This document shows positions 1-64,000 of a stretch of DNA of 64,000 nt, in pieces; positions within the stretch are counted from its first letter, which is position 1, and each line of letters begins with the position of its first letter. The notes beneath the pieces are model-generated. The model was not told where the DNA came from and made no database searches. It saw only the letters and a list, made by a program, of their open reading frames with translations. The stretch is from Lasiosphaeria ovina (taxonomy: Eukaryota > Ascomycota > Sordariomycetes > Sordariales > Lasiosphaeriaceae). The DNA lies in assembly GCA_033439765.1 (NCBI GenBank), contig JAULSN010000017.1:1-64000 (forward strand), given 5' to 3'. A program made the translations under genes and the position numbers.

Positions 1-2595
1 ATCCCGTGGCGTGACCTTCTGGCTCTGCAGCTTCTTGGCAGCACAGATCCAGTACACGAAGTATTCACATGGTAGCTGTCCTACGTTCGCTGCATGACAG
101 CAGCTGCAATTACGGGATACCTGGTCTCAACTACGCGGATGCTCAAATTGTTCTTCTAACGGGTTCGAGAGAAGTGATGAGAGGAAGAAAGCTTCGGGGG
201 AGGGACATGAGAAGAGGTGAATGTGGTTGATTTCACTATTGCTACATATTTCATTTCGGAGGTCTTCCGCACCAGTGATTATGCGCCGTGGTCGCTTGTG
301 AACAGTGCAGTCGGCCGTGATATGGCAAAGAACGGCAGGTCATGTAAAGGGCAAGAAAGTGCACGCCTGGACAAGTGTGAACGAGAACGATGACGGAATA
401 GCGACCGGGTCTCGGGCTTGCCCTGCTTGGGCCGACCGGTTCTCAAGTGCTCTCGGGTGCGCCAGGATGCGCTCCCGTGGGAGATATTGGGCGCCTATTG
501 GTGCACCGGAGGCAAAGGGATTACCGGCTACGTTAGAGCAACCAAGCAGGTAGAGTTAGTTCCAAGCGACAACTGGGCCATTCGGTGACCAAGTGCACTC
601 CAGCACGGCCGGCCCTGGATACGGCCGGGGCTATGAAGCGCAGCCAACGCGGTGTGAGTTTCCGAGGGCAAGAAATTGAGTTTGGTCGCCGCCTGGCGCA
701 AATAAGCGAGTGAGTGTGAAGAGCATTGGAATAGGCGGATTCATGGGGGTAACTCTGCGCAGCTGAGCGCAGTCAGTGCTGCGACGAACTACATTGCAAG
801 CACGTGTGTTTGACTCGTACATTACCCAGCTTACTCACGTTTTGGCTATTCCTAGCCTGTATCGGTGGCTGGCCTCATCTAACACGTCCTGCCCGGGGTT
901 TTCGATTACGCTACGCAGAACTACTGGCAGCCTCGAAAAACTGGTAGTTTCGACCTGTCAGTCTAAAGGTGGCTACTGGGTGCTTGAGAAATGATGGCCG
1001 CTGTGGATTTATTATTTAGGGTGCTTATGGGAATTCCATCAATCAAAAGTCACCGGTTCGTGCCGTCGGCGAGAAAATATTATCGAGATAGTCAGAAAGC
1101 GGTTAAGTTTATCAGGCTGGCTCCCCTGTGGAGCTCCGAAAGCTCGTACGTCTTGACCAACATTGCCCACAATCCACACGAACACTTGTTGTCATGGGAT
1201 TTCGTGAGATAAGCGAGGCTCCTGAGGGGAGCAGCCGTTCGGTGTGGGGGTTATATTGGTATCGTCCAAAACAATTCCATATGCGGACAACCCATCCAAG
1301 ATCGGCTCCTCCCAAGGCCAAGCATCCACTTACCAATCTCGATGTCCCTTGAGACAGCCAACGCCACTTCTCCGTCTGGATGCAGGGAGCCAACCCCTCG
1401 TATTCCCATTCGTCCCTGCAAGTTCGCGAATCGAACAGTCAGGGCAGGGGCATAGGCCAGAATGGCTTCACATGTATTCCCTGAGGGCCTGGAGGAATCC
1501 TGATTGTACCCCAGCTGCATGCGCGGTGCCAAAAGGTTGAGTATTGACTGCCATCGAGCTATGGAGTCCAATGTGGAGCTCTCCCGAGTGGGATGCACTG
1601 ATTACGGATGTAACCCTCTGACCCCCATCAGGGTTGGGGAGAGGTGATGGTCCTGGTGGGCCAATCATATTACTAGAAGGGGTGCAGAAGGGGGTCAGGT
1701 GGTATCCAACCATCCACGACTGCCGATCGTTCCCGCGACCCTCTGATAACGTGTGAATGCCTGGCTGGCTGGGAACTGAAGATTTGTAACAATGTGGATG
1801 TCCGGCCCCGGGGAGGCTCCGTATTTCAAAGTCGTCTTCCGACTACATGAAGACGATGTTCAGGAGGGCAGGACGGGGCATGATGCGCTATTGCCAAAAC
1901 ATTCTGATTATTAATAGCTAGAATACAGGGATTATCCCCTACGTACGTGAGTTACACATGACCGCCTACGCCGTGTTGCATACATGAAGAGACAGATTAT
2001 GCCAGATGAAGCTGTAGAGGTGTGTTATAATTGCTGCGGGGCTATTAATATGCCCAAGTATTAGTGGAATTCCACAGCTGCTGTGTGATTTTGCAGGGTA
2101 TCCATTTGAGCTCGGTCATGCCGCGTTGCCGTGGCCGGGATGAAGCTATCGTGGGTGTAAAGAGTTCCTGACCTCTTCTGGCTTTCGGCCAGCGACTTCT
2201 CGTGGCAAAGTGGTTGTGCGGTCGCAGATATGGATACGGTATAATAGCGCCTCCCCGGCCCAGACCTGTCGCGGTCCGTTTTGAGTACCGCGAAAGGATT
2301 GCCCAAGTAAAGGCGAAACTCCAGAGTCATAGTACGATTTCCAAGGGTATTTATCTCAACAGCAGCGCTCAGATACAGCGCCGAAGAGTGCAGTGTTAAA
2401 CTTTGTGCTCCGTTCCGCGGCTTCATTAGTTGTTGAGATAGACGCCCCCTCGGGTGGTTGCGGTTCGGAAAGCACCAGAGCGCCAGTCGACAGCATTTCA
2501 TCACGATACTCTGTGCCGATCCACCGATCTCCGACCCGTAGGAAGCGGATATGCTTCGAAATGCTTGTTGCAAATTCGGACTATGGCCCTATCTA
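1..2595. other. Left flank, no supported gene
   Basis: Composition is balanced and no reading frame stands out. Open frames on both strands are short, overlap each other, and show no recognisable motif. The longest, about 170 codons on the minus strand at 2061-2573, opens only with a non-ATG codon and has no clear protein character. I see no tRNA, tandem repeat or inverted repeat here. Confidence 0.5.
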
Positions 2596-2922
2596 TCAGC
2601 ATGCACTCTCCGCTCCGCTTGCTCCTCGATTGCCTACCAACTCCTTCGCCAAGGCGTCGTCCCCAAAAAGTTGCACGAAAAGAAACATCTGGGCGAGAAG
2701 GGACCAGTCGGCCGGTCTGCGTGGTCTGATCTCATGGTCCGTAAACGTCATCGACCCGAGATATCCCATCGTGGCCGCCCTCTGCTCGTCCGTAAGCTCG
2801 GCAGCAATTCTGAGGATGGTATCGTCGGATATCTCCCCCGGGAAGAGCGACCGGAATTGAATAGGACAGACGACACTTCCATCGACCGGCTCGCATTCCA
2901 TGTTTGATTGGACTTGAGCCAT
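2596..2922 (-). CDS. Hypothetical protein, 108 aa
   Basis: An ATG at 2922 opens a 108-codon frame on the minus strand. The product is acidic, with an alternating hydrophobic/charged pattern that reads like a folded soluble protein: a stretch GEISDDTILRIAAELTDEQ is followed by WSLLAQMFLFVQLFGDDAL. No signal peptide or membrane segment is evident, and I do not recognise a family. Frames on the opposite strand (2393-2907) are lower in quality and probably shadows. It could be a complete small gene or the last exon of a decayed one. The neighbours on both sides are gene-poor sequence, so context gives no help. Confidence 0.35.
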   Translation of the reverse strand: MAQVQSNMECEPVDGSVVCPIQFRSLFPGEISDDTILRIAAELTDEQRAATMGYLGSMTFTDHEIRPRRPADWSLLAQMFLFVQLFGDDALAKELVGNRGASGAESAC

Positions 2923-4879
2923 GGCTCGTGCGGTCACGGCAGAAGCAGAGCGGCTGCAATCACTGCGCGTGAACCTTGGAATTATATCTCGAGAGGACTC
3001 TCCCAGGGAGGTCCGGATGCGGGAAGCAGGATCAGAAACCGAATGGAAGGGGAGCGCGGTGCCGGCACGAGTTTAATAATGTCGAGGTAAATAAACACAC
3101 CTCAACAAGTAAGTGAGAGAAAGGATGTCGAGCCGTGCAACCCACATTGCGAGAATCAAAAGTTCTTGAGCTAAGTAGACAGTCCTTGGCGCCCTGTTCT
3201 ACTGGTCGTCATGACGCCCAGGGACTTGGGTGAGTTGGACGTCGGTCTGACACGAGATGGTGTGAGGACTCTGACGCACACACGCCAGGGTCTGGTCTGC
3301 ATACCTTCCCCTCTCTTTCCCGCCCCAACCTCGCCCTGCTACCCCTTCTCTCTCCGCATTGCTTTTCTGATCTCTTTGCGTTTGCATCCTTTTGGTCGTA
3401 GAGGACCGGCGATCTGACGGTGAAGAGCAGATCTATGAGTAACCACTGTTCTGATGTTCTGCCATCCGGACGTGCTGCCCATGTATCGTTGAGCCATCCT
3501 AACAAAGGCAGGGTCACGTAGAGGTTCTTGGGCGGTACCAGATGTCCCATACCCATCAGGTCCCGGCCCATCTGGGTATCGCAGCGACCAAGTGACGGGA
3601 ATTTCCAGGCCCGGCCCCTGCAGCTCTCAAGTGGGGGTCAGGGCGCGCAGCTGAACCACGCGCGCCACGACGAGTCATGGGTCGTCAGACTGAGGGCCTC
3701 CACGCTACTGACATGGTATTACAAGTGTAAATAGCGCTTGGGCCGCCTTGTGCTCCTTCAAGCATCCCATGGCTGCGAAAGGCCAATTTCAGCAGAGAGC
3801 ATTAGCCCTGTCCCGTGCTTGCACACCCCCGGTTTGGCCCCTGGTCCTCCATGCCGACATGCATTCTGGAGTACCGTGTCGCTTCTGATGGCGCTGCAGC
3901 TCGGGCACGTAAGCGTACGCCCCCCCTCTTTCCGTCCCGATGAGGTCCCTGGACAGATCTGCACGAGAATGTCCACCCGGTCGCGTCCGCGATAAGCTGC
4001 ATCGTGCCAGAAGGGATGGGAACGGAAAGATGTCGAGCCAGGGCAAGCACAAGAATCTGTCTTATTGGCTGTTTGGGAACACCGCTTCGGTCCCAGCTTT
4101 GTTGGGGATATTCACTTATCCCTGTGCGTGCTGACCGGTACAGGTAGGACGGCCTGCAACAGAGCCGAGCCTTTACCGCACGCATCGTTGCTCGGGGCAA
4201 GCAGGGACGCAGCGAATGCGGACGGGGAGGTGGGATGGAGCCCGGGATGCAGCTTGAGGATGCCTGCTTTAGTGCTTACGTGAGACATACGCACGAGTGC
4301 GCAGCAATCTCTGATACGGTGCGCCGGCATAGGCCTCTTTCGGAGGACGGTCTTTGAGACATTTTGATAGCCTGCGGAACCGGTCGCACGTGCTAGAGAG
4401 CAGCCCAGCATACGCCAAGGTCTCCGGCGGCCGGGTCCGTACCAGTGGACCGTAAGCGGATCGGTCAGGACAGGCCCAACCGACCGACTATAAGGAGTAA
4501 GAGAAGTCGACGTGCTACAAATTATCGATCTAAGCGGCCGGACACATAAATCAGATGTCTTTTCACACTACCTATCGCTTCTATCAGTCCGTAACGGCTA
4601 CGCAAGCAGTAAACAATCCAGCCCGAGGACAGAAAGAGAAAGGAGACGTTCGGTCCCTGACCGCCTGCCGTCCAACATATGCTTCCTTCGCTTCAAGCTG
4701 GCCAGACAAGCTTCGAGAGAGCCGATCCTCCAGACACATGACCTGACCTTGACCTTCCCATCTTCCACCAGGCTCTTGGAATTTTCCCGGAGCCGGCAAA
4801 CAAGTGAGCCTGACGACTCCGCCCCGTTACCGTAAAACCAACATACCGATGACCCCGACGGCATTCTCACGCCTGGCCC
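2923..4879. other. No supported gene
   Basis: Only short overlapping frames are present, none with a recognisable motif. A pyrimidine-rich stretch around 3305-3360 is the only low-complexity feature. I see no repeat, tRNA or terminal inverted repeat. Confidence 0.5.
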
Positions 4880-5743
4880 TCAACCATAGGTGTCTGTGGC
4901 CGGTCCCTGTCGTTTTTTTCCGCATTCATTCTTTGGCGTGAGCAGGGACGTGTTTAACTCGGTCGAGGCGTCCTCCGGGCAACATAACAACTTAACGTCG
5001 GATGCCACTGGCAATTTGGGACAGTGGAACATGTAAACGAAGGCGGAGGCGCGGGCGTTGGGACAGCAGGCGCCGAATAGGTTGGGGTCTTGCCGAAAAA
5101 TGCCAATGTAGGCCGGTATGAGTTCACGACGCGCCGCCCACCCGCGGACAGAGCTTAATAGATTGACAAAATCGAACCGTTTGGGCGGGACTGCCAGTCT
5201 ATTGGCATTTTTCCACGGCGTGCCGTTACGTCCAGAGCAACAGGTATGGGTAAGCGCGGTATTCTGCTCACCGGAACCTGCCGCACATGACTCGATGGCC
5301 TGGGCATCGTGAGTAGGGTTAAAGAGGTAATAATTGGCGTATGATAGAATTATGCGATTCACGTCGGCCAGGTGACTCGCCTCAGGACGGGAACCCGCGC
5401 GGATGGCTCGTAAATATGTGTTCAGCGATGAGTGCAGAAAGAGCGAGAGACGATGGACCCCCGGAGATAGGGAAACGGAGCCGGCCATAGGGTCTGCGTA
5501 ATATATTATTTTGAACGCCCACCGCCCGGCCTGGGCCAGGCGTATCGCAGCGCCCGGACTTTTAGTGCGGCCTTTTTTCGTCAAGATGCTCATGGCGCGA
5601 TCGTAATTCAAAAGGTCGTAGTCGAACTGGAATCTGCTGCGGGACTGGCCCATGCCACGGATTCGAGACGACCTTTTCTGCTTTTCAGATCTTTCGGTGA
5701 GCGCTGGGCAGCATCTCTTGTCTTCTATACCGGGGCGCAGCAT
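4880..5743 (-). CDS. Hypothetical protein, 287 aa
   Basis: A long uninterrupted minus-strand frame. It stays open upstream to 5788 only from a GTG, so the first ATG (5743) is taken as the start. The central part is protein-like, for example FDYDLLNYDRAMSILTKKGR near the N-terminus and VNRIILSYANYYLFNPTHD in the middle. Several cysteines lie in the second half (CCSGRN, ACCPN, KLLCCPED). No signal peptide, membrane helix or known catalytic motif is visible, and I do not recognise a family. At 287 codons the frame is longer than expected by chance at this base composition, which is the main support. It has no flanking gene partner and no clear promoter. Confidence 0.4.
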   Translation of the reverse strand: MLRPGIEDKRCCPALTERSEKQKRSSRIRGMGQSRSRFQFDYDLLNYDRAMSILTKKGRTKSPGAAIRLAQAGRWAFKIIYYADPMAGSVSLSPGVHRLSLFLHSSLNTYLRAIRAGSRPEASHLADVNRIILSYANYYLFNPTHDAQAIESCAAGSGEQNTALTHTCCSGRNGTPWKNANRLAVPPKRFDFVNLLSSVRGWAARRELIPAYIGIFRQDPNLFGACCPNARASAFVYMFHCPKLPVASDVKLLCCPEDASTELNTSLLTPKNECGKKRQGPATDTYG

Positions 5744-7105
5744 CGCTAAGCCGGCTGCGCAAAGCAAGGCTCTGTCGTCCCCCACCACCTCATGCCCAAC
5801 GGCCTGAGCCCCCTTGGGCTCTGAGGACAGGCACGGCCCCGCGAACGCTGGCCAATCTGCCGGGCGAGCGTCTTACAGGACAACGGATTCGCATATTCGG
5901 CGGGTGGCTGAGCGTCGCACAGCTTTGTTGTCAAGCCCATTGGACGCCTGGTCATTTTTTCACTTCCTATCACCACTTCCGTCCGCACCCCGCACGTCGC
6001 CCTGTTTCAGGACATTCCGGCCCTGAACACTTCCCCGCATCTGGGCATGCATGCATCTCTTCCCGTTCTGGTAATGCAAGTCAGTATCTCCGACTCGGAT
6101 CAGAGACGATCTGACATGTGGGCTGATAGAAGCATTGCACACAGAGGCTTATATAAACCCAGGTCCGAACCGAATACTAAAAACATTCAGATCGTGCCGA
6201 CGTCTTCGCCTTTTTATGCTAGCTATCCCGAACAGGCTCGGATTCAACAGGTAGTGAATGCCCCTCGGTCATGGGCCTCGATGTCCTACCCCGCAATCGC
6301 ACTGATCTGCTCATCGAGAAGAGCACGTGATGGATATGAACCCGCCAGGACGAGGCGTCCCTTGGCCCTTCTTGGCTTTTCCTTGGCGCGTGGTATCCCT
6401 CTTGGAGCTTGTCTCGACTCGATCAGTACGGCAGCGGTTGTCCTTCGAGGGCGGGCGAGACGCAGCAGGTCGACGCAGCGGAAGGCGACGGCGGATCAGT
6501 AGTCGGCTTGGCGGACAAGCGGGCGGACAATTCCAAATCATGGCCTCAAGTAAGTCGTGCTATACCGACCGTACGGTCACATGGGGCAAGATATGATTCG
6601 CGACGGCCGGACCTGACCCACACAGCCGTTCCCTCGTTCTCAGGTGTCACCTTCCGGTTTGGGCAGGAGAGCAGCTCGCACGATCAGCTATCGCCACTCG
6701 CCGGGCCTGTTTGTGACTCCCCGGGGTCCGCGTCCTGCAACTAGTCGACACAGATGGTGGCCGAGAAATTCACAACAGCTGCTCGGAAAACCTGCGATTG
6801 TCGTGGAGAGGCAAAGAAGGACGTGCGGATTGAAGAGGCAAGGGTACGAGGTGGTGCGGGTGGTCCGCCGACAAGGCTCACCTGTTATTGGTCAAAATAT
6901 GCCTCCATGAACCGGTCGACCACGAGACTTGCAAGATTGCGGTGCGGAGCGTGCAGGCCCCAGGGACCGACCGATACACAGTCTTTGGCAGGGTATCAAG
7001 CTCAACCGTAAACGTTGGCTTGGCAATGCGGTGCGTCTTTAAAGCTGGACAGGTATCCGACCGAGTCTGGCTTCGACCTCCCGGCCAGGGCACTGAGAAA
7101 GAGCG
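5744..7105. other. No supported gene
   Basis: Many short frames lie on both strands (up to about 197 codons on the minus strand at 6878-7471, non-ATG start), none with a motif I can name. The plus-strand bZIP-like frame starting at 7106 overlaps the minus-strand one and is preferred because it carries a recognisable motif. Confidence 0.45.
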
Positions 7106-7285
7106 ATGAACAGCATCATACAAGAGTCTCGGTTGGCGGGCAGCGTCACGGCGCAACTCGAATGGGAAATGCCCACGGGATCGAAAGCGCCAGTAGATTC
7201 GACTACGGAATCGAGACAGAATAGAAGACGCACACAAAACAGAGACGCACAGCGTAGGTTCCGTGAGTATCAAAGAGTCCCATAA
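7106..7285 (+). CDS. bZIP-type basic region, short ORF or first exon
   Basis: ATG at 7106 opens a 59-codon frame. Its residues 39-54 read RQNRRRTQNRDAQRRF followed by REY. This matches the basic region of fungal bZIP transcription factors (core N-x3-Q/A-x2-R-F/Y-R), which binds DNA as a dimer in the nucleus. The leucine zipper expected next is missing in this frame: it stops at 7285. The codon for RRFR is followed by GTGAGTAT at 7263, a good 5' splice site, and an overlapping frame continues from 7263. The gene may therefore be spliced or frameshifted at this point. At under 60 codons the basic region is easy to overlook. Family assignment rests on the basic region alone. Confidence 0.5.
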   Translation: MNSIIQESRLAGSVTAQLEWEMPTGSKAPVDSTTESRQNRRRTQNRDAQRRFREYQRVP

Positions 7286-7952
7286 GAGAAGTCTACTGGC
7301 TGAACGCGATGAACAGGCGCGAGGCTCAAAGACCCTTTGGAGCCGTCCGCGAAACTCAGAATCGCGAAAAAGGGGAAAGGTAAGCACCAAGGAGACCCGT
7401 AGTATGGATATTTCGCTCGACCCACGAAAGCAAAAAGTTAAAAGACCGAACGTGATGATAGGCAAGCCCAAGAAGGGTCCGACTCAACCGCAACGCCGCG
7501 CCCGGTCGAATGACGTCCTCTCAACGGGCGACACCGACGCCGAACGGGATCATGTCAACAGCCATATCGAGGCTCCCATGACAGGCGAAAGTAACAAGCA
7601 TGACGACCTTGCCGACCAGCACGACTTGGAGAACGAAATCAAGATGGAAAACGATCCAGATAGCTCACGGGGTCTACCACCAGCGGACCTATCGTGTCCC
7701 GGCCTGAACCCATACGCTCAAGGCCGACCAAGCTACGGAGGGGCGGCTGACCCCACAGGCATACGGGTTATGACTATACCAATCAGTCTAGGATGCAGGG
7801 AGAGGGTGCCCAGCGGCTGGATCATCTATTTTCCAGTGACTTTTGGGGCTGGTACTGTCATATCTACTGGAGCAGGTAAGCTAAACAGGCATCTTTTCTC
7901 GTCTATCTTGTCCCTGCCTTTGTGGCTGCGTCGAGGGCCGCCTCCCCGCTGA
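7263..7952 (+). CDS. Possible continuation of the bZIP-like gene
   Basis: This frame overlaps the end of the basic-region ORF and stays open for 229 codons with no ATG at its start (GTG at 7263, which doubles as a candidate splice donor). Its first part is very basic and charged (KESHKRSLLAERDEQARG, KQKVKRPNVMIGKPKKG), the middle is acidic (ERDHVNSHIEAP, ENEIKMENDPDSS), and the end is proline/glycine rich. That fits the disordered body of a transcription factor. No heptad of leucines long enough for a zipper is visible. Donor-like GTAAGC sites occur at about 7379 and 7876, so the true 3' structure is uncertain. It may be one spliced gene with the preceding feature or a decayed one. Confidence 0.35.
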   Translation: MSIKESHKRSLLAERDEQARGSKTLWSRPRNSESRKRGKVSTKETRSMDISLDPRKQKVKRPNVMIGKPKKGPTQPQRRARSNDVLSTGDTDAERDHVNSHIEAPMTGESNKHDDLADQHDLENEIKMENDPDSSRGLPPADLSCPGLNPYAQGRPSYGGAADPTGIRVMTIPISLGCRERVPSGWIIYFPVTFGAGTVISTGAGKLNRHLFSSILSLPLWLRRGPPPR

Positions 7953-8554
7953 CTGCGTAACTAGCAATCTATCGTAACTACTGACCGGGTCGATACCACT
8001 GCACATTGCGCTCTTTCATGCTTTCCAACCGGGAAAAGGGGGCCGGGCGAGGCCGGCCGGAGACGGCAACGGAAGTCTGACGAGCCCAGCCAGGGAGGGG
8101 GGAGGGGGGTGGTTGGACTCGGGAACCGAGCGTGGCATGAGCATGAATTCGATCTTTTTTTCTATTGTCTTAGGTCGGGTAGCTCACACAACGGAGATGC
8201 TCTGATTTGACCCAACCATGATGCATACGGATACATATGTCGCCACTCGCCGGCCCAATCATCTCCGGCTCTCACCGTCGTATTCTCCATGGAGTAGTGT
8301 CCATGATTACACAGTAGCAGTGCAGGCCTTGGCGGAATGAAACCCGGGGCGTGGGGTGATTGCTTTTATACGTGACATGATAGATGTAGCCGGCCCACCT
8401 TCCCAATTTCTTTTTACTTTTTTTCCCGCTGCGCATCATCTCTCTCCATCCCCGATCTCCTGTCCACGTCTTACTTTGTCTTCTTAAAAACCTGTCCCCT
8501 TCTGGGACTTCCTCCGGCTGGCGCTTGGTAAAATAGGTACAAAACAGAGAAAGA
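7953..8554. promoter_or_regulatory. Intergenic, promoter-like leader of the 8555 gene
   Basis: A G-rich run at 8092-8112 is followed by ordinary intergenic sequence. From 8360 to 8554 the plus strand becomes a typical fungal promoter/leader: TTTTATACGT at about 8364 may serve as a TATA element. A pyrimidine-rich tract (8390-8500) leads to an A-rich context just before the ATG at 8555. No gene is supported between 7953 and 8554. Confidence 0.35.
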
Positions 8555-8809
8555 ATGAGTTCCAACGGCAACCCAGAGGGCGTTATCATCGCCATCGTTA
8601 TAAGCGTCGTCGGGGTCGTGGTCGTCCTGGCTGTCCTCGCCTTTTATTATCTTCGTTATAGCCAACGGCGCGCTAGCCATCGTCAGACTACGGTTTATGC
8701 GGGCGGGCTTCGCGGGCATCCACGTGCGCGCCACACTAGGAAGGCCAGTGGCAACAGACCCCGGGAGACGGATGAGGACTTGACGTCGTATACGTCGCGG
8801 AGTAACTAA
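8555..8809 (+). CDS. Small single-pass membrane protein, 84 aa
   Basis: ATG at 8555 in an A-rich context gives an 84-residue protein. Residues 9-31 form one strong hydrophobic helix rich in Val/Ile/Ala (GVIIAIVISVVGVVVVLAVL), followed by aromatic residues and then a basic, arginine-rich tail of about 50 residues ending SYTSRSN. The positive-inside rule suggests that the N-terminus faces the lumen/outside and the basic tail the cytosol. Glycines at regular spacing in the helix could support dimer packing. No family is recognised. It is convergent with the dioxygenase-like gene, with 51 bp between the two stop codons. The CT-rich leader upstream supports it being real. Confidence 0.5.
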   Translation: MSSNGNPEGVIIAIVISVVGVVVVLAVLAFYYLRYSQRRASHRQTTVYAGGLRGHPRARHTRKASGNRPRETDEDLTSYTSRSN

Positions 8810-8860
8810 TACAAGCATCAACCCATGTGCAGTCCCCAGAGGCCTCATCAGCACGCCGGG

Positions 8861-10533
8861 TCAGATCCGCGCGACCGCCTGCTCCGCCTGATACTCGGAC
8901 CGGCTCGACTTGCCAGGTTCCCGCCCGTCCCCCGGAGGAAAGACGCCAGACAGTGCTGTTGGTGCCGTAGCCGGCTCGCCCATCTCCTCTCCCCCGGACT
9001 GGTTGACCCGCTCTATGATATCGTAATATCGCACCTTCCCGCCGCGCGTTAGCGTGACCTCGTATTTGGTCCGGGAAACACGCTTGGCGCGCGCGGAAGC
9101 GTCATATAGCATCACCATGGTCCCCTCGTGCCGCTTCCTCTTCTCCCCAGCCCGCGCCTCCTCGCGCCTGGGCGCAATCCTCGCAATCACGACGGCCGAG
9201 CCCCGGGACGCCTCGGCCGCCAGAGGAGAGCCGGCGTCCTCCTGTACTACCACCAGACTCTTCTGCGCCGCGGACGAAGCGGGGCTGTGGTTCAGCCACT
9301 CGACCCCTTGGTACGGGTCCTGCTCGGCGGGGGCCTGGCTGGTAGACCGGACATAGGCGTCTTGCGCCTCTGGCGGCGTCTCTTCCTTGACGTGGCTGTC
9401 AACCAGCTGCTGGCTTTCGTCGTCCTGGGAGTCGGCGATGATGATAGGCGCGCTCCTGCTCACTCCGGCCTGGTCCCTTCTTGCCGTCGCCGGTCTGTCG
9501 TCGAGCACCACCTCTACGCGGACGTCCTCGGCGAGGTGCTTGAGCACCTGGAAGACGACCATGTCGACACCCCTGAGGCCGCGTCGGATGTCGTCCCCGA
9601 CAGCCGTCGACCTGTGCAGGTAGGCCCCTGTGCACGTGTAGCCCAGCAGGACGTCCTTCTCACGGTCCATCTTGCCAACCTCGCCCTCCAGCGCTTTGGA
9701 CCACGACAGCGTCTCCGCGCTGAGCACGGGCCCGTGGTCGGCCATCGCGCCCGGCCCGTACGTCGTCCAGTAGAGTCTGTAAGCGAGGACGACGCGGTGG
9801 CCCCAGGTGACCTCGGCCTGCGTCACTTCGCTGTCTCCTCGGAAGACTGCCCATTGGATCTTGCGGAACGCGCTATCGGCCGCCCAGTCAAACGTCTCCT
9901 CCCTCCCTTGGCGGCGCACAGTGACCAAGCCGCCCTTGTGCTCGTGAGGGAGACACACGACAAGCGAGCCCAGCTCATTATCGGGGCGTGCTGCCGCGTC
10001 GGTCACCTTGCGCGGTTGGGTCTGGGAAGGGCAGTATATCTGCGTCTGACCGTCAGTGCACTCCTTCTCAGGTCGCGAGTGGGGGGGGTGAGGCGGGGGG
10101 GTGGGCTGTCTAATACGCGCAGTTCATCCAGCTCGGCTCTCACTCCTCGGAAGCCGTTCTCGCCGCTCGGTCCCAGCACCTGGGCAATCGTGTCCATGAT
10201 TCCGTAGTCGTAGGGGTTGAAATCGACGTGGAAGCCGTCTATGCGACCGCTGCTGCAATCGTTCACCAGCGTCGGAAAGCACTCCGCGTCGTCGACATCG
10301 AGAAAGGGCAGCGTAATATTGCCGCACGAGCCCGGCGTCCTCCAGTAGATGGTGACGATGGGGTGGGCGACAGTGGTGGCGTGCCTGGCGCGCTTCGCTG
10401 TCGTCGAGCAACCGGGCAGCGGCAGCCTCGAGTCGACCACGCCTCCCAAGGCGAAAAGAGCCTTCTCGCCAGTGTCGCTCGGGAGGGCTCTGCGGATTGA
10501 AGATGTGTGCGGGTCATCACTGTCTACAGCCAT
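8861..10533 (-). CDS. Degenerate 2-oxoglutarate/Fe(II) dioxygenase-like protein
   Basis: Two-exon model: exon 1 10533-10117 (ATG at 10533), intron 10116-10040 (77 bp, GTATTA...GCAG, branch-like CTGAC), exon 2 10039-8861; 531 aa. Splicing restores a family-typical run, ELDELR + IYCPS. The fungal 2OG-Fe(II) oxygenase pattern is visible: FHVDFNPYDYGIMDTIAQVL, then VRAEL, then DNELGSLVVCLPHEHKGG, then VFRGDSEV...WGHRVVLAYRLY. Such enzymes hydroxylate substrates using Fe(II), 2-oxoglutarate and O2. Here the HxD iron motif reads V-T-D, and the distal His expected in the D/E-x-EH element is absent, so it is probably inactive or repurposed. The C-terminal 200 residues are acidic/disordered, then basic (EKRKRHEG) with a short GGKVRYYDIIERV segment. 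Family assignment is from memory of motifs. Confidence 0.6.
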
Positions 10534-11115
10534 GTTGGGATGGGCCAAGGTGAAGAGAAAGGGAGAACGGGCGGCTTATATGCCCGTGATCAATAGTGGA
10601 GAGCGTTATATGATATGGGGGAGGCGACTGAAGCAGTTATAAATAGAAATCTGTCACATCATAGGCACCGGTCCCTCTTGAACAGTCCTTTCCCGCGCAC
10701 GAACCAAGCCACAGCCCCCTTCCCAGTGCATATTTGGCAGCATCCCTTGGACTACGAGGGCGGAGCAGAGACAGACTGTGGATGCTGTTGCCGCTTCTGG
10801 ATGCGTTCAGGGCCAGGATTGTCTTTGTACGGTTGTTACACTGTAGAATAGAAGAACAAGTCTTGACTTCATGTAGTCATCAGTGGGTTACGGTTACTTG
10901 ATTTGAATCACTCTGGCCCGAATCCAACAGCCAGGCCTGCCATTGGCTAGCGCTCTATCCACACGAAGCTTACTACTCGTATCGTAGAAGTGTCTTCGCG
11001 CCTCAGTCTCAGTCACGCCCTCTCCCGCCTTTCTTCACACCCCATGCTCTTCTTCTTTCCGCCTGGCCTACACAGCCCCCGGCGCCCTCTCCCGGCCTTT
11101 GTCGAAGCCCTTCTC
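10534..11115. other. Intergenic region between two minus-strand genes
   Basis: Contains the upstream region of the dioxygenase-like gene and the 3' side of the membrane-protein gene. No coding frame with protein character is seen. A tRNA-like look around 10920-10980 was considered and rejected. Confidence 0.4.
10575..10582 (-). promoter_or_regulatory. TATA-like element of the 2OG-dioxygenase-like gene
   Basis: On the minus strand this reads CATATAAG, 42 bp upstream of the chosen ATG at 10533. Position and sequence fit a core promoter TATA box. A second AT-rich site (ATATCATATAAC) lies about 30 bp further upstream. Confidence 0.35.
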
Positions 11116-11790
11116 CTACCCACCGATCTTATTGTCGCCGTTCTGATCCTCCAAGGTAAAGCCGGAATCGTCGACTGATGGGTCGCCGCCACTCTCCAGG
11201 TCTCGAGGCGCGTCCTCATGCGCTTGGTGTCGGAAGAAGAGGTAGGCCAACCTGAATAAAACGCACAGGGGCAGGGAAGCGCCGTAAAGGGCAATAAGTG
11301 CCCAGATGCCAACAGTGACCGCACCAAAGATCCAGTACGTGACGACGCTGTCGGCGTCGTCGGCGTATCCCGCCGCGCGCAGGACGTTGGCCCACTCCCG
11401 CCGGCCCACGGCGAGCCACGGCGGCATGGCGAGGCCGAGCTGCATCGACGAGACGGCCGCCAGGCCACCGAGGTCCACCATCAAGTCCTCGGGCTCATCG
11501 AATTTTTGGGCAATGCGAAAATAAAAAGCGAGCCAGCCGACGACGGGGAGCAAGAGCATACGAACGAAGCAGATGACGATGATGGCCACGGCCCATCTCA
11601 CGTCGCCGCTGTCGCGTCCGGAGAGGGTGATGAAGTCGAATGCCCAACTGAGGGCCCGGGGGATGGTGTGAATCGAGTCGAACAAGGCCATTGCGATCAT
11701 GCAGCATCCGCAGACAAAAAATGGGCTACAGTAGCCGGCACGTTCGATGCTCCATCTGGAACAGGATAATCTCTTGAAACTTGTGGGCAT
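11116..11790 (-). CDS. Multi-pass membrane protein, 224 aa
   Basis: The first ATG in the frame is at 11790. The frame is open further upstream only from a TTG at 11973. The protein has about four hydrophobic segments: around residues 23-37 (FFVCGCCMIAMALF), 63-90 (AVAIIVICFVRMLLLPVVGW, long enough for one tilted or two short helices), 105-122 (a weaker segment ending LGLAMPPWLAV), and 150-185 (WIFGAVTVGIWALIALYGA continuing into LPLCVLFRLAYLFF). The C-terminal 40 residues are acidic and hydrophilic (HEDAPRDLESGGDPSVDDSG), likely cytosolic. I do not recognise a family. It resembles the many lineage-specific small fungal membrane proteins and has no operon-like partner. Confidence 0.5.
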   Translation of the reverse strand: MPTSFKRLSCSRWSIERAGYCSPFFVCGCCMIAMALFDSIHTIPRALSWAFDFITLSGRDSGDVRWAVAIIVICFVRMLLLPVVGWLAFYFRIAQKFDEPEDLMVDLGGLAAVSSMQLGLAMPPWLAVGRREWANVLRAAGYADDADSVVTYWIFGAVTVGIWALIALYGASLPLCVLFRLAYLFFRHQAHEDAPRDLESGGDPSVDDSGFTLEDQNGDNKIGG

Positions 11791-12713
11791 CGTGACGAGG
11801 AGTGTCGGGCACCTCGGTTTACGGGCGGGGGCTAAAAAGGCCAGGCAAAGATGGAGAGAGAGGGGAAAGAAAGGAAAGAAGTAGGAGGGTGCGGGGCATA
11901 CAGACTTGAATAAAACTGCACAATTGCGCCTATTTGGATGACCCAGAGGCTCGGGGGAGGTTTTGATGGACAAAGAAATGCCTAATGAGGCGGGGTCTCT
12001 TTAAGTCCTTATGCGTGTCCTACCACACCACATTACATACATCGACTACGAGTCTTGTACGTGATAGATCTATTCAAATGGACTGAATTGATCAATATAC
12101 GATACCAAGGAATACGTAAAAGCCAGGCTTTAATAAGATGTATATTAACCGAAGGGATCACGTACGGCCCCAAACCTACGGGGTACGAATCAAGTAATCG
12201 ATTCATAATGACCTAGCGATATAAGCGTTTCGAAACCTGAGATCGTTTTCGTCCCCTTGTGAGTCATTCGTCAGTTCCCTCGTCGGTCCCCTCGTCTTGG
12301 TCGGCCCCCTCGGTCATCTATCTACCTACCTCGGGCAGGGTAGTCCTCGACCCCACTCGCCGATGCATGCGACAGACACAGCCACCACTGGATATGGCTG
12401 TCTACCGCTTCCAAAATTAGCCGACCTGGCGCCTCCGCCCTTTGACGCCAAACAAGAGCTTGGCGCCGGCTACCCACGAGGGGGCAGATGGTCCTAATGG
12501 TAACGGTTAGGGGCCATGCTTGTTCCTGGCAGCCACTCCGGATAATGTTGGCTTCCGGACAAAGGCTGCCTGGCTCGCTGGGATAAGGGGCCGGGACCAT
12601 GTCCAAGGGTCTATAATTATGAGCTGTTTACCAGGCGGCCTCCTGATCCTCTTGCGTCCGATCAGGCAGGCCTTCTGAGCATACGGGCTCGCCCAAGTTT
12701 ACCTCCTGCCGTC
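11791..12713. other. Divergent intergenic region
   Basis: Lies between the minus-strand membrane protein and the plus-strand gene at 12800. It holds the 5' leader of the former (pyrimidine-rich on the minus strand, 11830-11900) and a degenerate CCCTCGTCGG-type repeat at about 12277-12313. No gene is supported. Confidence 0.4.
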
Positions 12714-12720
12714 TATATAA
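12714..12720 (+). promoter_or_regulatory. TATA box of the 12800 gene
   Basis: TATATAA lies 80 bp before the ATG at 12800. It is followed by a CT-rich stretch (CTCTCTTCTCACTGGGCTCT) and a CAAGACTATTTACAATC leader, a textbook fungal core promoter layout. Confidence 0.6.
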
Positions 12721-12799
12721 CCCTCATCGGATCCGCAGGCTCTCTTCTCACTGGGCTCTCCTTTTACCAACGAATTCATAGACAAGACTATTTACAATC

Positions 12800-13549
12800 A
12801 TGGCCCTGTCACTCGAACCCACATCTGCTCAAAAGGCAGACGTCTCAGGAGTCGAACCACTTCTCCCCAGCCCGGAGCTCCCGAGCCAGCCGGAGAGTGC
12901 CGGCCATGAGGCCATCTTGCAGGTTCAATCTCCAGCGGATGATGACCCCGACAGACAAAAGCGCAAGAGGGGGCATACGGACGGACCGAGACCTGTGTAA
13001 GTATACTCACCCTACGCCCCAAAAACGTTACGAACCGGCCTGCTAAATTGGATTATGCTGCCAAGGAAACGGGGGAAGACGGCCGGTGGCCCCTCTAGTA
13101 CATTCCCGCCCGGCACATGGATCCGAAGCCCTCCGCACGACTTCAACTTCGCACGAGTCACCCTCTGGCACCATATTGGGAATGACTTTTGCCTGGAGCT
13201 GAAGGTCGAGCTCGACTTTCCTTGCTCTCCGGATGACTTTCCGCTCATCGAGCAACATATACACGAGAAAAACTGGGCTGTTGAACTCAGCCCCAGTCCA
13301 CCGGACAATGACGACGGCGTGCGGATGTCTCGTGGCTGCATTTCGATTCCGGTCGAGCTCTTCGACAAGATACCCGACATTATGGAACTGATTCGGGGCT
13401 TCAGACCCTTTCCGGAAGCCAATAAGAAGTCCAATAAAGAGGAGGAGTGCGGCGACGACGGGAACAAGGAGGTCGAGAAGGACGAAGAGGATGAAGAGGA
13501 TAAGCATGAGAATGGTGTTGACATTATAGATCTCACAGGCTGTCCCTGA
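12800..13549 (+). CDS. Unknown protein with acidic tail and SIM-like motif, 226 aa
   Basis: Two exons: 12800-12996 and 13066-13549, with a 69-bp intron (GTAAGTAT donor, GCTAAAT branch-like site, CCAAG acceptor) that joins GT+G into a valine codon. The N-terminal 60 residues are Pro/Ser rich, followed by a basic patch (RQKRKRGHTDG) that could be a nuclear signal. The middle (residues 75-165, starting PGTWIRSPPHDFNFARVTLW) looks like a small folded domain I do not recognise. The C-terminus is a Glu/Asp/Lys run (EEECGDDGNKEVEKDEEDEE) followed by VDIIDLTGCP at the very end. VDIIDLT fits a SUMO-interaction motif next to acidic residues. A clear TATA box and leader precede it. Start, intron and promoter together make this the best-supported gene in the left flank. 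Confidence 0.65.
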
Positions 13550-15137
13550 TTGATGGAACCAGGACCTTCGGGCTATAGTTGAGCCAAGGATGGCTTGCAG
13601 GGCGGAGGCTTGCACTACGGTCTTTTTTCTTGGAATTTTCGGCGTCATGTTACATATGTCCTTATTGCTACGGAGTTGAATAGTTATCACACTCGCATTG
13701 CGCCAGTCGCACGCAAGACTTGACACGTTTGATGCAGGGCTGCTCCCAGATGGATAAACAGTGCATCTTGACCCCGGCCACTTTCTCTCGTCCCGGAACC
13801 ATACTCACGTCCCATGTGTCGTGAACGTAGGCCTAGATTCCTCACACGCGATGCTCTCGGAAGAGCGAATCTGTGAGGCAGCATCGTTCCTGGGTTTAAA
13901 CAACTGTCAGGGTCGGGAATGCGTGATTGCTAATGTCCGCATGGTGTTAGCAGATGGAAATGCTCAGCCAGTAATGACTCAGGATAGGGCCCTTGATCTC
14001 TGGGTCAGATTGGGCGTCCAGTCAAGCTCGACAGCACCCATCTACGCCGCACAAGGGGTTTTTCCAAGCGCTTAATCGAGGTTGTCAGGGATAAAGGCTG
14101 CTTGGATATGATTGGATATCGTTGTCGGCGATACCAATGATAAGGAGAGTGGGGCCGCAGTAAACACCCTGGATGTACCCCCACAGCGTGCAGGGTCAAT
14201 CAGGAAGGCATTCGACTTGTCTGGCCAAGGTGTCACCAACAGGGAAGCCGTCAGACAGACAGAGATTTGTGCTTGGCACTCTGTCACTCCTCAGTTCACC
14301 CCCATCCACAAACACCACAACCCAGGAAGCCGGACCCAGAGCCGACCACGAGCTGAAGGCAGTAGGAACACGACCTGGACATGGTCCATATTTCACAGGC
14401 CCCTCCCCAGCTCTTAGAGCAACCCATGATATCAAGTCACCACGAAAACTTCGCGACCATGGAGTTATCATAACAACAGCGCGGAGCAGAATGGGAAGGT
14501 GATGGCAACAAATTTCTGTTCATATATCTCGACGCCAAAGCGCAGTCACCAAGCATATGTTCTCTGGCCTCTGGTGTTATTAGCCCTGCTTCGGTCTCAA
14601 TTCATAGGTTGTGGGCCGGAGGTGAGATTCCATGACGCGTGATCAGGTGACATTCCTCCAGGCAAACGTCCAGCAACGCGAGATCCATCGGTTCCCGCGC
14701 CTTGCTCATGGCCCTGTGTGATCGGGCCATGTGCGTCAGGTCCTGCTTCTTGAGCCGATCTGGGAATATGACCCCCACAGCAGGGTAACGCAACAACCCC
14801 TGAAGTCTACGTAAGACGAGTACCGCTCCCTTGGTCCGGACCATGACAGCCTGTACGAGCGGCCGCCGACCGCTTCACCAGCTGCTGCCGGCTGCAGGGA
14901 TGAGATGCACGTGACCGAGAGCCGCCCAAATTGGGACGACAGTTCGTCTAAGTTTACTGGGTCCTCCGCCTCACTTTGCACACAACCTTGCGACTTGACC
15001 ATGTAGCGTGGAAAAGCAGCCGGGGAATATAGTTATGCATTCCAGCTTCTAATACTTATGATTCATACGGGCCTAATATTGCGCTCAGAACTCGAATTGT
15101 CGAGAGACATGAGTAGAGGAAACACAGCTCAGGAGAC
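13550..15137. other. No supported gene
   Basis: Short frames only (maximum about 109 codons, at 14173-14502), without motifs. Minus-strand frames crossing 13012-13726 are shadows of the 12800 gene. No repeats or RNA genes seen. Confidence 0.45.
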
Positions 15138-16274
15138 CTACCCCAATGTCTCCCCAGAGCTGGGCATCTTCTTAAGGGCGTGAATATGCCGGAATATCGG
15201 CTCCTCGAGACATTCCTCCGACCATTGGAGTGCTCGTGCCCGTCCATTTGAGCGCAGTGTGGTTACTGAAACTGAATTGCATGTTGTAGTGGTCCTTGGC
15301 ATTGGCAGCGCTTCGTCGAGATAGGCAAGCCATGCGATATAAAAGGCAGCATCGCGTAGAAGGGTCTCTCCTTGGACGAGACCTTCTTCCTGGGGTGCCA
15401 CCTGGCCATCTGTCACCCTCGTCATGGTCACTGCCATGGACATGCTTTGTCCGCCGTCGGAATGGACGAGCACGAGGTGGATATCTTTGTAGCATAAATC
15501 CGTAATAGATGAGCCGGCCTGCAGCCCCAGTTCGCGTTCGAGGACGAAGAGAGCGGCCATCTCTATCCGAGACCGCGCGCATCCCTGGACCTTGGCCTGA
15601 TCGATTGTGAAGTGTCGGGCGATCAGCTCGTCATTCCTCGCCGACATTCGGAGTCCGAAAAACGGGCCGATGATGGCCACAGTCAACTGCCGCGCCATAT
15701 CAGCATTGCTTCGTGCAGCTCGCGGCCCTACGTTCGGGAGTACTTGCATTTTCCTTGTCGAACAGGCCCGGCACGTCATCGACATCTGTCCGCATCTGGT
15801 CTTCCACGCTCAAACAGTCGTATAGAGCCATCCAGTTTGCATATCGTATCGCGTTCTCAGTTTCCCTCTTCTTCAAGGTCAGGTGTCGCCATTGATAGTA
15901 AACTGGAGAAATTCGTGGGTAAAACTGCCCCGTGACCGCGTACTGGTCCGTTGATTCAGAGGGTGTCTCCTTGCCAGGGAGCTTAAGTACAGCTGCCCAG
16001 AACCTGTAGATTTGGTGTCAAATCTCCCCAGCTACGTGACTAAGAAGAGGTATATCTACCTGGAGCGTCTCTCCTCCGCGTGATATGTATTTTCTTCGCT
16101 ATTCCCGCCGCGGTCGGTCCTCGGGGGGGCCTGTTGATCGTAGTTCTTGTAGATGGCCGCAACTAGTTCAGGCCATGACTGGACAGGCATTTCGCCAAGC
16201 GTCAAGCCGGACGTCATGTCGGAATCTGCCGGAATAGAGCCCGAACTAAAGGCCGTGTCCATGTAGGGACACAT
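15138..16274 (-). pseudogene. DUF3435/FluG-domain gene, truncated
   Basis: Exon 1 runs 16274-16060 (ATG at 16274). A 56-bp intron (16059-16004, GTAGAT...CTACAG) joins SR to FWAAVLKLPGKETP, and the frame continues through YYQWRHLTLKKRETENAIRY. After a frame change around 15730-15785 (a further intron or a frameshift) it runs to 15138. Diagnostic C-terminal stretches are IEMAALFVLERELGLQAGSS, LCYKDIHLVLV, LLRDAAFYIAWLAYLDEAL and LQWSEECLEEPIFRHI. These match the DUF3435/FluG pattern (x-TGxRPG, YKDI, then a W...PIFR element). In tyrosine-recombinase members the R of RPG is expected where this copy has Q. The frame ends soon after PIFR, before the region that would carry the catalytic His/Arg/Tyr. 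Likely a dead, truncated relic at the island boundary. Confidence 0.6.
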
Positions 16275-16399
16275 GTTCTGCTTGCGATGATAGAAGAGTG
16301 GAAGAAGCAAGGTATACTACTCACTAAAGCAGAGAAAGAAAGGCAACATCGCGAGCACATTGAAGGGAATTATTAAGAAGCAGACGCTCTAATGAAAAT

Positions 16400-18980
16400 C
16401 GTTACAGACTTAATTAGGGATGAATAAGGGGGTCGGGGGTAGGTTAATAAAATGGGCCGGTTAGAAAGAACTACGTAGGACATACGTATAATTCATACGT
16501 ATAGATGCCTTTAAGGCTAATAACCGATACTAGTAATGATACGCTATTAGTATAGATCTCATAATACTAGTGCTTAACATCTCGCTATAGGGGCGTAAGG
16601 TAAGGGCCGTGTCTACGCGTATAGTATAGAATTATTACTCAGAATCCTGGAATATATATAGCATTCGATAATATTATAAAGCTTGGTAGAAAGCGTATAG
16701 TAATTAATTTATATATTTTTACCTATTTACGAAAGATATAGTAAAAATTTAGCTAATGACTTATAATTTCTTTTAAGGGAGTCTTTTTAAAACGGCTTTA
16801 TTAATAAAATAGAGGGGTGTTTTAGTAATAATATAAACGGTAATGCTATTTAGAAGGCGGTTAGTATTTAAGAAAAACGGTTAGTAAATTATAATTAATA
16901 AGAATTATTATATTAGGAAGTTTATGAAATTTCCTAATATAGTAGTTAGTTCGTACGGATAAATATATTAAGAGTAATTTTATATTTTCTTTTTATTAAA
17001 TTAATATTTAAGATATCTTTCTTATTCTTAATTATAAAGAAATAATATAAGTTCTTTTTTTATATTTTTAAATTATTATTTTTCTTATTAAATTATTTAT
17101 TAAATATAAATATTCTTAAGTAAATATAAAGATTATTTTCTTTAAAATAAATATATTTAAAATATTTATTCTTATTTTTAATATATAATATATATTATTT
17201 ATTATTATATTAAATATATTATTCTTATTATAAGAATTAAATATAAATATTTTTATTATACTTTTTTCTTTTATATTTATAATCTTAATCTTTTTTTAAC
17301 TTATTTATAAATTAACTTCTTTAAAAGTTAAGAAAAGTATTTTATTTATAATTATATTAATTATAACTTTAAAGTTTATTATAAAGTTATTAAAATATAA
17401 TAAGTTATTTAATTTTATTTTTAACTTATTTTATTTTTTTAAGCTTTATATAGCTTTTAATAATTAATTTATATTTATATTAATATTAATATAAATAAGT
17501 AATATATTAAAATTAAAGTTATTTATATTAAAAAAGTTATCTTTTAATATATCCGTTATTTAAGAATCTTTTTATTCTTAAGAGTCTTCGAGTTTTTTAA
17601 TTTCTTTAACTTCTTTATTCTCTTTAAAATTATCTTAATCTTTATATTCCTCTTTAAGAATAAAGCCTTCTTTATAATTTAAGGCGTTCTAATTAATTAA
17701 GAGAAGGTTTATATTCTTTTCCTAAGCTTTAAGGGCTTTATTATTAAGTCTTAAAGTAAGTTTCGAAGTCTTCTTAACTTAATTCTTTACTTAAGCTTTT
17801 TAATCTTTAAGAGCCTTTTTAAAGTATAAGAAGGTATAATTATCTTTAATATAACCCTTTAAGTAATAATATTCGTATTATTTAAAGCCTTAAGCTTAGT
17901 TTAAAGTCCTTTATTATTTCTTCTTAATTATTATAAAGATTTTAAAGCTCTTATTATTAAGCGTATTAAGTCTTAGTCTTCGAGCTTTATTAAGTAAGTT
18001 TAATATTATTTTATTAAAGATATAAGAATTTAAATCCTTTTAAAGGCTTTAAGTTATATTAGAAATAATTTTATTAAATTCCTTTATAAGTTTATAAAGA
18101 ACTTATATTATTTTAATTTCTTTAAGTAATTTAACCTTTTAAATTATTAAGTTATGAAATATTTATTTAACTTTATTTATATATTTTTTAATAGAATTAA
18201 AGTTATTAAGCTTAATATTATAAAACTCTTTTAAAAGTAAATACTTTAAAGTAAAGCCTTTAAATATATATAATTCCTTTAATTACTTTTAAGCTTTAAA
18301 AGCTAACTTATAATATTAAATTTAATATAGAAGACCGTTTATAATAAGTAGTTAAATCTTAATTAAAGCCTTTTTTTAATATTTATTATTATCTTCTTTA
18401 GAAATTATAATTTCTTTATAACTTAACTTAATTAAATATATAAAAACTTATATTAATTTAATAATATAATTATTAACTCCTTTAAGCTTATTAATAATAA
18501 TTATCTTTAAAGTTATTATATTTTTTTCTAATTTTTAAAAAGAGTTTTTATATTAAGTTTTTAAAAGAGGTTTATTAAGTCTTAATAATTAAAAGTTTTA
18601 CTAATTAAGTTAAGCTTATAACTTAATAAAAAATACTTAAAAGGTAATATATTAATAAGGTTAAGGACCCTTATTAATAAAAGTATAAAAGTATAAGTCT
18701 TAAAAGAAGATTTAAAAAAGATTAAGATTATAAAGGTAAATTATAAGCCTTATAATAATTATAAAGTTATATTAATAATATTATTTAAAAGAAAAGCTTA
18801 TAATAATAAAGATAATATTATAAAAGTATTAATTAAAGGTATAATTATATTATTAATAAGAATAAAAGGAAAAAGTTATAATAAAAAATAAGAAAGAAGC
18901 TCCTTATATATATATATATAAAATTAAAAATTCCTTTAATACTTTTATATACTTTATAAAGTTTTATAATTCTTTTAATT
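16400..18980. repeat. Oldest RIP relics, unclassified
   Basis: Nearly all A and T. Cs occur almost only as CpT and Gs as ApG. No terminal repeat, target duplication or reading frame survives. Runs such as 17560-18660 keep CTT/AAG-spaced texture like a mutated coding repeat, but the parent family cannot be named. From 16.4 to 16.9 kb the sequence still has CpG and may be a younger fragment. Confidence 0.5.
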
Positions 18981-20362
18981 ATTTTAAAAAGTATAATATA
19001 AGCTTTAATTAAAATATATAAAAGAAGTATATAATTATATATCTTATTAAGGTTTATATTTAAGATTAAAGTTATATTAATATATTTTTAATTTTAAATA
19101 TTATTAAGATTTTTTTAAACTTAAATAAAAAATTAAAATTATAATTAAAATTATAATTAAAGCTTAAAGTAAATTTAAACTTTTATAATTTTAATAATAA
19201 TTTAATATTTTATAACTTTACTTTTTCTTTATTTCTTATATTAAGTTTATATATTCTTCTTAATTAAAATATTACTTATATTTTATATATTTAATAATTC
19301 TCTTACTTAAATAAAACTTTTTTAATTATTAATATTTATTTAAGGTTATATTTATATCTTTAAGCTCTTATATATAAGTCTTTATTAATATTACTTATAT
19401 ATAATCTTTATTATATTCTTTATAATTTAATTAAGAAGTTTAAGAATTAAATTAAAAAGTTACTTTAATATTTAATAATATAATTCTTAATATATATTAT
19501 TTATAAAAAGCCTTAATAATATTTTATAATATCTTAAGAACTTAATTATTATATAAATTATTAAAGAAGTTAATAAGTATTAAAATTTAAAGCTTAATAT
19601 TAAATTAGAAAATTACCTTCTTTAAATTAAATAAAATAAAGCTTACTTTTTAAAAACCTCTTTATATATCTTTAAAGTAAGATATTATTTAAAATATATT
19701 ATAAAAAGTAAGAAAGAAATTAAGCTTAATAATATAATAAATATAATTATATATAAGCTTTTTAATTTTTATATTATATAATTATTTTAATATATTAAAA
19801 TATTTAATATTAAATAATTAAAATAAATAAAATAAATATAAAAGTATATAAAGTATAATAATATTATTTTCTTTATAATAATTCTTAAATTTAATTAAGT
19901 AATAATTATTTATAATTCTTAAATTATATAAAGATCTTATAAGTTTAAGAATAATAAATTTATTAATAAGAGGGTATAATATTAATTTTATTTTATTTAA
20001 GGAATTAAATTAATTTCTAAAGCGATTAATATTTTATATATATAGGTAAAAGTTTATATATAATATATATCTTTATATATATATAATTATATAACTTTTA
20101 TTAATATATAATTATTAATATTATTATTTTAATAATAACTTTTATATTTATTAAGTATTAAAAGATACTTTTTATTTATTATATAAGAATAAGAATACTT
20201 ATTAAAGTATTTAATTTAATTAAGTTTTAAGAAATTAATAATTTATTTAAATAAAAAAGAGTTATTATAATATTAACTTTTAAAATAAATTTTACTTATA
20301 ATTATTATATATAAAAGAATAATATCTTTATTTAATTATATAATTTAAATTATTATAACTTA
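18980..20362. mobile_element. Ancient Fot1/pogo-type relic (element 0)
   Basis: Sequence at 19840-19906 and 20135-20190 aligns base by base with the transposase region of element 1, for example GTATAATAATATTATTTTCT against element 1 at 21230-21260, allowing only C-to-T and G-to-A changes. The left limit is estimated by projecting the element 1 layout; no TIR is visible. It is interrupted by a solo LTR of the C family. The CpT-only composition shows it is much older than elements 1-3. Confidence 0.45.
19907..20134 (+). repeat. Solo LTR of the C family
   Basis: A 228-bp heavily mutated copy of the C-family LTR (compare 51128-51364). It starts TATTTATAATT and ends TTTTAATA. It is flanked by 5-bp target copies ATAAT (19902-19906) and ATAAC (20135-20139), both derivable from GTAGC in the host Fot1 relic by RIP changes. 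No second LTR or internal C sequence follows, so the internal part was probably lost by LTR-LTR recombination. Confidence 0.65.
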
Positions 20363-22222
20363 ACGTACGTAATAAGCGAGTGTCGTAGATAAGCGAGTGT
20401 CGTACGTTTCATAACCTACCACAGCTATCCTCAATTATACAACTATAATATTAGGAAATAATAATAACTAAATTAGAAATAGATGAATCAGACGATTCTA
20501 TAGCCTCCTTATATATGCGTACATTATGGCCAGGCTTACCGCATATACTATAGCACCGAATCTTCGTCCGAGACCCCCCTATACGACTACCATTTTGTCG
20601 TATTTCCTGGTCTAACTACTCACCCACAGCCTTCTAATCTAGTAGATCCTATGCCTCTTGTATAGTAAGTGACCCTCTAAGCCGCACACGTGTTTTTTTA
20701 GCTCTCCGTCGCTTATTAAGCCCCTTATTAGCCTTTCGTAATACTAAGACCTCCGTATATAGAAGAGCCACCTCGTACATTATAGCCATTATACCTTTGG
20801 CTAATCGATCTATAGTAGTCAGCATCGGGGTTGGAGAGCTGCCTTAATAGTTGGAAATTCGAGTTTTAATAAATGCTGATTATGAGGTAGCCTCTCGAGG
20901 GTTATATGGCGTTTGGGAGGCCTAAGGTAGTGCTATGGTTGGGCTTGAGGCTGGGGGTGTTGGGGTCCGAATACGTATATCTAGCTTAGATATCACCCTC
21001 TCTGGGTCGTACGGCATAAGGCCAGCTCCGGTAAAACCCCCCTAGATATTCTTTTCTATAATCGAAGTAAAAAACGCCTCTCTAAATATATAAAGAAACT
21101 CCAACTTACTAATATATATAATGTTCATCCGTATAAACTACTCAATTTGGCGGCTATACGCCTTCTTCAAAGGCCCAAAACAACTAATATCTAAAGGCTG
21201 GAGTATATATGAAGAGTATAGAGGCATATAAAGTGTAATAATATTATGCTCTTTATAATAGTTATCGAATTCTTTAGAGTAGTAGCTTTCGTAGCTATTA
21301 AGGATTAATAACCGGTATATACCCTTTGTACGAGATGCTATATAGAAATCGAAGTAACGAATCCAATCCATACCTTTCTTATTCGTAGTCCAGCCATTAT
21401 CGGTTATTATAATACGCTAGTCGGCCGGGAGGTTATATTCTTTATACTAGTTAGTAAGGTAATATTACCTAGCTAAGATAATAAATAGTAGGATGGCCCA
21501 GCCTAGAGTATTTACTCCTTAGATAACTATAGCCTACTCTCGATTACTAGGCTGGGCCTATTTAGCCCTACTACGCCCCTCTGAGGTAGTAACTACTATA
21601 GTGGCGATAATAATGCCTATTATAAAGCCGGTCTCGTCGAAATTATAAATATCGTCGTTAAGGATACCGTATTTGACCTTAATATTATATATAAGGGTAA
21701 ACTACTCGCGAATAATCGTTAGATCTTCGTATTTAGCCCTCTAATAGTCGTATTTACGCGTAAAACGCGTCCGAAGTTCTGGCTAGCGCTTAACGAAGTT
21801 ATGAGCCCATCGTACGCCGATAGGGGGCGCGTCGCGTTCGCGTAGTAATCGGTTGGCCATATCTTCCACGTATAAAAGCCGGGGATGAAATGCGCGTATA
21901 TATAGCTTAGTAATATATTGAATAATCGTTTTCTCTTCTAAATCCGTAAGCTTGCGTGAGTTGGCCGGTATATCGCGTCGTATAGGCATACCGCGTCGGC
22001 GGCGCCCTAGGGTTCTATCGCAAACTTCATAGATCTCTACTGCGCGTCGTACACTTAGATCTTTATCGCGTTCGAGGGCTTGGAGGGCCAAGATAATATT
22101 GGCTTCGTTCGAAGAAGTTAGTATATTAGATGGTGGAGAAAAGTAGTATTGAGTATAAAGGTATTTCGCGTCGTAGAAAGTGCGACACTCGCTTATCTAC
22201 GACACTCGCTTATTACGCACGT
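20363..22222 (-). mobile_element. Fot1/pogo-type transposon, element 1 (word TGTCG)
   Basis: A 1860-bp element with TIRs starting ACGTACGTAATAAGCGAG (left) and ACGTGCGTAATAAGCGAG (right, inverted). It is flanked by TA target duplications at 20361-62 and 22223-24. Each TIR contains two direct copies of ATAAGCGAG, each followed by TGTCG. The transposase runs on the minus strand. It is moderately RIP-mutated and much younger than its AT-only surroundings. Confidence 0.85.
20451..22124 (-). pseudogene. Fot1/pogo-type transposase, element 1
   Basis: A 1674-bp frame (557 codons) with start ATA (mutated ATG) at 22124 and several RIP-type stops. Surviving blocks: Psq-type helix-turn-helix (residues 1-50, including VEIYEVCDRTLGRRRRG), CENP-B-type helix-turn-helix (about 51-115: DIPANSRKLTDLEEKTIIQY, YVEDMANRLLRER), and the DDE domain with DETGF near 163, LLILNSYES near 276 and QPLDI near 312. 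The second catalytic Asp reads Asn, as expected from TG-to-TA mutation of an LDGH motif. A C-terminal zinc knuckle ends near CGKPGHNVR. The protein would cut and paste the element by its TIRs. This copy is inactive. Confidence 0.8.
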
Positions 22223-22224
22223 TA

Positions 22225-24231
22225 TTCTTAATTATTTAATTAAATCTTTTTAATCTTTTTATAACTTTTAAATAAAATAATAATAAAAGTAATTAAGATT
22301 TAATTTATTAAAAACTTAATCTTATTAAAGTTTTATAAATTTAATTTAAAAATCTTATATTTTATAATTATATTATAAATAAAATTAAATTATATATTAA
22401 TTATATAAATATAATTATTATATTTTAAAATTTAATTATTATTATATAAAGTTTAAAGCTTAATATAATTTAATATATAATATATTATATATTATATATA
22501 ATAAGTTAATTATATTTTTTATTATATTATAATTTAATAAAAATCTTTATTTATAAAGATTAAGAACCTTTTATATAATAACTTATTCTTTAAAAGGATT
22601 TAGTTTTTAAGAATTAATATTAATTTTTATTTAAAGCAGGATTTTATTATATTATTACTTAAGTATTTTTAAAATATTAAATAATATTATATAATACTTT
22701 AAAAGTTAAGTTTTTTATTATATTTTATAATTTAAAAGTAAATTATAATTATACTTTATTATAAAGAATTATATTATTAATAATAATTTAATTAATAATA
22801 AAAATAAATTATTTATTAATTATATTAATTATCTTTTATATTTATTAATATAATTTATTATTATTTTTTATATTATTATATAATAATTTAATTATAATAA
22901 TAAAGTAAATTTATTATATTAATTTAATTATCTTTTATATTTATTAAATAATTTATTATTATTTTATATATATTATTATTTAATATACTTTATAATAATA
23001 TAATAAATTTTTTTTTTTAATTTAACTTATTTTTCTTAATATTTCTTTAATTATTAATAAATTTATATTATATTTAATCTTATTATACTTCTTATATTAT
23101 TATAAAATTAATAATTTAATTTATATAATACTTTTAATAAATCTTTTATTTAAGTAATTTAAATTTATTCTTTATAAAAAGTATACTTCTTATTTAAATA
23201 TATATTCTTTTAACTTTTTAATATTTTATAAATATTTAATTAACTTTAAAAATAATATAAATCTTATTTAAAAAAGAGTTATTTTATAAATAATTAACTT
23301 TATACTTTTTATTAATTACTTAATTACTTAATAATTAAAAATATATTTATTAAAAAGCTTCTTTAATATTTAATTATATAATATTATATATATATAAGTT
23401 ATAAAATAACTTTTATTAAATTATATAATATTTAAAGGACTTATAAATTAACTTTAAAGAATATTAATATTAATATTTAAAGCTTAATATTAAGCTTTAA
23501 TATAATAATTTAAGAATTATATAATATTAAATTAATATTTTAAAACTTAACTTTAATATTTTTAAATATTATAATCTTAAAATAAATAATTTTAAAAATA
23601 AAGAAGAACTTAATTTTAATAATATAATTAATATAAGTTTAATAAAGTCTTTAAGTTCTTTATTATATAATTATTTTATTATATTAAAGTACTTAATATT
23701 AAGAAGTTAAATATAATAAGAAGAGTATATAAAGAAGTAACGAATAATAATAATCTTCTCTTTATAAAAATCCTTAAATTAAGTTAATAAAAAACTCTTC
23801 TAATTATTAAGGATAATTATTTAAAACCTCCTTGATTATATTTAATAATATACTTATTAAAATATTATTAAATTTATTTAAATTATCTTATTAATTATTA
23901 TAAATATTAAAAAGATTATATTTAATATATTATAAATAAAATAATTAATATCTTAAAGGATTTAAAAATAAAGTTAAAATAAAGTTATATTATTTATATA
24001 CTTAATTATATTACTTATCTTAATTCTTAAATTATAAATTACTTATTTTAATTATATATTATATATAACCTTTATTATAAGCTCGTTTTATTAAAATTAT
24101 AAAAGTTATAATCTTAATTATTATATTTTATTTAAATATTAATTATTAATTAAAATATATATTTATTTAATTACGATCTTTATAAAAGGTCTTTAAAAGT
24201 TATATATATATAATATATATATATTAAGTTT
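22225..24231. repeat. Old AT-only relics
   Basis: Extremely AT-rich, CpT-type composition. The part at about 23590-23870 resembles the same Fot1 transposase region as element 0 (GAAGAGTATATAAAG and CTATT-like spacing against element 1 at 21200-21310), so it is probably another decayed Fot1-type copy. The remainder, including a stretch of TTA/TAA-type sequence at 22700-23030, cannot be assigned. Confidence 0.4.
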
Positions 24232-24466
24232 TATTAAAATAATAATATTAATAACCGTATATTAACGGGAGTTATATAACCGCGTACGTATAAAAAGGCA
24301 TATGCCGCGCGTAGACCTTCCGCCCGTATATATAAAACCCCGGTCGCTTTAAAACCTAACTTAATTCTATAAATAAATAAAATAAAACTAATATTATACT
24401 CCATTAATAATAAATCTACTACTCTTAAACTTATAAGAACCTTATATAATTTAATAATTATAAATA
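24232..24466 (+). repeat. Left LTR of C'
   Basis: A 235-bp LTR, the reverse complement of the LTRs of element C. It includes the motifs ATAACCGCGTACGTATAAAA and CCGCCCGTATATATAAAACC. The TATATAAAA stretch could have been the element's TATA box. Confidence 0.75.
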
Positions 24467-26335
24467 CTAATTACTAAGTAGTTAAATACTTATAAAGAAG
24501 TAATATAAAAAAATAAGATTATATTACTAACGTATATATACTGAACTTTTAAAGGAGGTACGAAAGTATATATAATAATATCTCGTACTATTACTTAAAC
24601 GGAGCCCTTCTTTAAACTTTTAAGGAAAGAGAAGGATCTTTATTTAGAAAAATAAAGGAACTAAACGTATAACGACGTTTACGGCTATAAGTCGGGAGCG
24701 ACGTATATATAACTAGAACTTATATTATACGCCGTTATATAACCCTATTATACTTATTAAACTCCCCTATATATACCCTCTCCTTACTTTATTTATAAAT
24801 TATTAGAACCCCGGTTATACGATAACGACTAATCGTTAATAATATTATTAATATAGCTAGAGCTAGGGAGGATAGCTTCGAGCTTAAGAGCCGGGATAGA
24901 CTTAGAGTCGTACGAAGATATCTAGGAGAAGAGTAATATCCTAAGTACGGTATAAAAGGTAAATATTAATTAGGACCTTTAGGACGAGGCTTAAACCCTA
25001 AATATTATTTAACCCCTTTAAGATAAGGAAGCTATAACTTACTTTATACGTACGATAATAAAGATTATTTAGTTCTCTCTATCTAAGGAAGATATTTAAG
25101 TATCCTTCTATAAAGATTTTAAGGAATAAACGACCGTATAATTCAACTAAGTTAATCATACGTTTAGAAAAGAAATAATTATAATCGTTAAAAAGTATAG
25201 TATCCTAATTACTAGTAAGATAATCTTAGAGTAGATTATAAGTATTATAATATTAGAATTTAAGGAGGAACTACGTAATAAGCCGGACTCTAAAGTAGAG
25301 AGTATTCCCCCGCTTAAGCGGACCGTACGGAGGACTCTACCGCTATTAGATCTACGGCGCTCTTAGTCCTACGGAGGAATATAAAAACTTAATAAGGTAG
25401 GATTACTAATCCTACCGTACGCTCGTAATAACCTATTATACGGGACGCCTTATATTAAGTACTTTAATATCTTATTAATTAGACTTATAAAGAACGGGCT
25501 AATAAATAGCCGTAAGGTTATAGTATTTAATAAATTATAAAAGTTATTATAAAATTATATAAGACGTCCGTATAATATCCTATATAATAAGGTAAGGTAC
25601 TTTATTAATATATATTAAAGACTAGAGATTCTAGAAGATATATACTTTACTATCTTTCTAGAGACCCTATCTAATTATACGGAGGACTATTATTTAAGTT
25701 ATATTAGACTAGATAAACGTTAGGACGAAGTCTACTTTATATTAAATACGTACTTTAATATTATAAGACTACCGGAGGGAATAAGAGATATTATATTATA
25801 CTGGGCTAGGTACGCGCGAGCTTCTAAGAGAGGGAGAGAGAGAGTACGCGCGCGGGTATAAGAGAGAGAGAGAGAGTAAGGTATAAAGAAGGAAGGAAGA
25901 AGGAAGAGAGCTAGGAAAGAAGAGCTGATTTATACCCGGGCGGCTAGCCTCGAGAGGGTAAGGCCCGGACCTTCAGCTCCTTCCGTACGGACTTCGAATT
26001 CACTCTCTTCGTTATATAGAACCCTAAATACGTACTAGTAGGTAAATATATTATCGGATAAACCGGTATAATAAGAGCGGAATAAATTATTAATTTTATC
26101 CTTAATCTTAAATTAATATTAAAGTCTTTATTATATATAAATAAGGTAATATATAATTAAGGTAAATAATAATCCGATAAAGTAGTATATTAAGAGTATA
26201 ATTATATTAAGTAAATTACGGAAATAGGTTATTTTAAGAAGGACTTATCTCTAAGTTATATAAGGGAAATAAGAAGGCGTTTATATAATAAGAAGGAAGA
26301 CCGGAGGCGTATAATTATAAAAGAAAAGTTATTAG
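24467..26335 (+). pseudogene. C' internal region, broken gag-like frame
   Basis: Aligns with the internal part of element C read in reverse. Many TAG/TAA codons interrupt the frame. Readable scraps match C (for example the ILNTYFN stretch). No reverse transcriptase, RNase H or integrase motif was found. The join near 25785-25800 (GGAGGGAATAAGAGATATT) marks an internal deletion relative to C. A GA/CG-rich low-complexity patch (25830-25900, GAGAGAG with GCGCGCG) follows. Confidence 0.45.
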
Positions 26336-26380
26336 TATTAGAATAATAATATTAATAACCGTATATTAATAGGAGTTATA
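26336..26380 (+). repeat. Right LTR of C', first part
   Basis: The first 45 bp of the right LTR, ending in TTATA, the 5-bp target duplication of retrotransposon B. It continues at 34242. Confidence 0.75.
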
Positions 26381-26382
26381 TA

Positions 26383-28243
26383 ACGTGCGTAATAAGCGAG
26401 TGCACTAGATAAGCGAGTGTACCACTTTCCACCACCCGACTATATTTATTCTCAATTATAATACAACCATACTAAGAAATTACAATAACTGAATCAGAAA
26501 CAGATGAATCAGACGATTCTGCAGCCTCCTTATACGTGCGAGCATTATGGCCAGGCTTGCCGCATACGCCACAGTATCGAATCTTCGTACGAGACCCCCC
26601 TATACTACTACTATTTTGTCGTGTTTCCTGAGCTAACTACTCACCCATAGCCTTCTGGTCTAGTAAATCCTATGCCTCTTATATAGTAAGTAACCCTCCA
26701 AGCCGTATACGTGTTTTCTTAGCTCTCCGTCGCTTACTAAGCCCCTTATTGGCCTTTCGTAGTATAGAGACCTCTATACGAAGAAGAGCCACCTCGTACA
26801 TTACAGCTATTATACCTTTGGCTAATCGATCTATAATAGTTAGTATTAAGGTTGGAGAGCTATCCTAATGGTTAGAAATTCGAGTTTTAATAAATGCCGA
26901 CTATAAGGTGGCCTCTCGAGGGTTATATGGCGTTTAGGAGACCCAAGGTAATACGGTGGTTGGGCTTAAGGTAGGGGGTATTGGGGTCCGAATACGCACA
27001 TCTAACTTAGATATTACCCTTTCTAGGTCGTACGGCACAAGGCCAGCTCCGGCGAAACCCCCCTAGATGTTCTTTTCTATAATCGAAGTAAAAAACGCCT
27101 CTCTAAATATATAAAGAAACTCCAACTTACTAATATATATAATGTTCATCCGTATAAACTGCTTAATTTGGCGGCCATACGCCTTCTTTAACGGCCCAAA
27201 ATAACCAATATCTAAGGGCTGGAGTATATACGAAGAGTATGGAGGCATATAAAGTATAATAATATTATACTCTTTATAATAATTATCGAATTCTTTAGAG
27301 TAGTGGCTTTCGTAGCTATTAAGGATTAATAGCCGGTATATACCCTTTATACGAGATGCTATATAGAAATCGAAGTGCCGAATCCAATCTATGCCTTTCT
27401 TATTCGTAGTCTAGCCATTATCGGTTATTACGATACGCCAGTCGGCCGGGAGGTTATATTCTTCATACTAGTTAGCAAGGTGATATTACCTAGCCAAGAT
27501 AATAAATGGCGGGATGGCCCAGCCTAGAGCATTCACTCCTTAGATAACTATAGCCCACTCTCGATTACTAGGCTAGGCCTATTTAGCCTTACTACGGCCA
27601 TCTGAGGTAGTAACTACCATAGTGGCGATAATAATACCCATCATAAAGCCAGTCTCGTCGAAATTATAGATATCGTCGTTAAGGATACCGTATTTGACCT
27701 TAACGTTATACATAAGGGCAAACCACTCGCGAATAATCGTTGGATCTTCGTATTTAGCCCTCTAGTAGTCGTATTTACGCGTAAAACGCGTCCGAAGGTC
27801 TGGTTAGCGCTTAACGAAGTTATAAGCCCATCGTACTCTAATAGGGGGCGCGTCGCGTTCGCGGAGTAATCGATTAGCCATATCTTCCACGTAAGAAAGC
27901 CGGGGGTGGAATGCGCGTACACATAGTTCAATTATATACTGAACAATCGTTTTCTCTTCCAAATCGGTAAGTTTACGTGAATTGGCTGGAATATCGCGTC
28001 GTGAAGGTTTACCGTCGCGTCGTCGTATAAGTATTATATAGTGAATATCGTAGATCTTACCTGTAGCTCGTAGGGTGAGGTTTTTATCGCGTTGGATAGC
28101 TTTAAGGGCTAAAATTATCTGTGCCTCTTTTAAAGTGGAAGACATGTTGGGTTGTGGAATAATTAAGGATTAAAGGTGGAGGTGGTGCGTCGCGTGGAAA
28201 GTGGTGCACTCGCTTATCTGGTGCACTCGCTTATTACGCACGT
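26383..28243 (-). mobile_element. Fot1/pogo-type transposon, element 2 (word TGCAC)
   Basis: A 1861-bp element with near-perfect TIRs starting ACGTGCGTAATAAGCGAG at both ends, flanked by TA at 26381-82 and 28244-45. Each TIR repeats ATAAGCGAG twice, followed by TGCAC (one left repeat reads TGTAC). It keeps more CpA and TpG than any other copy in the island and is probably the youngest or least mutated. It lies exactly at the left end of retrotransposon B, having inserted into the TATA that begins B's LTR. Confidence 0.88.
26472..28145 (-). pseudogene. Fot1/pogo-type transposase, element 2
   Basis: A 1674-bp frame with an intact ATG at 28145. The first 114 codons are uninterrupted; later stops are of RIP type. 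Residues 1-50 are a Psq-type helix-turn-helix of a different class from element 1 (MSSTLKEAQ at the start, IYDIHYIILIRRRDGKPS before the conserved block). From residue 51 (DIPANSRK) the protein matches element 1 almost exactly. The catalytic block again has Asn for the second Asp. The C-terminal zinc knuckle is well preserved: CGVCGKPGHNARTY, with Tyr where the fourth ligand Cys should be (TGT to TAT). Inactive, but the best preserved copy. Confidence 0.82.
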
Positions 28244-28507
28244 TATAAGAGAGGGTAGGTACGCTTAATTAAGGTGGTTATAATATAGGTAAGAAGAAGG
28301 GCGAGCAATGAGTGGCATTAGTATAAGACTTTAACCTAGCCCTCGTAAAGGAAGGTGGGCGAGGGCCGCTACTTATATACATACTCAGGGGCTCCGTTCC
28401 TTATAACGGCAGTAGCTGTGCCAACTAGCAGTGGTCTGGCTAGTTAGTAATAGGTAATGGGCGCACACAAAGGTGTACGTACGTACTTAGGGTGCTCTTT
28501 CCTTATA
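28244..28507 (-). repeat. 3' LTR of retrotransposon B
   Basis: 264 bp. Compared with the 5' LTR it keeps CA/TG at many positions where the other has TA, for example GCGCACACAAAGG against GCGTATATAAAGG. This copy has clearly suffered less RIP. Confidence 0.85.
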
Positions 28508-28523
28508 ACTATCCCCCCCCCCG
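28508..28523 (-). other. Polypurine tract of B
   Basis: On the minus strand a run of ten G (complement of C at 28513-28522) lies directly before the 3' LTR, the site where plus-strand DNA synthesis would be primed. It fixes the element's orientation. Confidence 0.65.
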
Positions 28524-28587
28524 TAGATCGACGTCCTCGTCGATCTTGAACCTTATTTATTATCCTCCCTCTAATAAGAGCAAAAGC

Positions 28588-28659
28588 GCCGCGGTAGTAT
28601 AGTGGTTAATACCCTAGTATCTTTGCTAGAGGTCGGGGGTTCGAATCCTCCTCGGGGTA
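28588..28659 (+). tRNA. tRNA-like sequence inside retrotransposon B
   Basis: A 72-nt stretch, antisense to B's genes. The acceptor GCCGCGG pairs with TCGGGGT (4 Watson-Crick, 2 GU, 1 mismatch). The D arm has a perfect GTAT/ATAC stem and the loop AGTGGTTA. The T arm is GGGGG-TTCGAAT-CCTCC (one GU). The Pol III A box (TAGTATAGTGG) and B box (GGTTCGAATCC, perfect) are intact. The anticodon arm is poor: CTAG/CTAG stem with an 8-nt loop TATCTTTG, so no anticodon can be assigned (CTT or TCT possible). A TTTTT run follows at about 28709. It could be a tRNA pseudogene, a SINE-type Pol III head, or a captured tRNA. It lies between the polypurine tract and the end of pol. Confidence 0.4.
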
Positions 28660-28699
28660 TCTTAGTTTATAGGCATTACCTACGGGTCGTACTCGTAGA

Positions 28700-31600
28700 T
28701 TAATAACTTTTTAGTTATTCCACTTCCTATGCCTTTGTTTTGCTTTTTTCTCGTATCGTTATAGCACCTTCTATACGTTGGCCAAGTATTCCCTAGGTTC
28801 CTAGGTGTTATATTCTACTAGCTAGCCTACCTATTTGACTAGGAACCTTTTTCGTTCTCCTTCATCCTTATATTCTACGATATCTTCTACTTCCTACTCC
28901 TCCTCTCCTTCTACTAGCTCTAGTAGTAGTAGTACCTTCTAGCCTTCGGCTACCGACCACTTTTCTAATAGGGAGACTGGGAAGATATTATAGAGCCGGG
29001 CGTACTTGGCTGGTAGTTCGACCCGGTATACTTACGTGCCGATCCTTTCCGTAATCTTAATTAGGATGAACCTTAGTACTAGCTTCCTTCCTGCCTTAAA
29101 TCGGAAATTCTATATAGAGAGTCTAACTATCTCTCCTACTTCGAATTCGATCTACTAGTATCGTACGTCGTAGTATTTCTTCTAGGAGTCCACTACCTTC
29201 TACTAGTAGTAGTATAACCTCTCCCTTAGGTATACTAGCTTACTTAGCCGCTCGTGAACCCCTTATACCTTTAGCTATATAGAGGGTACGTAATACGCCA
29301 TCCGAGGATTATAGCCGTATAGGGCCTCGAACGGGCTCGCTCTAATAGTTACGTATACGCTATTATTATACGTAAACTCCGCTTCGTAGAGTAGTGGTAC
29401 CCACTAGGCCTCTTCGTCGGTAAAGTACCTTAAATAGTACTATAGGCTTTGGTATATTCGTTCCGACTAGCTATCGGTCTGCGGGTGGTAGGCTATTAAG
29501 AGCCTCTACTTAACTTGGCGAGCTTTGGAAAGCTCTACCTAGAAATTACTAGTTAATAGGGAATCTCGGTCGGAGACTATACCTATTAGTATACTAAATC
29601 GGTATTCTATATACTCGTAGAGTAGCTGGGCTAACTCGGCTACCGTAACCGTAGTAGTAGTTAGGATAAAGAGCGCGGTTTTCGTAAACCGGTCTATAAC
29701 TACTAGGATGGTATCTACGATACGGTCCTTATACTAGTAAGGGGGTAGCTTCGTAATAAAATCTAGGCTAATCTCTTCGAAAGGTTAGGTAGGTAGTAGT
29801 AGGGAGCTAAGCTTCCCGTATAGCTTATGCCTTAGTTATCGGTTACCGAGGTATACCTAGTACTATTTTATATAAGCTTATACTTCTACGTCTAGATTTT
29901 CCTAGTAGAATCTTCGCTTTAATAGGTCTACTATCTTATAGCTCCCAAAATACCCGGCTCTAGGGTTATCGTAGTATAAGCGTATTAGCTCTCTTCGTAA
30001 TACTAGCGCTACTGGGATTACCAGCCTACCTTTATATCGGAGGGCCCCCTTATTATTAACGCTATCGTTTCCTAGCCTACCCTAGAACCCAGTACCTATA
30101 CGCCTTATATTATTATTCCCTAGTTTCCCTATAGGCCTAGTACCCGCGTTATTAACGCTATTATTTCCTAGTCTACCCTAGAATCTAGTACCTATACGCG
30201 TATTATTATTCCCTAGTTTCCCTATAGGCCTAGTACCCGCGTTTCTTTAATCCTCGAGCACCTCCTTAATACGGCTTCTATATTCGAGATCCCCTTTCTA
30301 TAGGGCGATAAGCGACCTATAGAATCTATACCTAGGATCCTATTCCTTAGCTACCTCACTGGCGTAAACCTCTACTATAACCGTGTAAGGAATTAATAGG
30401 TCGGTACCCTAAGCGTCTAGCTTCAGTTGCCCCTCGACCCTCTAATCTAACCGCCCTAGCGAGATCGTCTACTCTAGCGAGTCCGTAGTAGTTCTCCTAG
30501 TACGGCGTCCTAGCCCCTCCGTCGGGGTACTTCCGTCCCGCTAGTAGCTCCTTTCCCGGGGCTCCACTTTATTAAACGCTACGCGTCCGGTGGCCCCGAG
30601 GGTAAGGCGCGTTATAGCCGAAACCCTAGCTATACCTTCAACTCGAGGATATTAAAGGGTCTATTTAACTCGTCTTACCGCTCTACGGTACTTCTAGGAG
30701 TACGACTTCTTCTATACCCCGGCCTTAATCTAGGCTACGATTACCCTTACTACTACTAGTAACTCCCTAGCTAACTATAGCTTCTTCGTTAAGGTAGGTA
30801 ATATATCGTCGTAGGTAATCTCTCCTACTATATAGTCCGGTCTTCTTAAAAGGGGGTCGGCGGGGTTAGTAGCCCTAGGTCGATATTCGAGGTCGAAATC
30901 GAAAGGAGATAGGCGGTATACCTATCTAGCTAAGCGGCCCTTAAGGTCTCGGGCTAGGGCTACGATTACCCCTTTTAAGGCCTCGTAATCGGTAAGAACT
31001 ACGAACCTCTAGTCGGTACCGCCTAGGTAGTGGCCCTAGTACTCGAGGGACTCGATAATAGCGATGAGTTCCTTCTACCCGGTGGCCTACCGGAGCTCGG
31101 TATCGGTGAGCTTCCTTAACTAGTAGGCTATAGGGCGCTATTAAGAGTCGACTAGCTATAAGAGGATCCTGGAGATCGCCTTATTACTAGTATCGGTCTC
31201 GACTCTAGTCTGGCGGGTTGGATCCTAGTAGGTAAGGAAACCTGCTTAACTAAACGCTGCTTTAAGGTGGTTGAAGGCGGCATCGGCCTCTAGTGGCTAT
31301 CGGAAAGGGTTAGTGGCCTCTCCTTTTAGTAGTACGGTAATAGAGGCTATAATCCTAGAATACCCCTGGATAAACCGGCGGTAGAAGTTGGCGAATCCGA
31401 GGAAGACTTATATCTCTCGTATTAACTAGGGTACGGGCCATTCTTAGATTACCTTAACCCGCTCGAGGTCTATTAAGATACCTTAGTAGTTAATAATAAA
31501 GCCTAGGAACTCGACTTAGTCCTAGTAGAAGGAATATTTTGACCGTTTAGCGAAGAGCTGGGCTTATTCGAAATAGTCGAGCACCTCTAGGATATAGCGG

Positions 31601-33933
31601 GTATACTCCTTACGGGTAGTAGAGTAGATAAGGATATCATCGAGGTAAACGATACAAAACACATCTACTAGGCCGGCTAAGGCCCTATTAATATAAGCTT
31701 GGAAGGTGGCCGGCGCGTTAGTCAAGCTGAACGGCATAATAGTATATTCGAATTGGCTATAGCGGGTCTTGAAGGCTGTCTTCTATTAATCGGTCTTACG
31801 GATCCGGATCCGGTAGTAGGCATCCTTAAGGTCGAGCTTAGTAAAGAACCGGGCACCTATAAGGCGGTCTATAAGGTCGTTAATAAGTAGTAGAGGGTAC
31901 TGGTTCTTAATAGTAATCTTATTTAAGCCCCGGTAGTCGACGTATAAGCGTATGGTTCTATCCTTCTTAGGGACGAAAATAACTAGGGCTCCGGTAGGGC
32001 TACTACTTTCTACGATACGGCCGTTAGCGAGGTTCTCCTAGATATAGAGAGCTAGTTCGTCCAATTGGGCTTGACTAAGGGGATAAATATAGCCCTACGG
32101 CGGTATAGACCCCTCTATAAGATCGATATAGTACTCGGCTCCTTCGAGGGTATTAGGCTCCCGAGATACTTATTCCAAGAAGACGGCTAAGCGGTGTGCG
32201 AGCTCCGGGGGTAAAGGTTCTGGGTTTGGCTCCTATATCGGGCCGTCGAGGGTATCGATATAGTCCTCCTCGGGCCCGATAACCACGTTGGAGACTATGG
32301 CCGTAAAGGCGGGTGCGCCGTTAAGGACGTCTCGGGCGAATTCCCCCGGTAGGATCTCCGAGTAACGGCCCTATTCGAAGGCGTTGAGGGCGGTATGAAG
32401 AACCACGCCCTCTAATCCCATACCCGGGTTCCCCTATAGTATTGGTGGGGCCCCCTTTAGCCGCTTGACCCCGTAGAAGAATTGAGATACGGTACGGGGG
32501 TTCCCGTATATATTAGTAAGTTGGAGAGTAAGGTGGAAAATGCCGTGGTTCTTGATCCGGCCGGCAGAACCGGTGATCTACGCAATTGACTTGGGCCCCC
32601 GTATCGGTATTAATGACCACCGTTAGTAGTGCGGCCTTCTGGCCACGGCGCTAGGAGCGAGTACTACCTTGGATGGTAAAGGTAGGGCCCGGCTTTACCC
32701 CCTTAAAGATGGCCTGGGTAGATCGATCGGGGTCGTCGTCTACCGCCTCTCGTTTTCCGAGTCGTCTTCTAAGTCGGAGGGTTCCGGATATAGGTCACCG
32801 GGGTCCTTACCATTCTCCGTACCGATATTCTGGATCCTAATATCCGAGCCCGGTAGGGCCGTAGTACGTAGGAGGGTATATTGGCGTTACACGTATCCTA
32901 GCTTGCCATAGTTATAGTACGTAATCGGCTCTCTAGTATAGAGAAGGGCCTACGCGTTAGACCCGGTAACTGGTTGTACTAGGGTAGGAGGTATATCCTT
33001 TATTAGTAGATCCCGGAGTTCCCTTCGTTAGATCCGGGCTTTATCGTAGCGGGGCCCGGAGTAAGCTTCCTCCATAGTACGTAGTAGTTTCCGGGCTTTA
33101 TCGAGGCTAGTAGGGGAGCCTATCCGCTTTCGGTAGGTTTCTTTATCGTTACCGTTCCGTAGGTAGGACCGGGTTAACTAGATACGTTCGTACTATTCGG
33201 TATAGTCCTTTACTAAGATAACGTTAGGGACGGCCTCGGCGTATCGGCTATAGTAAAAACGGTCTAATTTAATCCAATAGTCCCGTACTATAAAGGGGCT
33301 TTCGGTATCCATTCCGGGGAGTCGTCTAACTAGGGCGGCCCACTCTCTATAGAACTCCTAGGGTAATCTCCCGCGTTAGGTATAAACCAGCCAGTCTTTA
33401 TATACCTAGACTTCTCCGGTCTTACTACTAAGGTAGTCCGAAGTAACGTAGTCCTTAAATTCCTACTATACGATTCGTTCGAAGTCCCCGTCGTAGAGCT
33501 GCTTCTAGTAAGCCCGCTATTATTACTACATTTCCGGCTCTATCTAGGTACTAGCCCATTAGACTTGGAGCTATTAAGGTCGGTCTTGGCGTATAGCGTT
33601 TCCTTATTCTACGGCTTATAGCTAGTCTTCCCTATCCTGGAACGAGGCATTAACCCTTAGCTTACTAACCGTATAGGTAGGGGGGCGGTCGTCTTTCGGC
33701 CGGGATAGGCCTCCTTAAGGTCCTAGGTTAGCTAGAGTAGTTCTAAGGTTGCCTAAGCCGGCAGAAAAGTTGGTTATCGCCTACAATATTAAGGCTTAGA
33801 ACTACTGGGGATCTATACTAGTAGAGGGCGTAGGAGAGTCCTATACGGGGTCGTTCAAATCCTCGAGGGTCGCTTATTAGGTTGAACTAGCCTAAGGAGT
33901 GGCTCTCCCCTTTCTACGAGTATTGCCTGCCAT
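28700..33933 (-). pseudogene. gag-pol of retrotransposon B, RIP-inactivated
   Basis: ATG at 33933 begins MAGNTRRKGRATP (gag). A gag zinc knuckle at about 32902-32935 reads YYNYGKLGYV, in which Cys and His ligands have become Tyr (TGT to TAT, CAC to TAC). The reverse transcriptase active site is intact: IVYLDDILIY at 31653-31624. A chromodomain lies at the C-terminus (about 28890-28770), with RKRFLVK followed by a TAG where Trp is expected, and later YNT, TAG, EPREYLANV. Stops replace Trp/Gln codons throughout. Such polyproteins are cut by the element's protease into capsid, reverse transcriptase/RNase H and integrase. The chromodomain targets insertion to heterochromatin. The left limit is approximate. 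Confidence 0.75.
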
Positions 33934-33977
33934 AGTGACCGGCTCGATCGTTACTAGTAGTAGGGAGGTTGAAGAAT

Positions 33978-34241
33978 TATAAGAGAGGGTAGGTACGCCT
34001 AATTAAGGTAGTTATAATATAGGTAAGAAGAAGGGCGAGTAATAAGTAGTATTAGTATAAGACTTTAACCTAGCCCTCGTAAAGGAAGGTAGGCGAGGGC
34101 CGCTACTTATATATATACTTAGGGGCTCCGTTCCTTATAACGGTAGTAGCTGTGCTAACTAGTAGTAGTCTAGCTAGTTGGTAATAGGTGGTGGGCGTAT
34201 ATAAAGGTGTACGCACGTGCTTAAGGTGCTCTTTCCTTATA
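33978..34241 (-). repeat. 5' LTR of retrotransposon B
   Basis: 264 bp, equal in length to the other LTR. Differences are almost all C-to-T or G-to-A in this copy. The region just inside (33934-33977) would hold the primer binding site. I could not match it to a specific tRNA end. Confidence 0.85.
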
Positions 34242-34436
34242 TTATATAACCGCGTACGTATAAGAAGGTACGTACCGCGCGTAAACTTCTTACTTATATA
34301 TATAAAACCTTAATTACCTTAAAACCTAGCTTAATTTTATAAATAAATAAAATAGAATTAATATTATACCACCTTAATAATAAATTTACTACTTTTAGAC
34401 TTATAAGATCCTTATATAATTTAAGAATTATAAATA
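34242..34436 (+). repeat. Right LTR of C', second part
   Basis: Begins with TTATA (target copy of B), continues TAACCGCGTACGTATAAGAA as in the left LTR, and ends TTAAGAATTATAAATA, followed by the target copy AGTTT. Confidence 0.75.
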
Positions 34437-34441
34437 AGTTT

Positions 34442-34915
34442 AAAGTAATATTATATAAAGTATAAAAGTTAATATTTATTAATAAGCCCTTTATAATATA
34501 TTATAAATAAAGAATTTATTATATTTTTATATTATAAATATAAAGTAAAAACCTTTATATATTTAAATTAAGAATATATTATATATTTAAATTAAGAATA
34601 TATTATATAAGCGTTTCTTCTTTAATTAAGGTTAATTAATAATAATTATTATATTAATTATTATATTTCTTAATAAAAGAAGTTATATTCTTTATTTAAA
34701 AGTAAATTAAGCTCTTTAAGATATCGTACGCTTTTATAATATATTAAATAAATATTTTTCTAATTATATAAATAACTTTAATAATAAAGGTAATTTCATT
34801 TTCTTTTATAAAAATAAATATTTTATATATAAATAAAGAAGGTAAATTATATTAAGAAATAATAATTTTAATAAAAAGTATATAAGGTAATAAAGTATAA
34901 AAGGTAATAATAAAT
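34442..34915. repeat. AT-rich relic between elements
   Basis: AT-only sequence of the old type with no recognisable termini. It probably belongs to the older relic into which C' and element 3 inserted. Confidence 0.4.
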
Positions 34916-34917
34916 TA

Positions 34918-36778
34918 ACGTGCGTAATAAGCGAGCGCCGTAGATAAGCGAGCGCCGCACTTTTTAACGCGTCGCGACCCCCCAGCTTTAATACTCTATT
35001 TCTTAACTAAAAACCATAGCTTCCATCTCTAAAGAAGCCAGAGTAATTCTAGCCGCCGAAGCTATTAAAAATAACAAAAAGCTAAGCAAACGAACCGCAG
35101 CGAAAATCTACGAGGTTAATAATAGAACTATTCGCCGTCGACTTGCCGGCACACCTACACGATACGATATTCCAGCCAACTCGCGTAAGCTTACGGATTT
35201 AGAAGAGAAAACGATTATTTAATATATTACTAAGCTATATATACGCGTATTTCATCCCCGGCTTTCATACGTGGAAGATATGGCCAACCGATTACTACGC
35301 GAACGCGACGCGCCCCCTATTAACGTACGATGGGCTTATAACTTCGTTAAGCGCTAGCTAGAACTTCGGACGCGTTTTACGCGTAAATACGACTACTAGA
35401 GGGCTAAATACGAAGATCTAACGATTATTCGCGAGTAGTTTACCCTTATATATAATATTAAGGTTAAATATAGTATCCTTAATAACGATATTTATAATTT
35501 CGACGAGACCGGCTTTATAATAGGTATTATTATCGCTACTATGGTAGTTACTACCTTAGAGGGGCGTAGTAGGGCTAAATAGGCCCAGCCTAGTAATCGA
35601 GAGTAGGCTATAATTATCTAAGGAGTAAATGCTCTAGGTTAGGCTATCCTACTATTTATTATCTTAGTTAGGTAATATTACCTTACTAACTAGTATAAAG
35701 AATATAACCTCCCGGCCGACTAGCGTATCGTAATAACCGATAATAGCTAGACTACGAATAAGAAAGGTATAAATTAGATTCGTTACTTCGATTTCTATAT
35801 AGCATCTCGTATAAAGGGTATATACTAGTTATTAATCCTTAATAGCTACGAAAGCCACTACTCTAAAGAATTCGATAACTATTATAAAGAGTATAATATT
35901 ATTATACTTTATATACCTCTATACTCTTTATATATACTCTAGCCTTTAGATATTAGTTATTTTAGGCCTTTGAAGAAGGCGTATAGCCGTTAAATTAAGT
36001 AGTTTATACGGATAAATATTATATATATTAGTAAGTTAGAGTTTCTTTATATATTTAAAGAGGCGTTTTTTGCTTCGATTATAGAAAAGAATATTTAGGG
36101 GGGTTTTACTAGAGCTGGCCTTATACCGTACGACCTAGAGAGGGTAATATCTAAGTTAGATATACGTATTCGGACCCTAATACCCCCAGCCTTAAGCCTA
36201 ACCATAGTACTACCTTAGGCCTCCTAAACGCTATATAACCCTCGAGAGGCTACCTTATAATTAGTATTTATCAAAACTCGAATTTCTAATTATTAGGGCA
36301 GCTCTCTAACCCTAATACTAATTACTATAGATCGATTAGCTAAAGGTATAATAGCTATAATATACGAGGTGGCTCTTTTACGTTCGGAGGTCTTAGTATT
36401 ATAAAAGGCTAATAAGGGGCTTAGTAAGCGACGGAGAGCTAAAAAAACACGTATATAGCTTAGAGGGTTACTTATTATATAAGAGGCATAGGATCTACTA
36501 GATTAAAAGGCTATAAGTAAGTAGTTAGCTTAAGAAATATAATAAAATAATAGTAGTATAAGGGGGTCTCGTACGAAGATTTAGTACTATAATATTTATA
36601 ATAAGCTTAGCTATAATATATATATATATAAGGAGGTTATAGAATCGTTTAATTTATCTATTTCTAATTTAGTTATTATTATTTCTTAATATTATAATTA
36701 TATAATTAAGGATAGATATAGTAGGGTAGTAAAAAGTACGGCGCTCGCTTATTTATAGCGCTCGCTTATTATATACGT
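34918..36778 (+). mobile_element. Fot1/pogo-type transposon, element 3 (word CGCCG)
   Basis: A 1861-bp element with TA target copies at 34916-17 and 36779-80. TIRs start ACGTGCGTAATAAGCGAG (left) and ACGTATATAATAAGCGAG (right, inverted). Repeats are followed by CGCCG (one right repeat decayed to CGCTA). The transposase runs on the plus strand, opposite to elements 1, 2 and 8. Confidence 0.85.
35016..36689 (+). pseudogene. Fot1/pogo-type transposase, element 3
   Basis: A 1674-bp frame; the start is ATA (RIP of ATG). Residues 1-50 form a third helix-turn-helix class (ASISKEARVILAAEAIKNN; IYEVNNRTIRRRLAGTPT). From residue 51 it is again near-identical to elements 1 and 2. The DDE domain has DETGF with Asp at 163, LLILNSYESH with Asn at 276 (expected Asp) and QPLDI-like Asp at 312; the spacing of the last two fits a DD35D-type triad. 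Stops occur at many Trp/Gln positions, and the zinc knuckle cysteines are mostly Tyr. Inactive. Confidence 0.8.
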
Positions 36779-36780
36779 TA

Positions 36781-37080
36781 TATTCTAATAAAAAATTAAA
36801 GAATTAATATTAGAAATAATACTTCTTTATTAAAAATTAAAAGAAAGTAATTATATAAAATAAAAGAAAAAGCTTAATAATAAAACTTTTAATTTATTTT
36901 AAAAAAAAAAATATATTAAAAATATTAAAATAATATTAAATATTATAATTAATTTAAAAAGAAAGATATTAAAATTAAAAATATAATAATTTTATAAAAG
37001 TATTAAAAAATATTATAGTATTTAATAAACTTAAAAATTATAAATAAAACTTATATTTAAATAAAGTAATATTAAGAATA
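36781..37080. repeat. AT-rich relic
   Basis: AT-only spacer between elements 3 and 7 with an A-run at 36900-36909. No structure recognised. Confidence 0.4.
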
Positions 37081-38041
37081 TAATATATATAATAAATAAG
37101 CGTATACTTTTTATTACCTTATTATATTTATCTTTATTAATAATTAAAATATTAAAAAATAATATAATTAAATTAAAATAAATAAATTAAATAATTTTAT
37201 AACTTCTTTATATAGATAGATATTATAATTAAGCTTATTAAATATTATAATATTAAATCTTTATATAAAACCCCTTTATATTATTATTATTTTATTATAT
37301 TTCTTAAATTAATTACTTACTTATAACTTTCTAATTTAATAAATCTTATACTTCTTATATAATAAATAACCCTTTAAGTTATATATATATTTTTTAAACT
37401 CTTTATTATTTATTAAGCTCTTTATTAGCTTTTTATAATATAAAGACCTTTATATAAAAAAGAATTACCTTATATATTATAATTCTTATACCTTTAGTTA
37501 ATTAATTTAGAATAATTAATATTAAAGTTAAAAAGCTACTTTAATAATTAAAAATTCGAATTTTAATAAATATTAATTATAAAGTAGCTTCTTAAGAGTT
37601 ATATAATATTTAAGAAGCTTAAGGTAATATTATAATTAAGCTTAAAACTAAGGGTATTAAAGTTTAAATATATATATTTAACTTAAATATTACTTTCTTT
37701 AAGTTATATAATATAAAGCTAGCTTTAATAAAACTCCTTTAAATATTCTTTTTTATAATTAAAGTAAAAAACGCCTCTTTAAATATATAAAGAAATTTTA
37801 AATTATTATATATTAATATTTATTTATATAAATTACTTAATTAATAATTATACGTCTTTTTTAAAAGCTTAAATAATTAATATTTAAAGGTTAAAGTATA
37901 TATAAAGAGTATAATAATATAAAGTATAATATATTATATTCTTTTAAATAATTATTAAATTCTTTATAATAATAGTTTTTATAATTATTAAAGATTAATA
38001 ATTAATATATATCTTTATATAAAATATATTAAAAATAAAAT

Positions 38042-39886
38042 ATATATATAATAAATAAGATAAATAATAAATAAGTTAAATACTTTTTATAACCTATTTA
38101 ATTACCTTTATTATATAATTATAATATTAAGAAATAATAATAATTAAATTAAAAAATTAATTAAATAATTTTATAACTTCTTTATATATATATATTATAA
38201 TTAAGCTTATTATATTATAATATTAAATCTTTATATAAGACCCCTTTATATTATTATTATTTTATTATATTTCTTAAATTAATTACTTACTTAACCTTTT
38301 AATTAATAAATCTTATTCTTCTTATATAATAAATAATCTTTTAAGTTATATATATATTTTATTAACTCTCCGTCGCTTATTAAGGTTATTATTAACCTTT
38401 TAAAGTATTAAAACCTTTATATATAAAAGAGCTACCTCGTATATTATAATTATTATACCTTTAATTAATTAATTTATAATAATTAATATTAATATTAAAG
38501 AGTTATTTTAATAATTAAAACTTCGAGTTTTAATAAATATTAATTATAAAGTAACTTCTTTTAAGTTTTATAATATTTAAAAGACTTAAGGTAACGATAT
38601 AATTAAGCTTATTACTAAGGGTATTAAAGTTTAAATATATATATTTAACTTAAATATTACTTTCTTTAAATTATATAATATAAGGCCGGCTTTAATAAAC
38701 CCCTTTTAAATATTCCTTTTTATAACTAAAGTAAAAAACGCCTTTCTAATCTTATAAAGAACTTCTAACTTATTAATATATATAATATTTATTTATATTA
38801 ATTACTTAATTAAATAGCCGTACGCCTTCTTTAATAACTTAAAGTAATTAATATTTAATAATTAAAGTAAGTATAAAGAGTACGGAGGTATATAAAGTAT
38901 AATAATATTATACTCTTAATAATAAGTCTTAAATTCTTTAAAGTAATAATTATTATAACCGTCGAGAATTAATAATTAATATATTCCCTTTATACGAGAT
39001 ATTATATAAAAATTAGAATATTAAATTTAATTTATACCTTTCTTTTTAATAATTTAATTATTATTAATTATTATAATATATTAAGTACTTAAAAGGTTAT
39101 ACTCTTAATATTAATTAATAAAGTAATATTACTTAATTAAGATAATAAATAATAAAATAATTTAACTTAAAGTATTTACTCCTTAAATAATTATAACTTA
39201 CTTTTGATTATTAAGCTAAGCTTACTTAACTTTATTATAATTATTAAAAGTAATAATTATTATAATAAAGATAATAATACTTATTATAAAGCTAGTCTTA
39301 TTAAAATTATATAAATCTTTATTAAGGATATTATACTTAGCCTTTATATTATATATAAGCGTAAATAACTTATAAATAACTTTTAAATCTTTATATTTAA
39401 CCTTTTAATAATTATATTTATATATAAAACGCTTTTAAAATTCTAATTAACGCTTAATAAAGTTATAAGCTTAACGTATATTAATAAAAGGCGCGTCGCG
39501 TTCGCGTAATAATTAATTAGTTATATCTTCTATATACGAAAGCCGGGGATAAAATATACGCGTATATAACTTAATAATATATTAAATAATTATTTTCTCT
39601 TTTAAATCCGTAAGCTTACGCGAATTAGTTAAAGTATTACGTTATATAAGTTTATTATTACGTCGGTTATATATAATATTTACTATAACTTAATATATTA
39701 TTATTATAATTCGAATATTAAGTTTTAAATCGTTTTAAATAACCCTAAAGGTTAAATTTACTATAGCTTCGTATAAAAGAAGAGATATTTAAAGTTATTA
39801 AAGAATTAAGTATTTTATAAAGAGGAGGCGCGTCGTATTAAAAGTATTTAACTCGCTTTTTTATTTATCTCGCTTATTATATATAT
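38042..39886 (-). mobile_element. Fot1/pogo-type transposon, element 5, inserted in element 7
   Basis: About 1845 bp. The right TIR (inverted) reads ATATATATAATAAGCGAG; the left is decayed to ATAATAAATAAG. The repeat-associated word is close to TTAAA (inner repeats GTTAAATAC at both ends). The transposase is on the minus strand and heavily mutated. Residues leading to the conserved TNSRKLTD block align in length with the element 2 N-terminus but differ in sequence. The ends are accurate to a few bases, and the left TA duplication is not clean. Confidence 0.65.
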
Positions 39887-40003
39887 TAAGAAATTTAATT
39901 TATATCTTTCTTATTTATAATCTAATTATTATTAATTATTATAATACGTTAATTAACCGGGAAGTTATATTCTTTATATTAATTAATAAGGTAATATTAC
40001 TTA

Positions 40004-40442
40004 ATATATATAATAAGCGAGTTAGTTAAATAAGCGAGTTAGCTACTTTAACTTCTTATATATAACCCTAAGAATATATCTTTATAAAAGTTATTTAATT
40101 CTTAATAAAAACTTCTAAAAACTTCAAACTTATAATATAAGTATATAATATAAGTAAAAATATATATTATTACTTACTAACTAATTTAGCTTTAAAAAAC
40201 GGAATATAACCCTAGGGTTATATATATAAGTAAGATTATAACTATAAGTTTACTATCTTATACTTAATATAAAATTTTATATAAAATTATAATAAGTTTC
40301 TTTATTATTATAAACCCTAATATTAAATCTCGGGGCCTTTTACTAAGGTTTAGTAATTTTAATAAGGGTTAAATTTTAGGGTTATATTAGGGAAATCGGG
40401 TAGCTAACTCGCTTATCTAGCTAACTCGCTTATTACGTATAT
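40004..40442. mobile_element. 439-bp MITE with Fot1-type TIRs (word TTAGC)
   Basis: TIRs ATATATATAATAAGCGAG (left) and ATATACGTAATAAGCGAG (right, inverted). Each TIR contains two ATAAGCGAG repeats followed by TTAGC (one TTAGT). It is flanked by TA at 40002-03 and 40443-44. It interrupts element 7 at the position equivalent to CTAGCTAAGATAATA in element 1, which dates it after element 7. The interior has no transposase sequence. It contains CCCTAGGGTTATATA-like and TAGGGTTA-like motifs and no reading frame, so it must be moved in trans. Confidence 0.8.
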
Positions 40443-40669
40443 TAATTAAGATAATAAATAATAAAATAACTTAACTTAAAGTATTTACTCTTTAAATAAT
40501 TATAATCTATTCTTAATTATTAAGCTAAGCTTATTTAGCCCTATTACGGCCGTTTAAGGTAATAATTATTATAATAATAATAATAATACTTATTATAAAG
40601 CCGGTCTCGTTAAAATTATAAATATCGTTATTAAGGATATTATATTTAATCTTAATATTATATATAAGG

Positions 40670-40905
40670 TATTCGTAATTTTTAAACTATATAAGGATCT
40701 TATAGGTCTAAGGGTAGTAAATTTACTATTAGGGAGGGGGTATAATATTAGTTTTATTCTATTTATCTAAAGAACTAAACTAGGTTTTAAGACGACCGGG
40801 GTTTTATATATACGGGCGGGAGGTTTACGCGCGGTATATACCTTTATACGTACGCGGTTACGCGACCTCCGCTAGTATACGGTTATTAATATCGTTATTC
40901 TAATA
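40670..40905 (-). repeat. Left (3') LTR of C
   Basis: 236 bp, matching 51128-51364 with C/T and G/A differences and a G-run length difference near the start. Confidence 0.8.
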
Positions 40906-41459
40906 TTAATAACTCTTCTTTTATAACCGTACGTCTCCGGTCTTCCTTCCTATTATAAATAACGCCTTCTTATCTCTCTTATATAACTCAGAGATAAGTC
41001 CCTCTTAAAATAACCTATTTCCGTAGTTTACTTAACGTAATCGTACTCTTAGTATACTTCTTTATCGGATTATTATTTATCTTAATTATACGCTACCTTA
41101 ATCGTACGCTACCTTATTTACTTATTTAGGTACGTACGTAATAGAGAAGTGAGCCGTACCGGCTTACTTTATCTAATAGCCGGTACTATATAAGATAACG
41201 GTAAGATAAGTAGCCCGCTCCGTACTCGCGTACCGGGTCGTCCGATAATATATTTACCTTTATATAACGACGAGATTAAGTTCGAGGTCCGTACGGAAGG
41301 GGTAGTAGGTCCGGGCCTTACCCTCTTAAGGCTAGCCGCCCGGGTATAAAGTAGCTCTTCTTTCCTAACTCTATTCCTTCTTCCCTTCTTCCTTATACCT
41401 TACTCTCTCTCTTATACCCGCGCGCGTACTCTCCCTCTCCTTCTCTTAGAAGCTCGTAC

Positions 41460-43400
41460 GTACCTAGCCTAGTATAATATAATATCTTTCACTAAGGGTA
41501 CGGCCACGACCGCCCTATTCAGTAACGTTCCTTATTATACGATAGGAGACGGATCTATTTAGATTCTAATTCCCACTACCTTAGAGGGTAATCGGCGTCT
41601 CCTTAGCTTTCTTACTATTAACGTATAATACCCTCGGGACTCTTTCTTTTATTATACGATAAGTTAACTCGTACCTAAGACGACGAGCGTCGTATCGCTA
41701 TAATACCCTCGGTTAATACTAAAGTACGCGTAAACGCTAAAGACTTCGCTAACCTTAATACCTTCTTTACTAAGATTATTCGCTATAAGTCGTACTTCCG
41801 TACGTTCCTTATTTACTCGTACGGTACGCGCGTTCGTCGTTATATAAACCGGTATAGCAATCCGGAGTCTATTCCTCGCTTTCGCTATTATTTTCGCCTA
41901 CCCGACTATTAGAATAGCGCCTATTCGTCGTATATCTAGTACTCGCGTAGTACGGTCTATTCGTACTCCTATACGGGCTCGGTTTCGGGCGCCGAATCGG
42001 TACTTAGCGGTAGTGGTAATAGCGGTGGAAGTCCAGGTAGTAGTTCGTTTAGGGGCTCGCCTAATCGCCCGTAGTAGGGGCGTCTACCGTTATCTAGTTC
42101 GGGCTCGCGCCTAAACCCGATTACTTTTAATAAGAATACCCTCCTCCTTTAGCCTTAGCTTACGCCTTAGCTCTTCGTACGCTCGAGGAGGTTTCTTAAT
42201 ACGGCTGGGGTCGTTCTTAGTATAGTATCTTTTCTCTATTATATAAGTCGTATATTAAGTTTAAAATAAATTCCGGGGTTCTTTAGTAAATCTATACTAG
42301 TATTATAACCATCGTAATATATTAATATATAGTATACTCTCCTCCCTTTACTCGTCCTCCTCCTTCTTCTCTAATCTATCTACGAATACCTCGATTCGTA
42401 CGGTAATCTTACCGTCCTCTACCAGGCAGGTTAGTAGATACTAGTAATATACGCTCCGCGCGCTCGCTAGGAGATATACTACTAGGGTACGTCCTTATCC
42501 TTTAGGTTAATTAAGCTTAGTTACTTAGCCTAACCCTTCTACTTAACGGTGATCTCGTATCCTTAAAGTTGGATCCGGTATCCGTTAAACTCGATCTAGG
42601 TATCGTACGTAAGGTACGACTTCGGCTTAGCCTTTAGCCCTACTTCTTTAAGCTTAGCTTCTTCCTTTATCGACGTACGTATACCTAGCTTCTCGATATA
42701 GTACTAGGCGTACGTCTTAAACTAATATACTCCTAACTCTACTAATCTATAAAGTAGCCTTCGGATCTAGAGTACCGTTCCCTCTAGTAGTCTCGTAGTA
42801 TTAAAGTACGTATTTAGTATAACGTACACCTCGTTCTAATACTTATCCGGACTAATATATAAGAGGTAGTAGTCTTCCGTACGATCGGATAGGATTTCCG
42901 GGAAGATTACGAAGTATATATCCTCCGGGATCTCTAATCGCTAGTAGATACTAACGAAGTGCTTAGCCTTATCGTAGAGGATATCGTACGGTCGGCTAGT
43001 ATAGTTACGCGATAACTTCTACGACTTGTTAAATACGGTGACCTTCGATAGGGTTAGAGTTAGTAATCTTCTTAAACCCTCTCCTCCGGGCGTTGGGTAG
43101 TATAGAAGTACTATCGTTACCTTCGGCGGTAATAGTAGAGGGGGCTATAGAAGATTAGGCTCTAGGAGTATCGCCTCTATAATATTTATAATTTAGGGAA
43201 GTACTATCGTTACCTTCGGCGATAGTAGTAGAGGGGGCTATAGAAGATTAGGCTCTAGGAGTACCGCCTCTATAATATTTATAAGTTAGTCCGAGATTCG
43301 GGCGCCGGTAATCCGTACGCCTTTCTTCAGTAGGATCGGCAATCCTACCTTATTAAATTCTTATATTCCGCAGGATTAAGAGCGCCGTAAATCCGGTAGC
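41460..43400 (-). pseudogene. Gag-like reading frame of C
   Basis: The minus-strand frame is readable around 42990-42800 as fragments such as RPYDILYDKAKHFVSIY, LEIPEDIYFVIFPEIL and EDYYLLYISPDKY, then NEVYVILNTYFNTTRLLEG. Stops fall where Trp/Gln is likely. The length and low-cysteine helical character suggest a capsid-type protein, but I cannot name a family. It includes an in-frame 93-bp tandem duplication. The gene is split by D: its 5' part lies in 50319-51127. Confidence 0.4.
43105..43290 (-). repeat. 93-bp tandem duplication inside C
   Basis: Two copies, 43105-43197 and 43198-43290, starting GAAGTACTATCGTTACC. The 93-bp period (31 codons) keeps the frame. The copies differ at a few sites only. 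Absent from C' at the equivalent place. Confidence 0.75.
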
Positions 43401-43405
43401 GGTAG

Positions 43406-43658
43406 TGTCACGGTCGGCACCAGCGCCAAGGCCCCACCACGGATTTAAGCTCATTACTAGCCCCGATTAGGATTAGTCGTACGTGACCTCCCGCAAGCCC
43501 CAGAGGTCCGTGCTCCCTAAGCCCTAGCCCATACTTACCCCGCGACCACAATCGCACCTTTATAGATTTTCTTCCTTTCTTCTTCACCTTAGAATCGTTA
43601 GACTATAGTATAGCTATATTAGCGATCCTTTTCCTAGTTGCTATTAACCGCTATTATA
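43406..43658 (+). repeat. 5' LTR of D
   Basis: 253 bp. Keeps many CA dinucleotides (CGGCACCAGCGCCAAGGCCC) that are almost absent from the internal region. About a dozen C/T or G/A differences from the other LTR. Confidence 0.85.
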
Positions 43659-43949
43659 TTATTCTAAGGTTAATATCCACCGCCTAGGAAGGCTTTCTAA
43701 TATCCCACCGACCTAAAGAAGAAGAAACCGACTAATAAGATTAACCTAACGAACCCCGACCGAAGACTTGAAGTATCTCTATTACGATACCGAGATCCCC
43801 CGAAGAAGCCGCTACTACTACGTAGAAGGCTAGAAATGAAGTTAACTATAACCCTATAGCGTTGGACGCTATAATACCGCCGTAAGATAAGATCATAACG
43901 TAGCACCCTAATCTAATACGAATAGGAGTAGTACGCGGAGCGTCGCGCC

Positions 43950-46900
43950 TATCCCTTAATATTACTAACCCGCGTACTACTATCGATGAAAACGAGACCT
44001 AGCTCGAGTTCTATAAGCGAGTTATTATAGCCGAAATACCTAGGGAACGCTTCGAGATAACGACCGACTAATGGTGTACTAATACCGCACTTCGTATAGG
44101 TAAGATCGCCGAGTATTACGGTCGCCGAGCGACTATAGGAGTAGCTTTTTATTTCCGCCCGATGACTAATAAAGGCGTCGATACTTGGCCCGCTTTTAAT
44201 AGACTCTACTTACGAGACGACTTCGCCCGTATAGTAAAAGATAATAAGGACGCTATATACTAAGAATTCAAGTTCCGAGTTATCGCTATAGCCGCTTTTC
44301 GAGCCTAGAGCGCCGAATTACTAACTACCGCTAGCCGACTGGATACTAATTAGGAACTTCTTTTCTAGTAGACTAAAGTATTTACCTAGAATATTAAAGA
44401 GGTACTGAAGAACCCTAACGTCGCTCTTAGCGATGCCTAAGCCCGTATCGCCAGCTTGGAGTAAGAATTGTAAGATAAAGTCGCCGATATATTCGACCTC
44501 TAATAGACGATCGCCGAGTAAGCCGTCGAGAATTATAAGCTTAAGAACCTAAATACTCCGAACCCGATTCCGTCGGTTACTTCTATTCCCGACCCCTCGA
44601 CTACGATTAATATTAATATTAGTACCTAGAATACTATTAGGAACCGTAGCCGCCTACCCCGTACTATACCGGCCCTATTAGAGACCTCGACCTAGCGAGC
44701 TACCCGGTCCGCGAAGATTAATAGCCCAAAGCCCTAGAACGCCGACCCCGACGTAAATAAGGTGGAATTCGAGATCTTCTATCGATACTTAATAAATAAG
44801 TTAGAAGGTAACGCTAACTACTTTACTACCGACCGCATACGTATAGCGTATATCGAGAACTATTTAGCAGGCGTAGCCTCGGATACGATTAATCCCTATA
44901 TATCGAATAACCACCCTAAACTAATCACTACTAGTAACGCCTTACTCGATCTTATCTAGTCCGAATAGCATAACCCGAATCGCCTTAAGACCACTTAGGA
45001 TAATTATAATAAGTTAACTATAGAAAATATCGGTAACGACTATATTAAGTTCAAGAATAAGTTTGTTCGTTTAGTAGGTAAGGTCCGTAAACCGAAGTCG
45101 GAATGGATTATAGAGTTCCGCCGTAAGATTTACCCTAGCTATATTACCGCTATAATACCTATATTCTTGGCCCCGGACGCTACTTTCGAGAGCGTCGCTA
45201 AGTACGGATAAAGTATTACCCGAAACTTCACTAACGTACGTTAGTGAAAAGAGGCTAAGTAGAAGGACCTGGTTCCTACCGTAAAGAAAGACAAGCCTCG
45301 CCGTAGCGGTAGTTACCGCCCTAATACCCCTATTAGGAACCCGAAGCCAGTGGCCTCGGGTAACTCCCCGTCGCTTCCCCTACGTCCTAATAAGACCGAA
45401 GCTATATAGCTTACTAAGGAAGGTCGTTACTTCGTATACCGTAAGAAAGGCTACGTCTAGAATAATTACCCGCTTAAGGAGTAAGCTCGTCGCTAATAGG
45501 AAGCCAAAATCCGAGCTATTACGTAGCAATTTAATTCGGACTCGGAGGAAGATAGTGGCCAGTCTTCGTCGATAAGCGATAATAACGATACCGATATCGA
45601 GTTAATAAACTAGGCGCCCTAGGAAATAAGGACTCCCTCCTAGGGAATATATCCCTAAAATCGACGAAGAAGAAGATAGGATTAAGTATACTAAGATAAG
45701 GTATCTCGTTAGAATAATTAAGTAATAGTTCCTTCGATATTAGCCCCCTTATCGGTAGAGGTTCCTTCCTCTATAACTATAGTATAGCTAATAATGGATT
45801 TTCTCTTTCTACTTCTAACGTATTAATAGATATAGGAGTAGATAGTTATATATTTATAAGCCCTAGATTCGCTAAACGAATAGTGAAGTACCTATAGTCC
45901 GATTAACTAAATAACTTTCGTAAGAGAGGAGTTTCCGACTATTAAGGTAAGCCTATATAGGATATTAGTAAGCTAGTACGAGGGTACCTCCGTATATAAG
46001 GGCGAACTATTTATAATAAATAGATAATCGTACTCGAGATAAGGTATAATATCCTTATTAGTAAGAACTAGTTCGCGTACTACGACGTATAGGCGGACTA
46101 TATAAAGTAGCGCCTACTATTCCCCCCCGATTAGAACGTCGACCCGCGGTACTAGATAGATATCCCGGTCGGGAAGACTAAGCTTCTTAAGAGTAAGAGC
46201 TATTAGGAGGATATAGTACGGAGGTAATAAGCTATAGACGCCGAGGATAAACGACGTTAGGATAGACATAGTATCCGTAATCGAATTAAAATCCTAGAGT
46301 AATAAGCTATTAAATTAGAACCTACTACTTCTCCTACGCCTACCCCTACTACTCCCCATCTAAAGAAAGTTCGCTTCCTTAACTAATAACCCCGGAGGTC
46401 GTCGTCTAGTAACTTCTAGTAATACGAGCTAAACCGTATAGAGCGGGAACTCTATAACGGTAGTAGTAGCGATAACGAGGAAGGTCAACCAAGCCTACCG
46501 GAACCAAGTTAACCGAAGGTAACGATTACTTCCTTATACCCGGAAACGGATATTCGTAGGCGATATAAGATGAAGCGAGACGCTATTAGCTAGTATAAAG
46601 AGCGTATACCAGACCTACGTATAGTTGGAGCTATATCGTTCCTCAAGACGGCCTATAAGGCGTAGGACTCCATTTATATTATATCGTTATATAAGCTAGA
46701 CCGGTATATCTAGGACCGCCGGGAATAGTAGTTACTAAAAGACGATATAGATCTGGCTAAGAAAATTATCCAGACCGTCCCTATAGCGTACTATAATTTC
46801 CTGGACGTCTTTAGTAAAGCCGAATCGGACGTTCGCGTACCCCACCGCCTAAGAAAGGCTGATCACCGTATCGAGCTATTAGAAGGCAAGACCCTAGAGA

Positions 46901-49900
46901 AAGACCTTATCCATAGCCCTCTCTATAAGATATCTCTAGAGGAACTAGAGGCTTGTCGTATATATATTACGGAGTACCTATAAAAGGGATTTATCGAGCC
47001 TAGCTCAGCCCCCTAGGTAGCCCCGGTGCTAATAGTAGCCAAGCCTGGAGGAGGACTCCGTTTTTATATCGACTACCGACGACTGAACTCAATTACCCGG
47101 AAGGATCGGTACCCGATCCCCCTTATCGACAAGACCCTCACGCTAATCGCTAGTAAGAAGATCTTTACTAAAATCGATATCCGGTAAGCCTTCTATAGGC
47201 TAAGAATCCACGACGATAATATCGAATTAACCGCGTTTAGGATAAGGTACGGGTCCTACTAGTACTAAGTCCTACCCTTCGGGTTAACTAATAGACCCGC
47301 TACTTTCTAGCGATTTATTAACGAAGTATTAGTAGAATACCTCGATATATTCTATAGTACCTATATCGATAATATTCTTATCTTTTCTAACTCCCTAGAG
47401 GAATATAAGGAGTATATTAAAAAGGTCCTTACTAAGTTAAGAGAGTACGGCCTCTAGGCCGATATTAAGAAATACGAGTTCTACGTTACCGAGACTCGCT
47501 ACTTAGGCTTTATTATTGGAAAAGACGGTATACGCGTAGACCTAGAAAAGACCTCTATAGTTAGAAACTAGGAAAGGCCTACGACCGTAAAAGGGATCTA
47601 GTCTTTCCTTAAGTTCTATAACTATTTCCGCCGGTTTATTAAAGATTATAGCCGGATAGCCCGCCCTATAACGGACCTTATAAGGAAAGACCAACTATTC
47701 GTATAGTCACCCTATTATTAGGAGGTATTTAAGGAGCTTAAGCACTCCCTACTCACCGCCCTACTACTCGGATACTTCGACTTCTACGTAGAAACCCGTA
47801 TAGAAACGGACTCCTCGAACGGCGTAGTTATAGGAGTGCTTACGTAGATAGGGGAGGATAGCGAATAGTACCTAGTAGCCTATTATTCGGAAACCCTATA
47901 AGGAGCCGAATATAATTACCCGATATAAGATAAAGAGCTCCTCGCTATCGTTAGAGGTCTAGAAACCTAGCGTATTATACTATAAGGGTTATAGAAACTA
48001 TTCCTCGCCGTTACCGATTATAAGGCTCTTAAGTTCTACTCGGAGAAGAGACTACTAGGTTAGCGATAAGCGAACTAGTAGGATGATTTATTACGATATA
48101 ACGTCTAGTTCATATATCGACTAGGGAAGGAGAATATTATAGCGGACGCGCTCTCCCGTAAAATAGAAGATCTAATTACTATTAAAGCGAAGCGTAAAGC
48201 GGAACGTTATATACGGATCTTTAAGCTACTAGAGGGATAAATTAATATACTAGCCTAGGATAAAGGAGATAAACTCCCCTCCCCGGAGTAGACTAGTACG
48301 CTAGCCCTAAAGATCTCCCTCCTAGAGAACGACGAACCGCTAACTTAACCTTTAGGTATCGAGGTTATCGATAAGATTATTATCGCTAATCGTAAGGATC
48401 CGGAGATAAGCGTATAGCGAGAGAGAGCGTAATAGGGAGATACCAAGTTCGCCCTATCCGAATTAGGACTCCTTACGCGCGATGGAAAACTGGTAGTCTT
48501 AGGAAAGGACAACCTCTAGATATTACTTATAAAAGAGGTTTATAGTAGAATTATTACGGCTTATCCCGGGCGTAATAAAACTTTCAAGCTCTTAAAGCTA
48601 TACTACTAGTAGCCCGAGATAAGGACGTTCTCCAACTAATACGTCGCGAACTATATAGCCTACTAACTAGCACGCTATCCTAGGGATAAGACCCCTGGTT
48701 TGCTATATCCCTTGCCTATTCCACTCCGGCCTTAGTCTTCGATAGTTATTGACTTCAAAAGCCAACCCTTAGACCGATACGGATTTAATAATATTCTCGT
48801 AATAGTAGATAGACTTAGTAAGTAACCCTAGTATATCCCCTATTATAAGAACGCTACGGCTAAGGACGCTACCCTAATATACTATAAGGGACCCTATCGA
48901 GTATTCGGATTACCTTACGAAGTCGGATCGGATTAAAGACCCTAGTTCATAGCGGACTTTACCGACGAAATATCTAGACTACTCGGAATTAAGTAGAAGC
49001 TCTCTTCTACTAGATACTCTTAGAGCGCCGGCCAAGTAGAAATCATAAACCAATATATCGACTAACGTCTACGACCTTTCGTCAACTATTACTAGGATAA
49101 CTAGTCTAGAGCGATACCCGTTATAGACGCCGTAGCGGGCTCCTTACTATATAATAGTATAGGACTATCCCTATACGAGGTCCTAATGGGTTTCCCGATG
49201 AACTTACCGTTCGACTAGAGCGTAAGGACCCCCCTCGATACTACTATTCCTTACCGCGAACGGCTTAATAGATAAGAAGCTTAGGATATAGCGAAACGTA
49301 TATAGGGATTTGTTAACTCGGCCAAAGATACGATACGTATAGTATAGTAGAGGTAGGCGAAGTAGGCTAATAAATATCGTAGGGAACCTGACTTCGGTCC
49401 CGGCGATTACGTCTTTATTATTAAGAAATCCTAGTCTACTAACCGCCCGAGCGATAAGCTAGACTACCCGTTAATACGCCGCTACTATAAGATCCTTAGT
49501 ATGGTAGGATACTCCTACTAACTAGAAGTCCCGGACGGTTGGAAGGGCTCCTTAGTATTTCACGCCGATCGCCTAAGGAAGTACCTAAATAACCCCGTAC
49601 CGGGATAGACTAACGATAACCCGCCAGGAGAGCTATTTAATAATAAGGAGGAATAGGAAGTAGACAAGATTATTACTTCCCGAACAAACCGAAACGTGCT
49701 CCAATACTAGGTGGAATAGCGCGGATAGGATCCAGATCCAACGTAGTACGATATATCAGGATTCAAGAATACGCCCCTAAAGCTGGCCGATTTCCATAAC
49801 CAATACCCCGATAATACAGGCCCGCCGAAGCGACTGCAATAGTAGCGCGAGGCGTACGAGCGCGACGAAATTGATCTACCTTACGAAGACGATAATATAA

Positions 49901-49950
49901 CGATGGACTCCGGAGTTATACGCATACGCCGATTAATACGAAAGAAATAA
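43950..49950 (+). pseudogene. gag-pol of retrotransposon D, RIP-inactivated
   Basis: Order seen: gag (MEFEIFYRYLINKLEGNANY at 44762); a decayed zinc knuckle near 45430; reverse transcriptase with LPFGLTN at about 47275 and YIDNILIFS at 47361-47387 (YIDD-type site with Asp to Asn); RNase H (TDSSNGVVIGVL, about 47811); integrase with YPGRNKTFKL at about 48562 (His to Tyr in the zinc-binding part) and IDFKSQP...DRYG at about 48750; a C-terminal chromodomain ending DFHNQYPDNTGPPKRL (to about 49850); stop at 49948. Dozens of TAG/TAA stops replace Trp/Gln codons. The start is uncertain. Chromovirus-type organisation, inactive. Confidence 0.78.
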
Positions 49951-50049
49951 AGCGGTTTATTCCAGAAGGTTACTTATTCGATTACTGTTGGTAGCTATAA
50001 AATTTTTTTTTTTTCATATAAAGGACTCGAGGGCGAGCCTTTTTCGGAA

Positions 50050-50057
50050 GGGGGGGG
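50050..50057 (+). other. Polypurine tract of D
   Basis: Eight G preceded by GGAA, three bases before the 3' LTR. Fixes the plus-strand orientation. Confidence 0.6.
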
Positions 50058-50060
50058 TAA

Positions 50061-50313
50061 TATTACGGTCGGCACCAGCGCCAAGGCCCCACCACGGATT
50101 TAAGCTCATTACTAGCCCCGATTAGGATTAGTCGTACGTAACCTCCTACAAGCCCCAGAGGTCCGTGCTCCCTGAGCCCTAGCCCATACTTACCCCGCGA
50201 CCACAATCGCACCTTTATAGATTTTCTTCCTTTCTTCTTCACCTTAGAATCCTTAGACTATGGTATAGTTATATTAGCGATCCTTTTCCTAGTTGCTATT
50301 AACCGCTGTCATA
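50061..50313 (+). repeat. 3' LTR of D
   Basis: 253 bp. Starts TATTACGG (TGTCACGG in the 5' LTR, two RIP-type changes) but keeps CGCTGTCATA at its end, where the 5' LTR has CGCTATTATA. Confidence 0.85.
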
Positions 50314-51127
50314 GGTAGAGTCCTCCGTACGGTCCGTTTAGGCGGGGGAACTAATCCTATAATACTTATAATCTACTCTAAGATTATCTTACCGGTAATT
50401 AGGATACCGTACTTCTTAATAATCGTAATTATTTCTTTTCTAAACGTACGATTAACTTAGTCGAATTATACGACTATCTATCCTTCGAAGTCCTCGCGGA
50501 AGGACGATTAGATTTACTTTGAGTTTATATTAAACTATATAATCTCTATTATCGTACGGGCGAAGTAGGTTATAGCTTCCTTATCTTAAAGGGGTTAGGT
50601 AATATTTAGGGTCTAGGCCTCGTCCTAGAGGTCCTAGTCGATATTTACCTTCTATACCGTACTTAGGATATTACTCTTCTCTTAGATATCTTCGTACGAG
50701 TCGTTACCCTTACTCGGGCCTTTTCCTACGCCCGAGGCTAATACTATCTTCGGCGATAACGGGGTATTAATAATATTAATAAAGTTATTAATAATTAATC
50801 GCGATCGTATAACCGGGGTATATATAGGGGAGTTTAGTAGGTATAGCGGGGTTATATAGTAGCGTATAATATAGGTTCTAATTATACGTACGTCGCTCCC
50901 GACCTATAGCCGTAAACGTCGCTATACGCTTAGTTCCTTTATTCTTCTAAATAGAGATCCTTCTCTTTCCTCGAAAGTTTAAAGAAGGGCTCCGTCTAGG
51001 TAATAGTACGAGATGCTATTATACGTACTTTCGTACCTCCTTCGAAAGTTCGGTACGCGTACGTCGGTAGTACGATCTCGTCTCTTTACGTTACTTCTCT
51101 ATAAGTATTTAACTACTTACTAATTAA

Positions 51128-51364
51128 TATTCGTAATTCTTAAACTATATAGGGATCCTATAAGTCTAAGGGTAGTAGATCTACCGTTAGGGGGGGGGGT
51201 ATAATATTAATTCTATTTTATCTATTTAAGGAACTAAACTAGGTTCTAAGGCGACCGGGGTTTTATATATACGGGCGGGAGGTCTGCGCGCGGTACGTAC
51301 CTTTATACGTACGCGGTTATACGACCTCCGTTAATATACGGTTACTAATATCGTTATTCTAATA
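51128..51364 (-). repeat. Right (5') LTR of C
   Basis: 237 bp. Contains a nine-G run and the conserved ACCGGGGTTTTATATATACG block. Confidence 0.8.
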
Positions 51365-51897
51365 TAAGGATAAACTACTCGTGAATAATTATTAAATCTT
51401 TATATTTAGCCTTTTAATAATTATATTTATATATAAAACGCGTTTAAAGATCTAATTAACGTTTAATAAAGTTATAAGCTTAACGTTTATTAATAAGGGG
51501 CGCGTTATATTTATATAATAATTAATTAATTATATTTTTTATATAATAAAGCTAAGGATAGAATACGTATAAATAAAGCTTAATTATATATTAAATAATT
51601 ATTTACTCTTTTAAATTTATAAGCTTATACGAGTTAATTAAAATATTATATTATATAAGTATATTAATAAGTCGATGGTAAATAATTTTATTATTAACTT
51701 TATAAATTTTTATTATAATTCGTTTACTTAGCTTTTTATTATTTTTAATAACTTTAATAATTAGAATTACTTTAACTTCTTTAGAAATAGAAGTTATAAT
51801 TTTTAATTAAGAAATAAAGTATTAAAGTTAGGGGGTCGCGATACGTTAAAAGGTACGGCGCTCGCTTATTTATAATACTTACTTATTATATATATTA

Positions 51898-52813
51898 AAG
51901 TATTTTATAATTATATTTATTTAAAAACTTTTAATATTCTATTTATTATTATTATTTATCTTATATTATAAGAGTATAAGCTTTATTCTTTAAGAGTATA
52001 TAATCTCTTTTTTAAACTTAAACTAGTCGTATAAATTCTTTAATTATAATATATAATATACTTATATTATATAGGCGCTTTATATATTATTCTTCTTCTT
52101 ATCTTTTTTAATTTAACTTATAAGTCTCTTTTATCCGTCTTAATAATAACCGTTTTTAATTATAAAAAAGTTAATTATTAAGACGTTATAAGGATATAAC
52201 TTATATATTATATAATTTACCTTTACTTTCTCTTATCGCCTTAAGTATAACTTATTAACTTAACTCCTTATTTCTTTCTTTAATAAGTACTTTCTTATAA
52301 TAACTTTATATTACCTTTTATTATATTTACCTCTCTTATATTATACTTATTACTTTATATAAGTTTTATATACCGTTTTCTTTATTATATAATCTCTTTA
52401 ATTAATACTTATAATAATTATTAAGTTATACTTACTTTATTTACCCTTTATTATCCTTTTTAATTAATAATATTATTATTTATATACCGCTTAAGATATA
52501 TATATATCGTTAAGCGTATTCTTTCCGTTTTAAGCCGGGCTTTTAATAATAATATAATACCCTTTATAAGCGGGTATAATCCTTACCGCCGTATATAATA
52601 ATAGGCTTCTTTTTTTAACTCTTAACCCTCTTCCTTTTTTTTTTTTTTCTCTTCTTCTTTAAGTCTTTAATTTATTACTTTACTTAGCCCTTAAATTATA
52701 TTACCCTCGCTTATATATTATTTACCTTATTTAATTATATTATTTATATATTTTATAAATCTTCTATTCTTTTTAATTAATTATTTTATAATTTATTATT
52801 ATTATTAATAATC
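51898..52813. repeat. Old AT-rich relic
   Basis: CpT-type old composition with some CpG (52500-52600) and a T10 run near 52640. Texture suggests a mutated coding repeat. No termini or motifs recognised. Confidence 0.4.
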
Positions 52814-52815
52814 TA

Positions 52816-54666
52816 ACGTATATAATAAGCGAGCGCCGTAAATAAGCGAGCGCCGTACTTTTCACTACCCTATTATATCTATCCTTAATTATATAACTAT
52901 AATACTAGGAAATAATAATAACTAAATTAGAAATAGATAAATTAGACGATTCTATAACCTCTTTATACGTACGTATATTATAACTAGGCTTACTATAGAT
53001 ACTATAGTACCGAATCTTCGTACGAGACCCCCCTATACTACTACTATTTTGTCGTATTTCCTAAGCTAACTACTTACCTATAGCCTTCTAATCTAATAAA
53101 TCCTATACCTCTTATATAGTAAGTAACCCTTTAAGCCGTATACGTATTTTTTTAGCTCTCCGTCACTTACTAAGCCCCTTATTAGCCTTTCGTAGTACTA
53201 AGACCTCCGAACGTAAAAGAGCCACCTCGTATATTATAGCTATTATACCTTTAGCTAATCGATTTATAATAGTTAATATCGGGGTTAGAGAGTTACCCTA
53301 ATAGTTAGAAATTCGAGTTTTAATAAATACTAATTATAAGGTGGCCTCTCGAGGGTTATATAACGTTTAGGAGGCCTAAGGTAGTACTATAGTTAGGCTT
53401 AAGGCTAGGGGTATTAGGGTCCGAATACGTATATCTAGCTTAGATATTACCCTCTCTAGGTCGTACGGTATAAGGCTAGCTCTAGTAAAACCCCCCTAGA
53501 TATTCTTTTTTATAATCGAAGTAAAAAACGCCTTTCTAAATATATAAAGAAACTCTAACTTACTAATATATATAATATTCATCCGTATAAACTACTTAAT
53601 TTAGCGGCTATACGCCTTCTTTAAAGGCCTAAAGTAATTAATATCTAAAGGCTAAAGTATATATAAAGAGTATAGAGGTATATAAAGTATAATAATATTA
53701 TACTCTTTATAATAGTTATCGAATTCTTTAGAGTAGTAGCTTTCGTAGCTATTAAGGATTAATAGCCGGTATATACCCTTTATACGAGATACTATATAGA
53801 AATCGAAGTAACGAATCTAATCTATACCTTTCTTATTCGTAGTCTAGCTATTATTAGTTATTACGATACGCTAGTCGGCCGGGAGGTTATATTCTTTATA
53901 CTAGTTAGAAAGGTAATATTACTTAGCTAAGATAATAAATAGTAGGATGGCCTAGCCTAGAGTATTTACTCCTTAAATAACTATAGCCTACTCTCGATTA
54001 CTAGGTTAGGCCTATTTAGCCTTATTACGGCCGTCCGAGGTAGTAACTACTATAGTAGCGATAATAATGCCCATTATAAAGCTAGTCTCGTCGAAATTAT
54101 AGATATCGTCGTTAAGGATACCGTATTTGACCTTAATATTATATATAAGGGTAAACCACTCGTGAATAATTATTAGATCTTCGTATTTAGCCCTCTAGTA
54201 GTCGTATTTACGTATAAAACGCGTCCGAAGGTCTGGCTAACGTTTAACGAAGTTATGAGCTAAGCGTTTGCCGATAGGGGGCGCGTTACGTTCGCGTAGT
54301 AATCGGTTAGCTATATCTTCCATATAATAAAGCCGAGGATAGAATACGTATAAATAGAGCTTAGTTATATATCGAATAATCGTTTACTCCTCTAAATCTA
54401 TAAGCTTATACGAGTTGGCTGGAATATCGTATCGTATAGGTGTGCCGGTAAGTCGACGGCGAATAGTTCTATTATTATTTTCGCTACGGTTCGTTTACTT
54501 AGCTTTTTATTATTTTTAATAGCTTCGGCGGCCAGAATTACTCTGGCTTCTTTAGAGATGGAAGCTATGGTTTTTGGTTAAGAAATAGAGTATTAAAGCT
54601 AGGGGGTCGCGACGCGTCAAAAAGTACGGCGCTCGCTTATCTACGGCGCTCGCTTATTACGCACGT
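52816..54666 (-). mobile_element. Fot1/pogo-type transposon, element 8 (word CGCCG)
   Basis: A 1851-bp element; TIRs ACGTATATAATAAGCGAG (left) and ACGTGCGTAATAAGCGAG (right, inverted); TA target copies at 52814-15 and 54667-68. All four terminal repeats carry CGCCG. Close relative of element 3. Confidence 0.85.
52905..54568 (-). pseudogene. Fot1/pogo-type transposase, element 8
   Basis: A 1664-bp frame, ten bases shorter than in elements 1-3. The gap is in the helix-turn-helix (element 3 has CTACGAGGTT between AAAAT and AATAATAG; element 8 does not) and shifts the frame. The N-terminal class is that of element 3 (SISKEARVILAAEAIKNNKK). The start is ATA. The remainder, including the shared Asp-to-Asn change in the DDE block, follows the other copies. 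Inactive. Confidence 0.78.
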
Positions 54667-54668
54667 TA

Positions 54669-56995
54669 GTTACTTATCTAATAAATAAAGGAATCTTTAA
54701 TCTTATTCTCGCTTATTATAATTAATTATAACTTATATAAATATTAATTAATTAAACTTTATATATATATAAAGTTAATTAAGATAATAAGAATAAGTTT
54801 ATTAAGTAATATATTAATTTCTTTTTTTTATTAAGGTAATTTTAAAGTTTATAAATTAAGGAATATAAGCTTTAAAAAGAGGGGTTACTTATTAAGGTTA
54901 AGAATTCTAAAGGTAGAATTTATAAAAATAATAAGGTAGTACTAGGCTTTTAAGTTAATATTAAAGACGGCGGACTCGTTTCGCCTTAAGCTTATTTATT
55001 AATAACGGATTACGGAGCTAGCTAATGAGGTGCTCGCTAGCTTAAGCCTATTCGGGATTATAACTAGTAGTTATAGGTATTAGCGGGGAGGAGGCTATTT
55101 CAGAGCCTATAGACTTGAACGGGATTCTTAACCGGCGACTCGAGACGATAAGGAGGCGACGGGTTACGGAATCCGGTCCTGCTACTCTCAGAGGGCGGGG
55201 GAGACACCTACTTATTAGGTTTTAACACCTCCTCAAATTCAGCTCGACGATTAAACGCAGGAGCAGATCGATCCCAATCTATATGCTCGACTCTTATATA
55301 CCGACGCCTATCTCGGTTTGTTCTTCACGGTATTATATAATATAATTAACTCCAGCTACCGAAAACATATTAGAACTCCGATATTATCCTCCAGTCCATC
55401 GATCCCGCGGGCGGCAGCGGGTGTCTCCGAGCCCTCAAGATGCTCGCGCAGATTACGAATAAGGAGGGAAGACATGTGAGCCGTATCCGGTACGGCTGTC
55501 CCAACCTGCCACTAGCAACCGTGAAGACTGCTCCGAACCTGGAGAGCATTCTCACCGGCCCCTAAACGTGGGGTGAATCCAGAGTAGAGAGGGCCAGCTT
55601 GCCACTCAAGTCTCTTTACCTACATCGCCAGTTCGTAGGTGACCTCGTCTTCGTACTGAAGAAGGACGTTATAGTCTAATGGCTCATCGCCGCGAGTAAT
55701 GACTTTTTTACCTCTTCTTAGTTTATCTCTCGCGTGTTCGGTGCGCCTTAATAGCTGGTCTCTTAAGGCCTTTGAGTTCAAATGTCCATTCTTTTTTTAG
55801 TAGGTTAGTGTGCGAACGGCACTATAAGGAATACTTGTCTGGTGGAATAGGGGGTCACTTCTCTTTCCAAGAGCAAATTGACGCGTGCTCCCCAGAATGT
55901 ACATCAGTATATAACATTACTACTACATACATTAGACATCTAGTTAGCCAGCGCCGTGGACCATCTTGGACAGTCAAAATAGTAATAGATATGCCGCCAT
56001 ATATTGATGGGGGCTTTAAAAAGCTATTTAGTCGGTTGTGAGAGAGAGGCAGAGATAGGTTGACTCTGAAGCGGGATCGCCTCTCGTTAAGCTCGGGAAA
56101 TAGTCTAGCCGACGTGGGCAAGAGGTAGTGAAGCGGTGGAAAGACACCACAACACCAGAAACAATAGTAGAATCAGGGCGGACCTTCCCCTCACAGGAAG
56201 GTCAAGATAATAAGAAAAAAGGCACTACTGCGTGCACTGGTCTGGGGATCTCAATTCATGGTAAGAAGACGTGATTTTCTGAGGACTGTCCCTGAAAAAA
56301 AGGAAGAGAAGGAGGTCCCTTCCCGCCATGCTATCCCCTAATCAGATAGAGGGCGGCAGTCCACCTTGTACGAGGTGGGTACGCCAAGGAAAGGGAAAAC
56401 AAAATTACACTAGATTATATCAGGTAAGGGTGTAAACAACCCCCCTTATTGCCCAGCCCCTGAGACCCTAAGCCCCTGATCAACATCTCAAGCTTGACGA
56501 CGACTTCCTCACGTTGGACGTCTTCCTCCTCCAGCTTGGCGTCTGCCTTACCCTTGACGTCTTCCTCAACCTCGATAATTAGGCCTCCGCCATTTGTAAA
56601 CTCGGCCCGACTAATCGGCTCGGAGCCGCGCTGCTGGTCAAGTCTCGGTAAACTTGCTCTCGACGGCACGGAGCGCCATTAAGGCCAAATCGCTAATACC
56701 AAACACCACTAGAGCCACAGTCGTAGACGGGGGAATAGGTCCCCAACCTATCGCACCCCAACCTTGGCTTGTCTAGTGGCTACGACCGTTGTTGATAGCC
56801 GACTACTCGGCCGGCTTCCCTCGAGCGACTGGGTTCGCTAACGGCTTACACCAGAGTTGACCCTGCTGGGACCCGGACCAGCTCCGGGTCGCCGACACCT
56901 TGCTCTCGCCGCGGCGCGAGCCTTGCGTGGCTCCGAAATCCCGGGATAGGCGACAGGCTCAGTGTAATTAGGCTCGGGAAGGTGATGCGGACTCA
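54669..56995. other. Right island edge and flank, no supported gene
   Basis: The island composition fades between 54.9 and 55.3 kb. A frame at 55772-56041 (89 codons, non-ATG start) reads SFFSRLVCERHYKEYLSGG and similar but has no known motif. A minus-strand frame at 56415-56669 is Glu/Val/Lys rich (EVEEDVKGKADAKLEEEDVQ), coil-like, and unsupported otherwise. No RNA gene or clear repeat is seen. Confidence 0.4.
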
Positions 56996-57309
56996 TTATA
57001 TGTCGGCATGTCCCGCCGTGCAGTCGAGACGCAAATGCTCCGTCTCTCCAAGAGCAGGCTCAGTTTTCTCCATGTGCACAACCGCAACCCGCTTGAACTT
57101 GGCTCGGTCGGGATGCAGCGTCGTTGCGGCTCGGAAACTGAGCCCCTGATCAGCGGTTGGGCGAACGGGAACCAAGATGATCATGGCGGCCTCGAAGGCG
57201 AAGTGGTCCGCAAAGTGCATGCCGAGGACGAGAAGGATCGACACGTCGGGTGTACCCTTGATCCTCCATAGAGTCTCAAAGAGCCGCTGGTATTTGTCGT
57301 CGTTCAGAG
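56996..57309 (-). CDS. Hypothetical protein, 3' exon
   Basis: A minus-strand frame ending at TAA 56996-98 is open upstream to a stop at about 57319. It reads ALNDDKYQRLFETLWRIKG, DVSILLVLGMHFADHFAFEA, MIILVPVRPTADQGLSFRAA, then FKRVAVVHMEKTEPALGET. The content is clearly protein-like, with a hydrophobic central stretch and regular charge pattern. No ATG precedes it, and TCCAAG at about 57315 could be a 3' splice site, so this looks like the last exon of a gene whose 5' part is uncertain. I do not recognise the family. Confidence 0.4.
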
Positions 57310-57473
57310 CCGCGGCGGCTTGGAGCGGTCAAGTAAGTAACGCAAGATTTGTCTATGCTATCTATCCATCTATTTGTCCGTCCATCTGTTTCTGTTGTCC
57401 ATCTCTGTGTCCATGCATCTGTTGTCTGTTGTCTGTCCGACAATACTTCACGTCACATCACATCAACCTCAAC

Positions 57474-57538
57474 ACCGGGATGAGAAGATGGCCAGGGGTG
57501 ATTTAAAAAATCTATCTAAGGGAGAAGGCAACGCAGGC
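57474..57538 (+). repeat. Inverted repeat arm, left
   Basis: About 63 bp beginning ACACCGGGATGAGAAGATGG and containing GGTGATTTAAAAAATCTATC. The inverted partner is at 58049-58113, at about 85-90% identity by eye. Read as protein the arms give EKMARGDLKNL (left) and EKMAGGDLKKS (right, minus strand), so a coding fragment may have been duplicated in inverted orientation. Confidence 0.6.
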
Positions 57539-58048
57539 CTGACCCCGGCTGCTGCCGTCCCCGCTGCGCCCCCTGATCCGGCTCCTGCGCCCGCCGAGTC
57601 CGAAAAGCCGAGAGAGTCTCCAAAGCCCATCATCCCCGTCCCGGCGTGCCCATCGATGGCACCGGCTGGACTGTGTTCCCGCATATGTCGAGTCTTGCTC
57701 GGTGTGCATGGGAACGAAGTTGGTGATACCGGACCTCGTCCACCGTGATCTTCCACCCGGGCACCACCACCCCAGCACACCTACAAGGAAATCATCTTCA
57801 GCAACAACAGTCCAGTCGATGCGTCATCAGATGGTCGACTTCCCGGATTCGCCAGCACACCTGCACCTGCACACGGATGTTAGAACTGGAGGGACATCCG
57901 AAAGAGGCCGGCCCACGGCGCAACTGCGCGATGCGAAGGCCAAGAATCCGCACGTACCTTCCGGGGGCCTTATGCTCTCCTTCTCCTCCGCGCTCGTTCC
58001 GCAACCCGCCCTTGGCTAGCTGTCGTAGGTGAAATCGACACGAGCTGC

Positions 58049-58113
58049 ATTGCCTTCTTCCTTGGATAGATTTTTTTAAATCACCCCCGGCCATCTTCTC
58101 ATGTCCGATGTTG
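58049..58113 (-). repeat. Inverted repeat arm, right
   Basis: Partner of 57474-57538. The arms are separated by about 510 bp with no recognisable transposase. No clear target duplication was found at the outer edges. Confidence 0.6.
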
Positions 58114-58354
58114 ATGTTTCTAATGGTCGTCAGCGACCCGTCTTGAAACACGGACCAAGGGAGTCAAGGTTTTACGCGAGTGTTTAGGTCCCCCCTAGCA
58201 CCTAGCCCCTTCCATCAAGGATCGGCCAAGACAGCGAGGGGGTTCCAGGCTTGGAGGTTGGCGGCGGCGGCGGCGGCGACAGGAACCGGGATGGTCTGCT
58301 CGCCAAGCTCATGCAAATCCCTGTTGAGAGAGGGCGGGAGACCGGGGTCTTGCA

Positions 58355-58402
<48 letters not shown>

Positions 58403-58435
58403 GGTGGTGGTGGTGGTGGTGGTGGCTGCTGCTGC
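58355..58435 (+). repeat. Trinucleotide microsatellite
   Basis: About 15 TTG units, then about 8 TGG units, then CTG units. On the minus strand these encode Asn15 then His8, or Gln15 then Pro8, depending on frame. Lies at the 3' side of the minus-strand gene fragment at 58586-59073. Confidence 0.85.
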
Positions 58436-58585
58436 TCAGCCGGCACCGGGACTCCCTCCCTCCCACCTGGAAGATGGCCGCGGACGTGGTGCACATGTCG
58501 GCGAATTTGTCCATCATCTCCCGCAATATCTCATTTGCCGCTAGCAGCGGTTTCGTCGTCTTCGGGATAGACTTCGGCGCAGAAA

Positions 58586-59073
58586 TCAACATGGACATGG
58601 ATATGGACGCGGATCTGTCCGGCTTCGGATGGTGACAGAAAGCCCCAACATTTCGTAGAACTGGTTGCTGAGCTTCTTGTGGCCGTCTTTTGTTTGGGCC
58701 GTGAAACATAGCAAGTCGTTGTCCTGCAGCAGTGATTGCACGAGATCCGAGTAGCGCGGGTCCTTGACCGAGCAGGTAAGCATCGGCGGCCCAAAGACTT
58801 CCTTTTCGGACCAGTCGCCGCCGACGTCCTCCGAGTCGTCGTCGAAGCATGGAAATGGGGGCGCGTCTAGGAGGTAATAGACGCCATAAAACGGCGAATG
58901 GCGCCTTCTGGTAGTTTCAGGAAGAAGATCTGAGAGCCAGTGCCGCTGTTGTTGCTGCCGCTGTTGTTGTTGCTGCTGCTTTTGTTGCTGCTGCCGTTGT
59001 TGCCGCAGCCGCAGCAGCCGTTCTGGAATTGGGGCCCCTCGGTACTGCTCATAATCCTGCAGAGCATGGCCAT
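58586..59073 (-). CDS. Hypothetical gene with Asn/Ser-rich N-terminus, frame disrupted
   Basis: ATG at 59073 starts MAMLCRIMSSTEGPQFQNG, followed by a Gly/Asn/Ser repeat region (SSNKSSSNNNSGSNNSGTG) and FFLKLPEGAIRRF. A frame change near 58900 (no GT-AG pair fits well) leads to a well-formed stretch: YGVYYLLDAPPFPCFDDDSE, VGGDWSEKEVFGPPMLTCSV, KDPRYSDLVQSLLQDNDLLC and KLSNQFYEMLGLSVTIRS, ending at TGA 58586. A further frame downstream (ANEILREMMDKFADMC...) leads into the microsatellite and may be another exon. Family unknown. It may be a pseudogene or contain an unrecognised intron. Confidence 0.4.
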
Positions 59074-59647
59074 TGTGTCGCCAGTGCCGCCGTTGTTGCT
59101 GCGGGGCTTCGCGCTGTTTCTCGCTCTCTCGCTCTCGCTCCCTCTCTCTTCTCTCTCCCCCCCTCTCCCCCCCCCATCTCTCTCTCAGTGGTTAACCAGA
59201 TCGGACACGTTGACACGTGTCGCTCGCTCGCCCCTCGGGTGGTTCCTCTCGACAATTTGTTTAAGGAGACCTTCGTAAGGGGATCGATAATTTGAACTTG
59301 AATCGCCACATGAGAGCACAAGTATAAGTCGTTATAGAATGGGTGAGTCACCCCATGATGTCGCCGAAGATAGACCGGAAGCAGGTCGTTCCGCGAGCCC
59401 AGCGCCTGCGGACCTTCCTCTGGATTTTTCGTGTTGGTTGCGGCCCCGGACAATTTCTATCCGACGGTGGTGGCACTGCTCGCCAGCGGCCACCTTCTTC
59501 TGGGTCGCCACAGGAAGACTGGGAGGCTCTCCCTGCTCTCCCTGCAGGATGCCCTGACGAGGAGGCTTCCCTGATTTCCCTGCAGGATGCGCGGGCCGCT
59601 CGATGGCGTGGCCCTAAAAATCTCCTGTACGTCACGGCGCTGCCGAT

Positions 59648-59953
59648 TCAGGATGGTTTGCCGAAGAGGCTTGAAGAAGGTGGATGTTGTTTTGGAAGCA
59701 TACCCATATAACCAACTTCGGCGCCAGCCATGTCGACGTCCATGCCAGCCAGTTGCTGGCTGGCGGTGGGAGGGATGGCTGCGGGCTGGGCGGCAGCGTG
59801 AGAGGCGGCGGCGGGCTGGGTGGCGGCAGGCTGGGCGGTGGCGGCGTGGTCTTGGCCCTCGAGGGGCAAGCCAACGAACGCATCGAAAAGGGCATCCGCC
59901 CCGAACACGTCCTCCATATGGACGTCCTCCTCTTCCTTGAAAAGCGAGGCCAT
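59648..59953 (-). CDS. Hypothetical acidic, Ala/Pro/Gln-rich protein fragment
   Basis: ATG at 59953 gives MASLFKEEEDVHMEDVFGAD, then FDAFVGLPLEGQDH, a low-complexity Ala/Gln/Pro stretch (AATAQPAATQPAAASHAAAQ) and MDVDMAGAEVGYMGML; 101 codons. The acidic start and Ala/Gln/Pro body resemble a disordered activation-type region. CCAAG directly upstream (about 59964) may be a splice acceptor, so this could be an internal or last exon. The opposite strand is a shadow. Family unknown. Confidence 0.35.
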   Translation of the reverse strand: MASLFKEEEDVHMEDVFGADALFDAFVGLPLEGQDHAATAQPAATQPAAASHAAAQPAAIPPTASQQLAGMDVDMAGAEVGYMGMLPKQHPPSSSLFGKPS

Positions 59954-60062
59954 CTCCTGGTCCTTGGTGCACCACCACCCTGGGAGTGGCTATGTTGGGG
60001 TGGTGGTGCACCACCCCTAGGATGCGCTGGGCGCTCGAAGTGCATGGTCCGGAATATCTCTT

Positions 60063-60139
60063 GGACATCGCGGTGCCAATTCGGCCCCGCTTCCAGTGTA
60101 GGACATCGCGGTGGCCAATTCGGCCCCGCTTCCAGTGTA
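60063..60139 (+). repeat. 38/39-bp tandem duplication
   Basis: GGACATCGCGGTGCCAATTC... (60063-60100) is repeated at 60101-60139 with one added G. Followed by GTCGGCAGCGGTGTT / GTCGGCAGCGGTATT, another short duplication (60156-60185). Confidence 0.8.
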
Positions 60140-61243
60140 TTATGGGGTGGTGGTGTCGGCAGCGGTGTTGTCGGCAGCGGTATTAAGTGGTAGCGCGGGA
60201 AGCGCGGTTGTATTTCCTGTCTGTCGTCGCCCCCGCCCATGGGCCCGTGGGGTAGTGCGAGTTGGCGGACCCCTCTCTCTCTTTTTTTCTTTTTTTTTTT
60301 CTTTTTCTAGGTCCTGGGGGTGGATATGTTAGGGTGATAGTGCACCACCACCCTGGGGGTAGGTGGTAGTACACCACCACCCCGTCGATATGTTAGTAGC
60401 CATGATGATGATTATGATGATAATGGCGAATACTGCTCGCCAGCGGCCACCTTCTGGGTCCCCACAGGAAGAAGACAGGGAGGCTCTCCCTAATCTCCCT
60501 ACAGGATGCCCCCGATGCCTGGTTGATGAAGCTGGTTTGCCCGCCCCCGTGACGCCGATGACCTAGCGAGCGTGTCAGATTGTGCTGGACAGGCGAACGA
60601 CACGCAGATGTGGGCAGGCACTTACGGCGATCAAGATATCCGAACCCGCAGATGTTGGGGTGGTGGTGCACCACCCCCAGGATGCGCTGGCCGCTCGAAG
60701 TGCATGGCCCGGAATATTTCTTACACAAGTAGAAGTCGTAGTAGAATGGGTGAATCACCCCCACCCCATGATGTCGCCGTGCATCCGCAGCAACAACAAA
60801 TTCAAGCCACTCATCAGCATGCATTGAAGGCATCGTCCAAATGCATAAAGGCATCGTCCCCCCCCGGGACCAAGCAAGGAGGAGCGTGGTGAACTACATC
60901 AACGCCCTCTCCGATAACTCTTGAATCGCCACATGAGAGCACAAGTAGAAGTCGTAGTAGAAAGGGTGAGTCACCCCACGCTCCTTCTTGCTTTCCCGAG
61001 TGCGTGCCGTCGACCCCCGCCCATGGGCGGCCGTGGGATAGTGCGAGTTGGCGGCCCCCTTTTTCTGGGTCAGTCCCACAGGAAGACTGGGAGACATGTC
61101 GGAATGGCTCGAGAGACATGTAGGAATGTTGGGGTGGTGGTGCACCACCGCACCCCCACATCCTAGGATGTATATATTGGGATGGGCACGGGTAGTGGCA
61201 GTGGCGGCGGCAGCGGCGGCGGTGGTGCACCACCGTCGTGCAG

Positions 61244-62100
61244 GGTAGACGGCGCATAAAGCGCAGAAGGCCCAAGAGCGTATGGACAAGCGAGACCAAA
61301 GTCCTTATTCTCCAGGTGCTATGCGACTGCGATGACCCCGGTCTCGAAAAGATGTATTTCGACAAGGCCGCATACGAGAGAGCCGCGCTAGTCGAGGTGA
61401 GTTGCCAGAGAAGAAGAGGGAGAAGTGGTTTTTGACGGTGGTGATGTGGTCGAGGAGAATTCCCCCAGACATGGTAGTCGCAGGGAGATATATGTGCAAG
61501 GAAGCTGGACCAGGACCAGGAGCTGGGGAAGTGGCCGTGGCAGGAATATATAGGTGCGAGGGGGTAATCAAGGTTCTCCCGAGAAGGACACGTATGCGAG
61601 GGGGTAATCAAGGCTCTCCGAGAAAGACACGTATGCTGGCCCGGACTGGTGGATCCCAGATCCGCTTATGCCTCGGCTCGGGCGCATCAGGCGCCTGATC
61701 CCTGCCATCCTAGCCACATTTGCTTTTTTGGCCGCTAACATGTGCGAGGGGGTGATCACAAGGTACCGGTACCGTGTCTGCCTTTGCTTTTGGCCGGTAA
61801 CTTGTTAACGGAGAGGGAGGGCACGGGGGAGGTATGCGAGAGAGAAAAGCAAAGTACTGTGCCCATCCGCTATTAAAAGGCAAGGGCAAAAAAGAAGAGC
61901 AAAATATGTGTGTGTATGACGCTTCCAATTACGGCCCAGACAGGCTTGACAGTCAGACTGCTTACCCCCGTGGGCTCGCACATGCTCTTCCCTAGGTGAT
62001 TGTACTGCAAGACTACCTTCAACGCCAGCGAACCTTCTTTTTCGAGCCTGACTCGGAGGTCCGGAAGTCCGAAGCAAACCTGTGTAAATCTCGACCTTAG
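61244..62100 (+). CDS. Hypothetical gene, two exons with a repeat-bearing 599-bp intron
   Basis: Exon A ends at 61396 and reads RRRIKRRRPKSVWTSETKVL, QVLCDCDDPGLEKMYFDKAA, YERAALVE, directly followed by GTGAGT. Exon B (61996-62100) starts after CCCTAG in the same phase: VIVLQDYLQRQRTFFFEPDS, EVRKSEANLCKSRP, stop TAG 62098-62100. The join ALVE+VIVLQDY gives a continuous amphipathic helix. The 599-bp intron is long for this genome and contains a 40-bp tandem duplication. Exon A has no ATG; a CAG at about 61243 may be an acceptor, so earlier exons are missing from this model. Family unknown. Confidence 0.4.
61556..61634 (+). repeat. 40/39-bp tandem duplication in the putative intron
   Basis: GCGAGGGGGTAATCAAGG... 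ends ACACGTAT in both copies (61556-61595 and 61596-61634). A third partial copy, GCGAGGGGGTGATCA, lies at about 61743. Confidence 0.8.
61787..61920. repeat. Block repeated at 63050-63195
   Basis: CTTTTGGCCGGTAACTTG recurs in direct orientation at about 63053 and 63173 as CTTTTGGCCGGCAACT. GGCAAGGGCAAAAAAGAAGA with the following TGTGTGTGTATG-type sequence recurs inverted at about 63125-63170. A mosaic of direct and inverted pieces, perhaps the ends of a broken repeat. Confidence 0.55.
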
Positions 62101-62390
62101 GGAGGTGGACCTGCGTCGATCAAGGCCTCCGATCTGAAGGAGGGAGAGTGTGGTATGTGTCTGCCGGGGGGGGGGGGGGGGGGGGGGGGGCCGAACGAGC
62201 CAAGCTTGGGGGGGAAAAATACAAATGGCACGATGCTAAAACAACGAGGCAACAGTTAGCTTACCCGCCGCGACCAAAGTCAAGTCCGTGAAAAAGGGCT
62301 CAGGATCCAAGTGATGCATTCTTTATCGGTAAAGCCCTCCGTGACACGCCCATAGCAAGATCTCGGAATTGTGGCTTACCTTCTTTGCAG
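62101..62390. other. Intergenic with 25-G run
   Basis: A pure run of 25 G at 62166-62190 lies between the stop of the preceding gene and the acceptor TTCTTTGCAG at 62390. Such runs can fold into G-quadruplexes and are also a common sequencing-length artefact. Confidence 0.7.
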
Positions 62391-62649
62391 GGCGCCGTGC
62401 CCCAAAACGCCCCAAACCTCGCTGTACAGCCAGAACATGGGGTACCTGAACCAGCGCGTGTTCGCCGACATTGGCGACCTGGCGCCGTACGGGTTCGCCG
62501 ACATTGTGCGCAGCGTCGTGTGCCCGTCGGACGACGTGTGCGTGGGTATCGAGATGGACAAGGACCTGTCGCCCGAGACCAACTTTCCCATGGGCCTGTT
62601 CTGGGTAGATATCCGCTACATCCCCGCGCGTAAGGGGCTGGGTCCTTGA
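62391..62649 (+). CDS. Hypothetical protein, 3' exon
   Basis: A good acceptor (pyrimidine-rich, TTCTTTGCAG at 62381-62390) is followed by an open frame: PCPKTPQTSLYSQNMGYLNQ, RVFADIGDLAPYGFADIVRS, VVCPSDDVCVGIEMDKDLSP, ETNFPMGLFWVDIRYIPARK, stop TGA 62647-49. Strong GC in third codon positions (GACCTGGCGCCGTACGGG...) supports coding. No upstream exon is clear, and it may not belong with the 61244-62100 model. Family unknown. Confidence 0.45.
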
Positions 62650-64000
62650 GTCGCTGGGAGAATGGTTGGGAGATTTTACAGGTGGTGATGTGATGGGAGA
62701 GGAGTGAAGGGAGGGAGGTGAAGGGTTATTCTTTGCTTGGTCAAGTTGCATTTTTCTCTCGTTGCTGATACCCGGGGGATAAGACAGACTAACTCTCCTG
62801 GTCTTTCAAGTAGATGGAGCTGTGACTTTAGAGGTAGTGACTATTACAAAGGGTAACATGGAGTAAAAACTCCATGAATGATGACGCCCAGCGCCTGCTC
62901 CTTTCGACCCGATAAGTCCCACGTATTCTGGGCGCGCATTTGGTTCCCGCGATCAACACCACCTCTGAGGCAGTTGTATATATATCGCCAAATGACGGCA
63001 CTGGGAAGGTAAGAAGACATGTGCAAGGCAGCAAGGAACTCCGTATTGCTGCTTTTGGCCGGCAACTCAGGGGCACAGTGGGGTGGGGGAGCGGACTTTA
63101 CTTTTCTCTCTCTCTCCCTCTCTCTCTCACATACACACCCATTTTTTGCTCTTCTTTTTGGCCTTTGCCTCCGCTTTTGGCCGGCAACTTGATAGCGGAT
63201 CCCCTGGATCATCATGTCACTCATCGATAACGTCATGCGGGGGCAGCCATTAGCGTTGACGTCATCTTGTGCGAGTTAAGGTTATCTCGCTCGCCCTCTT
63301 CTAGTTACTTATGTGCACTTGCTTGTGCAGCAGCATGTGAAGCATGTGAGTCCCACTGCCAGGATTCGTGTTGCCATTTCGGCAGCTCGTGAGAACGGAG
63401 TTCCGCGACTTTACCGGCACTACATCCGTACCCTACCCAAGCAAGCGGGTGCCAAAATAAAAGACGCTCATTACCTAATAGTTACATGTGCACAAGACTA
63501 TTTTTCACATAAATAAAAGCATCTATCAAGTACTACCACGCAGTCCTTAGACCCTACCCTGCCAACACATCTTTGTTACGAACCCCGTCACATACTGGGC
63601 GAGCTGCATCCGCGGGAGGCCCCGTTGGGGTGCAGCCAATGGCAAAGTGCCCGGGATGGGGGACAGGGCTTAGCACTAGGCAGCATTCCTGCTTGGTCGA
63701 GTTGTGATGCCTGGCTCTGGCTAGGGACTTGGCACTGGGCAAAGAGAGCGGCGCTCTTATTGGCCCGCACTATTTAGATATATACGATGACCGTGACCAC
63801 GGTCTTAGATAGAGCTTGCTTGCTTGTTCTTCAAGAAAGCAATACACATTCCCTGCACTCATACACTTTGAGTGGCAATCTAGTTTGGCTATATCACCCT
63901 CTGTTCCATCTTTATAATTACCAACTCACCACCAACCTTGAGCGTCCAGCTCTTACAGACCGTTGACCCAAACAGTCGAGTGGTTTGTCATAATCTTGCA
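62650..64000. other. Right end, no supported gene
   Basis: Holds the repeated block described at 61787-61920, a CT microsatellite at about 63098-63132, and a plus-strand frame at 63313-63516 with no ATG start or motif. The final 200 bp are ordinary sequence. Confidence 0.45.

What the first reader, a model, noticed from the sequence alone, without database searches (positions are those of the whole stretch)
20363..54666. Modular Fot1/pogo family: swappable DNA-binding domain co-varies with a 5-base word in the TIR
Seen directly: every TIR holds two direct repeats of ATAAGCGAG, each followed by a 5-base word. The word agrees between repeats and between both ends of one element but differs among elements: TGTCG (element 1), TGCAC (2), CGCCG (3, 7, 8), TTAGC (MITE), about TTAAA (5). 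The transposases are 557 codons and near-identical from residue 51 on. Residues 1-50, the Psq-type helix-turn-helix, fall into distinct classes (..EVCDRTLGR.. in 1, ..DIHYIILIR.. in 2, ..EVNNRTIRR.. in 3). The three CGCCG elements share one class even though they are separate insertions. The sequence next to the 3' TIR is conserved across classes, yet its word matches the 5' end, so simple 5' recombination cannot explain the match. Inference: the first helix-turn-helix reads the word, and domain plus word change together, separating lineages so that they do not cross-mobilise.
Basis: partly seen in the sequence, partly recalled or inferred. Interest (0 to 1): 0.88.

Follow-up and report, generated by a model that had tools for sequence, protein, structure and literature searches.

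The report
Jumping genes with matched address codes
A family of fungal jumping genes shares one cutting enzyme but carries different five-letter address words at its ends, and each word goes with its own version of the enzyme's DNA-reading part, so related elements in one genome can probably tell their own ends from each other's.

Summary
In the 51.7 Mb genome around the window, 41 full-length Fot1/pogo elements carry four copies of a 5-base word; in 41 of 41 all four trace to one parent word, allowing C>T/G>A decay. All 60 five-prime ends that could be classed by codons 1-50 carry the expected word, four after allowing such decay. Between class representatives, transversions (not made by RIP) fall from 13-26% in the 5' segment to 0-3% in the core and rise at the 3' end in 14 of 15 pairs; clearest is TGTCG against TTAGC: 56/254, 0/1544, 13/62. 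Core variants cross classes (78 of 2542 states at 62 sites), end variants never (0 of 4568 at 112 sites). So old end lineages carry a core mixed by recombination, rather than a cassette jumping in. The first helix-turn-helix very likely reads the word. Helix residues 36 and 41 track word bases 5 and 2, but that rule is partly post hoc and one of two testable written predictions failed. Binding and non-cross-mobilisation were not testable. The family is known (DAHLIAE1-like); the word-reader series on a shared core is, as far as my searches show, a new variant.

The parts
20363..22222 (-). Element 1, full length, word TGTCG, TA on both sides; transposase frame on - strand (17 stops)
21993..22022 (-). 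Element 1 codons 35-44, recognition helix CDRTLGRRRR
26383..28243 (-). Element 2, full length, word TGCAC; its core shares 6 of 7 TCGGA-type states between element nt 866 and 1478
28014..28043 (-). Element 2 codons 35-44, recognition helix (decayed, HYIILIRRRD)
34918..36778 (+). Element 3, full length, word CGCCG
35118..35147 (+). Element 3 codons 35-44, recognition helix NNRTIRRRLA
38038..39886 (-). Element 5, heavily decayed; words ATAAA/TTAAA derive from ATGAA/TTGAA; left end approximate (91 of 130 positions fit)
40004..40442 (.). MITE with word TTAGC (decayed), TA flanks; 12 more intact-ended copies in the genome, all TTAGC
51596..51895 (-). Element 7, 5' part, CGCCG class (first 300 nt 299/300 compatible with C>T/G>A decay of a CGCCG copy); outer repeat decayed, far end not defined
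52816..54666 (-). Element 8, word CGCCG; N-terminus shortened

Best explanation
These are DAHLIAE1-like Fot1/pogo DNA transposons. Each TIR holds two 17-bp transposase sites. In each site the conserved 9-mer ATAAGCGAG is probably bound by the conserved second (CENP-B/Tc5-type) helix-turn-helix, and the variable 5-base word by the first (Psq-type) helix-turn-helix, whose predicted recognition helix is residues 36-43. Several old lineages with different words live in this genome. Their bodies (about codon 50 to just past the stop) are kept alike by internal recombination or gene conversion between lineages, perhaps during repair of excision gaps. Ends and reader stay together because both ends lie outside the tract and because a mismatched element would not move. 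Shown: word-class association, mosaic structure, shared core tracts. Inferred: DNA contacts, which helix-turn-helix reads which part, conversion as the process, and lack of cross-mobilisation.
Against: No binding or transposition data. Of two written residue predictions that could be tested, L092 met R41 and L094 failed (H41, E36, A37) (prediction, result, logged). The residue 36 rule and its acid/base grouping were found after looking, on 8-12 partly related classes; its own prediction could not be tested. It needs H36 in TGCAC and D36 in CGCCG to be the residues before decay (copies with Y and N exist), and a judged register in L108 and L110. The helix is not uniquely variable: residues 2-4, 6, 21, 46, 65, 75 and 96 have entropies of 2.5-3.0 bits, like 35-37, 40 and 44 (2.7-2.9), and residue 41 has 2.2. 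Low identity at the ends could itself block conversion there, without selection. Foldseek gives 1HLV only E 0.26, no match below 0.001. In homologs the decline towards the N-terminus is less sharp, and 11 of 13 pairs with core identity 0.95 or more are not below 0.6. Only one genome's DNA was available.
Confidence: 0.8

Rival explanations
1. Cassette swap: ends plus N-terminus of foreign elements were recombined onto one resident core, by separate exchanges at the 5' and 3' end.
For: Same chimeric topology. L094's N-terminus is sister to L107's (12/191 transversions) while its core start is nearer the seven resident copies compared (1-4 of 84 against 7 of 84).
Against: Needs two coordinated exchanges per event; the tracts actually seen are internal and leave both ends in place.
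Confidence: 0.25
2. Recent point-mutation divergence under selection: one young family whose helix and words changed quickly, with no recombination.
For: The recognition helix is among the most variable stretches; the words CGCCG and TGTCG differ by two transitions only.
Against: The non-coding leader diverged as much as the helix (27% transversions) while the core shows 0/1544 for one pair; core haplotypes cross class borders.
Confidence: 0.04
3. RIP artefact: classes and words are C>T/G>A decay of one element.
For: RIP-type changes are abundant (601 of 679 C>T in CpA); some words (TATAT, TGTAC, TTAAA) are decay products.
Against: Classes differ by transversions, which RIP does not make; 35 of 41 elements have all four words exact.
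Confidence: 0.01
4. Word and N-terminal class are linked only by descent; the word is not read by the first helix-turn-helix and drifted neutrally with the ends.
For: Linked ends of old lineages would stay associated without contact; no binding data.
Against: The word is kept in four copies per element; apart from C>T/G>A decay, differences between repeats of a class fall on bases 1, 3 and 4, not 2 or 5; the same helix on diverged N-termini goes with the same word; residue chemistry tracks base 5.
Confidence: 0.15

Closest known systems
DAHLIAE1 family of Verticillium dahliae (Fot1/pogo; PMC3441728: section 9 and passages read)
   Same: About 1.9 kb, TA target sites, TIRs of 41-62 bp starting ACGT with 15-17 bp internal direct repeats, ORF from nt 100, 551 aa, HTH_psq 7-50, HTH_Tnp_Tc5 57-120, DDE_1; several subfamilies in one genome.
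   Different: Its subfamilies are reported as 73-74% alike over whole elements, not different at the ends only; in the parts I read no link between helix-turn-helix and repeat sequence is described. Its TIR letters are in a supplement I could not see.
Mariner lineages that no longer cross-mobilise (Lampe et al. 2001, seen only as cited in passages of PMC4161770)
   Same: TIR and transposase specificity diverge so that related elements share a genome independently.
   Different: There, as described in those passages, lineages differ generally in sequence; here ends and reader differ over a nearly identical, recombining core.
CENP-B and its 17-bp CENP-B box (1HLV; 17 bp from passages of PMC7438015)
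   Same: Two helix-turn-helix domains (recalled); 17-bp unit; top VIA-align match of the N-terminal model.
   Different: A host protein with one fixed site, no variable word series (recalled); similarity is structural only (10% identity).

Membership tests
Fot1/pogo, DAHLIAE1-like | TA target site duplication | tested here: met
   41 of 41 full-length copies have TA on both sides
Fot1/pogo, DAHLIAE1-like | TIR starting ACGT with internal direct repeats of 15-17 bp | tested here: met
   Both ends start ACGT in the 11 copies printed; decayed copies such as the window MITE start ATAT; repeats 17 bp apart
Fot1/pogo, DAHLIAE1-like | Single intronless ORF from about nt 100, 551-557 aa | tested here: met
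   ATG at element nt 99-100 and a 557-codon frame; every near-full-length copy listed has at least one stop; intact 557 aa homologs exist elsewhere
Fot1/pogo, DAHLIAE1-like | DDE_1 domain | tested here: met
   97-109 bits against cut-off 22 in 5 of 6 proteins given; the sixth is a 113-aa N-terminal piece
[quoted passage not shown]
   Of 6 proteins given, psq listed in 4 and above cut-off only in L039 (22.2 against 20.4); Tc5 listed in 4 at 18-21 bits, below 22.2; helices predicted for both
Fot1/pogo, DAHLIAE1-like | Place in a transposase phylogeny | not tested
   No tree was built
CENP-B-type bipartite binder | Two helix-turn-helix domains spanning a 17-bp site | tested here: inconclusive
Non-cross-mobilising sister lineages | Transposase of one lineage does not bind the ends of another | not testable with these tools
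   Indirect only: 12 intact-ended MITE pairs all carry TTAGC as first word

The most novel reading that the evidence does not exclude
Fungal Fot1/pogo transposons keep an old, trans-species series of end specificities, comparable to incompatibility alleles: the core circulates freely by gene conversion while word and recognition helix are inherited as one unit, and two helix residues (36 for base 5, 41 for base 2) form a simple code by which new specificities arise.
Probability: 0.4. Interest if true: 0.85.

Novelty: new variant of a known kind. Interest (0 to 1): 0.75.

Why it matters
How sister transposon lineages become independent inside one genome is usually studied between whole diverged elements.

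Tried and rejected
Point-mutation-only and RIP-only origins were rejected. A general residue-base code for all five bases was tried: only residue 36/base 5 and residue 41/base 2 stood out, with residue 37/base 2 weaker; the overall helix-word distance correlation is weak (r 0.24, p 0.046 for 12 classes; r 0.32, p 0.024 for 10). First written prediction: L092 met, L094 failed, L095 untested because only a 3' end is there. Second written prediction untested: the one piece obtained, L117, is 5'-truncated. DNA of other fungi: no relatives found in viral contigs (TIR pattern) or genome contigs, so the words of the homologs are unknown. Sequence search of solved structures gave nothing convincing for the helix-turn-helix domains. 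The full-length model (mean pLDDT 70.8) matches mainly over the catalytic domain, so the N-terminus was modelled alone. CGGCG (L107) and the two ATAGCG-type families (L108, L110) were added to the class table after the first prediction. Literature: listings; passages of five papers and section 9 of PMC3441728; none that I saw describes this link, but most subscription papers and all supplements were out of reach. Passages of PMC4188875 mention that end/transposase combinations give some specificity. That RIP makes C>T/G>A changes, and excision gap repair as a source of internal conversion, are recalled knowledge.

Full report
WHAT WAS CHECKED. The window is contig C9:1-64000 of a 51.7 Mb genome in 32 contigs. 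Element ends read TA|ACGTGYGTG ATAAGCGAG wwwww CAG AYAAGCGAG wwwww CAC in little-decayed copies, repeats 17 bp apart. The genome has 92 exact double repeats and 57 with ACAAGCGAG as second repeat. I fetched 76 stretches and later 11 small 5' pieces. 41 copies, four of them in the window, are full length by my rule (both TIRs within 2 mismatches, 1830-1860 bases between the outer repeats); more decayed, truncated or interrupted copies were left out of that set.

WORDS AND CLASSES. Full-length copies: CGCCG 14, TGCAC 12, TGTCG 6, TCGGA 6, TTAGC 2, ATGAA 1. In 41 of 41 the four words derive from one parent by C>T/G>A alone, in 35 exactly. TTAGC and ATGAA classes have fixed second-repeat variants (ATAGC, TTATC; TTGAA), which were counted as part of the class. 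Of 144 TIR ends examined (one end of TGTCG, in L048 and L094, counted twice), 60 are 5' ends within 0.02 transversion distance of one of eight N-terminal references; their words fit the class in 60 of 60, four of them only after allowing decay. The other 84 are 3' ends, MITE ends or ends without a classable N-terminus. Between-class distance is 0.14-0.28, except 0.08 between the two TCGGA-type N-termini. Rarer words: TGAAA (one element, L037), CGACG (L094), TGGAT/CGGGT (L092), CGGCG (L107), TGCAA and TCGCG (3' ends only, L091, L095).

MOSAIC STRUCTURE. Using transversions only, mean divergence between class representatives is 27% in the 5' leader, 18% and 28% in codons 1-20 and 21-40, 12% in codons 41-50, 3% in 51-60, 1.2-2.2% in the windows of codons 81-557, 7% after the stop and 12% in the 3' TIR. 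Fitted 5' breakpoints lie at codons 40-53 in 13 of 15 pairs; the 3' segment is richer in transversions than the core in 14 of 15 (not TCGGA against ATGAA, 0/18). Core haplotypes cross classes: three of twelve TGCAC copies, among them window element 2, share six of seven TCGGA-type states between nt 866 and 1478; L040 and L043 share nt 1612-1655 with TTAGC and with four of six TGTCG copies (six of six at 1655); six of fourteen CGCCG copies carry another haplotype over nt 291-768, two sites of it shared with all TGCAC copies, most of the rest private, so its source is not among the sampled classes. All three are bounded by own-class markers. Counting sites where class majorities differ, no state deviates at 112 end sites (0 of 4568), while 78 of 2542 do at 62 core sites; a looser choice of 39 core sites gave 118.

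OTHER FUNGI. The database holds thousands of relatives (4393 at E 0.001 or better among the 7991 candidates scored; the best 120 listed). Among 106 proteins compared (101 listed homologs, 5 own), in the 255 pairs with core identity at least 0.85 the N-terminus is the least conserved of the windows (0.62 against 0.79-0.95 from residue 50 on), with a smoother decline than in this genome; 141 of 255 pairs are below 0.6. For 5 of 5 own classes the nearest N-terminus belongs to a homolog from elsewhere. Own CGCCG resembles P0015, P0035 (Thermocarpiscus) and P0038, whose cores are distant, more than other own classes. This suggests that the end lineages are older than the shared core.

HOW IT WORKS. 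Two transposase sites per end; the conserved half-site goes with the conserved second domain, the word with the variable first domain. Conversion or recombination spreads cores, while both ends stay with their reader. Conversion as opposed to other recombination, and gap repair as its trigger, are inference; so is the block to cross-mobilisation.

VERDICT. A real, clean phenomenon in a known transposon family; the mosaic and the candidate code are the new parts.

Noticed in passing
L058, L061, L096: ATGAA-class elements with the same internal deletion (same junction, 1.1 kb between the TIRs) at three sites, probably a non-autonomous derivative.
   Followed up: partly
L087-L090, L104-L106; window 40004-40442: A MITE of about 440 bp: 12 pairs with intact repeats genome-wide (7 fetched), all with first word TTAGC, although only two full-length TTAGC elements were found.
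   Followed up: partly
L108, L110, L113, L114: More distant relatives with ATAGCGAG or ATAGCGTG repeats, 17 bp apart where both are readable (L108, L110); in L108 the two words differ (TGGCC, CGCGC).
   Followed up: partly
L107 and L109: Five-prime ends with only one repeat instead of two.
   Followed up: no
transposase residues about 518-544: A conserved CCHC zinc-knuckle-like motif at the C-terminus of the homologs, weakly matching solved zinc knuckles (best E 0.013).
   Followed up: no
L111, L112, L115: Three near-identical 5' parts of another Fot1-like ORF; no end repeats seen in the 411 bases fetched of each.
   Followed up: no
L056: A CGCCG element inserted inside a TGCAC element of the same family; L052 and L086 also look interrupted.
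   Followed up: no
window about 17000-24000 and 37000-39000: Blocks with G+C of 11-17% in 2-kb windows, typical of RIP, apart from element 1 inside the first.
   Followed up: no
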